From positions 1,302,001 through 1,366,000 of the forward strand of contig JAJHTX010000005.1 of NCBI GenBank assembly GCA_032164295.1: 64,000 nucleotides of DNA, given 5' to 3'. Positions 1-64,000 of the stretch are shown in pieces. Position numbers and translations under genes: made by a program. The notes under the pieces were generated by a model, which saw nothing but the letters and a program-made list of their open reading frames with translations, made no database searches and had not been told where the DNA came from. Within the stretch, counting starts at the first letter, position 1; each line of letters starts with the position of its first letter. The DNA is from Inonotus obliquus (taxonomy: Eukaryota; Basidiomycota; Agaricomycetes; Hymenochaetales; Hymenochaetaceae).

Positions 1-1
1 G

Positions 2-1022
2 AAGACACCTCGAGCGTCGCCGACTTTCCGTGGTAGAATGAACCGTAGTTATTCCCGCTCAACACAAGAGACGGCTCACACGGAGGAGGAAGAGGGCGAC
101 CATTACGACGATTATGTTCCATCAGAGAAATCCCGTAGCATAGATACAATTTCTGGAGGGCAGCAGGACCAAGTGCGTTAGATCGCTCTCTTTCATCTAA
201 AAACGTCTAACCCTGATTATGTATTGATGTACAGCGAGATCACTCAAAGCTAAAAGAAGCGTTCATGCAGATGCTCACATCCCGATTTATCAATCCGCAA
301 GTACTCACTGTTCTTCCTTTTTATCTTCAAGCCGCATTTCAGGATGTGCAAGCTCTTCCCGCCTTACGACTATACTTACCACCGCCAAGTGGCGTCGTAT
401 ACAACCCGGAGTCCCAATCCGATTCGGACAATTACTCATCCTCCCAGTTATCTTTGGATTCGTCGTCGTCGGCAACGCTTGTTGATACAGGGTCAGCGGC
501 GTCTTCACCTATGACACTTCGCCGTTTCTTTGATTCATCGGGTACGATCGTTCTCACGCCCGAGCAAGAATTCCTGAAAACGCGGGTACACCTCGCTCGG
601 ATGATTGAAACGATACGCGCGTGTAAAGAGGCGATATGGGTGGAGTATCAAAGGATCCATGCTCACGAGCGGAAAACCCCCAATGTTCGACTTGATCGAG
701 ATGACTTTGAAGCACTCTTCTACAATTGGGAATGGTAGGATTTCTTCCTATTGTCCGATTCTGATATGGTGTGATGGTCTTTCCCCATAGTGATATGCAA
801 GACCGTTGTGGGATGCGAGAACTCATCCGATCAACTCTAAATTGGCCCATACCGGCTATGCTACCCAAACCCGCTTGGCGAGATTGGAGAGAAAAGGGCG
901 ACACGGAAGATGTAGCTGCTTTCTATGCATCTACACCGCCGGAACTCCTTCGCTCATTGCGAGGGTTTGTCTGCAGACGACCGGTACATATCATCCGCAG
1001 CGAGCCATTTTTCAATGAATGA
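2..1022 (+). CDS. Unknown protein, C-terminal part (gene enters from the left)
   Basis: Three exons fit together in one frame: 2-172, 235-734 and 791-1022, with GT-AG introns of 62 and 56 nt whose phases close. They give the last 300 residues of a longer protein; the reading frame is open at the left window edge, so the start lies outside. The visible part has an acidic stretch (EEEEGD), a Ser-rich low-complexity segment (about residues 120-150) and a C-terminal part rich in Arg, Trp and acidic residues. I recognise no domain. Without the second splice the frame would stop at 738, but the spliced frame runs on for 77 more residues with similar composition, so I prefer it. Confidence 0.6.
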
Positions 1023-1852
1023 ATATGCTCATCCAAATCCTTACATCCAGGACATTTGATAATGCCTGTGTTCTTCGCCGTTATCCTTGCCAATTCCTCT
1101 CAAAACTCGGCGTTGACATCGTATACCGGAGTGGTTCACTCCAACCCGCTTTCGCTTTGATTCTTTATCAGTTCAGTTAATTTCTATCCCTACTCTGCAG
1201 CCTTTCTTTCTCATTTCTTCACGCAGCTATTTAAATACTCATGCGTTCATTCATTCATAGACTTCATTACCCTTCTAGCTCAAACATTGACATTTGGAAC
1301 ATTGATGTTGACTTGGAGATTCATATCAAGCGGATAGGTTTACGAGGGACAATCTGCGTTTCACTCTTTCTTATTCCGTTTCAGTCCTTTCTTTCAGAAT
1401 ACCCCTCATTGTCGGTGCTTTCATTTTTGCCTAAAGATTATCCACCGCTAGTTTTCCTCAATCGATACTACTACCTTCCTGGTAGTCCGTCACGGGTCTG
1501 TAGGACAAATGACCCATTGACACTTTTTTCCTTACTGTATTGATTAATGCAACACTTTAGGCGACTTTTGTCCATGCTGTAGAACAACGTACATAGCAAT
1601 TCATCCATTCAGGCAAAAAGTGAATTATATTCTCTTATTACTTCGATTTTCTTATTGAATTTATGACTCTTTCAACTCCTCCAACTCCGGGACCGAGGCT
1701 GGTTGCCTAACTCCCAAATCGGGAAGGCAATTTGGTCCTGTGCAGCCATACAGCCAACCAACGTTCAATCAACTTTCAACTTTCCTCTCCTCCTTGTCCC
1801 CCTCTATCTTCCTTTCCTTGTTGATTCTGAGCACACCGTTAACCTTTGGAAG
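1023..1852. other. Intergenic spacer
   Basis: No convincing gene. Pyrimidine-rich stretches just before 1853 look like a fungal promoter and 5' leader. The short open frames here have no conserved features. Confidence 0.5.
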
Positions 1853-3754
1853 ATGTCTACTACAGATTCGAAATCAACGGAGGAAAAGCCGCGTTCGACG
1901 GCTGAGGTTGATATTACGAAGTATAAGGTGAGCTTTTTGGGTCGTGTGTTCGTTTGTTTCGAATGGCCTTTCGTCCTATGGATGATGGTTCATTTCGGGT
2001 CTTGATATTCCTATCGATTCGGATCTACTGTAAAGACGTGCATCGGATGACTGATATGAATGTTCCCCCTTTTGTGTGTTGTTTTATGGTTTGATTGTAG
2101 ACGGCGGCGGATATCGTACACAACGTTCAGAAGAAACTCGTCGAGTTGTGTGTTGAAGGCGCTAATGTCCTCGAGCTTTGCGTTGAAGGTGATAGATTAC
2201 TGGAGGAGGGAACGGGAGCGGTGTTCAACAAGGCGGTCAAGGGAGTGAAGGTTCCCAAGGGTTCGTCCATCTACCTGTACTGTATGGTTCGATTCTAGGC
2301 TGATGGTAGCGGTAACGACGACAATGCAACGTTGGATGATTAGGAATCGCGTTCCCGACATGTATATCCGTGAATAACTGCGTCGCACACTACTCGCCAC
2401 TCGCGTACGTCCCCATCATTCCCCGCATACATGCATATATGCGCTTCATCATTCATCTTCCATCTCACTGACGATCTCCTCTCTCACCCTTCTTGCCTTC
2501 CTTCCCTCTCACCTGCCCGGGGGACACGCGACCCATAGATCGGACCCAGCATCTACCCAAAAACTCGAAAAAGACGACGTCGTCAAGATCCATCTAGGAG
2601 CACACATCGATGGTTTCGCCGCCGTCTCCGCAGAAACCCTCGTCGTCGGAGCAAGTGCGGAAGAACCCGTAACAGGTCGTCGTGCAGATGCTATCAAAGC
2701 AGCTTGGCATGCTGCTGAAATTGCTATGCGTTTGGTGAAAGTGGGGAATAAGAATTGGGCTGTGAGCGATGCTGTGAGTAAGGTTACGGCGGAGTGGGGT
2801 TGTAAAGCTGTTGAGGGTGAGTTGCTTTTATTTTCTTTGATATTTTATATAGGGATACCGTCTGAGGAGGTTTGGTCAGTTCTGGATGTGCTGCATTCTC
2901 AAACGATGCAGCACATCCAGAACTGACCAAACCTCCTCTTTCTGTCCCTCGATTTGATGGATATTATACTGATGGCATGGTTGCTTGATGGGGGTATGAT
3001 GCTATGTGTAGGTATGCTTTCATGCCAACAAACCCAGAACGTTATCGATGGCAAAAAACGAATTATCCTCAACCCGAGCGAACAGCAGAAGAAAGACTTT
3101 GAGACTGTTACATTCGCTGAGGGCGAGGTATATGGAATTGACATCCTTGTTACGACCGGTGAAGATGGGAAGGTGAGCTTTCCCGATTTTGTTTCTTTGA
3201 ACTTTGCGCATCTTGTTTATACGTTGTAGTCCCGCGCTGAGGACGCAAAAGCTACGGTCTACCAACGAGATTCGCTAGTGACATACCAACTAAAGATGAA
3301 AACCTCCCGAGCAGTCTTCTCGGAGGTCCAGAAGAAAGCTGGCGCTTTCCCCTTCAACATCCGTATATTAGAAGACGAGAAGAAAGCTCGGATGGGTTTA
3401 CAGGAGGCATGTCAACATGCTCTAGTGAAACCTTACGATGTCATGTAAGTTCTACTCCCCTTGCCATCCTCCAGGCTTACCACGCAAATAAGAGACTTAC
3501 TATTTCTTCGTGGTAGTTACACCCCTCCAGGAACCTTCGTAGCCGCTTTCCACTTTACAATTGCCTTATTACCCGCTGGACCCGCTTTGGTCACTCATCC
3601 ACCGGTTTGGTATAAACCTGAACTCGTAAAGACGGAGAAGGAACTTGAAGATGAGGAGTTGAAGGAGATTCTTACGAGGAAGTTACGTGAAGACAAGAAG
3701 AAGAACAAAAAGAAGAAGGCGAATGGAGAGGGCGAGGGTGATGAGGCGGAGTGA
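1853..3754 (+). CDS. PA2G4: PA2G4/EBP1-like protein (curved DNA-binding protein, methionine aminopeptidase fold)
   Basis: Seven exons (1853-1927, 2101-2260, 2344-2404, 2539-2816, 3012-3172, 3230-3444, 3517-3754) close in phase and encode 395 residues, matching the roughly 390 residues usual for the family. The protein has the pita-bread aminopeptidase fold (segments around GAHIDGFAA, TGRRADAIKAAWHAAE and the FNIR/PYDV region). It ends in a Lys-rich tail (KKKNKKKK) followed by an acidic end, as in EBP1 and fission yeast Cdb4. In this family the aminopeptidase metal ligands are lost, and the proteins bind nucleic acid and ribosomes. The start is the first ATG after a pyrimidine-rich leader and gives the expected N-terminus. 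Intron 4 (2817-3011) is longer than its neighbours and contains a perfect inverted repeat. Confidence 0.9.
2864..2938. repeat. Perfect 33-bp inverted repeat (hairpin) inside an intron
   Basis: Arms at 2864-2896 and 2906-2938 are exact reverse complements, separated by a 9-nt loop (2897-2905). The whole structure sits in intron 4 of the PA2G4-like gene and would form a long hairpin in the pre-mRNA. No terminal repeats or target-site duplication are obvious around it. Confidence 0.93.
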
Positions 3755-4637
3755 GGTGGGAAAGGAGGACGACGGTGATGGCGATGATGATTTCCGACTT
3801 CTTGTTTGATTTCTTCGTACTGTGGTACAGCGTCGAGAGAAGAAACCTCAAAGCAATCAATAATGGATCGCGAGTTGAAAGCGATCGAAGTGTATAAAAT
3901 TCTCTACATTGCATCCGTTCAGCTCTTGTGGATCGTTTCGCCTTTGTCTACTTCTAGACGCAAGGAATCGAAGAAAATACACAAAAAAAATGCTGTCTTT
4001 CCTCATCATCGGACTGGAATTTGCTTATTCTCTGCGTCTTGACCAAATTCTCCTAATGTCCGAATTACGAGATCGACGTTTTCGAGGAAAGCGTTGATGG
4101 TTATTCGTGCGAGTCGGATAGTGAGGCAGGTGAACGTCCTATGAGAGCCTTTCAGCACAACTACAACTCAAGGAATATTCTTGAACAAACGCAATCAGCT
4201 CATCATCCTCTACCGTTAACGTCCTTTTGACCGAATGAGGTTGTAGTTCTCGGTCAACCTCGATGACTTGTTTCGCGATTGATGCATGTTTAGATGATGC
4301 GAAAGGTATTCGCACAGTACTTTATAAGTTACTTTAGCACAAAGAGGTGATTCGAGAAATACTTGAAGTATACACGGTATGCCATTGATCTGAGTCGGTG
4401 GTCGACATGGTGGTTAATGATGGACGAGTAATGTTGTTCCGTATTCAGTGATCTGCACCACAGTTAGACACGGTCACGCGATACCCTCCTAGTTGCGACT
4501 GCGCAATCGATCATTATCATCATCAGTACCACACCACAGGCACATCTCCTCAATCACAAGCAAATCTATCCGCCGAACATCGCGCACATACGCGCCCTGC
4601 ACATCCCGCAGCGATCAGCGTTTCGATAAGATTCACT
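3755..4637. other. Intergenic spacer between two plus-strand genes
   Basis: 3' region of the PA2G4-like gene and 5' region of the helicase gene. The first part is AT-rich. No gene could be supported. The helicase frame stays open upstream of its first ATG for at least about 140 nt, so a further 5' exon cannot be excluded. Confidence 0.45.
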
Positions 4638-7561
4638 ATGCCGCCGAGAGGCTTCGGTTCCGGTCCAAGAATACCAAACTCTGATATTCGTATCATGCAG
4701 TCGTTCCTAGACATCCGCTACCCCCCGATACCAGTCAAGATCATCCAGGAGAGTCGGTTGAGTGCATTGGACCTTGATTGGCTCTCGGAGACTGAAGCTG
4801 GAGGAGGGGACGAGAAGGCAACATCGGGATCAGAGTTGGACGAGGCGCTGGAACAACAATCGATCGGGATGCATATCATGTATACAAAGTCCAGTCGCCT
4901 GGCCGCGTTGGCGATATGTCTATCGCGCAAAGTATTGGTTATAACGGAGATTATTAAACCGAACCAGAATCGTCCTCGCTCTCAACATTCGGTTATTCGT
5001 CGAAGGCTTCAAGACAAGTTTCTCTCTGCTTCAAGTGGGTTCCGCACAGTCGCGTTTAATGCACACGAACTCGTCCTAGCCCTGCACACTGATATGAACC
5101 TTGCTTGCGCTCGTGCTGTTGATATACTCAGCTTACCTCCTCAAACTCGGGACGTCGTCGCAACGGTTAAGAAGATCGCAGGAGGCAAGCTAGTCCTTTT
5201 CGAAGAATCCATCCGTGAAGGCTTCGAAACACTGCTCTACGACAGGAAGAACAGTTGTGACACCACACTTGCCCAATGCGCATGGTTTGCATGGTTCATA
5301 GGCAACCTTAGAGAAGCACGAGTCGATTTGATGGGTATCCGTGTCATCGACACCACGAACTTCTCGAAAACGGCGAGTACTTATTTTCAGAAAATTCATT
5401 TTGCGCATCTGCTAACTCTATGACTTAGGAGTTGGATGTTTTTGCGCAGAATATGGAGGCGCTGGTGATACGGGAGCTGGAGAAGCCGATGGAGGAGACG
5501 ATAGACGTTTCACGGTCCTCGTTTACTGTCCGCGGTGATAAGGCGTCCTGGAAACAATCCTCGTATGGGAAGAGACTCAGAACATTCAATGGCCAGGTCA
5601 GTTCTCTCGTGACTATAGAGGCTTTGCAATGTGCTCACGTTGCTGCTAGTCCCTGAAGGCCGAGGTATCCGGGAACATTTCCCTTTCTGCGTCCCTCATA
5701 AATACGAACGGACAACAGGCATCTCTACGCATAAAAGATCTAACCCATCTCGATAACCCGTCTATTCGCTCTGTAACAATTTCAGGTCGAGCGAAACCAA
5801 CACGCGCAGAACAATCTCAGAGTCTGACGATTCTCGAGACGTTACAGCGGAAAAATCAACTTCTGGACGATCGTTGGGTGAAAAGGCTCTTTCCGCCCCT
5901 TCGTGACTCAGCGCCAGAGGAAAACAGGGATGCCTTTGATGGTCCGAACGCGTGGACTGGCGATGGATGGAATGTTCCCTACGATTCCTGGGCCTCCAAT
6001 GCCGTATCAGACATACTCACGTCCGACGCCAATGATGATTGCAAATGGTCAACTCCTGGAGACGAACCATCGGCAACAGATGTCCAACATCTTGCGTTTC
6101 ACGGCGACCTAAACCCTTCCCAAACTCAAGCTGTTTATGACATGCTTAACTTCGACAAGGATGTCTCTGTCATTCAGGGGCCTCCGGGGACAGGGAAGAC
6201 AACAGTCATTGCTGCCTATGTTGCCGAAACTCTCTCTCAATCGGAGAACAAAAGCTTGATTATTGCTCAGAGTAATGTGGCCATCAAGAATGTTGGAGAG
6301 AAACTATACTGTGCTGGCATTTTAGACTGGGTTTTGATAGTGTCTTCAGAGTTCTTGGCTGGCTGGTGAGTTGGCTTGCTTTACATGCATTAATCTGATC
6401 TGATTTGATCTCTTAGGCACGAGCATCTGTATGAGCAGCTTCCAAGCTCTCAGGTTCTCTCCTCAAAGGAGATCAAAGGGAAGCTACATGCTAGAGTTGT
6501 TTTATGCACTCTTAGTATGATTAGCAGCCCCAGATTTATTGAAGCAACAAGACATCTCCACTTTCAGTCCATCATTGTGGAAGAGGCTTCTCAGATCTCT
6601 ATGAGCAGCTACTTTCCCCTGCTGAAGCAGTATAGAAGGCATCTTAAGAAAATCAGCTTTATTGGAGATGATAAGCAGTGTAAGTCTCTTAATCTAGATT
6701 TAAATTATTCTTCTGATTAATTTCTTTTGAGATAGTGCCACCTTTTGCTTCTGAGAGTGCAGATGCTCTTCAGAGTGTCTTTGAGAATTACTCTCTTCTC
6801 AATAGCATCTCTTCTGTCATGCTTAATATCCAATGTAAGTATTTAATTTATCTCTTATGCTTATAATACTAGCTTGATTTTTAGACAGAATGCCCTCTGC
6901 AATTGGAGACTTTATCTCCAGAGAGGTGTATCAGTGCCAGCTAGCCTCCTGGGATAGCCATCCAGTTCAGCATCCTCTTTGCATTCAATTTATTAATGTA
7001 AATGGGACAGAAGAGCCTGAGAAGACGAGTTTCAAGGTATGTATTTTCTAAATTTTAAAATATTATTATTTAGCTTTATTCTTTAGAATTCTTCAGAGGC
7101 CTTAATCTGCATCTCCATTGCTTCTCTTCTCCATCAGAGACAACAGTCTTTTAAGATCATCACTCCTTATGAGACTCAGAGGGACCTTCTAGAGCTGATG
7201 CTTGAGAACTCTGGTCTACCCTGGTCCAACACCTGCTTCACAGTAGACTCTTTCCAAGGTAAGTCAATTTATTTTCCTTTAATCCATATCCTGATCTTTC
7301 TTTGTAGGAAATGAAGGAGACTATATTATCATCTCAACTGTCAGAACCAAATCTGTTGGATTTCTTCAGGATTTGAGAAGGAGCAATGTTATGTTGTCAA
7401 GGGCAAAGAAGGGGATGTTTATCTGTTCTAAGAGGAGGTTCTTGGAAAGTTTTGGAGCTAGGGATACTTTGATGGGTAGGATGGCTGAGGAGTGGAGTGG
7501 GATTGAGGGTGGATGGATTGATGATTCTGAGAAGCTGGAAGAGATGATTTATATTGAATGA
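4638..7561 (+). CDS. Superfamily-1 RNA/DNA helicase (UPF1/SEN1-like, AAA_11/AAA_12)
   Basis: Eight exons (4638-5372, 5429-5596, 5650-6365, 6417-6679, 6736-6834, 6885-7036, 7087-7258, 7308-7561) give 852 residues. All SF1B landmarks are present in order: motif I GPPGTGKT (about residues 478-485); motif II in the degenerate form VEEASQ; motif III GDDKQLPP; motif IV QYRMP; motif V VDSFQGNEGD; motif VI MLSRAKKG. The N-terminal 470 residues are poorly conserved and unassigned. Intron 1 seems to be GC-AG (GCGAGT donor at 5373); a GT donor 4 nt further on would put exon 2 out of frame. From about 6240 to the end the coding sequence is visibly more AT-rich than the first half. Such helicases act in RNA surveillance or transcription termination; the exact role of this one cannot be read from sequence. 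Confidence 0.88.
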
Positions 7562-7691
7562 TTTGTCTATTTTGCTCTTCACCTTCCTTTTTCTTGTTCT
7601 GCTAGTGCGTACTTATTCAAAAAGCTAAAATTAGAAAAAAATAAAGAGAATTATTTATTCGAAATTATGGGAGTGATATTTGGAGTGACAG

Positions 7692-10159
7692 TTATAATCT
7701 AGGTCTAGGTGTGTCATTGGTGAATGTTTGGGTGTCTACGTCTACGGGTTTGGTATCAATACTAGAGAGAATAAGAGATTGAAGTTCAATGAGGGACAAG
7801 GAGATGGCGGACTTGAATTTCTCTGTTGAGGTGGACGGACAGGAGAATTTAGATTCGATGCCGAATTTGATCATGTCAGGTGCAGCAAGATCTGCGAGAC
7901 AATTCAACGTGAGATGATAGGAAAGTGGAGAGGAGACAAGGATGAATGAGAACATACAGTTGATGCCGTAGCCATCGTGATACGGACTACCAAAGCTAGC
8001 AAAAATTATAAATCGTGAGTCCGTTGGACCGTTCACCCCATCTGCACGACGTTACGACGTACCCAGTTCCACGAAAATACGTCCCAGCACTAAGACCGCT
8101 CGTGCTTAATTTCCATTCTTGACTTTTCGCGAATAATTCGTCTTCGAATAGAGGGGAGCGTTCATTTTGTTTCATGAGGAGGCGAAGAGCGAGAAGGTGA
8201 CGGTCGATTCCTTTTCCTGTTGCCGCGAGTTTGGTGAGTTTTGCGTGAGTGGCTATGGCGCTGCGTAATAGCGTCAGGCGGATTTCGTTCTGTCCGATTC
8301 GTGGTCGTTTCGGGCATGAATAGTAATAGATGAGCTATGCGGTAATTTGAGTTCTAAGTTTAACTGTTGGACCTACAGAGGTGTTGGAATCGCACATTGC
8401 GAGAACGAATTCTCGAGATTGTTTTGTTAAGGTACGGATTGTTTCAGTTCGGCCGCGTACAAAGAGACGAGTGAGGGCTGTTTCGTACGTTGCTGTGAAT
8501 GTCCCTCGCGTACGGTACCATGCGAGTTGCATGGCCATTTGGATATAAGCGTCTGGAGGTAAGACGGCTTTCATAGAGATATACTATCGTTAGGAAATGA
8601 CTACCGTTGTCGTGATATTGAGAACTTACCTATATTCTTCAACCAATCAGTACCATACTCCGTGAACCACATAACATCGTCGTCAGAATCAGCAATAACA
8701 GCTTTCGCTCGTTCCTCCGCTTCACCACACTGTCGGACCAAATATTCATCAACATCCCACTCCAGCCGGTCCCAACTCCTATGCTGCACCGAAGAGTTGG
8801 TATTCTCAAAAGGCTCCAACATCTTCCACTCCGTATCCGACTCCATATCGGCCGCAAGTGAATAATCTGCGACAATACTCGGAACAAGGGCGTCAACAGG
8901 TGAATGTTCACCCATCATACCCGCTCTTGAGTTATTCTCGACGATCAAAGTGATACCTTTGTCGAACCACCTGTTTCGTGCGTTACAGCCTGAACGAATG
9001 TTCTGGAGATGGGATTTGAATTCAGATGTGCAGGGATCGGATGTTTCGTAGGTGTAGTGATCTAAGCTGAGTACCATTAGGCTATCTTGGATAGTCTGGA
9101 GGCTCTGCGAGTTAAGAGGGGAGATTTGGGAGAGATAGGTATAGTTCTGCCAAGAGTAGATAGGGCATGGCGTCAATAGAGACACCCAAACTGAGTATTT
9201 TCTGGCTCACATTCGTCCAAGTGTCTCTATCGTCAGAAGTCATGATTCCAACGGGTACGGCCCTCTCCCCACTTTCTACTCTCCTTTCTACGTCAAGTAC
9301 GATATCGCGGATTCGCTTCTCCAATTCAACATGCCCCACGTTTGTGTCCCCACTGTCGTATACGTCCATAGTGTAGATCCAGTCATGCAGCATAACTAGG
9401 ACTTTCTTCCTCGAGGTTGACGAGGCCTGGACTGTGGACAGACGATCACAGCCTGTCTGGGGTGTTCTGCAGACGTTGAACATTCTCGGAACGGTATCGC
9501 GCATCCATAATCCGGTATATGTTGTCTCAGGGTATAAGTCTTGCCTAAAATACATTGAAGACAGGTGCGAGAAATAAGTGCGAGAGCGAATACTTACGAT
9601 TCAATGCGTTCCTTGAACTGAAGCGTCCTGCTTAGGAGCCAAGCAGCTCGACGAACTTGCCAACCACTGACTCCGGCTCTCTTGATACTCAAATCCTGTG
9701 CTTTCCTCCGGACGGCCTCTGGTACGCTATTATCGTCCTTATATGCCAACCACCAATTCGAACTGATGAGCAACGGTGAACGGACCTCCAAGTAAGCTTT
9801 CTTCAACCAGAAGTTATCGTCAAGCCAGTTATATGGGGACTTCTTGTCGAGTTCTATTCAGCAAGATATTAGTACGAAATTCCCTATAGTATCCACGATG
9901 AGGATAGTCCTACAGACCAACCTAAGAGTCGCTCTTGTAAACTTCCTCCTAACCCTCTTTCAAACTCATATGCCATATTCACGCGAACGCGCATGGAATC
10001 GTCGAACGATTGACCTCCATTGGCCTCTCGTTCAAGGAGAAACGGCTCGAGAGACTCAAGATATCTGTCAAGCGTGTCGCGAAGCCGAGGAACGGGTAGT
10101 CGCAAAAGACTCAGAGGCTTCGACCTCGAGTTTCTTCGTGCCATTGATGCGCTGGACAT
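7692..10159 (-). CDS. Carnitine O-acetyltransferase (choline/carnitine acyltransferase family)
   Basis: Eight exons on the minus strand (10159-9922, 9853-9598, 9544-9211, 9146-8630, 8567-8365, 8289-8063, 7995-7958, 7891-7692) close in phase and give 670 residues, a normal length for the family. Family landmarks: N-terminal LPVPRLRDTLDRYL; WLKKAYLEVRSPLL with SNWW; catalytic His at about residue 357 in GEHSPVDA; YEXA-type segment TATYETALTR; GKGIDRHLLALRL; C-terminal YHDGYGINY. The enzyme transfers acetyl groups between CoA and carnitine to move acetyl units between peroxisome, cytosol and mitochondrion. I chose the ATG at 10159 because it precedes a Ser/Arg-rich leader just before the conserved region; the same frame is open to an ATG at 10354. 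The C-terminus (PRL) resembles only weakly a peroxisomal signal. Confidence 0.92.
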
Positions 10160-10561
10160 GAGTCGTCTATAAGTGAGAGTTTCTGATAACGAAGCCGAGG
10201 CTTTGAGCGGCCCTAAGAGCATTGCTTTATAAGACTGAGGGAGCGTCGGAGGGTTGGGCACTCCGAAAAGCGAATCGTCAACGTCAACGTGGAAGGTGAC
10301 TATATCACGAGGATTCCAAGGAACGGATGCGCCGCAGACGGTATCCCTTTCCAAGCTATTAGCATTCGCCCTTCATTGCAAAAGATGGCGCTCTGCAGAG
10401 AGCATGTTTGAGAAGTCGACGAGACGAGATGAAAAAGGTTTAGGTGCAAGCGCATTTGTCCGTCAAAATTTGCGCACGTGACGTCGTTATTTCTCAGCGC
10501 GGACTCTCGACGTTTGTCCCGATTTTTCTGTTCCAAACTCCCACATCGCCCCTAATACAAC
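10160..10561. promoter_or_regulatory. Divergent promoter region, carnitine acetyltransferase / PAM18
   Basis: A 402-bp gap between two start codons facing away from each other, both for proteins used in mitochondria. I see no clear TATA box. If the acyltransferase starts at 10354 the gap shrinks to about 207 bp. Confidence 0.5.
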
Positions 10562-10955
10562 ATGGCTACACCATTCTTCGTCGGTCTCGGTGCAATCGGC
10601 GCAGCGGTCATTGGTCGCCAGTTGATGCGTGCCGGTAAACGCGGTGCGGAGGAGTTCGTCAAGGGCGGCTTCAATGCGAAGATGGACCGTAAAGAGGCTA
10701 TTGCTATCCTTGGTCTGAAGTGCGTCGTCGTCCTTTCTTCTTGTGATCCTTATGAAGACTGCTTACTGATGCACTTGTATTGCATGCGGGATTGTTACAT
10801 GTAGAGACACGCCTGCGCTTCGTATGAGATTGAAGGATGCGCACCGACACATCATGCTCGCAAACCATCCCGATCGTGGAGGGTCACCATACCTTGCGAG
10901 TAAGATTAACGAAGCCAAAGATTTGCTTGATAAGCTGGAGGGTCGGGGGCGATGA
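10562..10955 (+). CDS. PAM18: PAM18/TIM14, J-protein of the mitochondrial import motor
   Basis: Two exons (10562-10719, 10805-10955) give a 102-residue protein. It has an N-terminal hydrophobic segment rich in Gly/Ala (about residues 5-22, [11 protein letters not shown]), the linker [12 protein letters not shown] typical of TIM14, and a C-terminal J-domain with the HPD motif at residues 74-76 followed by [21 protein letters not shown]14 sits in the inner membrane and stimulates the ATPase of matrix Hsp70 during protein import. The length is slightly shorter than yeast Pam18 because the N-terminal tail is minimal. The intron position inside the J-domain keeps the frame. Confidence 0.93.
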
Positions 10956-12290
10956 CGATCTATTGAGGTACGTCCGGCAGACATGGTTTGAAATCCTCAG
11001 GTTCTTACTATGTGTCTGCCAGATTTCCTTTTTCCTTTTCGTCGTTTTTCTGTATTTTCCGCATCGCCTGCTGTGCTCCCTCGCCCATGAATCTGCATAG
11101 TATAATTCCCAGCTCAAACAAGGCATGCCTCAGAACAATATCACTGGATCACCGACACCAAATAGCCTCCCCATAGGAATTGAACGCAACGCCGCACATA
11201 TTCCAAGCACGGTCTTTCTTCTGCGTAACCCCGTTCTTATCCTTGAAATTTCATCTTCCGCTTGCCACTCGTCTGTCCTACCCTTTCTTTCATCTGGTAA
11301 ATATCAAACACAAACTCCAACTCCACTTTCCTTCTTGATAAGTAATCTTAGTATCCATCTAATGCTCCTCCGATTCATCGGTTGGCGCAATTGCTAACTG
11401 TACGCCAGCAATCTGCCTTCCCGTCCCACCGTTTCCCGTTGCACTCCTTCAAGCGGACTTTCATGTCACCCGGAGCTCGGTTTATACTCACAAAAACCGA
11501 ATTAACAGGCAACGCTTCAATCGCAGGTGGTATGTCCCAGAGCGACGCGGCTTGCTCAACTGTCACACAAGTCGGTGGGAGGATCTTATAGTCGCGCTGT
11601 TGGTAGAGGTTGGGTGACTATTCCCCAGCAACAGTGATGCGATCGACGCACACCTGTGCCCCCTGGGACAACAACGCGTAGAGGGTAACCGTGGTCTGGA
11701 GTCTGGAGCGAGACTTTGGGAGTTCATCTGAGCAGTTGGTAAGAAATTAGAAGCTTCATCATGGTGTTTATGAATTACTACCAGAAGGAATGTACTTACA
11801 TTAAAAACAAGTAACACCTCCCCGACAAACGGAAGCATGCGAAGTGAACCAGACGTGCAACCCTTCCATCGACTGCTGCGAACTTTCGATGCCAGCATGA
11901 ATGAGTACCTCTCGCAAATGTATCCCCCCCCCAGTAATGACCGTGGTCATGAGCTTCTCGGAACATGATTTTGCCACGAATCTCACTTTTGACATCTTAT
12001 CGATGGTTTTGTCTAGAGGGAATCCAGCATAGACGATGAATTACATGAATATGTCAAAGCGATATGCACAACGCTCAGCTTGGGAAGCCAAAAAGCATAT
12101 GCAGTACTTTCTACAAAGAAAGATCACACAATCACACATCACCGCATCGCTTCCCACAATTTTGGAGATATTTATCACAATGTATTCGCCCTCAATGCAA
12201 TACTCGATAAGCTGGTAAGATGCCGGAAAGTACAAGGTAATGAATTAACCACATAACTCCATAGGACCCAGGAAAGTACCTGTTGACTTC
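10956..12290. other. Unresolved region with minus-strand open frames, possibly decayed
   Basis: No gene could be closed here. Minus-strand frames at 11375-11566, 11563-11898 and 11801-11995 carry protein-like composition but no recognisable domain, and no splicing scheme joins them cleanly. The region lies where the C-terminal exons of the adjacent minus-strand Hsp70-like gene (12291-14096) should be, yet none of the conserved C-terminal motifs of the other copies can be found. It may be a decayed 3' end or a small unrelated gene. Confidence 0.3.
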
Positions 12291-14096
12291 AATAAGAGCA
12301 GACAATCCCAGAGGCACGCCTCGGTTCTCGTTCACAATCCATATCATACAACAGACTAGCAACGCAGCCATCAGCTACCGCACTAGAACTAAATAATTTA
12401 AAGACGTCAGATATCAGTTGAAATCGCCAATATCCTCGAAGGGAGCTCACAAATCAATGTCCAGGTGAATGACAGAGATCCCATCACTGGAAAGATCTTC
12501 CTTCAGTCTTCCAATAAACCACGAACTGCGGGCGAGAGTTCCGACAATCCATACTGCCTGCCGTCGAGGGTAAGCCTTGTGAGTATTGCTCGTAAGGATG
12601 TTCGTGACATACCATTTGTGATCCTCGGCATGAGTTCATCTGATGCCTAATAAGCTTTAATCCATCGCGTATAGGCTCCTCGAAGCACTCGGCGAGCTCA
12701 TCCCTGCATTAGGAGAGGAAGGTTAGCAAGAATATGTGTATAGAACAAGAGTTGATACAGAGAGAGGTCCTACCCGGTAAGTCTTAGCAATCCCCTTTGG
12801 ATCCCAAGATCAGCATTGTTCTCCGTCCTCCCGCCGACGCGTAACCAATATGCATGCTGAGCATCGCTAAATTTCCATTTAACAGCGGGTTCAAATGAAT
12901 CCTTTACAATTTCGTCTAAGATCTCTTGATTGTCATAGCTAGACCCCCGTAGCTTTCCTATCCTAAGGGATTAACTTATTACAAATACATTCCCAATACA
13001 TGACGTACGCTTTAGTACTCCTCGCATGCGCACGTTTATAGACAAGGAACCATTGAAGGAATCTGGCGAAGACGTTAAGTATACGGAATTCAGTGATGAG
13101 GCGATCCCTCATGTGACATACGTCTCGGCGAAACCATCTCCTTCAAACGCGCTGGCTTAGCTTGATCGAGCTCATAAGACATCACCTGCAGAGTGTCTTC
13201 ACCTCCATCAACAAGAATGAAACGATTTGATGGCTGAGAATAACGAAATGTATAAGTACGACATGAGGTGGTAATTTGAAACTCTTACCGGAATGCCACC
13301 GGGAATCTGACCATCAAGCAAGCACGCAAAGGTAGATGCGTCGCTTTGGTTTACGAAAGATATACGAGCTCGGTCGTAGATGACGTTGATGAGCCCTCCA
13401 GATATTGCTGCTTGGTGTATGCGATGTTGTGAAACATTATCCCACCCATTCGGGAGACTGAAAACAAAATGCCTTTGATGCATTACTTGTTTCCACATTT
13501 CTTCCCCATCAACATAATGTTGCTTGATGAACTGGATGGTTTCGTTGTACAGATAACGCAGGAAATCGCCCATGACTTCTATTGCCGTTTTAAGTGGGGG
13601 AAGAATAGCAGGACGGGGGTCGTCCGGGTCCATCTCCAAATCATAAGGGCTTAGATGCATGATGAACCTTCATTTTAGGATATAGTAACTTTAGCAAATG
13701 CGATGTCATACGGCCTTGATCATACCTCTCGACCTTGACCCAGTTTTCGATCTCAGAGTCGCTCATTACCGTTTCCGTCGCCGCTGACTGGCCCGCGGCC
13801 GTTAAATTCCCATGTCTATCGTAATACATGACTGACGGGATCCTATTGCTTGGCGAGCTTTGATCAGTGAAGCTAAAGTTACAAGTCGAATGTTAGACTT
13901 GGTTCATACACAATTGACCCGCTGAAACAGACCTATTCACCGCCTGAATCTCAGGAGGTCGATCACGAGCAAGTAGAGCGAAAGAGATGGAGCTACTCGT
14001 TGATCCTATATCGAAACCCATGATGATTCCCGGAGCTCCAGATTCGGATTTCTGACTTGGACTGCAATGGCTGGTATGAGGATGGCTTCGCCCCAT
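12291..14096 (-). CDS. H1: divergent, apparently truncated Hsp70-like (HSPA12-type) protein
   Basis: Minus-strand exons match the other Hsp70-like copies in order: phosphate-1 region GFDIGSTSSSISFA, RIPSVMYYD, MHLSPYDLEMD, GDFLRYLYNET, the helix FVFSLPNGWDN, SLSINVRMRGVLK, LRGSSYDN, LAECFEEP, VWIVGTLARSS and SSAVADGC. The frame then meets TGA at 12291-12293, so about 180 C-terminal residues found in its relatives are missing or lie beyond an unseen intron. The ATP-binding loops are degraded: the second phosphate loop reads DGGEDTLQ instead of DLGGGTLD, and the first has Ser for the usual Thr/Gly. No divergent partner gene lies upstream. It may be a pseudo-ATPase or a decaying gene. Confidence 0.6.
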
Positions 14097-14970
14097 GGTC
14101 GCAGTAGAGAAGAGGGTAGATTAGTATGCATCTGTCGTAGATGCTCGTTGAACTCATGCTGGTCGCAAGGAGCATGGGAAGGAGGTGTTGGCTGGAGAAT
14201 GCGTGGCCACCGGAATGCATTACACGTGACCGTAGTAGAAGCACATTCACAGATTCACTTGAAAAATCGTCTACGATTCCAGCGCTCCGCTGTTCCACTC
14301 CGACTTTGTCTTCTGGCTGGAACCGCAGCGATGGTGGCAGCTGAGCAAAGCAGAGAGTGGCAATCAAGTCAGTCACCCAAAACACTGTCGTAACGAGCAT
14401 CATGTGATGTGACACATCCATTCAAATTCTTTCGTTTCAACTTGTGAAAACTTGAAGGAAACTTGAAAGTTAGCGACTGCACTCTAAGAGCCTTCGGCTC
14501 GTACACTAATTCATTGAACGACTAGCTCATGGAGAACATCTGATCTACTGTAGTGGACCATCTGGGACTTTTCTATTATTGCAGTGATCAAAAATTGCCT
14601 CGTCTACCTCAGGAGTCAGGATCCGATGTTTGTCCTTTCTTCTTGATCGGAAGTAATACGCTCGCTAGAAAATTGGGCATGGCCAGTATGTCTCCAATTC
14701 AGCGCTCCGGGCGGCACGACTTGAACTTTTTAACGGGACCCGACTGACCGCTGCCGCTTCTTCGACGGTGCATCGGGGTACAAAGAAGTGGTTTGCCGTG
14801 TAAAGACCAGGTCCCATGATATGCCTAGAATCCGCTCTGCGCTGCTTTTTTATTCACGCTTTTGGCGGATGGATAACCGAATGAATGGATTTTACCAACC
14901 TATGCTCTTCCCAACTTCCATGATGTTCTCCTTATAAGAGGTCCAAACGTTCGTGTCCAGGTCTCTGGCC
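14097..14970. other. Spacer upstream of H1 and of the carboxylesterase
   Basis: No partner gene of the P family is recognisable here, unlike upstream of H2-H9. The short frames opposite the H1 first exon are antisense shadows. The part just before 14971 should hold the esterase promoter. Confidence 0.45.
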
Positions 14971-17322
14971 ATGAACATGCTAAAGACCCTCATCTACCTC
15001 TGGGCTCCCGCCTGCGCTCTTGTTGTCGTTGCGCAGGCACATCCGAGCAACCTCGTAGTCCAAACGACTTCGGGAAATTTTCGAGGTGTCCTAGCCGATA
15101 ATGGAACTGAATACTGGCTCGGTATTCCTTTCGCTCACCCTCCCGTTGGGAACCTTAGATTTAAAGCGCCAGTTGCAATAACGTCTGCCCCTCAGGTAGT
15201 ACGTAACGCAACGACTTTTGGAAATGCTTGTCCTCAGAGGCCGGCCACGCTCGGTGCGCCCGTGGGCGAGGATTGCCTGTATATGAATGTCTGGCGACCA
15301 GCTGGTACTTCAGCTGACGAAAAGCTCCCCGTTCTTGCGTACATATACGTGAGTAGTCGCATTTTTGTTTATAGTATGACACATTTTTACCTACGTACGC
15401 AGGGAGGTCAATGGACATCGGGGTGAGTTTACCAACAGAGGTTACGATTTTAGTGGCGGACCAACCATGACAAATAGAGCTGCCTCAATTCCGACCTATA
15501 ATCCGACACGTCAGTAGTTTACATATACCTCGCAATGAAATCTACTGATCTGAACGAGATAGGCATGATAACCCGGGGCGTTGCAAACGGAAAGCCATTT
15601 ATTTACGTGATCTTGTACGTACATGAGGTCTACTCGGCTTGACATCGACTTATTCTTTGTAGCAATTATCGTATCAACACTTTCGGCTTTGTGAGCATCG
15701 TTTCGTTTATTTAAATCAGAGAAATCCCATATCAACGGACCCGCAGCTTGCAAGCTCGCATATCCTGCCTCAGGACCTCAACAATGGTTTACACGATCAG
15801 CGGTTAGCTCTGCAATTCATCCAGAACAATATAGCTTCGTTCGGAGGTGATCCGGAGAAGGTTCGTTCCGTTTCTTCACTGTGTCTCCATGAAAGTCTGA
15901 TTGTTCAGTGACACAGGTTACGATATGGGGTCAGGTAAGGCCATTATCTTGTCCCGAAGAAATGTGTTGGTGCGAACAAACTTTCAGTCAGCAGGAGCCG
16001 GCAGCGTATTGGCACACATCGTCTTTCCAGCAAACCAATCACTCTTCCGGGCTGCAATGGCCGATTCACCGACCGGCCCATTGTGAGTTATATCGATTTC
16101 TCTACCCACTCCGAAGAAACTGATGTAGCACGTGCAGTAAAAGCGCGCCTTACGCATTCCAGTATGACGAACCAGGCAAGCCGTTTGCATGTCTGGTCGG
16201 AAATCTAGGATGTCCTCTGGGCCCTGAGTCTGTGCCATGCCTTCAACGGGTTCCATTTGAGGTGAAGTTCTACGCATCGTTCTCCGAAATGATCAGCTCG
16301 TAATTCCAGGAGCAGACACTCCTGAATGTGAGCAACGAGATGATTGGAGCAACACTGAATACGCAATTATGGGAACCAGCGGTTGGACCGCTAGGTAGCT
16401 TCGTCGAGGAAAGAGCTTCATCAAAGATATCTTCAGGCAACTTCTTGCACGTTCCATTCCTTGCTGGAACGAATGTGAGTTTGGTCACTCTTTCTTAATC
16501 AAACTTGGGATCGCTGACTCTTTCGCCATTGTAAATCAAAGCTGAACGAAGGAACCAGATTCAGTGTCTCAGTCCTCAACATCACTCATTCAGGGATGTC
16601 AGAGAGCGAAGCTTTAGATACGTTCATCGGCAAGCTCATCCTGGACAGCCGTACCTTAACTAGCGACGTCCTGAGCAGGATCCACGAGTTATACCCAGCT
16701 AATGATCCAGCTAACAACGCTCCATTCAACACAGGAGATTCGCTGTTCGACAGAGCAGCCGCGTTCTACGGAGACAACATGTTCCTTGCTCCACGAAGGT
16801 TCTTCTTTGATCGAGCAGCATCATTACAGCCTCTCTATGCGTACCATTTCCGGGAATTCATACCTGGGGAAAACGTGACTCTTGGTGGTGAATACCCAAT
16901 TTGTCTCACCTCGGATTGATCTGGATGTACATGACGAGATTATCTAGTGGCTCACGCTTCCGAGTTGGCCCTTCTCTACGGACCTGTTCCAGTTACAGTC
17001 GAGGACGAATTTGCTAACGCGATGCTGGATTTCTACATCAACTTCATAACGGATATGGATCCAGGACGTGAGTCTTAATGTCTCAAAAATTAGACCATGA
17101 TCTCAAGACTACTCTTAAAGCATCTTGGCCTACGTTTACTTCTCAAGGGAAGCAAGTACTGCAACTGATGAGGGACAACATCACAGCTATCGATGATGGT
17201 ATGTCGACAGTGGTCATTATAGGAAGGAAATGTGGCTGACGATTTATTCTATTCAAGACTTCAACATCGTAATGACGAACTTCTTGAATTCACCCAAGGT
17301 TCTCAACGAATTTGAGAAGTGA
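14971..17322 (+). CDS. Secreted type-B carboxylesterase/lipase
   Basis: A many-exon gene with short introns. The N-terminus (from ATG 14971) is a signal peptide: MNMLK, a hydrophobic core, then AQA before HPSNLV. Family landmarks: [25 protein letters not shown], oxyanion segment YGGQWTSGG, nucleophile elbow GQSAG (Ser codon 15988-15990, right after an intron; the usual Glu of GESAG is Gln), GTNLNEGTRF carrying the likely acidic residue, and the catalytic His in VAHASEL near 16950. The last exon ends NEFEK at 17322. It probably hydrolyses esters outside the cell. Its 3' part was copied twice into the neighbouring Hsp70-like array (20,974-21,256 and 24,803-25,200), so it marks the original left edge of the duplicated unit. 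Confidence 0.85.
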
Positions 17323-18000
17323 TGTTAGCAATCTACAAAGGATAGGACCGTACTTCAGATGGCAATAGACCAGTATGCAAGTTTACGACCCCAAATCAGG
17401 GATCTCTCCAGCTACGAGAAAAGCATCTCAAGCACTGCTAAATGCCATGCCAGTATCAATTCATGTTATAAGTTCGGATGCTTGTCCTTTATAAGGATCA
17501 GAATTAAGATCACCGAGAAGTCGACGGGAACTTATTGATTGCGTGATACTAGGGCGAGAGCAGGAAACAATCAACAGGAAGTGTTAATAGGAGAGCAGTC
17601 AATGTCTTAATAGGTGCTGAGTTGAATAGGATGGCCAGCAGCGCATGCAGCGCGAACAGAGGTAACTACTAACATGCTCTCAACTTGTGAACTCAACGAC
17701 GCTCCCTCTGGTTCACTTCACAACTCCCATGCGTTCCGCGTGCGCGAGCTCATTACATGCGAGACTCAAGTCATCGTGGCAGACGCAACTGCGCTTAAAG
17801 TAGATCAGAAACTATTGGCATGACAGTGAGTGCAGACGGCGACTATCGCGCCGACGAGTCATCGTATGAAAAATCGATCATATGTATGTAGACTATGCAA
17901 GTTCGTTACTTGATGCAAACCAAGGGACTCCTTTACCTTAGATATGACTGAGCTGGGTTTCCTGCAACACGTTCTCTATTATTACTCGAGAAAGACTGGT
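17323..18000. other. Convergent spacer between carboxylesterase and H2
   Basis: Contains the 3' ends of two convergent genes and no supported gene. Part of it (around 17,480-17,530) is also found in the copy near 25,140-25,200, which shows that the spacer was duplicated together with the esterase end. Confidence 0.5.
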
Positions 18001-20448
18001 TCACTCATAAAGTATCGCAGCAGGTCCGCTAAAGGAAGTAATCAACAAAAGGAAATGAACATTGGGACGTAAGCACGTACTATTTCGTTTGTTTCTAGAG
18101 TGATAGGCAACGTCAGCAAACGCCAACGAATCGTGATCAGCAAGACGCACTTTCTCAGTCCACTTGATTCTAGCCTGCAGCTCCGTCATACCAAACATGA
18201 TTTCGACATCATACATCAGGTCTCTGAATAACGTGCCCTTATGAGACTGGCTGCTTGACTTTTTATATAGCTTGGAAAGATCAGCCTTGATCGTGCATGC
18301 CATTTCAAACGCATCTGCTACCAGACTGCCAATTAGTCGGAACCCTGATCGAAGACACAATTTGACGTGCCTTTATTCTCATCATGCCACGTTGGTACTG
18401 TTCCTTCGCCACAAAAACTGAAAATTTCGACCTCGATGAATTTCGTGCCTTTGCTATTCTCAATCCTATTGCGGTATGATCTGCTGAAATGTTGTGTCTC
18501 CTGCACCTCTTTTTCCTAACTTGCACAGAACCCAAATAAATATTGTAATCCACACTCAACATGGTCAGGACTCGCCTTCTCAGCAATGATGCTAAACATC
18601 CCGGGCAACAGCACATCTCCATTCAAGCTAGTATACTGCAGATGCTTGCGTCTCTGGTGCTCTGCATCAAGGGGGTTATAGAATGTGCTACAGACAACAC
18701 CATACGTTTTTCTGGTGACGCGGCTCGACACCGTAGCTCCTAGACTGTACAGCACATTGCCATGTGCAACCGCCTTTCCCCTGACAGAGTTCAACCAAAA
18801 CTGGATTATGGGTAGTCCCGACAAAGAGAGAATAACAACATACAGATCAATTGATGAAGGACGACGAACATCAATCCCATCTCGCCTGAGAACTGTTTCC
18901 AGTTTCCCGTATAGATAATCACTCGAAGCAAATCCTCCAACGAGCCAAACGGGCTATATCAATATTCAGAGCCAGCTTCTGGAGGAGCATGATTGACTTT
19001 TACCATTGGCCTGCCACCGCATCCTGCTATCTGGTCCTTGATTGACTTCAGCGCCTCGGAAACCGAGTGCTCAAAGCACTCTACCATGTCTTTACTAAAA
19101 TTCAGCCGGAGCACGAGTAAAAATATTGCCCATTTCATGTAACAACGGTCATACCCATCAATCCGTAAACGACCTTGACGAATGCCAAGCTTTGTGTTGA
19201 CTTCATCGCGATTTCCCACCCGGAGCCACGATGCACTTGACGCATCCTTGAATTGTCTCTTGGTGGAACTTTCAAATTGATCATTGATCAATTCGTCCAA
19301 GATTTCATTATTTGTGTATTGTGATCCTCGTAATAGAGCTGTGACGACGCGTCAGGTCCAAAGGCAAAGGGGGCATATGGGTTACTCACTTTGCAGGAGC
19401 TTCCTTGCCCTAATGTTGACAAAAATAGACCCAGCAAACCGACCTTACAGATGCATCAGCATAATTACAGAAATAGTGATAGAGCTGACAAACAGTCAGA
19501 TGAGGTGAGTTCCTTGAGGCGCAACGGTGAAGAGTTCCCGACTTCATAGGATGTCATATCTAGCGTGCCGCCTCCAAGATCAGCAATCATGAAGCGGAAG
19601 CCTTTCTATTTACGGGGGGATATTCAATGAATTAGGAGTGACGATGCTGTGAAAACGAGGTCGCTCACTTGAAGGGTTGGAGGACAGAAGCCACCAGCAA
19701 GGCAGGATAAGGCACTAGCTTCGCCTTCGGAGACAAAACTTATCTTTGAGAGTGCAGCTGCAAGATCATTCACGAGTCCACCGTGCACAGCAGCCTCTCG
19801 CATACGCTGCTGTGGCAGGCCCATCCATCCATTCGGATGACTCAACACAAACTTAATGCGATCCTTGACCTTGCTTAGCAGTTCATTGCTATCTAAGTGA
19901 TGACTTCTAATGAAAGTCGTAGTCTCCGAATATAGGTAGCGAAGGAAATCGCCCAGAACTTCAACCGTACTCTTCATTGGAGGCAAGCTACCGAGATCTA
20001 GACCATGAGTATCGAGCGCCATACCCGATGGTCTTAGATGTGTCTTGAAACTTGATACGCAGAATTAGAATCGGAGTCCCCTCAGACTGGGAGCAAAAGA
20101 AACCTCACTATTTGACCTTGTACCAGCCTCCACATTCAGCATCATAAACAACGTTGTCGGACACAGCTGTTGCGCCGGCTGCTCTCAGCGTTCCGCTTTT
20201 ATCATAATACATAGTTGAGGGTATCTTGCTGTCACCGGTCGACTGGTCTGCAAACCTGACATACTGTCAGAAGGTGAATACTGACAATGTTGACTACCTT
20301 ACCTCGTCACCGACTGGACCTCAGGTATCTCTCCTGGTCTTAGGAAAGCATAACAGACACCGCTGAACGTGGTACCAACGTCGATGCCTATTATGAGCTC
20401 ATGTTGTCCGCTATGAGGACGTAGAGCTAGGGCGCGAGGTATGCTCAT
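18001..20448 (-). CDS. H2: Hsp70-like ATPase, HSPA12 type, type I
   Basis: About a dozen minus-strand exons. Actin-like ATPase signatures: phosphate-1 GIDVGTTFSGVCYAF, phosphate-2 MIADLGGGTLDMTSYEV and adenosine segment PVWLVGGFASSDYL. There is no Hsp70 substrate-binding domain. The C-terminus is the beta-rich end typical of HSPA12-like fungal proteins (VEIMFGMTELQARIKW, then a last exon GPAAILYE). The start is the ATG for MSIPRAL (20448); the frame is open further upstream but without another ATG. One intron uses a GC donor (AAG|GCGAGT, at 18575). A broken partner gene begins 191 bp away on the other strand. I see no frameshift or internal stop in the exons. Substrate and role unknown. Confidence 0.8.
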
Positions 20449-20638
20449 GGTCCGTGCCGCAACAGGAGAAGAAGATGGTTCGAGGAGTCTGAATCTGGGT
20501 TCAAGTGACCATGGGCGTGGTAAAAAGAAGCCTCCCTCCTTAAGGTCCTGATTAGTTAGGGCGCTTAAGCTTGTGCGATATGCAAGGGAACGCCCATCAG
20601 CTGAGGCTGCGTGGATTAGTTCAGGCGTTGTGGGCCAT
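20449..20638. promoter_or_regulatory. Short bidirectional promoter, H2/P2
   Basis: 190 bp between two outward-facing start codons, without a clear TATA box. The same gap is 163 bp for H3/P3 and 184 bp for H4/P4, with closely similar sequence. Confidence 0.45.
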
Positions 20639-20960
20639 ATGAACTTTCTTCACTCAGCTATCACTCTTATTCTCAACATACTCTTTCCATTGAGACGCTT
20701 CTACGAGCCAGTAACATGCGTAGAATGCTTGATAACATGCTGAGACGGAGACAGCAGCGAGGGCGGAAACCACGCGAGAACGGGCATGCCTGCTGACGAA
20801 AAAATGAGCAGTAAACGTCGTCGGATTTTGCCGACAGTTCCTCACGGAGCACTCCATGCCGACAACGTCGACCGCCTTTCTCAAGACAAACTCGACGAGT
20901 GTTCAGAATCGGACGCTATCAGGCACTTTTTTCTAGAGGACGACTGGACGCAGAATTTGG
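20639..20960 (+). pseudogene. P2: truncated copy of the partner gene
   Basis: Starts with the intact type I N-terminus (MNFLHS, hydrophobic segment ILNILFPLRRFYEP) and contains GALHADNV and QDKLDECSESDAI as in P4. Compared with P4 it has an internal deletion of about 45 nt before the DDWT motif, then breaks off after LEDDWTQNL, where the sequence runs straight into a carboxylesterase fragment. The conserved C-terminal region (RWRALTYKH to the end) is absent. Confidence 0.75.
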
Positions 20961-20973
20961 TAAGTACTAGTGA

Positions 20974-21256
20974 TATGACGAACAAGGCAAGCCGTTTGCA
21001 CGTCTCTAGTAGTAGAAAATCTAGGATACACTAGTCTGGGACTTGCCAAGTCTGTACCATTGCCAGTGAGTTCCACTCGAGGTGAAGTTCTACTTATCGT
21101 TTTCCGAAATAATCAACTTGTAATGTCGGGAATAGACACTCCTGAATATGAGCAACGAGATGATTGGAGCAACGCTGAACACGCAATTATGGGAACCAGC
21201 GGTCCGACCGCCAGGTAGTTTTGACGAGGAGAGGGCTTCAGCAAAGGTCTCTTCTG
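20974..21256 (+). pseudogene. Carboxylesterase fragment (copy of about 16,163-16,440)
   Basis: Nearly co-linear with the middle of the esterase gene, including an intron and the exon coding [19 protein letters not shown], here with point changes and stops (for example a stretch reading as [17 protein letters not shown]). It is cut off at both ends. It is a footprint of tandem duplication, not a gene. Confidence 0.8.
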
Positions 21257-21467
21257 GGAGAGGACGATTCAAGCGTCGGACATTGCCATGAGAGTTGAGC
21301 TGTCGCAATGAGCCATTGCTTGAGGAACCAAGCATAATATATATATACATGATGCAGTTTCACTGCTACAAAATACAAAAGCGAGGGATTTCTTCACCTC
21401 GGATGTGGCAGAGCTGGGTTTCCTTCCATATTCAAGACATTGTCCATTGATGGCGAGAGAGATCGAT

Positions 21468-23930
21468 TCACTTCTCGTCCTCGTAAAATATCGTCGCAGG
21501 CCCGCTAAAGGAAGTAATTGACATCAACAATCCATTTGCGTGCATATAAGCACATACTATTTCGTTTCTCCCTGATGAGCCAGAGATCATCAGTAATTAC
21601 AGAAGAGCCATGACCGCTGGCCAGACTCACGTTCTCAATCCATTTGATCCTGGCTTGTAGCTCCGTCGAACCAAACATGATTTCAACTTCATAACTCAGC
21701 ATCCTGAATACCCTACCATCATAAGTGTGGGTTTTTGAAGTACGATACAGCCTTGAGAGATCGGCCTTAATCGTGCATGCGATAGTGAATACGTCTGTAT
21801 CCAAACCGTCAATCAGATGGAAGTCCGATTAACGACACAAACTGGCGTGCCTTCATTCTCATCGTGCCACATCGGTGCTGGTCCTCCATCACAAAAGCTG
21901 TAAATCACTTCCTCGAAGCTCGCAGACTTGAGATTATCAATCTCACGGTAATACGGCCGATTGAATCTCTGTGTCTCCTGCACCTCTTTGTTCTAATTTG
22001 CAGATAGCCGAGTGATTATAACAAGTCACACTCGAAATATAATAAACTCGCCTTCTCAACAATGACGTCAAATATCCCAGGCATCCTCACGTCGCCACTA
22101 AAGTCTACAAATCGCAGATGTCCACGTCTGCAATGTTCTGGATCAAAGTTATCATAGGGTACGTGGCAGACGGTGCCAAATGTGCTCCTTGTAACACGGC
22201 TGGATACTGTGTCTCCTAGACTATACAAGATGTTGCCACGGGCAACAGCCTTTGCCCTGCCAGGGTTGTGTAGAAAATGGATCAGGAACAGTCCTGACAA
22301 AGAGGAGCTTATGACATACAGCAGATCGATTGGCGATGGACGACGAACATCAATTCCATCTCGCTTGAGTACTATTTCCAGCCTCCGGAATAGATAATCA
22401 CTCGATGCGAATCCTCCAACAAGCCAAACGGGCTGTATCGAAATTTAGATCCGGATCCGGATTCTGGAGGAGCACGATTGACATCTTACCATTGGTCTGC
22501 CACCACATCTTTCTATCTGATCCCTGATTGACTTCAGCGCCTCGGAAACCGAGTGCTCAAAGCAATCTACCATGTCTTTACTAGAATTCAGCCGGAGCAC
22601 GAGTAAAACAAGATTGCCCATGTCATGTAACAACGGTCATACCCGTCAATCCGTAGACGACCTCGTCGAATGCCAAGCTTTGTGTTGGTTTCATCGCGAT
22701 TTCCGACATGGAGCCACGACGCATTCGAAGGATCCTTGAATTGTTTCTTAATTGGGCCCTCAAAGTGATCATCGGTCAGCTCGTCCAGGATTTCATTATT
22801 ATCGTAATGTGTTCCTCGTAATAAAGCTGCGACAATAAGTTGAATTCAATGGCGAACAGCGAATGGATCGCGTACTTTGGAGCAGCTTTCTTGCCTTAAT
22901 GTTAACAAAAATAGAACCAGCAAACCGACCTTACGTATGTTTCAGAATCACTACAAAAGCAGTAACGGAGCTGACGAACAGTCGGACGAGGTAAGCTCTT
23001 TGAGGCGCAGCGGTGAAGAGTTTGCGATTTCATAGGATGTCATATCTAGCGTACCGCCTCCAAGGTCGGCAATTATGAAACGGAAACCTTTCTATAAACG
23101 GGAGATATTCAATGAATCAGGCGATACAATGCAGTAGAGTGAACCCTCACTTCGAGAGTAGGAGGGCAGAAGCCACTAGCAAGGCATGATAACGCGCTAG
23201 CTTCACCTTCGGATACAAAACTGATCTTTGAGCGTGCAGCCGCAAGATCTTTCACTAGCCCGCCATGCACAGCAGCCTCTCGCATACATTGCTGTGGCAT
23301 GCCCACCCATCCATTCGGATGGCTCAGCACAAAATTGATGCGGCCTATGACCATATTAAGCAACTCATTGCTGTCCAACTGACGTTCGCTGATATAATTG
23401 ATGGTCTCCGAATACAGATAGTGAAGGAAATCGCCAAAAACATCAATCGCAGTCTTCATTGGAGGCAAGCTACCGAGATCTAGACCATGAGTATCGAGCA
23501 CCATACCTGATGGTCTCAGATGTGTCTTGAAGCTTGATAAACTTATTCAGAATCGGAGCCACGTCGGTCTGGGAGCAAAAGAAACCTCACTATTTAACCT
23601 TGTACCAGCCTCCACTTTCAGCATCATAAACAGTGTTGTCTGACACAGCTGTCGCACCGGCTGCTCTCAACGTTCCGCTTTTATCATAGTACAAAATTGA
23701 AGGTATGTTGCTGTCACTGATCTTCTGATCTGTAAACCTGGCATGTCATCAGAAGATGAATAGCGGCAATGTTGACTACCTTACTCCTGCACCTGATGGA
23801 TCTCAGGGATCTCTCCTGGTCTAAGGAAAGCATAACAGACACCACTGAACGTTGTACCAACGTCGATGCCTATTATGAGCTCATGTTGTCCGCTATGAGG
23901 ACGTAGAGTTAGGGCGCGAGGTATGCTCAT
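21468..23930 (-). CDS. H3: Hsp70-like ATPase, HSPA12 type, type I
   Basis: Very close to H2 and H4 along its whole length and in the 3' flank. It carries GIDVGTTFSGVCYA, LGGGTLDM and PVWLVGGFASSDYLF, the FNG-type exon VRMPGIFDVIVEK and a C-terminal exon GPATIFYEDEK (stop 21468-21470). The GC donor after the GIFDVIVEK exon (AAG|GCGAGT, around 22050) is shared with H2. I chose ATG 23930 (MSIPRAL). Exon 3 reads YLYSETINYISERQLDSNELL where its relatives have THH or SHHxDSNELL, so the surface helix region varies. No breaks seen. The partner gene 164 bp upstream is decayed. Confidence 0.8.
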
Positions 23931-24093
23931 GGTCCGTGCCGCAACAGGAGAGGAAGATGGTTGGAGGAGACCTGAATTCGGGTTCAAGTGACCATGGGCG
24001 TGGTAAAAAGAAGCCTCCCTCCTTAAAGGTTTCTGATCTGTTAGATTGTGCTATATGCAAGGACACGCCCATCAGCTGAGGCATTGAACTCAT

Positions 24094-24800
24094 ATGAACT
24101 TTATTCACTCAACTATCGCTCTAATTCTCAACATACTCTTTCCATTGAGACGCTTCTACAAGCCAGTAACATGCGTAGAATGCTTGATGACAAGCCGAGA
24201 AGGAGACAGCAACGAGGGCGGAAACCACGCGAGCACGGGCATGCCTGCTGACAGAACACGGCCAATGGACACATCTAAGCACCCCCTACGATCGCCAAGA
24301 TTGGAGGCTTCCGCAAGCGCAAGGAGGGACCACATTTATATATTAAACCTAAAATTATAAACACCCATTGATGGGCCAGGGACCACGGCGTATGCGTCGC
24401 GAACTATACAGTGTCTGACTGTTTCTTTGAAGCACCTGGCGCCCAAGCTTATATCTAGGAAATTTCTTCGGTGGCAGAGAAGTGATTTTGCCGACAGTTC
24501 AGCAAGCGCCTCACGGAGCACTTCATGCGGACAATGTCGACCAAAGCAAACGCTTTTTTCAAGATAGAGTCGACGAGTGTTCAGAATTGGACGCAATCGG
24601 GCAATGCCAATTTCTCAACCAGAAGATCAACAACACGGTCTTGTCCTAAGTGGACGACTGGACGGCGGTTGAAAGACCTCGTTGTATTATCCAACTCGAA
24701 GCGTGAAAAGTATCTGCAAAAGGTCATCGGAGCTACCCTTTCCACCTCAATAAGTTGGAGGCCTCATCTCTACCAACAGGCGAGCTGCAGGACTTGGTAA
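24094..24800 (+). pseudogene. P3: decayed copy of the partner gene
   Basis: Aligns with P4 from the N-terminal hydrophobic segment (ILNILFPLRRFYKP) through GDSNEGGNHAS, QSKRFFQD and SKREKYLQKVIGATLS. Lesions relative to P4: TTA to TAA at 24647-24649 in the SLVDDW motif, a deletion removing about 20 nt between the DDWT and RRLKDL segments, a further frame change near 24,750, and loss of the whole C-terminal region. It ends where an esterase fragment begins. Confidence 0.8.
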
Positions 24801-24802
24801 CT

Positions 24803-25200
24803 GATATGGCAAACATGCATGGTAAGCCGTCTGTACGTCTAGTAGGAAACCTAGGATGTCCTCAGGGCCCTGGCTGGATTTCTACATCAACTTCATAACT
24901 TATATGGACCCTGGATGCGAGTGTTTATACCTCGATAAATGGACCATGAACTCAAGACCTCTCTCGAAGCATCCTGGCCAACGTTCACTTCTCAAGGGAA
25001 GCAAATACTGCAACTGATGAGGGACATCATCACAGCTATCGGTGACGGTATGTCAGAAATGACCATAATGCCAAGGAAATGTGACTGCCGCCGGCTTATT
25101 CTACCCTACCCAAGATTACAGAATCATAATGACGAACTTCTTGAATATACCCAAGAGCATATGCGTATCAGAATTGGGAACACCGAGTAGTCGATGGGAG
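24803..25200 (+). pseudogene. Carboxylesterase 3' fragment
   Basis: Begins with a short piece like esterase 16,163-16,220, then jumps to the equivalent of 17,026-17,300 ([27 protein letters not shown]), and continues into sequence like 17,480-17,530 downstream of the esterase. An internal deletion of about 0.8 kb and several substitutions make it non-functional. Confidence 0.78.
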
Positions 25201-25602
25201 CTCATAGATCGCTTAATACGAGAGCGGAAGCAGAAAACAAACAACAGGAAGTGCCAACAAGAGAGCAGTGTTGGGATGATTCAGGTGACCTGCATCGTAC
25301 GCAGTGAGGGTTTCATGAAAGTTACAACTGCTGGAATGCACGTAGACATGCCAAAAGCCATCACGGTGAATGATATGCCTGAAATTTTGAGTCCGAGCCC
25401 TGACCCTGGGAGAGGACGATTTCAAGCGTTGGTGGCATGAGAGTTGAGCTGAGCTGAACTGCTTGAGGAACCAAGCATAATATATATTCATGATGCAGAT
25501 TCGCTGCTACATAGTACAAAAGATTTCTTCACCTCGGATGTGGCAGAGCTGGGTTTCCTTCCATATTCAAGACATTGTCCATCGATGGCGAGCGAGATCG
25601 AT

Positions 25603-28054
25603 TCACTTCTCGTCCTCGTAAAATATCGTCGCAGGCCCGCTAAAGGAAGTAATTGACATCAACAATCCATTTGCATGCACATAAGCACATACTATTTCGT
25701 TTCTCCCTAATGGGCCAGAGATCATCAGTAATTGAATTCAAAAGGGTCATGACCGCTGGCCAGACTCACGTTCTCAACCCACTTGATCCTGGCTTGTAGC
25801 TCCGTCGAACCAAACATGATTTCAACTTCATATTCCAGCAACCTAAATACCCCGCCATCATATGCGTTCATGATGGTTGAGTTACGATATAGCTTTGAAA
25901 GATTAGCCTTGATCGTGCAGGCAATATCGAATGATTCTGTATCCGGGCCACCTATCAGATGGGCGCTCAATTAAGGTATAAACTAACCTTCATTCTCATC
26001 ATGCCACTTAGGCACTGGTCCTTCACCACAAAAGTAGTAAATCTCGTCCTCGAAGCTCGCAGATTTACGATTCTTGACCTCCCTAACATAGAAATGACTG
26101 AATTGTTGTGTCTCCTGCACTTCTCGGTCCTAACTTGCACAAAACCCAGTAACCATAATAATATACACATGAGATGGATTGGACTTGCCTTCTCAACAAT
26201 GACGTCAAACATTCCAGGCATCATCACATCGCCACTATGGTCCGTGTACTGCAGGTATTCTCGTCTCCGGTGCTCTGGATCAAACTTCCGATAGAGTATG
26301 CTGCAGACGACACCGTAAGTGTTTCTTGTGACACGGCTCGATACCGTAGGTACAAGGCTGTTCAGTACGTTGCCATGGGAAACCGCCTTTGCCCTAACCG
26401 AAACCAGATTATGACCAGCACCGATAAAGATGGACTTGTGACATACAGATCAATCGATGACGGACGACAGACATTAATCCCATCTCGTCCGAGGACCTCG
26501 CGCAGCATAGCGAATAGATATTCACTGGAGGCAAAACCGCCAGAAAGCCAAACGGGCTGTGTCGAGATTCAGATCCGGCTTCAGGAGGAGCTCGACTGAC
26601 ATCTCACCATTGCCCTACCACCGCACTTTGCTATCTGGTTCTTGATTGACTCCAGAGCCTCGGAAACCGAGTGTTCAAAGCACTTCACCATGTCTTTACT
26701 ATAGCGTTAGCTGGTGCATGAGTAAAATGCTGTTGGCCGAGTCATACAAGACCAAACCCACCCATCTATCTTTAGACGACCCTGTCGAATGCCGAGCCTT
26801 GCGTTATTTTCATCTCGATTTCCGACACGGAGCCACGATGCATTCGATGCGTCCTTGAATTGTCTCTTGGTTGGGCCTTCAAAGTGGAGATTAATCAGCT
26901 CGTCCAGGATTTCCTTGTTATCGTAATGTGATCCTTGTAATAAAGCTGCGACGATAAGTGGAATTCAACGGCGAACGGTGCAAATGGATAGCATACTTTG
27001 GAGTAGCTTCCTCGCTCTAATGTTAACGAAAATCGAACCAGCAAACCGACCTTATGTACGTTTCAGCTTGTACAAATACAGTAACGGAGATGACAAACAG
27101 TCAGACGAGGTAAGCTCTCTGAGGCGCAACGGTGAAGAGTTCGCGACTTCATAGGATGTCATGTCTAGCGTACCACCTCCAAGGTCGGCAATTATGAAAC
27201 GGAAACCTTTCTATACACGGAAGAGATTCAATGAGTCAGCAGAGACGAGGCTGTGAAAACATGATCACTCACTTCGAGAGTAGGAGGGCAGAAGCCGCCA
27301 GCAAGGCATGATAATGCGCTAGCTTCACCTTCTGAGACAAAACTAATCTTTGAGCGTGCAGCCGCAAGATCTTTCACGAGTCCGCCGTGTACAGCAGCTT
27401 CTCGCATACGCTGCTGTGGCAGACCCATCCATCCATTCGGATGGCTCAGCACAAACTTGATGCGACCCGTGACCTTGCTTAGCAGATCATTGCTATCCGA
27501 ATGATGGATCTTAATGAACCTGGTGGTCTCCGAATACAGATATCTAAGGAAATCGCCCAGAACATCAACCACAGTCTTCATTGGAGGCAAGGTACCGAGA
27601 TCTAGGCCGTGAGTATTGATTGGAATATCAGATGGCCTAAGATGCATCTTGAAGCTTGATATCCTGCATCAGAATTGGATTCATTCGGTCTGAAAGCAAG
27701 AGAAACCGCACTATTCGACCTTGTACCAGCCTTCACTTTCAGCATCATAAGCAATGTTGTCTAACATAGCTGTTGCACCGGCTGCCCTCAACTTTCCGCC
27801 TTTATCATAGTACATAATTGAGGGTATCTTGTTGTCACCGGCGGTCGTCTGATCTGTAAACCTGACACGTTGTCAGGAGATGAATAATGACAATGTTGAC
27901 TACCTTACTCCTGCACCTGCTGCACCTCAGGGATCTCTCCTGGTCTAAGGAAAGCATAACAGACACCACTGAACGTTGTGCCAACGTCGATGCCTATTAT
28001 GAGCTCATGTTGGCCACTGTGGGGACGCAGAGCTAGGGCGCGAGGTATGTTCAT
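25603..28054 (-). CDS. H4: Hsp70-like ATPase, HSPA12 type, type I
   Basis: Same exon plan as H2 and H3. Signatures: GIDVGTTFSGVCYA, LGGGTLDM, and an adenosine segment reading VWLSGGFASSEYL, where the Val of the LVGG motif has become Ser. The start is MNIPRAL at 28054; the frame is open upstream (a non-ATG extension of about 30 residues). A GC donor (AAG|GCAAGT, near 26187) follows the GMFDVIVEK exon. The last exon encodes GPATIFYEDEK, stop 25603-25605. Divergent from the complete partner gene P4, 185 bp away: the first pair of the array in which both members look functional. Confidence 0.82.
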
Positions 28055-28238
28055 GGTCTGCGCCGGAACAGGAGAGGAAGATGGTTGGAGGAGACCTGAA
28101 TTAGGGTTCAAGTAAACATGGGCGTGGTAAAAAGAAGCCTCCCTCCTCAAGGTTCTGATCTGTTAGGGCGCTTGTGCGATATGCAAGGACACGCCCATCA
28201 GCTGAGGCTGCGTGAGTCAGTTCAGTCATTGAACTCAT

Positions 28239-29702
28239 ATGAACCTTCTTCACTCAGCTATCGCTCTAATTCTCAACATACTCTTTCCATTGAGACGCTT
28301 CTACGAGCCAGTAAGGTGCGTAGTGCATGCGTAGAATGTTTGACGACAAGCTGAGGCGGAGACAGCAACGAGGACGCAGGCACGGACATGCCCGCTGACA
28401 GAACGCGACTAATGGACACATCCAACCACCCATACCAACAATCGCCAAGACTGAAGACTTCCGCGAGAGGGAACGGGCGCGGTATCTTTGTACGAGCAAA
28501 GTAAGGCGAATGCATCGCGAGATATACAAACATTGATCAGTTCCCTGAAGCAACTGGCGTCAGAGCTTGAATCTCGGAAATATCTTTGGTGGCAGAGACG
28601 GGATTGAGCAGCGCGGAGAGGACGAAAAAACGAGCAGTGAACATCGTCGGAATTTGCCGACAGGCCAGCAAGTTCAAGGAGCACTCCATGCCGACAACAT
28701 CGACCAAAGCAAACGCCTCTTTCAAGACAAACTCGACGAGTGTTCAGAATCGGACGTCATCAGGCAATGCCAGTTTCTCAACGAGAAGATCAACAACACA
28801 GTCTTGTCCTTAGTGGACGACTGGACGGAGAATTCGTCTGCTTCACGGCGGTTGAAAGGCCTTGGCATATTATCCGACTCGAAGCGTGAAAAGTATCTGC
28901 AAAAGGTCATCGGAGCTACGCTTTCCACCTCAATCAAGTCGAAAGCCTCTTCTCCACCATCAGGCGAGCTGCAGGACTTGGTAACTGATGCCCTTCAGTC
29001 CTCGGCCGTGGATTATATCTCCTGGATCGTCTCGAGCACATTCAGTCCAGGAATTTCTTCCTCAACAAATGGTGAAATGCATGGGATATTTCTGAGTATG
29101 CTCTCCCAAGGTAAGCCTTCAGTTTTGGCGACATGGTGTGTAAAGAACAACCAAACGTCTGTAGAGCCCCTAGCGACTGCCCTCCGTTGGAGAGCTCTAA
29201 CTTACAAACACTCAACCAAGGAACCGAAGACATTGGCCATTGAATATCGAAAAGTACTTTCGAGTGACTTCCGCCACATATTCCGCCTTGCAGGAGAGGG
29301 CAGTTCGTCGAAATTCCTTACACGAATCCCGGACGCAGTAAGGGACAGCGAGATTATCGAGTCTACGTTGGAACTCTCGGAAATACTCAAGACAAAACTC
29401 TTCTCCGTCCATCTTGACGTTTATGCCATACGACCAGGTGAACCGTTTCGGGAAGACGACATGGAGTTCGACTCGGGTAATAAAGATGCGATCGGAAATC
29501 ACCCTGTCTTGTGTACGCTCGAAATAGGGCTTCGGGAACTATCACCTCAAACTGGATCTGGCAGGATTCTCCTGAAGCCAAAGGTGGTATTGGAGGTATG
29601 TGGAACTCATGCCAACCAAACTGATATTTTCTGACTCGTGAAACCCAGAAACCCGCCGTCCGTGACAAGAAGCTGGCCAAGCAACTCGATCGTGTTGTGT
29701 GA
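28239..29702 (+). CDS. P4: membrane-anchored partner protein, type I (unknown family)
   Basis: Exon 1 (28239-28310) encodes MNLLHSAIALILNILFPLRRFYEP, a short signal-anchor. The next small exons (GDSNEDAGTDM..., then a Trp/Arg-rich segment) are uncertain. The main exon up to 29110 is open and carries RLFQDKLDECSESDVI, FLNEKINNTVLSLVDDW, KREKYLQKVIGATLS and the helix SAVDYISWIVSSTF. Exon 29165-29595 carries EPLATALRWRALTYKH, IIESTLELSEILKTKLFSVHLDVYA and CTLEIGLREL; a last exon 29649-29702 ends KKLAKQLDRVV. I know no named domain. Predicted helical, with a single N-terminal membrane segment. Exon 2-3 joins are unresolved; the rest is well supported by similarity to P6-P9. Confidence 0.7.
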
Positions 29703-30246
29703 CAGTATCCCCATCTCTGTGCATCTTCGCTGGTATATGATTCTTTGTTTCTGTACTCCACCTCGCGTTAGCTTCAGGAGTTCTCGTACAACAAACAATC
29801 AGCCATGGGATTGGACCTGGCGCGAGCGCTACACGCTATTGTAACTCCCCAGGTCCAGGACACTTGACCTCGATCGATCTATTTTCATTTGTCCATCCGG
29901 GTGTTATCCTTCATATCCGATGATTTATTATCGGCCAATATCAATTCCGCTGACAGATGTGTACTGCAATAAGCAACACGCAGTCGCCGTTCAGTGCTAC
30001 GTGGGCTTGAATCTGGACTCTGGAAAGGAAAGATCAGACAATCTAGAATCTATCTGAGATTCAAAACTCTATAGACACGGAGGAGCCTGACCCCAATAAG
30101 GTTCAGAATTTCAAAAAGCGAGGAATCGTGGAGGCGGGCGCTTGGAATGAATCCGGATAATCTTACACGAGGACTTAGACGCCTGGACGGAGATATAATA
30201 ACCTTAATATGAACTACAAAACGACGATTTTGATTTGCTGAGTGAG
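29703..30246. other. Spacer downstream of P4
   Basis: No gene supported. It lies between the 3' end of P4 and a relic of an ABC transporter on the opposite strand. Confidence 0.5.
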
Positions 30247-30430
30247 CTATTCATCGTCCGCTGGTGTCACTCGGTTGTGACATGGCCTTGCCTTCGCAGC
30301 TTCCTCGAGTTCAGAGAAGTTGACACTTTTCATGCACAACTCGCGGGAGGTACTGCCCTCTTTCCGAAGTAGATTGTACGGCGTGTCGAATTCGACGACG
30401 CGTCCTGCGTCCATATAAAATCATAGTATT
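30247..30430 (-). pseudogene. ABC transporter (MRP/ABCC type) C-terminal relic
   Basis: Reading the minus strand, the frame ending at 30247-30249 gives MDAGRVVEFDTPYNLLRKE, then ELCMKSVNFSELEEAAKA and a stop: the characteristic C-terminal end of the second nucleotide-binding domain of ABCC-type transporters. Nothing of the Walker or signature motifs is present upstream, so it is an isolated fragment, probably left by a rearrangement. Confidence 0.65.
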
Positions 30431-30489
30431 ATGTGATGCAAGCCTTATCGACCATGTGTATGACAGGGTCAGAAATGTATCTAATATAA

Positions 30490-31084
30490 TCACTTGTTGG
30501 GACCGAAATTCTCAGTGTGGAGATGATGAATAGCTGCACGTATTGTAAAGCCATTCCCTGACGCCTTAATATTGCCGTCTTTGTCCTGTACTAAAATTTC
30601 GATACGCCGCTGGTTCCTGTCCCAATTAATGACGTTTTGTTTGCTTTTAATATCTGAGTGATATGTTAACCCTTATTAAATTAGGAGAAACTGAGATGAT
30701 ACAGACTATAATGTTGGCTGATTTCGCGAAATTGTTCGTTTTGTTCGAGTACCCAATCGAAGAGCTTTCTAATAGCTTCATACTTTGTCTCGTGTTCAAC
30801 TGAATACCCCTGGGTGGCTTCTTCTGTCGGTACAAGTTCACACGCGAATCGTCTTCCCTTCTCGCCCTCAGGAGGAAGCCATTTAGGATCATATCTAAGT
30901 CTGTTATCCATCCCATCTGAAGTGGTATGTTAGACCCTATTCGAAGTAGGAGAAACCGGGATAGTTACGGACATTCTTTGATCCCTTTCTCACAAATAGA
31001 TATCTGCTTCTGCCGTACATTCTCCCATTTCTGCTGTCCAGAACTCCTCTTGCCCGAGTACCTGGAATTCTTGGACTTTGGCAT
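30490..31084 (-). CDS. Unknown small protein, 161 residues
   Basis: Three exons on the minus strand (31084-30973, 30916-30707, 30653-30490) close in phase. Features: a Lys/Arg/Ser-rich N-terminus (MPKSKNSRYSGKRSSGQQKW), RYDPKWLPPEGEKGRRFACE, a helical segment EAIRKLFDWVLEQNEQF and a C-terminal part with beta-like repeats (RRIEILVQDKDGNIKASGNG). There is no signal peptide, membrane segment or family that I recognise. A TATA box at 31167-31174 lies about 85 nt upstream of the start. It sits between an ABC transporter relic and H5 and is unlike the array genes. The model is plausible but rests on splice fit alone. Confidence 0.5.
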
Positions 31085-31166
31085 GGAAAGCAGCGGTGAA
31101 GTATTATTGGGTGCTTGGAGTGTACGTTGTTATTGGAAAGGCGCATACCTAGGACCAAGGGAGGGC

Positions 31167-31174
31167 ATTTATAT
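31167..31174 (-). promoter_or_regulatory. TATA box candidate for the 161-aa gene
   Basis: The minus strand reads ATATAAAT, about 85 nt upstream of the ATG at 31084. Confidence 0.4.
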
Positions 31175-31859
31175 GGCTTGTAGCGTGATGCAAACTAGTG
31201 GCGCCATAGCATCTACCAGCTATTATTTTTGGGAAAGTACAATGTCAAACGTCTGTGACTGTGACAGATGCAAAATTAGATAACGTACTTTGCGAGGCGC
31301 CACTAGGCTGGTCCATGGTGGGAGGTCACGTTCGCTTGGATGTCTTGATAGGCGCTGGTAGTAAGAAGTGCAGTATCCACCATACTTCCCACATACTAGC
31401 GGAGAAGTCGCCAACAAGTTCCTGCCTTACGGATTCAACGAGGCCTGGTCCATCTTCCTGTGACACCTCTGTTCACAGACCCCGGCGCCTAAGCATCTTA
31501 TTGAAACACTCGTGTACCTACAAGCTTTTTACGTTTACAAAAAAGGTCGAATGAGCATCTAAACTGCCGTGCGTTTAATAGCGAGCTCACTGGTGGAATG
31601 CGTCGGAGACAAGAATGCGTTGGACTCGGAAAGTATTGCCATGGCACAGAAATGAACTATGGCTTGTACATTAGTTGAACTGAAAGAATAACTTCAAATA
31701 GTATTGAACTGAGTGAGATCGTGATATTCTTTTCCATTGCATTTGATAATAATCTCTGCATAGAACACGCAATACACAAACTTGCTAGGTGGCGAACAAC
31801 TCTACTCATTCCATGTAATTAGTCCCCTGATCTGTTAGGAAAGTAAAAGGATAGTTTTT
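31175..31859. other. Spacer between the 161-aa gene and H5
   Basis: No supported gene. The short frames on both strands have no conserved features; the right part is AT-rich and probably 3' flank of H5. Confidence 0.45.
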
Positions 31860-34305
31860 TCACTCCTCATAAAACACTGTTGCAGGGCCACTGAAGGGAA
31901 TAGTAAGCATCAGGCAACTGTTGAAGGGTGGGCGCTTACTGTTTCGTTTCTCCCTGGAGTAACCAGCTACGTCAGTAAATTTCAAGCGCGTCAATGTCAG
32001 TGCCTCAACATACATCTTCAATCCACTTGATCCTGGCTTCCAGCTCTGTTGAGCCGAAAGTAATTTCGATATCAAAATCTAGCCTCCAGAATGACTTTCC
32101 ATTATGTGTCTGAAGTCTTGAGGGTAGGCATAGTTTCGAAAGATCGGCCTTGACGTAGCAGGCGATATCGAACTCATCTGCAACCGGATCATCAATCATA
32201 CGGACGCCCGATGGAGAAGATAAAAGTTGACGCACCTTTATTCTCATCATACCACGTCGGTACTGGTCCTTCGCCACAGAACATGTAGACTATGGTCATA
32301 ATGTTTGCAGATTTGCGCTCCCTCACATCACGTGAATATGAACTACTAAATCACTGTGTCAACTGTACTTCTTTGCCCTAACTTGCATGATAAACATTCT
32401 GGTCCACACTCGAGACACGCCGGACTTGCCTTCCTAACAACAACATCAAACTTTCCAGGCAACCTTATGACGCCACTTAAGCCTGTAAATCGCAGATGCT
32501 CTCGTCTGCGATGTTCGGCATTAAAGTCGTTATAGCATGTGTTGCACTGGACGCCATATGTTTTTCTAGTGACACGGCTCGATACCGTAGCTTCTAGGCT
32601 GTACAATACATTTCCATGTGCAACGGCCTTCGCTCTGACGGAAGTCGTTAGGAGGTTGTTTGAACAGGAAGGAATGCGCAGCATACAGATCTATCGATGA
32701 AGGACGACGAACATCGATTCCGTCGCGTTTCAGATCTTCTTCGAGCTTATGGAACAACCAATCGCTTGAGGCGAACCCCCCAACGAGCCAGACAGGCTAT
32801 ATAATTAATTAGCGCTCAGCCAATGCCTCGAGCAGGGTTACACCGACGACCGACCATCGGTTTATAGCCGCATCTAGCTAGCTGGCCCTTGATTGATTTT
32901 AGTGCCTCGGAAACCGAACGTTCAAAGCAATGTGCCATATCTTTGCTATTACGTTGACCAGTGCATGAGCAATTCAAGCGTCGGTCGTGTCAGGAAGTGC
33001 TGAACAAACCCATCTATCCGCAAGCGGCCCTGTCGAATGCCGAGCTTCGTATTAGTATCATCACGTTCGGCAACGCGAAGCCATGAAATCTTCAATGCGT
33101 CTTTGAATTCTCTCTTGGTCTTGCTTTCGAAGTGATCATTGATCACATCCCTTAATCTTTCAGGATTGTCGTAGTGTGATCCATGTAAAAGTCCTGCGAC
33201 AATGGGTTACGTTCAATGAGAGATGAAGCAGCAGCTGCATTACGTACTCTTCACAAGTCCCTTTGCCCTCATGTTTACAAATAGGGAACCGGCAAATCGA
33301 CCTGATACGGATGTTAGCGTGCCACCGGGAATAGCAAAGGAACGGGAGAACAATCAGACGAAGTAAGCTCCTTGAGACGCAGTGGCGAAGAGTTTGTGAC
33401 TTCGTAGGACGTCATGTCTAATGTGCCGCCCCCGAGATCAGCAATCATGAAACGAAAGCCCTTCTTTAGACGGGGAATATATAACGAATCAGAAAGCAAT
33501 GCACATGAATGATATCACGCACTTCCAGAGAGGGAGGACAGAAACCTCCAGCAAGGCAGGAAAGTGCACTAGCCTCGCCTTCGGAGACAAATTTAACATT
33601 TGACAACGCCTCGTCAGAATTTTTCACCAGAGCACCACGAACAGCAGCCTCTCGCATACGCTGCTGTGGCAGACCCATCCATCCATTTGGATGGCTCAGC
33701 ACAAACTTGATGCGACCCGTGACTTTACTTAGCAGCTCGCTGCTGTCCGAATGATGGCTCCTAATGAACTTGATCGTCTCCGAATACAAATACTGAAGAA
33801 AGTCGCCCATGACGTCAATCACTGTCTTTTTCTCAGGCAAAGAGCCGAGATCTAGGCCGTGAGTATCGATTGGAATATCAGATGGCCTTAGATGCATCTT
33901 GAAACTTGATATCCTGAGTCAGAATCATGCCATATTTAAGGAAGGAGATATCGTACAATTCAACCTTCGCCCATCCTTCACTTTCGGCATCAAAATCTAT
34001 GTCGTCCGAAACAGCTGTTGCCCCAGCTGCTCTCATCTTCCCTTTCTTATCGTAGTACATAATCGAAGGTATCTTGCTATCGCCGTTTGTCTGATCTGTA
34101 AATCTGAAGAGCTTTTCAGAGCTGAAGAAAGACGATGCCATATCTCTAACCTCGTCACAGACTGAATCTCAGGAATCTCTCCTGGTCTAAGAAAAGCATA
34201 ACAGACACCACTAAACGTTGTGCCGACATCGATGCCTATGATGAGCTCGTGCTCTCCGTCATGAGGCTGTGGATTTAGGATCCGTGGTTTCTTCGAGATA
34301 TTCAT
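31860..34305 (-). CDS. H5: Hsp70-like ATPase, HSPA12 type, type I
   Basis: The start MNISKKPRIL (ATG 34305) leads into GIDVGTTFSGVCYAF. Later exons give MIADLGGGTLDMTSYEV, GRFAGSLFVNMRAKG, KREFKDALKISWLR, PVWLVGGFASSDWLF and SKAVAHGN-like segments (KAVAHGNVLYSLEATVSSRV). The C-terminus ends ITFGSTELEARIKW, then GPATVFYEE (stop 31860-31862). The GC donor AAG|GCAAGT near 32428 is shared with H4. H5 and H6 share almost identical first exons and upstream regions over several hundred bp, so they separated recently, while their middle exons have diverged more. The partner beside it (P5) is broken. Confidence 0.8.
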
Positions 34306-34368
34306 CGTGAGGAGCGTAGTAGAGAGGAAGGCGGCCTGGTTCACACTGTAGCCTTCGCTCCGCCAATT

Positions 34369-34377
34369 CTATATAAG
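34369..34377. promoter_or_regulatory. TATA-like element between H5 and P5
   Basis: CTATATAAG, nearly palindromic, so it can be read in either direction: 64 nt upstream of the H5 ATG and about 100 nt upstream of the P5 ATG. The same element stands at the same place between H6 and P6. Confidence 0.5.
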
Positions 34378-34474
34378 ATGAATCACGGTACTTACATAAG
34401 GTTTCCTGGTGGTTAGTGCATGGGCTACGCATGTTAGACATATCAGAAGCCTCCTACTCTCACTCCGGCCTCAT

Positions 34475-35109
34475 ATGGGACTTCTGCGCTCAATCATCGC
34501 TCTAGTTCTCATCGGGCTATTATTACAAACTATTGACGTGAGTTGAACTGCTGAAAGTAGGGCGAGTCACTGAGTCTGGGACAATAGCGAAGCCGAAGTC
34601 AACGGGGACACCATGACTGCCGACATGAGTTACGAGACACCAGCTGGATCACCTCACTCACCGGTCCTTGAGCCACAAGCAAGACGACGGTCGAGCAGAA
34701 GTAGCCGAGCCAGTGGCGAGGCAGCGTTGAATCGGTATGGCGAGTTGATCTCTTCAATAAGCAAGGAGATTGACCTTCTCCACGAGAACAGAAACAGCCG
34801 GTCTTGGTATCAATTACTGGGTGTTGAGCATTTCCAGAAATTTACAGGAAGAAGTACCACGAGCAGGCAAGACGGTGAAAGTCATCGGGACTTGCCGAAT
34901 CTTCGGAAAATAAGAAATATCACGTGTCCAGCTCCACCTCTATCATGGATGCGCATGTGCATGGGATTGTGGGTGTGCACCTATTACGACCATGGAAGTG
35001 GTCGAAGCAAGGAGCAAGAGTGATAGGGGCCAATGCCTTCAACACGGAACCTCCGACTTCATTCATACTAGTCTCTGCCGCTCCAAAATCTGTTGACGCG
35101 GCAGTATAG
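34475..35109 (+). pseudogene. P5: broken copy of the partner gene
   Basis: Homologous to P6 from ATG 34475 (MGLLRSIIALVL). A 14-nt deletion in exon 1, relative to P6, shifts the frame so that exon 2 no longer reads TADMSYETPAGSPHSPV from the membrane segment. The central segment (GELISSISKEIDLL, KFTGRSTTSR, SHRDLPNL) is recognisable, but the sequence then diverges and the whole conserved C-terminal region is missing. A frame from ATG 34613 could still give a 136-residue soluble fragment. Confidence 0.72.
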
Positions 35110-35323
35110 ATTTATAAAACTTGCAGATAGATGAGTAAGAGAGTTACCACAAGATTATGTCGTGCTTTTTTTTGGAAGTCTTGGGGTGATAAGGGAAACC
35201 ATTTACAAAGCATCGTTCATGGAGCTACAGAATGATGGGAATATCTGATCCGTTATTCAGTCGGTTGTGATCTGACTAAACTGCGTGCGATGAAATGTCT
35301 AATAAAGCGCGACCAAGATCAGT

Positions 35324-37797
35324 TCACTCGTCATAAAGTATCGTCGCAGGTCCGCTAGAAGGGGACATCAATACATCGATACGAAGAGTCGTAGAGACGT
35401 CACCTCATACTATTTAGTTTCTCCCTAAAGTAATGAATCTCGTCAGTAACTTCAAGGGTATTATGATAGATACTGTAGCATACATTCTCGATCCATTTGA
35501 TTCTGGCTTGCAGCTCCGTCAAGCCAAACATGATCTCAATGACATACTCAAGCCTCCAGAATGTCTTGCCATTATGAGTCTGGATGGTCGAGGGTCGACA
35601 TAGCTTTGAAAGATCGGCCTTGATCTTGCCGGCGAGATCGAATGCATCTGTAATCAGATATCCACCAATTAGATGTATACTCGCTGAAAGAGAACATATT
35701 CATGCCTTCATTTTCGTCATACCAGGTTGGAACTGGACCTTCATATTTATAGCTCCTTATCTTGTTTTCGAAGGTCGCGGATTTAGTTGTCTCGATCTCA
35801 CGGAAATACTCCTTGCTGAAGCATTGCGTTTCCTTTACTTCCTGATTCTAGCACACACCGCACGAGTAAATATACTAGTCAATGGAGCAGACCCGAGCTC
35901 ACCTTCTCAACGATGACAGAGAACATCCCAGGCATTATCACGTCGCCACTTACTGCCGTATACCGTCGATGTTTACGCCTGTTATGATCCGGATCAAGAC
36001 TGAAATAGCGCACAGCGGCAACAACGCCATATGTGTTTCTAGTAAAGCGGCTCGAAACTGTAGCTTCTAGGCTGTATAATACGTTGCCATGTGCAACAGC
36101 CTTTGCCCTGACGGAAGTCGTTAGAAAGCTATAATTAACACTATTGTGAACAAGAAGGAATGAGAAGCATACAGATCTATCGTCGACGGACGGCGAACTT
36201 CCATTCTGTCGCGCCTCAGTTCTTCTTCGAGCTTATGAAGTAACCAATCGCTTGAGGCGAACCCCCCAACGAGCCAGACAGGCTAAATAATCAACTAGTT
36301 AAACCAACGTCTCGAGCAGAGTCAGGTCGACGACCAACCATCGGTTTATAGCCGCATCTAGCTAGCTGGCCCTTAATTGACTTCAGTGCCTCGGATATAG
36401 AATGTTCAAAGCAATGTGCCATATCTTTGCTAAATGTTGGCCGGTACATGAGTAATCTAGCAAGAGTTAGTCGTATAATAAATCGCAAACAAACCCATCT
36501 ATCCGCAAACGGCCCTGCCGGATACCAAGCTTCGTGTTGGTCTCATCACGTTCGGCGATGCGAAGCCATGAAGTCTTTGATGCGTCTTTAAATTCTCTCT
36601 TAGTCTTGCTCTCGAAGTGATCGTTGATCACATCCCTTATTCTTTCAAGATTGTCGTATTGCGATCCACGCATCAATTCTGTGACAACGAATTACATTTA
36701 GTGAGAGATGAAGCAGCAACAGGCTTGCGTACTCTTTAGAAGTTCCTTCGCCCTGATGTTCACATATAGGGAACCGGCAAAGCGACCTGATGCGAGTATC
36801 AGTATACTGCCAGAAATAGAAAAGGGGTGGGAGCACAATCAGATGAAGTGAGCTCCTTTAGACGCAATGGCGAAGAGTTCGTGACTTCATAGGATGTCAT
36901 GTCTAGGGTTCCGCCTCCGAGATCAGCAATCATGAAACGGAAGCCTTTCTTCAGATGAGGAATATAAGATGAGGCGAAAAAAAACGGGACACGAAACGTA
37001 TATGACGCACTTCGAGAGTGGGAGGACAGAAACCTCCAGCAAGGCAGGAAAGTGCACTAGCTTCGCCTTCGGAGACAAAGTTTATCTTTGAACGCGCTTC
37101 GTCGGGATCTTTCACCAGACCACCACGAACGGCAGCTTCTCGCATACGTTGTTGTGGCAGACCTGTCCATCCATTTGGATGGCTCAGCACAAACTTAATG
37201 CGGCCCATGGCGTTACTAAGTAACGAGCTGCTGTCGGAATGATGGCTCCTAATGAACTTGGTTGTCTCCGAATACAAGTACTGAAGGAAATCGCCCATGA
37301 CATCGATTACAGACTTATTCTTAGGCAGAGTGCCGAGATCTAAGCCATGAGTATCGAGTGGAATGCCAGATGGCCTTAGATGCATCTTGAAACTTGATAT
37401 CCTGAGTCAGAATCATTCCATATTTAAGGAAGGAGATATCGTACAATTCAACCTTCACCCATCCTTCACTTTCGGCATCAAAATCTATGTCGTCCGAAAC
37501 AGCTGTTGCCCCAGCTGCTCTCATCTTCCCTTTCTTATCGTAGTACATAATCGAAGGTATCTTGCTATCGCCGTTTGTCTGATCTGTAAATCTGAAGAGC
37601 TGTCTGTCCAGAGCTGAAGAAAGATGATGCCATAACCCTAACCTCGTCACAGACTGAATCTCGGGAATCTCTCCTGGTCTAAGAAAAGCATAACAGACAC
37701 CACTGAACGTTGTGCCGACATCGATGCCTATGATAAGCTCGTGCTCTCCATCATGAGGCTGTGGATTTAGGATCCGTGGTTTCTTCGAGATATTCAT
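35324..37797 (-). CDS. H6: Hsp70-like ATPase, HSPA12 type, type I
   Basis: Starts MNISKKPRIL at 37797. Signatures GIDVGTTFSGVCYAF, LGGGTLDM and PVWLVGGFASSDWLL are intact. Last exon GPATILYDE, stop 35324-35326. Unlike H2-H5, the intron after the VEK exon has a normal GT donor (AAG|GTGAGC near 35,902). Exon 3 reads LPKNKSVIDVMGDFLQYLY. Divergent from P6, which looks complete, with 166 bp between start codons and a shared TATA-like element. No internal stops found in the exons. Confidence 0.82.
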
Positions 37798-37857
37798 CGT
37801 GATAGCGTAGTAGAGAGGAGCGGCCTGGTTCACACTGTAGCCTTCGCTCCGCCAATT

Positions 37858-37866
37858 CTATATAAG
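37858..37866. promoter_or_regulatory. TATA-like element between H6 and P6
   Basis: CTATATAAG, 61 nt upstream of the H6 start codon and 98 nt upstream of the P6 start codon; identical in sequence and position to the element between H5 and P5. Confidence 0.5.
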
Positions 37867-37963
37867 ATGAATCACGGTACTTACATAAGGTTTCCTGGCG
37901 GTTAGTGCATGGGCTACGCATGTAAGACATATCAGAAGCCTCCTACTCTCACTCCGGCCTCAT

Positions 37964-39422
37964 ATGGGACTTCTGCGCTCAATCATCGCTCTAGTTCTCA
38001 ACACACTCTTCCCATCGGGCTATTATTACAAACTATTGACGTGAGTTGAACTGCTGAAAGTGGGGCGATATACTGAGTCTGGGACAATAGCGAAGACGAA
38101 GTCAACGAGGACACCAGCATGACTGCCGACAGGAGTTACGAAACAACAGCTGGATCACCTCACTCGCCTGTCTTCGAGCCACAACCAAGACGTCGGTCGT
38201 GCAGAGGTAGCCGGGCTGATGGCGAGGCAGCGTTGAATCGGTATGGCAAATTGATTTCGTGCAACAAGCATGGAGCTTTAACTTGTCCTTGAAAACAGAC
38301 GCTCTTTGTATCAACAGAGCATTGAGCAACTTCAGAAATTTGTACGACCAGGAAAAAGTACTGCAAGCAGGCATCGCGAAGAGGGGAAAACACGACGTGA
38401 AAGTCACCGGAACTCACCGAACCTTCCAAAAGTGGAGGAGACAACACGTGTCCAACCTCCTCCTCAACTTCAAATTGACCGCAGCAAACGCTTGTTTCAA
38501 GACAAACTCGACGAATGCTCAGAAACGGACGTTATCAGACAATGCCAATCGCTGAACGAGAAAATCAATAATATTGCCTTTTCCTTGGTGGATGAATGGA
38601 CACAGGCCCCGTCCATCCCGCGAAGGTTTCTTTTATACTTACGGTCAGACTCGGACGACACATCGAATCTGCAAAGTATCATCGGAAATGCGCTTTACAA
38701 TGCCATCAAGCACGCACGATCATCTCCGCCATCCGATGATATACAGAGGCTGGTAACAGATACTCTTCAGACCTCGGCGATTGCCGTTACGGCCTACATC
38801 ATTTCGACCTTGTTAAGTCCAGGCCTTTCTCGCAAGAGCAACGGTGAAATGCATGGGGTTTTCAGAAACATGCTTCGCAACGGTGAGCTAGCATCATCCT
38901 GATAAAGGACTATGAAGAAGAGTAATCGACCTTTTGAAGAGCCTTTGGCTTCGGCCCTTCGCTGGAGAGCTCTTGCTTACAAGCATTCAACAACGTCATT
39001 GAATCCGTCGACTATGCAGTATCAAGAAGCACTGTCAGGAAATTTTCAAGCCATATTCATCACAGCCGGTGAGAGAAACTCGTCAAATTTTCTCGCAAGA
39101 ATTCCAGCCGCTGTGAAAGCGAGCGAGATAATTGAATCAGCTCTCGTGTTGTCGGAAATGCTCAAGACAAAGGTTTTTTCGGTCCTTCTGGATGTGTACG
39201 CGGTGCCATCGGGGATGTATTTTCGCGAGGATACAATGGATGTTGATTCGAAAAAGTCGACGAGGAATCGCCGCGTTCTGTGTACGCTTGAATTAGGTCT
39301 TCATGAGGTAACACCTCAATTTGAACAGGCAAGGATTCTTTTAAAGCCAAAGGTCGCATTGGAGGTAAGTAGGGCCATTCCTACTGTTGATTACATTCTT
39401 ACGTGGAATGTCCTAGGAATAA
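37964..39422 (+). CDS. P6: membrane-anchored partner protein, type I (unknown family)
   Basis: Five exons close in phase: 37964-38040, 38091-38240, 38299-38882, 38940-39364, 39417-39422, giving 413 residues. The N-terminus MGLLRSIIALVLNTLFPSG is a short hydrophobic anchor, followed by an acidic/Ser/Arg-rich linker, a Gln-rich helix (YQQSIEQLQKF), then the conserved part RLFQDKLDECSETDVI, LNEKINNIAFSLVDEW, NGEMHGVF, EPLASALRWRALAYKH, IIESALVLSEMLKTKVFSVLLDVYA and CTLELGLHEV. The 58-nt intron 38241-38298 (GTATGG donor) is needed to bypass stops. The last tiny exon (Glu-stop) is tentative. No known domain. Type I proteins lack the CWNRF exon of P7-P9. Confidence 0.72.
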
Positions 39423-39830
39423 TTGTCCGTACTCGGCGTGGCTTGCCTGTACCTGAGCATCTCGAGTTGTTTTACATATCTAATGCAACTACCAGAGGGT
39501 GCTGTATGCTTTCCCCCCTTCGTGTATCTCCGAAATCACGTCTCGCTGTCGTTCATCGTTTATGTGGAATCATGTAGGAGAATGATCAATGTTATATAAT
39601 AGTATTGTTTCGGGATATAAGTCAAAGAGTAAGAAATGGAATACTGCCAGCCGCAAAGGAGGTGACAAGCAATAGTGTACTACTTTAGCGAACCTGGAAG
39701 GTGTAAGGATCGCATTAGCTATTGTTAGTCGCAGAAGTTCAATTGAGCCAGTCAATCTTAACGGGTCCGCTGAGGTGGTGGGAGGACGGATGAGACGCCC
39801 GCGTTACGAGTCATTGAATTGTAAAACTTA
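39423..39830. other. Convergent spacer between P6 and H7
   Basis: 3' flanks of two convergent genes; no supported gene. Confidence 0.5.
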
Positions 39831-42242
39831 CTACTTGACAACTCCCTGTGACCATTCATCAGCATTTATCAACTTATCTCAAGACAAACGAGATACTGAC
39901 TTTATCAACCCACTTGATCCTAGCCTCGACCTCCGTAGTTCCGAATTTCAATTCGATATCAAAGGATACGCTCCAATAGGGTCCAAGAAAGGGAGTAAGG
40001 AAAGTCTCAAGTATGGTCGATGAAGTCGTCGGCTCGCGACACAAAGTTGAGAGATCTGCCTCCAGTCTACAGATCGTCCGGAATTTATCTACAAGAGAAA
40101 TCAGCAATTTTCAGCTATTTCGAGGTCTTTCCTTGACCGACCCTTGTTCTCGTTATACCAGTACGGCACCGGAGGATCTCCATCATAACAGAGTAGTTCC
40201 GTGGTGTATTGTGCGGCCCTCTCCTTGGAAAAGAATCTTTGACTATAGCTTCTCGTGAAGGTCTTCCCTACGTCGAGTGACGTGCCCTGCGAAGATAGTT
40301 ATTGCTCTTTTCAGAAAATACCATCATGCGCGAAAAAGCAACATGGACATACTTTCTGTGCGATAACGTCGAATATCGGACCGACGAAGGTGCCGTTGGA
40401 CCTGTGCTCCATGAACTCGGGTTTGCTCCGATGGTCAGAGCGATTGGAATCGAAGCGAGTGTAACAGTCCGTTCCATACGACGTCGGGCAAACTCGAGAG
40501 ACAACCATCCCATCAATATAATGCCAGACGGCTCCATTTGCCACTGCTTTGGACCTGGAGCATATAGTCAGGATTTGGCGTACTAGATCTCACTGAACTA
40601 CCGGGCGTAACGTACAAATTTGTATCCGGTGTTTGTATGGGCGTTCCACTTTGTTCAAAAGCCCTTCGAAGCTCTTTCAGGAGAAAAGCGCTTGAACCGA
40701 AGCCCCCTACCAACCAAACGGGCTATGCAAATTGTGTTAATAAAGGTGGACTTGGAGTGAACAGACCATTTGATATACCGTGGTCCTTTCATCACTGCGA
40801 CTTGAAGCGAACTGCCCACGGATGGAATCAATAATCTCAGAAATGGAATCATCAAAACATTCGGCCAATTCTTCCCTGTGTCTCCATTATACATTTGGTG
40901 TCTGTTCATCAAATCACGGTGACGCACCGTTTCAATAGAAGATAGCCCGCAGATATGCCCAACTTCGAATTCGTGTCTCGTCGCCCGCCGATTTTCAGCA
41001 AGCCGTCTTCTTCACCAGTGAACTGGCGCTTGGTATTTGGTTCAAATTCGTCACTAATGAACCCATCAATTGTTTCTTTGTCATCGTAACTCGAGTTTGC
41101 CAGCCGCCCTATAAAATGTGGTTAGTGCTATGACTACTCTTCTAGGCGCTGTCAGTCGTACTAAGGAGCAGGTCCCTGGCACGCATGTTGACGAATACGG
41201 CACCAGCAAAGCGACCTTCCAGAGGTCAGTACACAAACATAGCGAGGCGATTACAAGGCCTACAATCCGGTGCTGTGCATTCTTTGAGTTGTAGGGGTGA
41301 TGTTCCAACAACCTCAAAGGTGGTCATATCTACAGTTCCTCCTCCGGCATCAGCTATCATGAAGCGAAAGCCTCGCTAGGCATCCATTAATCATCAGTAT
41401 TCGTCATTATTCGATTTGGCTAGGAGTACCTTTAAGGTATCTGTCCCCAAACCACCTTGTAGACAGGCTAAAGCGCTCGCTTCCCCCTCAGTGACGAATT
41501 TAATTCGACCACGGCCGTCCGGAGTGTCCGGAACTAGACCAGCCAATATCGCGCTAGTTCGGTATCGCTGTTGTGACAATCCTGACCAGCCATTGGGATG
41601 ACCGAGGACATAAATCGCGTCATCTTTGACCTGATTCCAAAGATCATTCTCGCCCACGTGGTGCATGGATATATACCGGGCGGTTTCATCGATGAGATAG
41701 CGTAAGAAATCGGCCATGACCTCTTCGGCGGATTTCCCTTCCGGAAGGTCACCGACTTTGAGCCCATTGGTTTCTAGATGCTGACCAGGAGGGCGAAGAT
41801 GCATTTTGAAACTGGAAATTGAAGACGTTGGATCGAACTACGTAAATGAGAAGGACGAGAAGGAAGTCTTACTGTTCAGCTTTGAACCAGTTTTTCTCAT
41901 GGCATTCTCCTATCACCATATCTCTCGTGGTAGCAGCGCCGATCGCTTTCGGCGCAGCATAATCGTCGAGGTCATAAAATATTACTGACGGGATCTTACT
42001 ATCCCCTACAGACTGATCCGAAAACCTGAGAATCGAAACGATGTTAGTAACATGTGTACCAAGTTAAATTATGCACAAAATACACACTTCGTGACGGCCT
42101 GGACCTCCGGCACCTGGTTCGGTCGGAGTATGGCGTAAGAGACACCACTGAATGTGGTACCGACATCAATACCAATTACGATTGCCGTCTTCTTCCCAGA
42201 GTAACGCCGTGTTCGAAGCGATTGGACATCGTATGAAGCCAT
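39831..42242 (-). CDS. H7: Hsp70-like ATPase, HSPA12 type, type II
   Basis: Type II copy, closer to H8 and H9 on the far side of the window than to its neighbour H6. Start MASYDVQSLRTRRYSG (ATG 42242), then GIDVGTTFSGVSYAIL. Phosphate-2 reads MIADAGGGTVDMTTFEVVG, followed by LQLKECTAPDC; adenosine segment PVWLVGGFGSSAFLL; then an intron in front of SKAVANGAVWHYID. The C-terminus is FDIELKFGTTEVEARIKW and a final exon GVVK (stop 39831-39833). All introns seen use GT-AG. The exons are unbroken. P7 is its divergent partner with a longer intergenic gap (336 bp). Confidence 0.83.
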
Positions 42243-42578
42243 TGCTGAGTCTACTCAGTGCTGTCTGAATTCAACCCGGGGATTGAGCATGCTCTTTAAG
42301 CCTTATGAACTTGAGGCTGCCGGTCATCGAGCACTCGCGGCTGGGTGAATAGAAGGTCAGTTTGTTCAGGTTGCATCCCGGACTACATGCACAAGACATG
42401 CGTTTCATACATCAAAGCAGTGCAATAGCTCAGCTTATATACAAGAAGGTGAGTTTGTGACTTAACATTCCTACCTTGCGCCTCCGATTCTGTTTTAGAC
42501 TTCGCCATCGCCGAAGGCGACAGTAAGGTGAGGTCCCCACTTTGGCATTACTAGAAGTTTATTAAGACATCTGCAGTA
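42243..42578. promoter_or_regulatory. Bidirectional promoter region H7/P7
   Basis: 336 bp between outward-facing start codons. TTATATAC with TATATA at 42436-42441 is 138 nt upstream of the P7 ATG. Type II pairs have gaps of about 310-350 bp against 160-190 bp in type I pairs. Confidence 0.5.
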
Positions 42579-44511
42579 ATGGTTGCGCTAGATGTCTCAC
42601 GCTTCACTCCCAGAAAGCAAGCAAGGGTGTTGTGGAGTTGTTGCCGGGACGGAGTCAAATATCTCGTTGCCCTTTTGTTTGGATTCGCGTGCCTTATCCT
42701 CTTGTTGCTTATGCACCCATGCACCTCTAGAGGTGTGGTCAAGGGCAATGATGAGCAAGAAGACACCTCACGAGACGAGGCCGGAGACCTGGAGTCACAG
42801 ACAGGGCATGCAGTAGCGGGCAGCGAGCCACAAAGGAGAAGCTCGGAAGAAATGAGGGGAGACAACAAACCTTCGCATGTAAGGTGCAGGTATGAATTCG
42901 CGTAGTCTCGAAGCTTACGGAACACGTGCAGGCAGACGGAGATGAGCGTCTATCGATCGTGAAGAGAACTCAAGAGATCGGAGTTCATGAGGCTTCCGAA
43001 CCTGCGAATACGGGTGACGGTGCCTCTAGCAAGGCTCCAGACAAGAAGACCGATCATGGTTTGCCAGTTGATACCAGTGCTTCGGATGGCGAGGGTATTA
43101 TTATCGCTGCAAGAAAGATAGAACTGAGGACGACTCACGAAATAGAAGGAACAAATGCGAGGGCAGGACAGGGCAGCATGAATGCAGGTCCTGCACGACA
43201 ACAGTTGCTTGGTGTATCTCCAAAGAGACTGGCAGTGACTACTACGCGGGGCGAAGCTGAAGAACAGGTTGGTGCCGTAAAAGCTGAAAGTCAAGACTAC
43301 AACGTGTCGAGCACCGAACCGCGACGGAAGAGCGAGGCTAATAACGTAACAAGGGGCACGAATGATGAAAACCGCGAGTCACAATTGGCGACATCCGTTA
43401 CTTTCGAAAGTGAAACTGCCAGGTACTTCTTCCTGAACAGAACCGACGTGTACACGGAGAAAGAGATCATAGGTTGGACAGCGTCGCTGAATTCTCGGAT
43501 CAACAGCCTTTCCGCGCACCTGATCAACGAGCTAACGAAGGTATCTCCAGACTCGAATCGCGAGGTTGGAGACGAGCCACGAATGTCGGAACTCGTCAAG
43601 AGGAGCCTAGGAGCACGCCTTTACACGGAACTCGTTGAGACTCGCGGAGTTTCGTCAACCGATGACGCTTCTGCCTCCATCCATGACAGTCTTGATGCAT
43701 GGCAAACAAGTTGCATCCACCTTGCAATGAAGCCCATGTTGTTCGGGTTCAGTCTGAGAACTGCGGAGGAGATCAATGAAGTCCTTCGTCAAATGACACG
43801 ATGCGGTTCGTCCACTTTTGTCACGAAAGAAACATAAGACGTGCGCTGATCGACGTGCCTAGAGCCCGACTTGGCTCAATGCTGGAACCAAATTCGGTCA
43901 ATTCACTCGCAACGTATCGATAACCAAGTTATCCAGACACTCATCCATGACATATGCCCTTTTCAGCACACGGGACTGATAGATACGCGCAGTTGCGCTA
44001 TACTCGAATACATCTACCAGCGGAACTTGATCACTGGTGAGCATCCGGTTCATACAGGAAAGTAAATGAGACTCTGACCATAGAAGCGGAACAAGGGAGA
44101 CAGGTCGCAATGCACTGGCGAGCTCTGCTGCACAAGCATGAACTTGGGCTCGCTTCCTACACAGCCGCGATCAAACGAACAGAAGATGTGCTCCGTCGCG
44201 GCATTCTCCATATCTTCACACTTGCTGGCTTCGTGCTTCCAAGGCCAGAAAGGTTCCGCGATAGGGTAGAGAAGATCGTCAAAGAGGCGGCCACCCTTGC
44301 GGAACGCGTGAAGACAGGCGTGTTTTCGCAGACAATTGAAACTTTCGTAGTCGAACCTGGTAGCGCATTTGACAAGGATCGTATGAAACCAGCCGAAGAG
44401 GGTGACTCCGACGAAGTGAAGTGCACAATACAACTTGGGCTTCATGGAAACGACCCTGAGGGACAAGGCAGATACCTGCTCGTTCCGGAAGTTTTACTCG
44501 TCTATACATAG
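42579..44511 (+). CDS. P7: membrane-anchored partner protein, type II (unknown family)
   Basis: Four exons (42579-42878, 42932-43805, 43863-44036, 44084-44511) close in phase and give 591 residues. A clear transmembrane segment lies at about residues 27-47 (YLVALLFGFACLILLLLM). A long polar linker follows (residues 50-230, rich in Glu, Ser, Thr, Arg). Conserved part: ARYFFLNRTDVYTEKEI, LNSRINSLSAHLINEL, TSCIHLAMKPMLFG, EEINEVLRQM, then exon 3 with EPDLAQCWNQIR and exon 4 with AMHWRALLHKHELGLASY, KEAATLAERVKTGVFSQTIETFVV and CTIQLGLHG. Membrane anchoring with a large polar domain on one side is inferred; family unknown. Divergent from H7. Confidence 0.78.
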
Positions 44512-44845
44512 TGTGCTGGGCTCTGAGCGACCAATCAGTCCATGTTGAGTAGTTACCGTATAGTTCTGCTATATTTCACTTTTCCTTGCTCTCGCGTGAT
44601 TTGCGAAACAAACTGTGTTGTACGTTGACCGTGCACGAGAATCTTCCCTCCTAGACAAGCCCAGGAGGAGGACCTGACTAGAGGATTGGATCAGGAGAAG
44701 TGTGGAAAAGAAATTCCAAAAGAACACTTTAATCGGCTGCGGGCCGTATCTTTCCATAAAAGGTCAATTTGTGATCCTGACTCGCTAGCCGACCGAGCCG
44801 GGTTTGCGAGCGAGGCACTACTTTCATGCGACGACCACCACCACC
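44512..44845. other. Spacer at the right end of the left array half
   Basis: No gene supported. It contains the 3' flank of P7 and the probable promoter of the next gene. Confidence 0.45.
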
Positions 44846-47800
44846 ATGGTCAGCGTTGAGTCTCCCGCTCTTGTTGTCGCTACCGCTGGCGGGCCGGCTC
44901 AAGCCCTCAAGATGCCCGACGTTCGCGCTTCCAAACCAAGCGGCCATCTGAGCAACCGCAGTAGCTCGCTCTCGCGCCGTTCCCGCGTCAAACGAAAGAA
45001 TTCTCGTCACGGCGAGGACTCTTCTTCTGACGTTCTTTCCACATCTGGCGACATATCTAGCAGCCAACTCTTTGTCAAAATACCCTCTAATGAGACGCGC
45101 TCTGGCTCTTCTCCGAAGAGTCTGAGTGCTTTGGAGGTCAGTGTTCGCGTTTGCAAGGGCCTGGCGCGTCTTATCAACTTTTTCCTCTTTTGAACATAGA
45201 CTGGCGCACCACCTAGACCCCCGCGTTCTCCTCGACGTTTGCAAACAGATCCGCCTCTCGATACTGACAATGTAAATTCTAATCATCAGCGGATACCACG
45301 ACAGCGGACACGTAGTATCGATCCTTCAGCTTCCCGCCGTCCTGTGATGGACGACATTAGAGGCAGGGAGACTCGTTCAGAGAAGGACCAGCAGTGGAAA
45401 GGTCAACGCGTTAGTCTCCGTCATCTTTGTTTCTGTATGGTCCTTGTAACATTAATCTTTCTGTGATTTTTGGGCCATCGCAGTCGCGAGGCATGAGTTT
45501 ACCTAGGCATGCTTTTCGCAATGGATCCTTATCCGATTCTTCAGAACAGCCTAGTCCGCTGACTCCGAATGCGTTCATCGACACTCCCCCCATACCCGTG
45601 TTTACTTCCAACCGTCGTTTTCGTCACCAGGCGCACGACTCAGGAGTCACACAACAGTCGACGACTTCCAGCTCTATTTATCCAAAGTCCACTTCAACCG
45701 AAGGTTCTTATCCGTACCCTCCTTCTTTGCCCGCCCAGGATATGGACGATCGTCATATTATAACGGTTGATCCCGCGAATGACTCGCACCTGGACGCGCT
45801 TCATGAGATGGACGCTGATGAAGTCTCTTATCGCCTTCGTCTACTCATGCAAAACAACTATTATCTTCCTCCTGCTCATTCAAAGCCATTCAGTGAAATA
45901 CCCCCTCCGGATACCCAGAAGAGGTCGCCCGCTAAGGCACCCTCGCCAACGTTTTTCGACCTTTTCAAAGTTGTTAAGAAGAAAACTACAGCATCGACGG
46001 ATAACAGAGCTCATGCAACTGCTACGGTGCCTATTCTTAGAACGACGTCCGACTCTTCTACTTTATCTGGTCTTTTGCGCCCCCAACAACCTTCGGTTCC
46101 CACTCAGCGCACGCGCCCGGCGTTTACAGAGCCTCGGATACGCCAAGAGACGAAAGGCAGAGTGGTGGTAGTTCGCGAGCGCGTGGAGGATATTACAACC
46201 GTTGCCAAACAAGTAGAACAAGAATTAAAAGCGCGAGAGGCGGAGCGTCAAAGAAATGCCACTGATACCTCGCACTCCGATCAAATCCAAGCTCAATTTG
46301 TGGACCCCACAGATTCTGTGGACCTCCCTTTGGTCGGTTCAAGCGAATTCTTTGGGCCACAAGCAGCTTTGCTTCGCGGCATGGGAATTGACTCGTCGCT
46401 AGGAGCGGCTCTTTTAGCAGATCAATTGCCTCCATCGAGTCCAGGAGGATGGTCAGCCGAGTCGGAAGACGTCGCATGGAGAAAAGCGCTTCTACATGCA
46501 GCCGTTGATCATTCACTCAATAATTCATCGACTGAAACTCCCGTGCGTTCAACTACCAGCTCTAGCCAGCTTCGAACATCGGATCTTCCTTCTCCAACGG
46601 CACCTTCGACAGCACCTTCTATGCTTCCTCCATCTGTTACTTCTCTGGTGAGGAGTCTTCCGCCTCTGCCGTCACGACCCGCCGGACTTGCCAATAATGC
46701 CGGACCTTCAGAACAGCAGCAGAAAGATATCATTGGACAGCGCATTTTGAACTGTATTATAGACGAGCCCAACGGTGCTCAGATCGCGCCCCCCATCGAC
46801 TCGGATAGGTGTGACAAAGCCGAGCATGCTAACGGGATGGTCGCGGACGGGGTCAAAAATATTCATGGTTTACTTGTGGCTACCGACCCTGTCCGTGCGT
46901 CGTCTCCAACGATACCGACGATGCCGTTACAACCTCCTCCGAGACGATTGAATCTGGTATCCAGTGGTTCTTCGTCCGATTACGTGCCAGACAATGGTGA
47001 CAAGGAAGACGACTGCCCCCTTGTGGTCGATACCGGCGCCCCGCACGCTGAAGAAGACGCTACCCTTAGGCTTTCAGACGTCTACGAAACTCATGTTGGT
47101 TTGGCCGGTGCCTTTGGGAAGCTCACACCTCCGGGATCGCAACACAATTCAGTGACACTGCCTGCTGGTAAATCCGACCGGACGGAAGCATCGAAGCTAT
47201 CAGGGAGCTTCAGCACGACTAGCGGTTCGCATTATTCGGACGATGAAGCAGAACTCAGATCCTTCCATACTCCTCAGGAGCAGACGTTGGTGTCAACCGC
47301 AGTCGGATCTCGAGCATCGTTGGGGTCGCTTTCTGTGCCTCGCGAGTCTTATGAGTCGACCCAGCCTTCTCCAACAACTTCTGCATTCCGGGATGCTTAT
47401 GATCGAAGTAATTATGCTGGTAGTCCTGTCGATCACTCGGACGTAAACACTCTGGGGGATAATCCACGTGTCGCTTCTCGAACCTCCAACCTCAGCGATG
47501 CTCTCTATCCCGTCGTCAACCCGCCACCACGCGTGTCGTCTATGCTTGCATACAATCACATGAATCTTCAACGATCTCGTCGCGTAGATAACGGTTCGAG
47601 GCAGTTGCATGGCGATCTGGGGACTGGAAATAACTCGGCTGAGCTGGAAGAGCCGGGGACACCCACCGCTTTGCATGTTCCGAGGTTGACGGTGCAAGAC
47701 CTATTGAGATCAGGTGGCCAGTCGAGCTCTTACCCTGCTTCACCGATTTCGTTCTTCGATGCGGTTGAAATGCAGAGTCACGAAGATGAGGAGGAAGAAT

Positions 47801-48390
47801 CTTCTTCCGACTCAGATGACGATGAAGGAGAAGAGGAAGATGAAGATGACGCATCAATCATGAGCTCAAGCATGAGCGGATGCCAGAGTGATTCTGTTGC
47901 CGCTGATGCGCGAATTGGCTCCACACACAGCCTCGTGCATGACCAGAGGTACTCCATCGGATCTCTTATGCAGCATCGTAATGCTTCGTCGCCTCAGCTT
48001 GGCTCTCGCACATCCCCAAACGACCGAGGTTCTGGACTTGAGTATAACTCGATTGACCGATGGCGGGCAATTAGCAACGTCCCACGCTCACCTGTACGTC
48101 CTTCGTTCTGGATGAAGAAGCATGGCAAACACGATGTACTTCCGAACCCACCTCGGGTCTCGGAATCGACGGTTGATTGGCTGAAGCACGAGGAGGCGAA
48201 GGGGGCAAATATGGGTGCGAGGCGCCCTCAGACTGCAGGCTCGACAGTTGGTAGCAGTACTCACTCGGACCAACAAAGTCAACAGGATCCGTCTGTGAGC
48301 CGCCTGGATGGAATGCTCATCGAACATATGGAACGGGAGCGAGAGGTTTTGAAGCGAATCACAACAACAATTTCGAAATCATCATCTTGA
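44846..48390 (+). CDS. Large Ser/Pro-rich, largely disordered protein, unknown function
   Basis: Three exons (44846-45136, 45200-45409, 45484-48390) close in phase and give 1135 residues. The start is the ATG after a run of ACC codons, in a good context (CACCATGG). Composition is dominated by Ser, Pro, Thr, Asp and Glu. A short helix-prone segment occurs around VRERVEDITTVAKQVEQEL; near the C-terminus is a long acidic run (EDEEEESSSDSDDDEGE, about 47,787-47,850), then a better conserved-looking tail (DRWRAISNVPRSPVRPSFWM, WLKHEEAK) and a terminal helix (HMEREREVLKRITTTI). The tail could bind a partner; the rest looks disordered. No domain recognised. It is unrelated to the array genes that flank it. 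Confidence 0.8.
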
Positions 48391-48978
48391 GTCTTTTGCT
48401 TTTACTATTCATCATCCTACAGCTTTTTCACCTGTTGGACATTCATTTCCTTCCCCATTTTTGACGTATATACCCGGGCTCTCGGAGATACTTGACTTGC
48501 ATAATTCTACCTTTTCCACTTGATGTGCTTGTTCCCTTTCCCACTGACTCGCATTCTCACCACATTACATCATCTTTATCAAATTCTTCCAATCCAACTA
48601 AGCGTCTGTCCTTCCAAATCACACTCATTCATTCATTCCCTCTCCTTTTCTTTCCCGTACCCAATGAGGCATTGTGGAGGGTTGCATTTTCTGTCATTTA
48701 GTGTATTAATTGGTGACATTATTCCTTACTTATGTGCTATCGATCAGAAACTAGTACTTGGCATTCCAATAAATCTGACTGGTAAATTTTGAGGAGCTCT
48801 ACTGAGTGACTCGAAGCTGCACAGCACAGAGGATTATAATAATTGCCGTGTATGTACATATCCATATGTGCAGTGCTTAGTCGCCGTAAAGACCGCGCGG
48901 ATACCCATAATAATGTAATAATGCGTGCCGTTTGTCGCGTCCTCTCTTTCTCTTCCCTCTTTCATTCTTAAGCCATCC
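48391..48978. other. Spacer
   Basis: 3' region of the Ser/Pro-rich gene, pyrimidine-rich, then the promoter of the CS-domain gene. No gene supported. Confidence 0.5.
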
Positions 48979-50852
48979 ATGGACGAAGATAGACACGTAG
49001 GAGCTTTCTCATGGCACCAGGTGCGTCTCTACGTAGCCCTTCTTGAGTGTCATAAGGTCACTGATGGTAATTATGGTCCAACAGACCCTTGACCAGGTGC
49101 ATTCCCTATTGGAGCCTCGTGCTGTTGAACTAAGTAACTCATTACTCGCAGGCAACAGTCAACATACTCGTGCCGTATGAAACGCTACTTGAGGACCTGG
49201 AGGTGAGCATTGGACGATGTTGATGGAAGTGCGCAGCAGCAAACCCATCCGGCTTCTTGCAGGTGATCATTGATCCACCATACCTGGTGGCGTGCATACG
49301 TGGTCAGATACCGATTTTGAAGGTGAGTTCATTCACCATCGTAGAAATGATATGTAAAGCTTGGTTATTCTACAGGGCAAGATCTACGAGGCTATCAATA
49401 TGGAAAGGTCGCATTGGAAGTTCGAGTCGACTGATGTTCCACGCCGACGAACCACGTCTACAGCCTCAACGATGTCAACACAATCCTCTTATGCGTACGT
49501 CTCAGATGCAGAAATATCGAGCAGCTTCGCAGCGTCGCTCGAGAGTGCGCAGGCATCGGACAATGATGATTCGGACTTTGCATCTCCTGAGCGGTCCCAG
49601 TCCCACTCCTTACCTCGAGATGAGCAACGAATGGCTGCTACTATCACGATTCCTGCGTTTCCTCAGCGTGCTTTTGGTTCCCTTCCTACATCACCGCAAA
49701 TGCCTTCATTGGAATCTTCACTGTCGTCCCTCGACTCGTTGCGCCCCGAGCGCCCCGAGAGGTTACTAACAATTGCCTTAGCTAAGGAGCGGCCGGGTTA
49801 CTGGCCTCGACTTATTGATGGGCCAATACCGGAATCATATTCTCCCACACCGTCCGGTCCCTTTGCTTTTGATGCCAATGTAGAACGACAAAAGTACAAT
49901 ATGGATCCCACTACTCTTGGATTATTTGGAGAAGAGTATTTGAAGTCTCGCAATGAGAAGGACGAAGCGTTCGAATACTTTGTGTATGTCCACAACCCAT
50001 TCTGCGCACGCTTTGATTGACTAGTCTCCTGACAGACGATCATGGCATTATCTTCATACGCCTTTCTCATCGCTTCGCCTTGTTACCCATTTTCTTCCGG
50101 TAACTACAGTCGTACCCTCCTCCGCGCTCTCCTCACCGAAGAATTCTCCGACCCCTCCGCCTCTTCCTCGGAGAGGGACAGTAGAGTATTACGTATTATG
50201 CCTCGGAGGGACGGCTGCACTCGCACAGCTCTTTCTGGAGGCGGGTCTTGCTCATCTTGACGGAATTGCGACCAAGCTCCTTTCCAATTATTCCCCCCTT
50301 AACTCCATTCGGCGGAATGAACCCCCGGCACCACCGCCACGCATAGAAAGTAGCACGCAGGCGTGGAAGCGCGATCGAGCGAATGCAAGGCTGTACTTTG
50401 AGCGGGCACGGAAACTGGCACCCGGGATGGATGGTTCAATACCTTATCTACCCGAAGAGACAGATCTACGCGCAGTAGACCGTCCAGGACGCTCAGAGCG
50501 CACGGAGACTCCACCACGGTCTAGGAGAAGTGCGGGATTGAATGCATCTCCGACTGAAGGCTCGGGACTGGAGCTACAGATGCCGTCAATCTTCGTAGAT
50601 GAAGGGAAGACGCTCCGACCAGAAGATTCCATGTCTGATAGGGAGAAATCCCGACCCGAGTCAACGTTGCGTGTGCGAAGGAGAAGGCAACAGGCGTCAG
50701 AAGCGCTGTTAGGACGAACAAACGAGGAAGAAGAACAGGATAATACGTGGTATCTTTACCTCCCTGGGCTCGTTGGTGCTGGGACTGCACTACTTGTCGT
50801 GAGCGTCGTCGGTGCATTGAGCTTTCAGTCTTGGCGGAAGAACAACAACTGA
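48979..50852 (+). CDS. CS (p23-like) domain protein with C-terminal membrane anchor
   Basis: Five exons (48979-49020, 49152-49202, 49263-49322, 49376-49983, 50036-50852) close in phase and give 525 residues. Residues 10-65 form a CS/p23-like beta domain (FSWHQATVNILVPYETLLED, then VACIRGQIPILKG and a Trp-containing strand). Then comes a Ser-rich linker, a helical region that resembles TPR/Sel1-type repeats (KDEAFEYFVRSWHYL, LGGTAALAQLFLEAGLAHLD, RANARLYFERARKLAPGMD), and a final transmembrane helix (about 50,758-50,830, LPGLVGAGTALLVVSVVGAL) with a short basic tail. CS domains often serve Hsp90 co-chaperones; client and membrane here are unknown. The fourth intron is required to join the helical part in frame. 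Confidence 0.82.
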
Positions 50853-51656
50853 AATGCTTAGTGTGATGCATGTGGTGAGTATATTCATATTGCTTGCTTT
50901 GGGTAATTAAACCTTCCTGACTTTCGTTCCTAGACCGGTTAATTTGGAGTTTCAGTTTAGCAGTGCATGCCTTATTGATTCTCATTGGGAGCAGAAAATC
51001 TCGCCTTATATCCTGATAATGTAAACGACATGACGATTCCACGAATATATCTTTTCTGCTCATCTCCCCTTTCGAGAACACCGCTCACCATTCCTTTAAG
51101 CTAGAACCATCCGTCCTTCCTTTACAATCTCCGTCCTTATCCCCTGTATATATAAACGCTAGTTCCTGTTTCTGCTCCTCAGCCGCAATCGGGTGCCCAG
51201 TGTTTTATGTGATCATAGTTCCATCTCTTTCATCCGTCAGACTATCCGTTCCATTTATTTTGGGCTGAAATTCAATATGGCTATGTTCCTACGCATTAAT
51301 GGTCGAGTGTGAGAACTAGTGTGTTTGACATAAGTTTTTATTGGTCATGACTAATGACAGTATATAGCCCGTGACGTAAGCCTTGTGAAGGAAGTAATTT
51401 TAGTTACCACTCTTTCATCGCCTCCACACTCCTCGACGTGCTTGAACATGAAGTTTAGCGGCTGGATCTCTCACATACAGCACGAGTCGACTGGGAGTCC
51501 GTTGTGATGATGCCACTTCGACAACATTTGCTCACTACTTGTATGCTTACTGAAGTTCGTCTTGGTTGCCACTAGAACTGACGAGAATGCATTCGACACC
51601 AACGAGTCCTGAGTATGAGAATACATGACAACTACCGCTATGCCTCACCACTCCAA
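50853..51656. other. Spacer; right part duplicated near 57.9 kb
   Basis: No gene supported. From about 51,361 the sequence (the 3' flank of P8) is clearly similar to 57,899-58,219 (the 3' flank of P9), so flank and gene were duplicated together. Confidence 0.55.
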
Positions 51657-53174
51657 TCAGGTAAGCAAGACCTCCGCCTTGATTAAGATTTTCCGTTTTC
51701 CTGTGCCATCTGTTCCTTGCAATCCCAACTTTGTCGTACATTTCACTGATCCCTCATCCACTTTGTCCGCATGAATCATCGATTGCTCATCATACGGCTT
51801 CTCCTGATCAGCTACGAAAACCTCGATATTCTGGGAGAAGATTGTCGTCTTTATCGACTTGGCCAATATAGCCGCCTCTTCAACGATTTTGTCTATCTTT
51901 TCAAGGAGTCTGGGGTTGTCCGAGAGCGACGGTGGTTCTTCTCCAGCCATCACGAAGACATGAAGGAGTCCTCTCTGGATGATTTCCTTGGTTTGCGCGA
52001 TTGCCGCCTTGTAGGATTCGAGTCCTAGTTCGTGTTTGTGAACCAAGGCTCTCCAGTGCAGACAAACTTGAGGTTCGTTGTCTATTTGCGGTGTCACCTT
52101 TGTCAATCAGCCCCTATCTGGAAGGAATGTGCTTACCTCCGTCCGATTTAATAGCACGATAAACTCTTTCAAGATTTTCAGATTCCCGGATTTCTGCGTC
52201 CCGCCGTCCATTCCTTTGTAATGGCCAAATATCCGACACGAACTTGGCCATAGTTTCGTCATTCTCGGTTGGTTTATATGCGTTTTCTGCTCGAAATCGA
52301 TTCCAACACCCCGCCATTTCCTTATCTACATGCAATAACGATCAGTGTAATCAATCGTGCTCTCCACCGAACAATGACGAACCGTGGTCCTCCATATGCT
52401 CAATTATCTCATTTATCTCTTCATTCATCCGTATCCTCAACCCGAAGAGCATTGGCTTCATCGCTAGGTATACGCAAGAAATTGACCAAACATCCAGACC
52501 GTTTCGAATGATGCGGTTAGTAGCTTTTGGCCCTCCCGTTCCTCCCTTGGCACTAGCTAATTCTTCAGATAGTCTGTCCCCCATGACATTCCGTACGAAC
52601 GCGGCGACTGTGTTACCCTCAAATTCCGTGTTCTGGGCTCCTTCGCTGTCAGTTACGGTCACGTTGATACGTTCGTGCGTACGACTCTTCGCCTTGATTA
52701 GATCGCGCGAAAGAGTGTTTATGTGATAATTGAGAGTCCCGCAGGCTGCCATGAGCTCGTTCTCGGAGAATTCATCATTCCTTTCCAGGAAAGTCCGCCT
52801 TGCAAACTCACTCCCGTAAATACCGTAAATATCGTTCCTCTGTTCCTTTCGTGGTGCATGCTCGGACACGATGCTGATAGCTGAAGATTCCCTGTCACCG
52901 TCTCGTTTACGTAAACTTTGACGGTCTGGGTCTGGAACTGATATCGTTAGGGTATTCAGCATCACAAGCACGAATACTTAAGGACCCCACCTTCGTGATA
53001 CTGCGGATCAACACTGCTGGGATCCGAAGCGTCCAGAGCAGCCCCTTCAGCCTCTGACGCTGAGGGGCATTCATTTGGTGTGATTGCTCTCAGAAATCGA
53101 GCTACATAACACACCAGAACGTACGCCAAATAGCAGAACACCCCAAACGATGAGAGGTAGACCACTTTCTGCAT
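51657..53174 (-). CDS. P8: membrane-anchored partner protein, type II (unknown family)
   Basis: Four exons (53174-52991, 52937-52383, 52325-52137, 52081-51657) close in phase and give 450 residues, the shortest intact type II copy. The N-terminus MQKVVYLSSFGVFCYLAYVL is a transmembrane segment starting almost at residue 1. A short linker follows, then FARRTFLERNDEFSENEL, LNYHINTLSRDLI, RLSEELASAKGGTGGP, WSISCVYLAMKPMLFG, EEINEIIEHM, EMAGCWNRFR, VCLHWRALVHKHELGLESY, VEEAAILAKSIKTTIFSQNIEVFVA and CTTKLGLQG. The intron positions and phases equal those of P9. Divergent from H8 (310 bp gap). The conserved half is nearly identical to P9 in places, while the N-terminal and linker parts differ. Confidence 0.82.
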
Positions 53175-53484
53175 TTCTGGTCCTGTCAATCTCAGTGCTG
53201 TTACGACGGGTGGTACAGGGGTCCACTCACTCCTGTCAGAGGATGGTGTGACTCGAAAGTTGTGGGAGGTACCTATTATATAGATTCTTTATGTGATAGG
53301 GGATGCCGTTTGATACTTCTGGGACAGTGCGTTTTAGGGTGATGACATCGATCTGACTTCTTCTATCCACGTAATACAGGACGCTGCTCTTAATTATAGT
53401 CATTGGAATCTTTTCGTACTTAAGGGGGCCCTGTTCAATCAAGACCTCGGGTTTTCACGCTGCTCACTCCGCTCGTGCCTCTCC
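53175..53484. promoter_or_regulatory. Bidirectional promoter region P8/H8
   Basis: TATTATATAG at 53274-53283 lies about 100 nt upstream of the P8 start (read on the minus strand) and 200 nt upstream of the H8 start. Confidence 0.45.
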
Positions 53485-55780
53485 ATGTCTTCAGATTACA
53501 TTCAGACTCTGCTAACCAAGCCCTACTCTGGCGAAACCAGATCCATAGTAATCGGTATTGATGTTGGAACAACCTTCAGCGGCGTTGCATATGCTCTTCT
53601 TTACCCTGGAGAGGTTCCAAAAAAAATAAATCCTGTGACCAAGTAGGTCTCCTGTAATCAGCATAAAGTATGTTGCCTCAGTTCAAATAGGTTCTCGAAT
53701 AAGGAAGCCTCGGATAACAAGATTCCATCAATACTGTATTATACGAAGAATGGAGTTCCGATAGCCATTGGACAGGCCGCCGCTACGCTATCAAACAAAG
53801 CACGTCATGAGGCTTCCAGTGGGCAATGGTTCAAAGTCGAATAGTGCGTACAATTTGCTATCTATATTTCTATGGTTCCAATCTTCTTTCAAATACAGCT
53901 TCAAGTTGCATTTTCGTCCCAACGATCACAATATGAGAAAAGACGTTCTGAGGCCTGGGAAGCTTCCACTAGGCAAGACCGCCGAACAGGTCATGGGAGA
54001 TTTTCTTCGCTACCTTGTCCAGGAAGCTGGGGTGTACATCTCAAGTGCCCACGGTGTAGATACATGGAACCAAGTTAAGGATGAAGCGATAATTGTACTT
54101 GGACATCCCAATGGGTGGACCGGTTCCTGCCAACAACGTTACCGAACCAGTGCAGTCTTGGGTGGCCTTATTCCCGATACTGATGAAGGTCACAAGCGGA
54201 TGAAATTGGTCACTGAAGGCGAGGCAAGTGCGCTAGCCTGTTTATCTAGCTGGCGTCATGGTAGTGGACCAGATATGCTCAAAGTATGTTTAACTTAATT
54301 ATTTGGTTGATTAACTTTTACAAACACAGAGTACCTAGCCAGGCTTTCGTTTTATGATCGTAGATGCGGGAGGGGGTACCGTTGACATGACAACTTTTGA
54401 AGTGGACGAAACGTCACCCCTGAAGCTCAAAGAGTGTACAGCACCAGATTGTAAGTTGCAAGGTTTCATGAGCTTCACCAAAATGGTAGTTAATTAATCT
54501 TTAAAGGTCAGTATGCCGGCTCTGTCCTTGTAAATATGAGGGCAAAGGATCTGCTCAAAAGTGAGGTATCAAACTACATTCGCAAGCACTATAACTCAAT
54601 AGTCTCGGACCTTCTAAACAGGGCTCTTAGCCAATTCTGAATACGATAACGAGAAGCGTATCGATCAGCTTATGAATAAATTTGAAAATACCACTAAGAA
54701 AACATTTGACGGCATAGACGAAAGCTATGATTTGGAGATAGGAAATCGTGACGAAGATAATGAGGAATTGGGTATTTCTGATGGTTATCTTGAGTTATCA
54801 CGGTATGTGTACAAAAGCTCCTGGGATTCCAAGCTGACAAAGAGCATAGCGAAGACCTGGCTGAATGCTTCAGGCCTTCTGTGTCTCAGACAATCGAATC
54901 TATCTTGGGTCAATATTCGGCAAGCCACAGTAAAAAGGGCACAGTGGTATACTTTTTCTATTAGTATCACTTCCCCTTTACTGAGACGGTTTAAAGCCCA
55001 TATGGCTCGTTGGAGGCTTGGGTAAAAGCAAATACCTTTTGAAAGAGCTCCAAAAAGCGCTTGAAGGGACAGAAATATCAACTCCAGAATGGGCACTCAT
55101 CTTTGGATCCAATGCTGTTGCAAAGGGCGCAGTTTTACACCATCTCGACCACCCAGTTAAGGCTCGGATCTGTCGAAGGACCTATGGGACATCCTGCCAT
55201 ACCTTGTTTGGCCTGTCTCTGATTGCGGATCACAGCATTCATGAGATTGTTGAGCACTCAGAGAGTTTCCCAGTGATAGGTCCGATATTTGCTCCTATTG
55301 TTGAAAAGGTAACAAATACTTCCTCTCAGTAAATGATACAGACTGATGCTAGTCCCAGGGTGTGTTGATAGAGGAAGAGAAGCCATTCGTTTGTAGCTTC
55401 TGGAAGCCTACCTTAGGCGGGAATGTGCTGCGTGTCAGCGGAGAACTGCTATGCTATGACGGGGACCTCCCAGTTCCATTCTGGTACGAAGATAATAAAG
55501 GTACACCAAATTGAATCTTACTGTGTGCGTGAATCACTAATTCAACTATGTTTACTTAGACAAATTCAAGACTATTGGCCATGTGGAAGCCGAAATTCCT
55601 CCCATTGCTGTCCAGGATGAAACTGATTTGACTCTTGGGCGCCAAAAGTTTGACATTGAGCTTAAATTTGGGAAGACGGAGGTTGAATCAAGGATTAGAT
55701 GGGAAGAAAAAGTTCGTTGCTTCTCTCTCGCATTCATATTTCTTTATGCTAATTATTCGCTCTAGGGGAAAATTAAATAG
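53485..55780 (+). CDS. H8: Hsp70-like ATPase, HSPA12 type, type II
   Basis: Eleven exons (53485-53642, 53691-53843, 53899-54283, 54339-54450, 54507-54560, 54631-54802, 54850-54946, 54997-55308, 55359-55500, 55560-55711, 55766-55780) close in phase and give 583 residues. GIDVGTTFSGVAYAL is phosphate-1; MIVDAGGGTVDMTTFEV phosphate-2; PIWLVGGLGKSKYLLKEL the adenosine loop, where Phe-Gly-Ser of its relatives is Leu-Gly-Lys. It lacks the intron that H7 and H9 have before the KAVANGAV-like segment (here SNAVAKGAV, read through in one exon). The C-terminus is FDIELKFGKTEVESRIRW, then GKIK. No Hsp70 substrate-binding domain, no signal peptide. All donors are GT. Confidence 0.88.
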
Positions 55781-57140
55781 TGAGTCCGAATCAATATACC
55801 TTCTGAATAGTCGAACAATTGTCTCACTCTGGTTTTCAAAAGTTCGCCTGCGAAATGCACATGGCTGGAGGAATAAACCACGTCTCTACAAATTCCTTGC
55901 TAAGTTTACTGAGTCCTGTTTCTTTGACTCGTTAGGTGTCGTTTCCAAATCGCACTTCGAATACATGTACAACAGTAGTCTTGTCGTTAACGTGTATGTA
56001 TGATCTACTCCTGGAAGATATCTGTGAAGGATTATGTTCAAATACATTTTGCGGATTCGAGATATATACGACAATCATGCATGACATGCACGACTCGCGG
56101 GATATGCAAGAAATTGAGCACTTATGTTGTCTCGACTCTCATGGATAATAACGAACGACCAGCTCGGGTATTGCCACAATGGTTGCGGCAAAGTCTGATT
56201 CCGCTTTGTGCTTTCAAAGGTAAAAAAATGTCGAAGCGGCCAATACTATGTAATACAAGTCAATGTTCATTTCATGCCAGTCAGCGAGGACAACTCACTC
56301 TTTAGGTCACGCATGCAGTGGGAGATATTCAATTAATATTGAGATTTCAAGTTAGGAAATAAAGGTAAATATGTACAGAGGAATGAAGTTAATCATAACC
56401 CGGCAGAGTAGGGATGATGATAGAGAGAGTAGCGAAGATGTCGCTGTCCGACACAGAATGGCTGCTTGCGATGGGATGCCTAGGAGCAAAATCGCCAACA
56501 AGATCGCTCCTACTGGCTGCAGATGACGAGGAGATGGAGATGGTACGACTACAAGAGCCCGAGGAGGTACACGTTGGTAAGTTCGGGGTCATGCTGCAAT
56601 GCATGATCGCCCGTTGGATATACACCGACGTGGCCAGCGAAGGAAGGTAGTCTCCATGGAGTTCTGCCGGTGAAGATTACTTCAGAGACTTGCGCAATCG
56701 ACCCTCGTCTTCTCGTTGTTCTTCACTGATGTCCGCACTTGCCAACCACCCTTGTCGAACTAATTGGCACCACGACCAGCAGGGGCTCTCTGCTTCTTTC
56801 GGGCAGCGAGTTTACAATTAAGATCAAACACTGGGCAGTCGATGCCGCGGGTCGGAGTTCCAGCAATCACAGCAAATATCCCGGAGCACGTCTCCACACC
56901 AGAACTCAAAACAAGACGTCAGAGTTTACTCCGCAGTTAGCTTGTCGATGATGACTCCGGCATCATGGCGGGGAATTCGTAAGTAGCCCTACGGTAGTAC
57001 AGACAGCATCAAAGATCCCAATCAGGACTCAAAACGAGGGGTTTAAAGGATAACAGAGGATGGACGTTACGAGAACCATCATTGCAAAGGCCCAAGTGCC
57101 CCGATACGATACGTTCTGCTTCTCCAGGTACTTCCGGGTA
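55781..57140. other. Long spacer without supported genes
   Basis: Short open frames on both strands show no family features, and no splicing scheme makes a longer product. It probably includes decayed sequence, because fragments of other genes lie immediately to the right. Confidence 0.45.
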
Positions 57141-57144
57141 GTGT

Positions 57145-57265
57145 CATGGGCATTCAAGGAGATATGAGGCTAGCGAGTCGACTGCTTGGTTGAACCGGTA
57201 TATGAAGCCGAGCAACGGAAGAACATTATGGTGATGCAGAGTCGGCCATGGATGCATCTCCCTGA
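57145..57265 (-). pseudogene. Possible protein kinase N-lobe fragment
   Basis: The minus-strand frame gives REMHPWPTLHHHNVLPLLGF, the pattern of the alpha-C to beta-4 region of fungal tyrosine-kinase-like Ser/Thr kinases. No VAIK, HRD or DFG motifs are found nearby. A small relic at best. Confidence 0.35.
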
Positions 57266-57371
57266 AAAAAACGCGAAAGTAGTTGAAGGTAATTATTCTT
57301 GAAGTGGGTGTCTGGAAGAAGCTTACTTCCGCGGACCCGCACTCACAAAGCACGGTGCATCCTTGATACCT

Positions 57372-57746
57372 TCATCTGATGATGAAATCTTGGTGCCCGG
57401 TGTCCCTTTTGCGCATCTCCTTTCGCGTTTGTTCATCGTTTTTATCTGCCTCTACCAGAGCTTCGTCTGCCCCACTGGCTTTGTCCGGCTCTTGGGATTC
57501 TTCCATGTCCAACCCCCCTTCAAGATCCTCATCATTAGTTCCTTCACATTCCTCCGCCGTCAACCCTAGGACTCTCCATCGTCGTCTCAGCGCCTCCGCG
57601 AAGTTAAGCTCCATCTTCAAGTAGTCTCGCCACATGTCCGCATTTTGGTTATTCGTGCGTATACCGCGCCGGAGCAAACAAGCGCTGCCGCATGCGAGAG
57701 GTGTTGAGTTCATGTGATGTAGCAAGGTGGTATACATTACACCCAT
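57372..57746 (-). pseudogene. UTP6-like (U3 snoRNP, HAT-repeat) fragment
   Basis: The minus-strand frame contains LLRRGIRTNNQNADMW, DYLKMELNFAEALRRRWRVL, matching the HAT-repeat region of UTP6 around its conserved LRxGLRxN and YxKMEL segments. An acidic linker follows, then a stop. Both the N-terminal UTP6 domain and the later HAT repeats are absent, so this is an isolated piece. The long acidic insert (EESQEPDKASGADEAL) is unusual for the family. Confidence 0.5.
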
Positions 57747-57898
57747 AAGCCTACATCGTCTGGAATTGTCGGCTTCGACCTCAAACTATGGCTCCTGTAT
57801 CAATTGGTATTGACTTTGCGCAAATCTTGGCTGCAGAGCGAGCTTTGATCAAGTGAGAGTGAGAAAGGTTGACCTTGAGCTTCACATACTTAAGTTAG

Positions 57899-58219
57899 TA
57901 TAGCCGCGTGACGTAAGCAAGTGTGAAATAAGTAAGTACTTGAAGTAATTTTAGTTGCCACTCTTTCATCGCTTCCACACTCCTCGACGTGCTTGAACAC
58001 GAAGTTTAACAGCTAGTTCTCTCACATCCAGCATCAGCAGTCGACTGGGAGTCCGTTGTGATGATGCCGCTTCGGCAACATTGGCTCGCTTCTTGAATCG
58101 TTGATGCATATTGAAGTTCGTCTTTCTTTCTGTTGCCGTACTGACGAGAATGCTTTCGATACCAACGAATCCTGAGTATGAGAATACATGACAACTACCT
58201 CTACACTCCACCATTCTGA
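57899..58219. repeat. Duplicate of 51,361-51,656 (3' flank of the partner genes)
   Basis: Both start near GTGACGTAAGC and share long identical runs, for example around CACACTCCTCGACGTGCTTG and GTCGACTGGGAGTCCGTTGT, with scattered small indels. Confidence 0.8.
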
Positions 58220-59949
58220 TCAGGTAAACAAGACCTCCGCCTTGATTAAGATCTTCCGTTTTCCTGTGCCATCCGTTGCTTGCAATCCCAACTTCGTCGT
58301 ACATTTCACTGATCCTTCATCCACTTTGTCCGCAGAAATCATAGATTGCTTATCATATGGCTTCTCCCGCTCAGCCACGAAAACCTCGATGTTCTGGGAG
58401 AAGATTGTCGTTTTTATCCACTTCGCCAATATGGCCGCTTCCTCGACGATTTTATCTACCAATTCAACGAGGTTGGGGTTGTCCGAGAACGACGGTGGTT
58501 CTTCTCCAGCCATCACGAAGACACGAAGGAGTCCTCTCTTGATAATTTCCTTGGTTTGCGCGATTGCTGCCTTGTAGGATTCGAGTCTGAGTTCGTGTTT
58601 GTGAACCAAGGCTCTCCAGTGCAGACAAACTTGAAGTTCGTTGTCTATTTGTGGTGTCCCCTTTATCAATCAGCTCTTATCTTGAAGGAATGTACTTACC
58701 TCCGTCCGATCGAATAGCACGATAAACTGTCTCAAGAATTTCAGATTCCCGGATTTCTGCGTCCCACCGTCCATTCTGCAATGACCAGACATCTGACAGG
58801 AACATGGACATGGTTTCGTCATCGTCATTCGGTTTACGCGTGTTTTTCTCTCGAAATCGATTCCAGCACTCCGCCATTTCCGGCTCTGTGCGTAATAATC
58901 AGTGCAATCAGTGCTCCTTAACGGGATCGCAACGAACCATGGACGTTCATATGCTCTATTATCTCATTTATCTCTTCATCCGTCCGTACCCTCAACCCGA
59001 AGAGCAAGGGCTTCATCGCTAGGTATACGCAAGAGATTGACCAAGCATCCAGACCGTCTCGAATGATGTGGTTAATGGCTGTTGGCCCTCCCGTTCCTCC
59101 CTTGGCGCTGGCCAGTTCTTCCGACAGTCTGTCTCCTAGAATCGCCTGAACAAATTTGGCGATTCCGTCATCCTGAGATTCCGGGTTCAGGGTGCTTTCG
59201 CCGCTGGTTACGTTATGACGTCCACGCATGCGGTTCTTCGCCATAATCAGGTGGCCCGAAAGGTGGTTTATGCGGCCAGTGAGAACCTTACAGGCTGCTA
59301 TGAGCTCGTTATCGGAATACTCGTCGTCCTTCTCCAGGAAGGTTCTTCTTGCAAGGTCATTTCCGAATCTACCGTCCCTCTTTGGACTTGATGGAACATC
59401 ATTGGTGGATGGGAGGTTCAGTTCTTCGTCATATTTACCGTTGCTTCCATCTTTCCTTCCACCGTCTTCCGAGCTTTCGTCTTCATCTAAAACGTGCTTT
59501 CGTGTTTCACTTTCGTCTTCGGGCTGAGGTAAAGGAGGAAGGTCCAGTTGGGTTCTGCTGCCCGGATCTGGAATGATTAAGCCGATCATATCTTCAAATA
59601 CATCTACAGGAAGACACCCACCTTCGTGATGAAGTCGGTCGAGTTGCCTGTCGCTCTTTTGATTAAAAGCACTTCTATCACTCGTGGATGGTTGGCGCCC
59701 ATTTAGAGCTTGATGCGACCGTCGTTCTTCGCGTACAATGTGCTTTGTACTACTGGTATCCACGATATGGGGTTGTGACTCCGACCACGCTCCCGTGCTT
59801 CTGGTTTTAGCAGAACTTAATCCTCGAGACTCCAGGTCATCCGCGTCCCCCTTGACCCTATTTCCGGGGTGGCACCTGAAGATGGAGTGTACTGCATACC
59901 ATAGGTGCACTATGCAATATTCGCAAGCAACTAAGAATCCAATCCACAT
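58220..59949 (-). CDS. P9: membrane-anchored partner protein, type II (unknown family)
   Basis: Four exons (59949-59622, 59567-58938, 58885-58700, 58644-58220) close in phase and give 522 residues. The N-terminus MWIGFLVACEYCIVHLWYAV is a membrane segment beginning at residue 1, followed by a polar linker longer than in P8 with an acidic stretch (DEDESSEDGG). Conserved part: LARRTFLEKDDEYSDNEL, LTGRINHLSGHLI, ILGDRLSEELASAKGGTGGP, WSISCVYLAMKPLLFG, EEINEIIEHM, EMAECWNRFRE, HWRALVHKHELRLESYKAA, EEAAILAKWIKTTIFSQ and CTTKLGLQ. Intron phases (1, 1, 1) match P8. Divergent from H9. The charged linker differs strongly from P8 while the conserved half does not, suggesting different constraints on the two halves. 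Confidence 0.83.
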
Positions 59950-60299
59950 CTCTTGCACTGTTAGGTTGATAGCCGGTGAAAGGTGAAGATAAGTGGCATT
60001 CTCACCTTTTGCCTTTCGACCAACGGGGTCGAATCAAACCTCGTAGTGAGGCGAGGGCAATTTTATACACGGCTTTGAAGATCTTTTGTGTTGATTCTGT
60101 CCGCCGCTTTGTATCCCTGAGACAGCCCGTTCGGGCGTGTCTTGCGTTAATGAAATCGATGCCTTCGTGTTCCTTTCACAGGGCACAGAAGGAATGTCGC
60201 TCTTACAGAACGTCACATATCTCGCCCACTACATAAGAGTCCTCAACCTGCAAGGTTGCTTCAAATAGACCTCCCGCTCATTTGATTCATTAATTCTCT
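59950..60299. promoter_or_regulatory. Bidirectional promoter region P9/H9
   Basis: 350 bp between outward-facing start codons; TTTTATACA at 60061-60069 is about 112 nt from the P9 start and 231 nt from the H9 start. Confidence 0.45.
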
Positions 60300-62653
60300 A
60301 TGCCTTCAGATTATATCCGGACTCTTCAAGACAAGCGATTTTCTGGATCAAACTCCGCCGTGGTTATTGGCATCGATGTTGGAACCACCTTCAGCGGTGT
60401 ATCCTACGCTCTGCTCTATCCCGGAGAGGTCCCGAGACTTCGTCCTGTGACCAGGTAGGTCTCCGGACAGTAGATTGTTTCCTACTTCAATATTTGGCAG
60501 GTTCTCAGATCAGGAGGTCTCAAACAACAAGATCCCATCAATAATCTATTATGCTGAGGATGGAGCTCCGAAAGCTATCGGACAGGCAACTACACTACCC
60601 AAAGTACGCCAGGAGGCGAACAGAAAGCGTTGGTTCAAAGCCGAACAGTGCGTGCAATTCGCTATCTATTTCTCTCTTGTTCTTTCATCGACCAATCTTC
60701 TTTCAAATTTAGCTTCAAAATGCACCTTCGTCCCAGCGGTCAGAAATTGGAAACAAACGGTCTGAAGCTCGGGGAGCTTCCACCAAGCAAGTCTGCTGAA
60801 CAGGTCATGGGGGATTTCCTACGCTACCTCTTTCAGGAGACTGGGAAGTATATTTCGAATGCACACGGTGTAGATACGTGGAACCAAGTCAAGGACGAAC
60901 CGACATTCATTCTTGGTCATCCCAATGGATGGAGCGGTTTCTGCCAGCAACGCTATCGAACCAGTGCGGTCTTGGGTGGTCTTGTTCCCAACACTGATGA
61001 GGGCCACAAGCAGATTAAATTCGTCACGGAAGGTGAAGCAAGCGCTCTAGCCTGTTTATCTGGTGGGCTAGGACCGAATGTCCTCAGAGTACGTCGAATA
61101 GATCCTTTACAAGATGATCATCTGCAAACATAATGCGTCCAGCGTGGTTTCCGATTCATGATTGCGGATGCTGGAGGAGGTACCGTGGACTTGACAACTT
61201 TTGAAGTAGTTGGAACGTCACCCCTGCAGCTCAAAGAGTGTGTAGCACCGGACTGTAGGCTCTACGGATTATCTCTATCACTCTACACTGACGCTTTGAA
61301 AGGCCGATTCGCGGGTGCTGTGTTCGTAAACATGCATGCAAGAGCTCTACTCCGAAGTAGGTTTGCCATTCATTGTTTCAAGTGCCACGACTTAGAAGAC
61401 CTTTGCCTAGAGCGGTTGGCCAACTCAAAATACGACGACGACGAAGTTATCGATGATCTCGTGAGTGAAGAGTTCGAAGATTCCACCAAGAAGCAGTTCA
61501 CTGGTAAAGACGACGGCTTGCTAATAGTCGGTGGACGTCGCGAAGAGGATGAGGAATTGGGTATTTCTGGTGGATTCCTTACGTTGCGCCGGTACGTAGA
61601 AAGTATCTCGGGAAGCTCCTGATTAACGAAGAGCATAGCGAGGACCTGGCCGAATGCTTTAAATTTTCCGTATCCCAAACCGTTGATTCTATTTTAGGCC
61701 AATTTTCAGTGAGCCGCAGTGAAGGGGGCACGACGGTATTTACCTTCATTGTCATCTTTTCTCTTTTGTTAAGATTATTTGAAAGCCCGTTTGGCTCGTC
61801 GGAGGCTTTGGATCTAGTGAATATCTTCTGAAGGAGCTCCGCAGCGTATTTGAATTTAATGGAACGACAATCCAGACTCCGGATACAAACTTGTGCGCCT
61901 GTCTCGTTCATGGCTCTGCAGAATGACGTCTCACTTCTTTACCAGGTCCAAGGCTGTTGCAAATGGCGCAGTACTACATTATCTTGACGAGGCAGTTGTC
62001 GCACGAGTTTGCCCAACGACTTACGGAACGGTGTGCTACACCCGATATAATTCTTCACGGTCCGAACACCTCAGCAGGCCCGAACTCGTTGAAAGTGAAC
62101 CGTATGGGACGTTTATTGGTCCGATATTCGATCCCATCGCCGAGAAGGCGAGTTACCCGATGCTCAAGCTTTAATGATAGATACTAATGCTGGCTTCCAG
62201 GGATCATCCATCGATGTGGGAAAGACGTACTCTTGTAGCTACTGGAGGAACGCTTCGACGGCGAGCGCGACGCGTGTCAACGCGGAACTGCTGAGCTATG
62301 ACGGCGACCTTCCGGCTCCATACTGGTACAATGAAAACAAGGGTACTCAAAAGAACACCATCTTGGCTGAGCGCTAATCTGACCGTGCTTGATTAGATAA
62401 ATTCAAGACCATTTTCCGACTGGAGGCTGACCTTTCTCCCATGCTACTTCGGAGCAGCGGAAATTTGGAAACCTCTCTGTTTGGCATGTTCTTTGGTATA
62501 CGATCTTCTCGGCGCTTAGAATTTGATATCGAGCTGAAATTTGGGACGACCGAGGTCGAGGCGAGAATTAGATGGGAAGAAAATGTTCGTCAAATGTCTT
62601 CTGTAATCTTGCTTCGATGCGCTGATAGCTCATTCCAGGGAGTCGTGAAATAG
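60300..62653 (+). CDS. H9: Hsp70-like ATPase, HSPA12 type, type II
   Basis: Twelve exons (60300-60454, 60501-60647, 60713-61088, 61143-61254, 61303-61356, 61411-61591, 61639-61735, 61786-61892, 61946-62147, 62201-62342, 62397-62584, 62639-62653) close in phase and give 591 residues. Phosphate-1 GIDVGTTFSGVSYA at residues 24-37; phosphate-2 MIADAGGGTVDLTTFEV from about residue 232; adenosine segment PVWLVGGFGSSEYLLKEL from residue 375; then SKAVANGAVLHYLD. The C-terminal domain ends FDIELKFGTTEVEARIRW and GVVK. The exon-9 donor is GC (AAG|GCGAGT, 62148). This is the cleanest gene model of the family and served to guide the others. The fold is that of actin/Hsp70 ATPases without a canonical substrate-binding domain; client unknown. 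Confidence 0.9.
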
Positions 62654-63857
62654 TAAGTCAAGTCACCATCCTGTTTTAACGGGTGATTGTCTCACCTCGC
62701 CATACTTGAAGTGGACCAGCAAAGATCCATTGGATGGAATGATGTGTTCTCCTCTCATCTGTTTGCATGCTCCGGTAGTAATGCGTAGTAAATGCTTTGG
62801 CTTGATTATGAACTCTCTGTTCTGCGCGAACCCGCGACTATTCATTTCAATTGTATATTAGCATATTCGTTCCTTGTCAGATTCGTCACGAAATTCGGAT
62901 CCATGAAGACCTTATGTTCAGTAACAAGAATTACGAGCAACCCAGAATCAAGACACTGTTACTCGCCCAGATACAACAAATAACCTGAACTTGAGAGTTT
63001 ACTTGAAAGACGCAAATTGCACGCCCGCCCCCCTGTACTGTACAGTCTTCAAAACGCAAAGATCGAAATAGAGAAATATGGACGTACGCAACTATACAAC
63101 TAAACAAATATAGTATGAAGGATTAAATTGCTTCCCGTTGGGGTATAGTTCATGCTGGACTGAATTGTCGGCTTCCAGTCCCCGCAGTCCCGCAGTCCGC
63201 GTTCTTGGATTGGATGTGGATGGATTCGGAATCTTTGATCTATTCACGTGGTGCTACTCCCTCCTCTGAGCCAAGCACTGTACACGCGGTTTCAAAGAGT
63301 TTTGAGCTGTTTGAGATGAGCCTGACGTGTCAAGACGTTTCAGGGGATTCAGGGATTCAGGGATTCAGGAGGAGAGAGTTTATAGTTAGTTTTTCTTTGT
63401 TCCTGTCTCTAGCTCTAGCTGTTTCTAGGCAGCGAATTGAATTGAAAGAGGTGTAACAGTGCACGCGACCCACATGCATGATAGGTAGGCGTAGACAATC
63501 ATGATTACTTGTTGAAGTTACTAACTTCAATTCCGTTCCTAGTCTGTACTAGTTGTAGTCTACCGTCCCGCGTGACCGCGTGAGGGTTCGGGATTCGGAT
63601 TCCTACTCGACCTCAAGTTTTGAGTGAGAGGATGTCCACGACCACGGATGCAGATCTTACGTGACACAATTCAGTCTCACCCAATTCAAACGAAAGCTCG
63701 CTTCCTGTTACTTTATTTGTTATCTCGACTCGCTATGTAGCGATTTTCGCCGTTTTCGTGTGGAAGTTAAGTACGAGTTACGAGGTTAATCTCTACACGA
63801 CTTGCATTTTCTTACACGTGCATGTGTCGGACCGGGATGAATTGATATTGTTTGCCG
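62654..63857. other. Spacer right of the array
   Basis: AT-rich at first, then mixed; no supported gene. Contains the short tandem repeat listed separately. Confidence 0.5.
63345..63368. repeat. Three tandem copies of GGATTCAG
   Basis: Exact 8-bp units at 63345-63352, 63353-63360 and 63361-63368. Confidence 0.9.
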
Positions 63858-64000
63858 ATGGACGGAGGGATGACGGGGAACGTGGGCTTGGATACGAAAA
63901 CCAAAACCAAAATGGATACGGACACGGAAGAAGATTGTCTACAAGTCGTCAACGAAGAGAATTCAGTTAGAGTTGGACAGAGAAGACGAGTAAGAAAGTC
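63858..64000 (+). CDS. Possible 5' end of a gene running off the window
   Basis: From the ATG at 63858 a frame stays open to the window end (47 residues): MDGGMTGNVG, a Lys/Thr-rich run, an acidic stretch (TDTEEDC) and an Arg-rich end (VGQRRRVRK). Too short to assign; chance is not excluded. Confidence 0.25.
   Translation, partial: MDGGMTGNVGLDTKTKTKMDTDTEEDCLQVVNEENSVRVGQRRRVRK

Follow-up and report, generated by a model that had tools for sequence, protein, structure and literature searches.

A divergent gene pair of an Hsp70-like ATPase and a putative partner protein, locally expanded in Inonotus obliquus

Description

Hsp70-like ATPase genes (H) and genes of a second family (P) form a divergent gene pair that is real, older than the array in which it is found here, and locally expanded. 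We describe this array in a window of 64,000 nucleotides, the whole stretch of DNA analysed, which is C5:1302001-1366000 (contig JAJHTX010000005.1) of the 36.07 Mb, 30-contig assembly of Inonotus obliquus. On balance we favour the view that the pair is an old two-gene module of Agaricomycetes, in which an H ATPase and a dedicated partner P are transcribed divergently across a short shared promoter region. H falls in a known superfamily; neither the partner family nor the H-P pairing was found described in the open-licence literature searched, where we also found no paper giving a function or cofactor for these fungal ATPases.

Self-comparison of open frames in the window revealed, among the matches listed, two repeated coding families on opposite strands. 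Spliced protein-to-DNA alignment recovered nine H genes with largely common intron positions, H1-H7 on the minus strand and H8-H9 on the plus strand, and H2-H9 are each adjoined divergently by a P gene (P4, P6-P9) or a P remnant (P2, P3, P5). A sequence-only reading of this DNA had proposed nine Hsp70-like genes, eight of them head-to-head with a second family at 160-350 bp and in both orientations, and each of these points was recovered: predicted starts lie 163-350 bp apart, with the P4 plus/H4 minus type on the left and P8-P9 minus/H8-H9 plus on the right. The features are as follows, with distances measured between start codons that are predictions (upstream ATG codons would give 72 for pair 5 and 69 for pair 6).

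12280..14096, minus: H1, degenerate Hsp70-like gene, catalytic motifs lost, unpaired; 3' end uncertain
18151..20448, minus: H2, Hsp70-like ATPase, intact motifs; spliced alignment, last short exon not placed
20625..21033, plus: P2 remnant, predicted start 20639, 190 bp from H2; frameshift
21631..23930, minus: H3, Hsp70-like ATPase; last short exon not placed
24094..24821, plus: P3 remnant, 163 bp from H3; several frameshifts
25770..28054, minus: H4, Hsp70-like ATPase; last short exon not placed
28239..29702, plus: P4, intact partner gene, 436 aa, 184 bp from H4
32014..34305, minus: H5, Hsp70-like gene, nonsense codon at codon 489
34475..34972, plus: P5 remnant, N-terminal part, 169 bp from H5
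35484..37797, minus: H6, Hsp70-like ATPase; last short exon not placed
37964..39422, plus: P6, partner gene, 166 bp from H6; in-frame stop 38900-38902 unless an alternative 96-nt intron is used
39739..42242, minus: H7, Hsp70-like ATPase
42579..44511, plus: P7, intact partner gene, 591 aa, 336 bp from H7
51657..53174, minus: P8, intact partner gene, 448 aa, 310 bp from H8
53485..55711, plus: H8, Hsp70-like ATPase; last short exon not placed
58220..59949, minus: P9, intact partner gene, 522 aa, 350 bp from H9
60300..62742, plus: H9, Hsp70-like ATPase

The models of H2-H9 comprise 580-592 codons without the last short exon or exons, and within the modelled part, which mostly lacks the last short exons, H2-H4 and H6-H9 have open reading frames; a frameshift in H6 suggested by the first alignment disappears with another splice choice. 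P4, P7, P8 and P9 are uninterrupted from start to stop codon. H1, degenerate and alignable over 490 residues, is without any P, and a carboxylesterase gene (14971-17322) occupies its divergent side. Pieces of this carboxylesterase recur downstream of P2 and P3, and we read them as scars of block duplication. Because the duplications copied the pair as a block, the eight pairs represent one arrangement copied several times; the earlier statement that pairing was kept through at least eight duplications thus stands as to the pairing itself and not as eight independent observations. No heat-shock elements (paired GAA/TTC) were found in the three intergenic regions scanned, those of pairs 8, 9 and 10.

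Pair 10 lies at a second locus. Searching the genome with H9 gave at least 54 matches, of which at least 52 are in the window and 2 represent one gene, H10, at C5:2.063 Mb, 0.7 Mb from the window and the sole H locus detected outside it. Head-to-head with H10 is P10 (497 aa), their predicted starts 207 bp apart, and the C-terminal part of P10 resembles the array P proteins. A P9-domain search of the genome gave 11 matches, all inside the window, and P9 alone as query did not detect P10, so the homology of array P and P10 rests on profiles. HHalign of five window P proteins against 52 P10-type proteins, with array-type rows excluded from the P10 profile, gave 99.6% (E 1.3e-23, 264 columns), and 0.2% for P against H; the homologous helical and C-terminal domain of the P10 family is present in array P. 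By database search, the domain part of P10 shares 94% identity with a protein of Sanghuangporus baumii and 88% with one of S. weigelae, which places the fungus in or close to Sanghuangporus (Hymenochaetaceae).

Relatives of the H ATPases are numerous in mushrooms. Our protein database searches scored only candidates sharing most words, and the counts are lower bounds: at least 698 proteins match H at E <= 0.001, 173 match the P10 type and 2, both from S. baumii, match array-type P. In S. baumii an array-type P (A7U60_g7649) and an H (A7U60_g7653) lie on one contig. Among the best 120 of the 698 H and the best 120 of the 173 P10-type matches, 19 other assemblies are represented in both sets; 15 of them (0.94 expected) have H and P10-type genes on one contig and 4 on different contigs, where sharing a contig is not adjacency and H-P orientation was read in the I. 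obliquus genome alone; outside Hymenochaetaceae the count is 12 of 15. It was compiled by hand from species names and contigs of equal size, and omits Schizophyllum commune, Agaricus bisporus, S. baumii and a second Boletus edulis assembly, because in these the H rows and the P10 rows do not belong to one and the same assembly or strain; S. commune has relatives of both H and P10 (P0064 and P0151). Apparently sequential H/P10-type gene tags occur in 4 of the 19 assemblies and are consecutive in two, Hohenbuehelia (HGRIS_003877/003878) and Astraeus (ID866_9008/9009, on a contig of 5,780 bases). The tags of S. weigelae and Coniferiporia are not consecutive, and the H rows listed there are array-type; about 200 numbers separate the P10-type tag of S. 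weigelae from its array H tags. No H-P fusion was present among 242 fetched proteins.

Given the head-to-head P homologue at the H10 locus and these same-contig counts, the H-P pair predates the array and is probably widespread in Agaricomycetes. The sequence-only reading had made its module depend on P homologues elsewhere lying beside H genes; this was followed up in part, by H10/P10 and the shared contigs, and the module survived.

In the H tree (53 rows, including 43 database rows chosen out of 120 listed), H10 falls among rows of many Agaricomycete orders, outside the H1-H9 clade. That clade also has rows from Sanghuangporus, Phellopilus, Fomitiporia, Coniferiporia, Phellinidium and Schizopora, and its nine Phellopilus rows are on a single contig. 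H2-H6 and H7-H9 form separate, well-supported groups; H1 sits at the end of a very long branch and is placed without certainty. The P tree, whose deeper branches are long and partly unresolved, agrees with the H tree in placing P4/P6 apart from P7-P9 and S. baumii. Phellopilus has ten H genes on the shared contig, nine of array type, and array-type P was not detected by the word-limited search in Phellopilus, Fomitiporia or Coniferiporia despite their array-type H; in Phellopilus, either P was missed by the search or H dispenses with P.

Where dS is unsaturated, dN/dS is 0.13-0.30 for H and 0.38 and 0.41 for P; purifying selection acts on the coding sequence of the intact P genes. The N-terminal linker of P has saturated dS, as do the first 100 aligned codons of P8/P9, where dN is 0.73.

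The actin-like nucleotide-binding domain fold of the Hsp70 superfamily is present in H. Catalytic motif residues are kept in H2-H10 and lost in H1, and ten motif positions are retained in 45 or 46 of 46 H homologues. The model of an H homologue can be aligned to DnaK in its ATP state and to Sse1 across both the nucleotide-binding domain and SBD-beta, and it predicts a C-terminal beta domain at the place of the Hsp70 SBD-beta, with no helical lid. H had earlier been described as being without a substrate-binding domain, a description at odds with this model; H is best read as a probable Hsp70-superfamily ATPase made of a nucleotide-binding domain and a lid-less beta domain. The Pfam HSP70 (PF00012) cut-off was reached by none of the 11 H homologues scanned (best 15.7 versus 20.6 bits, P0013).

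P10 carries a conserved helical domain between a coiled coil and a C-terminal beta region. In array P the coiled coil is absent, and the match starts at an FL..D helix after a long helix, with a variable upstream part. P7 and P8 have a clear N-terminal hydrophobic segment (Kyte-Doolittle 2.6 and 2.05), which is borderline in P9, P4 and P6 (1.53, 1.45 and 1.37), and none of five P10-type proteins tested has an N-terminal membrane segment. The membrane segment once ascribed to P proteins in general is therefore clear in two array copies only, and the two-component module with a membrane-anchored partner survives as a module, in which a membrane anchor could apply to derived array copies only. 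Family libraries gave no family above cut-off for P pieces and proteins with cut-offs printed; matches to ATG16, WTAP, Fez1 and similar families arise from the coiled coil, and the Pfam assignments precomputed in the protein database give a family name to 3 of the best 120 P10-type rows (P0126, P0129, P0204). A PDB sequence search with the P10 profile reached at best E 0.042, the matched stretches lying in the coiled-coil part; Foldseek with a P10-type model gave no match at E <= 0.001, and viral contigs searched with P0123 gave none.

Discussion

The best reading of P is that of a dedicated partner that may position and perhaps gate H, with a weak structural hint that it could be GrpE-like. 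P would bind H through its helical and C-terminal parts, hold H at a site (an oligomer for P10, the membrane for some array P) and regulate the nucleotide cycle of H; binding, regulation and localisation are in this sense what we infer. A second version of the pair would have arisen in the Hymenochaetales line and been multiplied here by tandem and inverted duplication, the array P presumably losing the coiled coil and gaining the hydrophobic segment, in whichever order.

Copying of the pairs as blocks, with carboxylesterase pieces recurring downstream of P2 and P3, would also be expected if H and P were only a linked, perhaps co-regulated neighbourhood whose two proteins never bind each other, the array having arisen passively through segmental duplication. 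P2, P3 and P5 are broken, yet H2 and H3 remain open, which fits that account as well. We give it perhaps one chance in a few, as the same arrangement recurs at the more diverged H10/P10 locus, H and P10-type genes share contigs in most of the assemblies counted, and intact P is under purifying selection. A more specific proposal, that P is a GrpE-like nucleotide exchange factor whose long coiled coil and C-terminal beta region open the H nucleotide-binding domain, seems to us unlikely. GrpE was among the top rows of a structural second look, and the P10-type model shares with it a long helix, helices and a C-terminal beta part; however, P10 has an extra helical domain and no sequence-family support, the Pfam GrpE (PF01025) cut-off not being reached by P10-type proteins (best E 0.025, in 5 of 52 members), and array P is without the coiled coil.

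The lineage-specific expansion with broken copies, the separate Phellopilus expansion and the fast N-terminal divergence of P (first 100 codons of P8/P9) would suit a rapidly turning-over recognition or incompatibility set, with H as transducer and a variable, membrane-proximal P as sensor. This we consider improbable, the least so favoured of the alternatives, because no death or recognition domain was found in the proteins and a single, more conserved H10/P10 pair is present in the same genome. The boldest form of the view of P as a dedicated partner is one that we consider doubtful: with P10 and its array relatives, a new kind of Hsp70 cofactor might have its first family, whose members would serve non-canonical Hsp70s as dedicated, GrpE-like factors for nucleotide exchange or for tethering and whose genes would lie head-to-head with those of the ATPases across Agaricomycetes; the array might hold membrane-directed, diversifying versions. 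The conserved divergent partner offers a direct handle, in that one bait-prey pair could reveal both the role of the H ATPases and whether such a new class of cofactor exists.

Among related papers, one places Hsp70 chaperones among the species-exclusive families of a Hymenochaetales fungus (PMC11325261) and another treats metazoan Hsp70-12 (PMC12692333). Compared with canonical Hsp70 and Hsp110 proteins (DnaK, BiP, Sse1), the H model is alike over the nucleotide-binding domain and SBD-beta, but H has no helical lid in the model, shares 11-19% identity among the matches listed and falls under the Pfam HSP70 cut-off. H may resemble the HSPA12-type non-canonical Hsp70s (HSPA12A/B), proteins of about 600 aa whose Hsp70-superfamily nucleotide-binding domain has very low similarity to canonical Hsp70; unlike them, H is fungal, forms a multi-copy array and is coupled to a divergent partner gene. 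Array P has a domain homologous to that of the uncharacterised P10-type coiled-coil proteins of Agaricomycetes, and differs from them in having no coiled coil and, in several copies, an N-terminal hydrophobic segment.

Three further genes lie in the window:

14971-17322, +, carboxylesterase gene (PF00135)
44846-48390, +, serine/proline-rich protein gene, 1135 aa (gene prediction)
49073-50852, +, CS-domain protein gene, 519 aa (Pfam match)

Fragments of the carboxylesterase gene are found again 3' of the partner-gene remnants P2 and P3, near 21.1-21.3 kb and 25.0-25.2 kb, and these repeats mark duplication breakpoints. Pair 5 is decaying on both sides, with a nonsense codon in the Hsp70-like ATPase gene H5 (32.0-34.3 kb) and only a remnant of P5 (34.5-35.0 kb), whereas H2 and H3 are still open though the adjoining P2 and P3 are broken.

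The CS-domain gene sits within the array, between the intact partner genes P7 and P8. Its CS (p23-like co-chaperone) domain, at the N-terminus, scores 21.8 bits, barely above the Pfam cut-off of 21.3, and the C-terminus carries a hydrophobic tail, as judged by eye. The predicted serine/proline-rich protein is apparently disordered, and its 991-aa open frame matched no Pfam family at E <= 1.

Among database homologues of H, P0023 from Imleria badia and P0020 from Pisolithus tinctorius are long, each with two large H-like stretches within a single annotated protein. They may be genuine double ATPases, or adjacent H genes may have been joined in the annotation.
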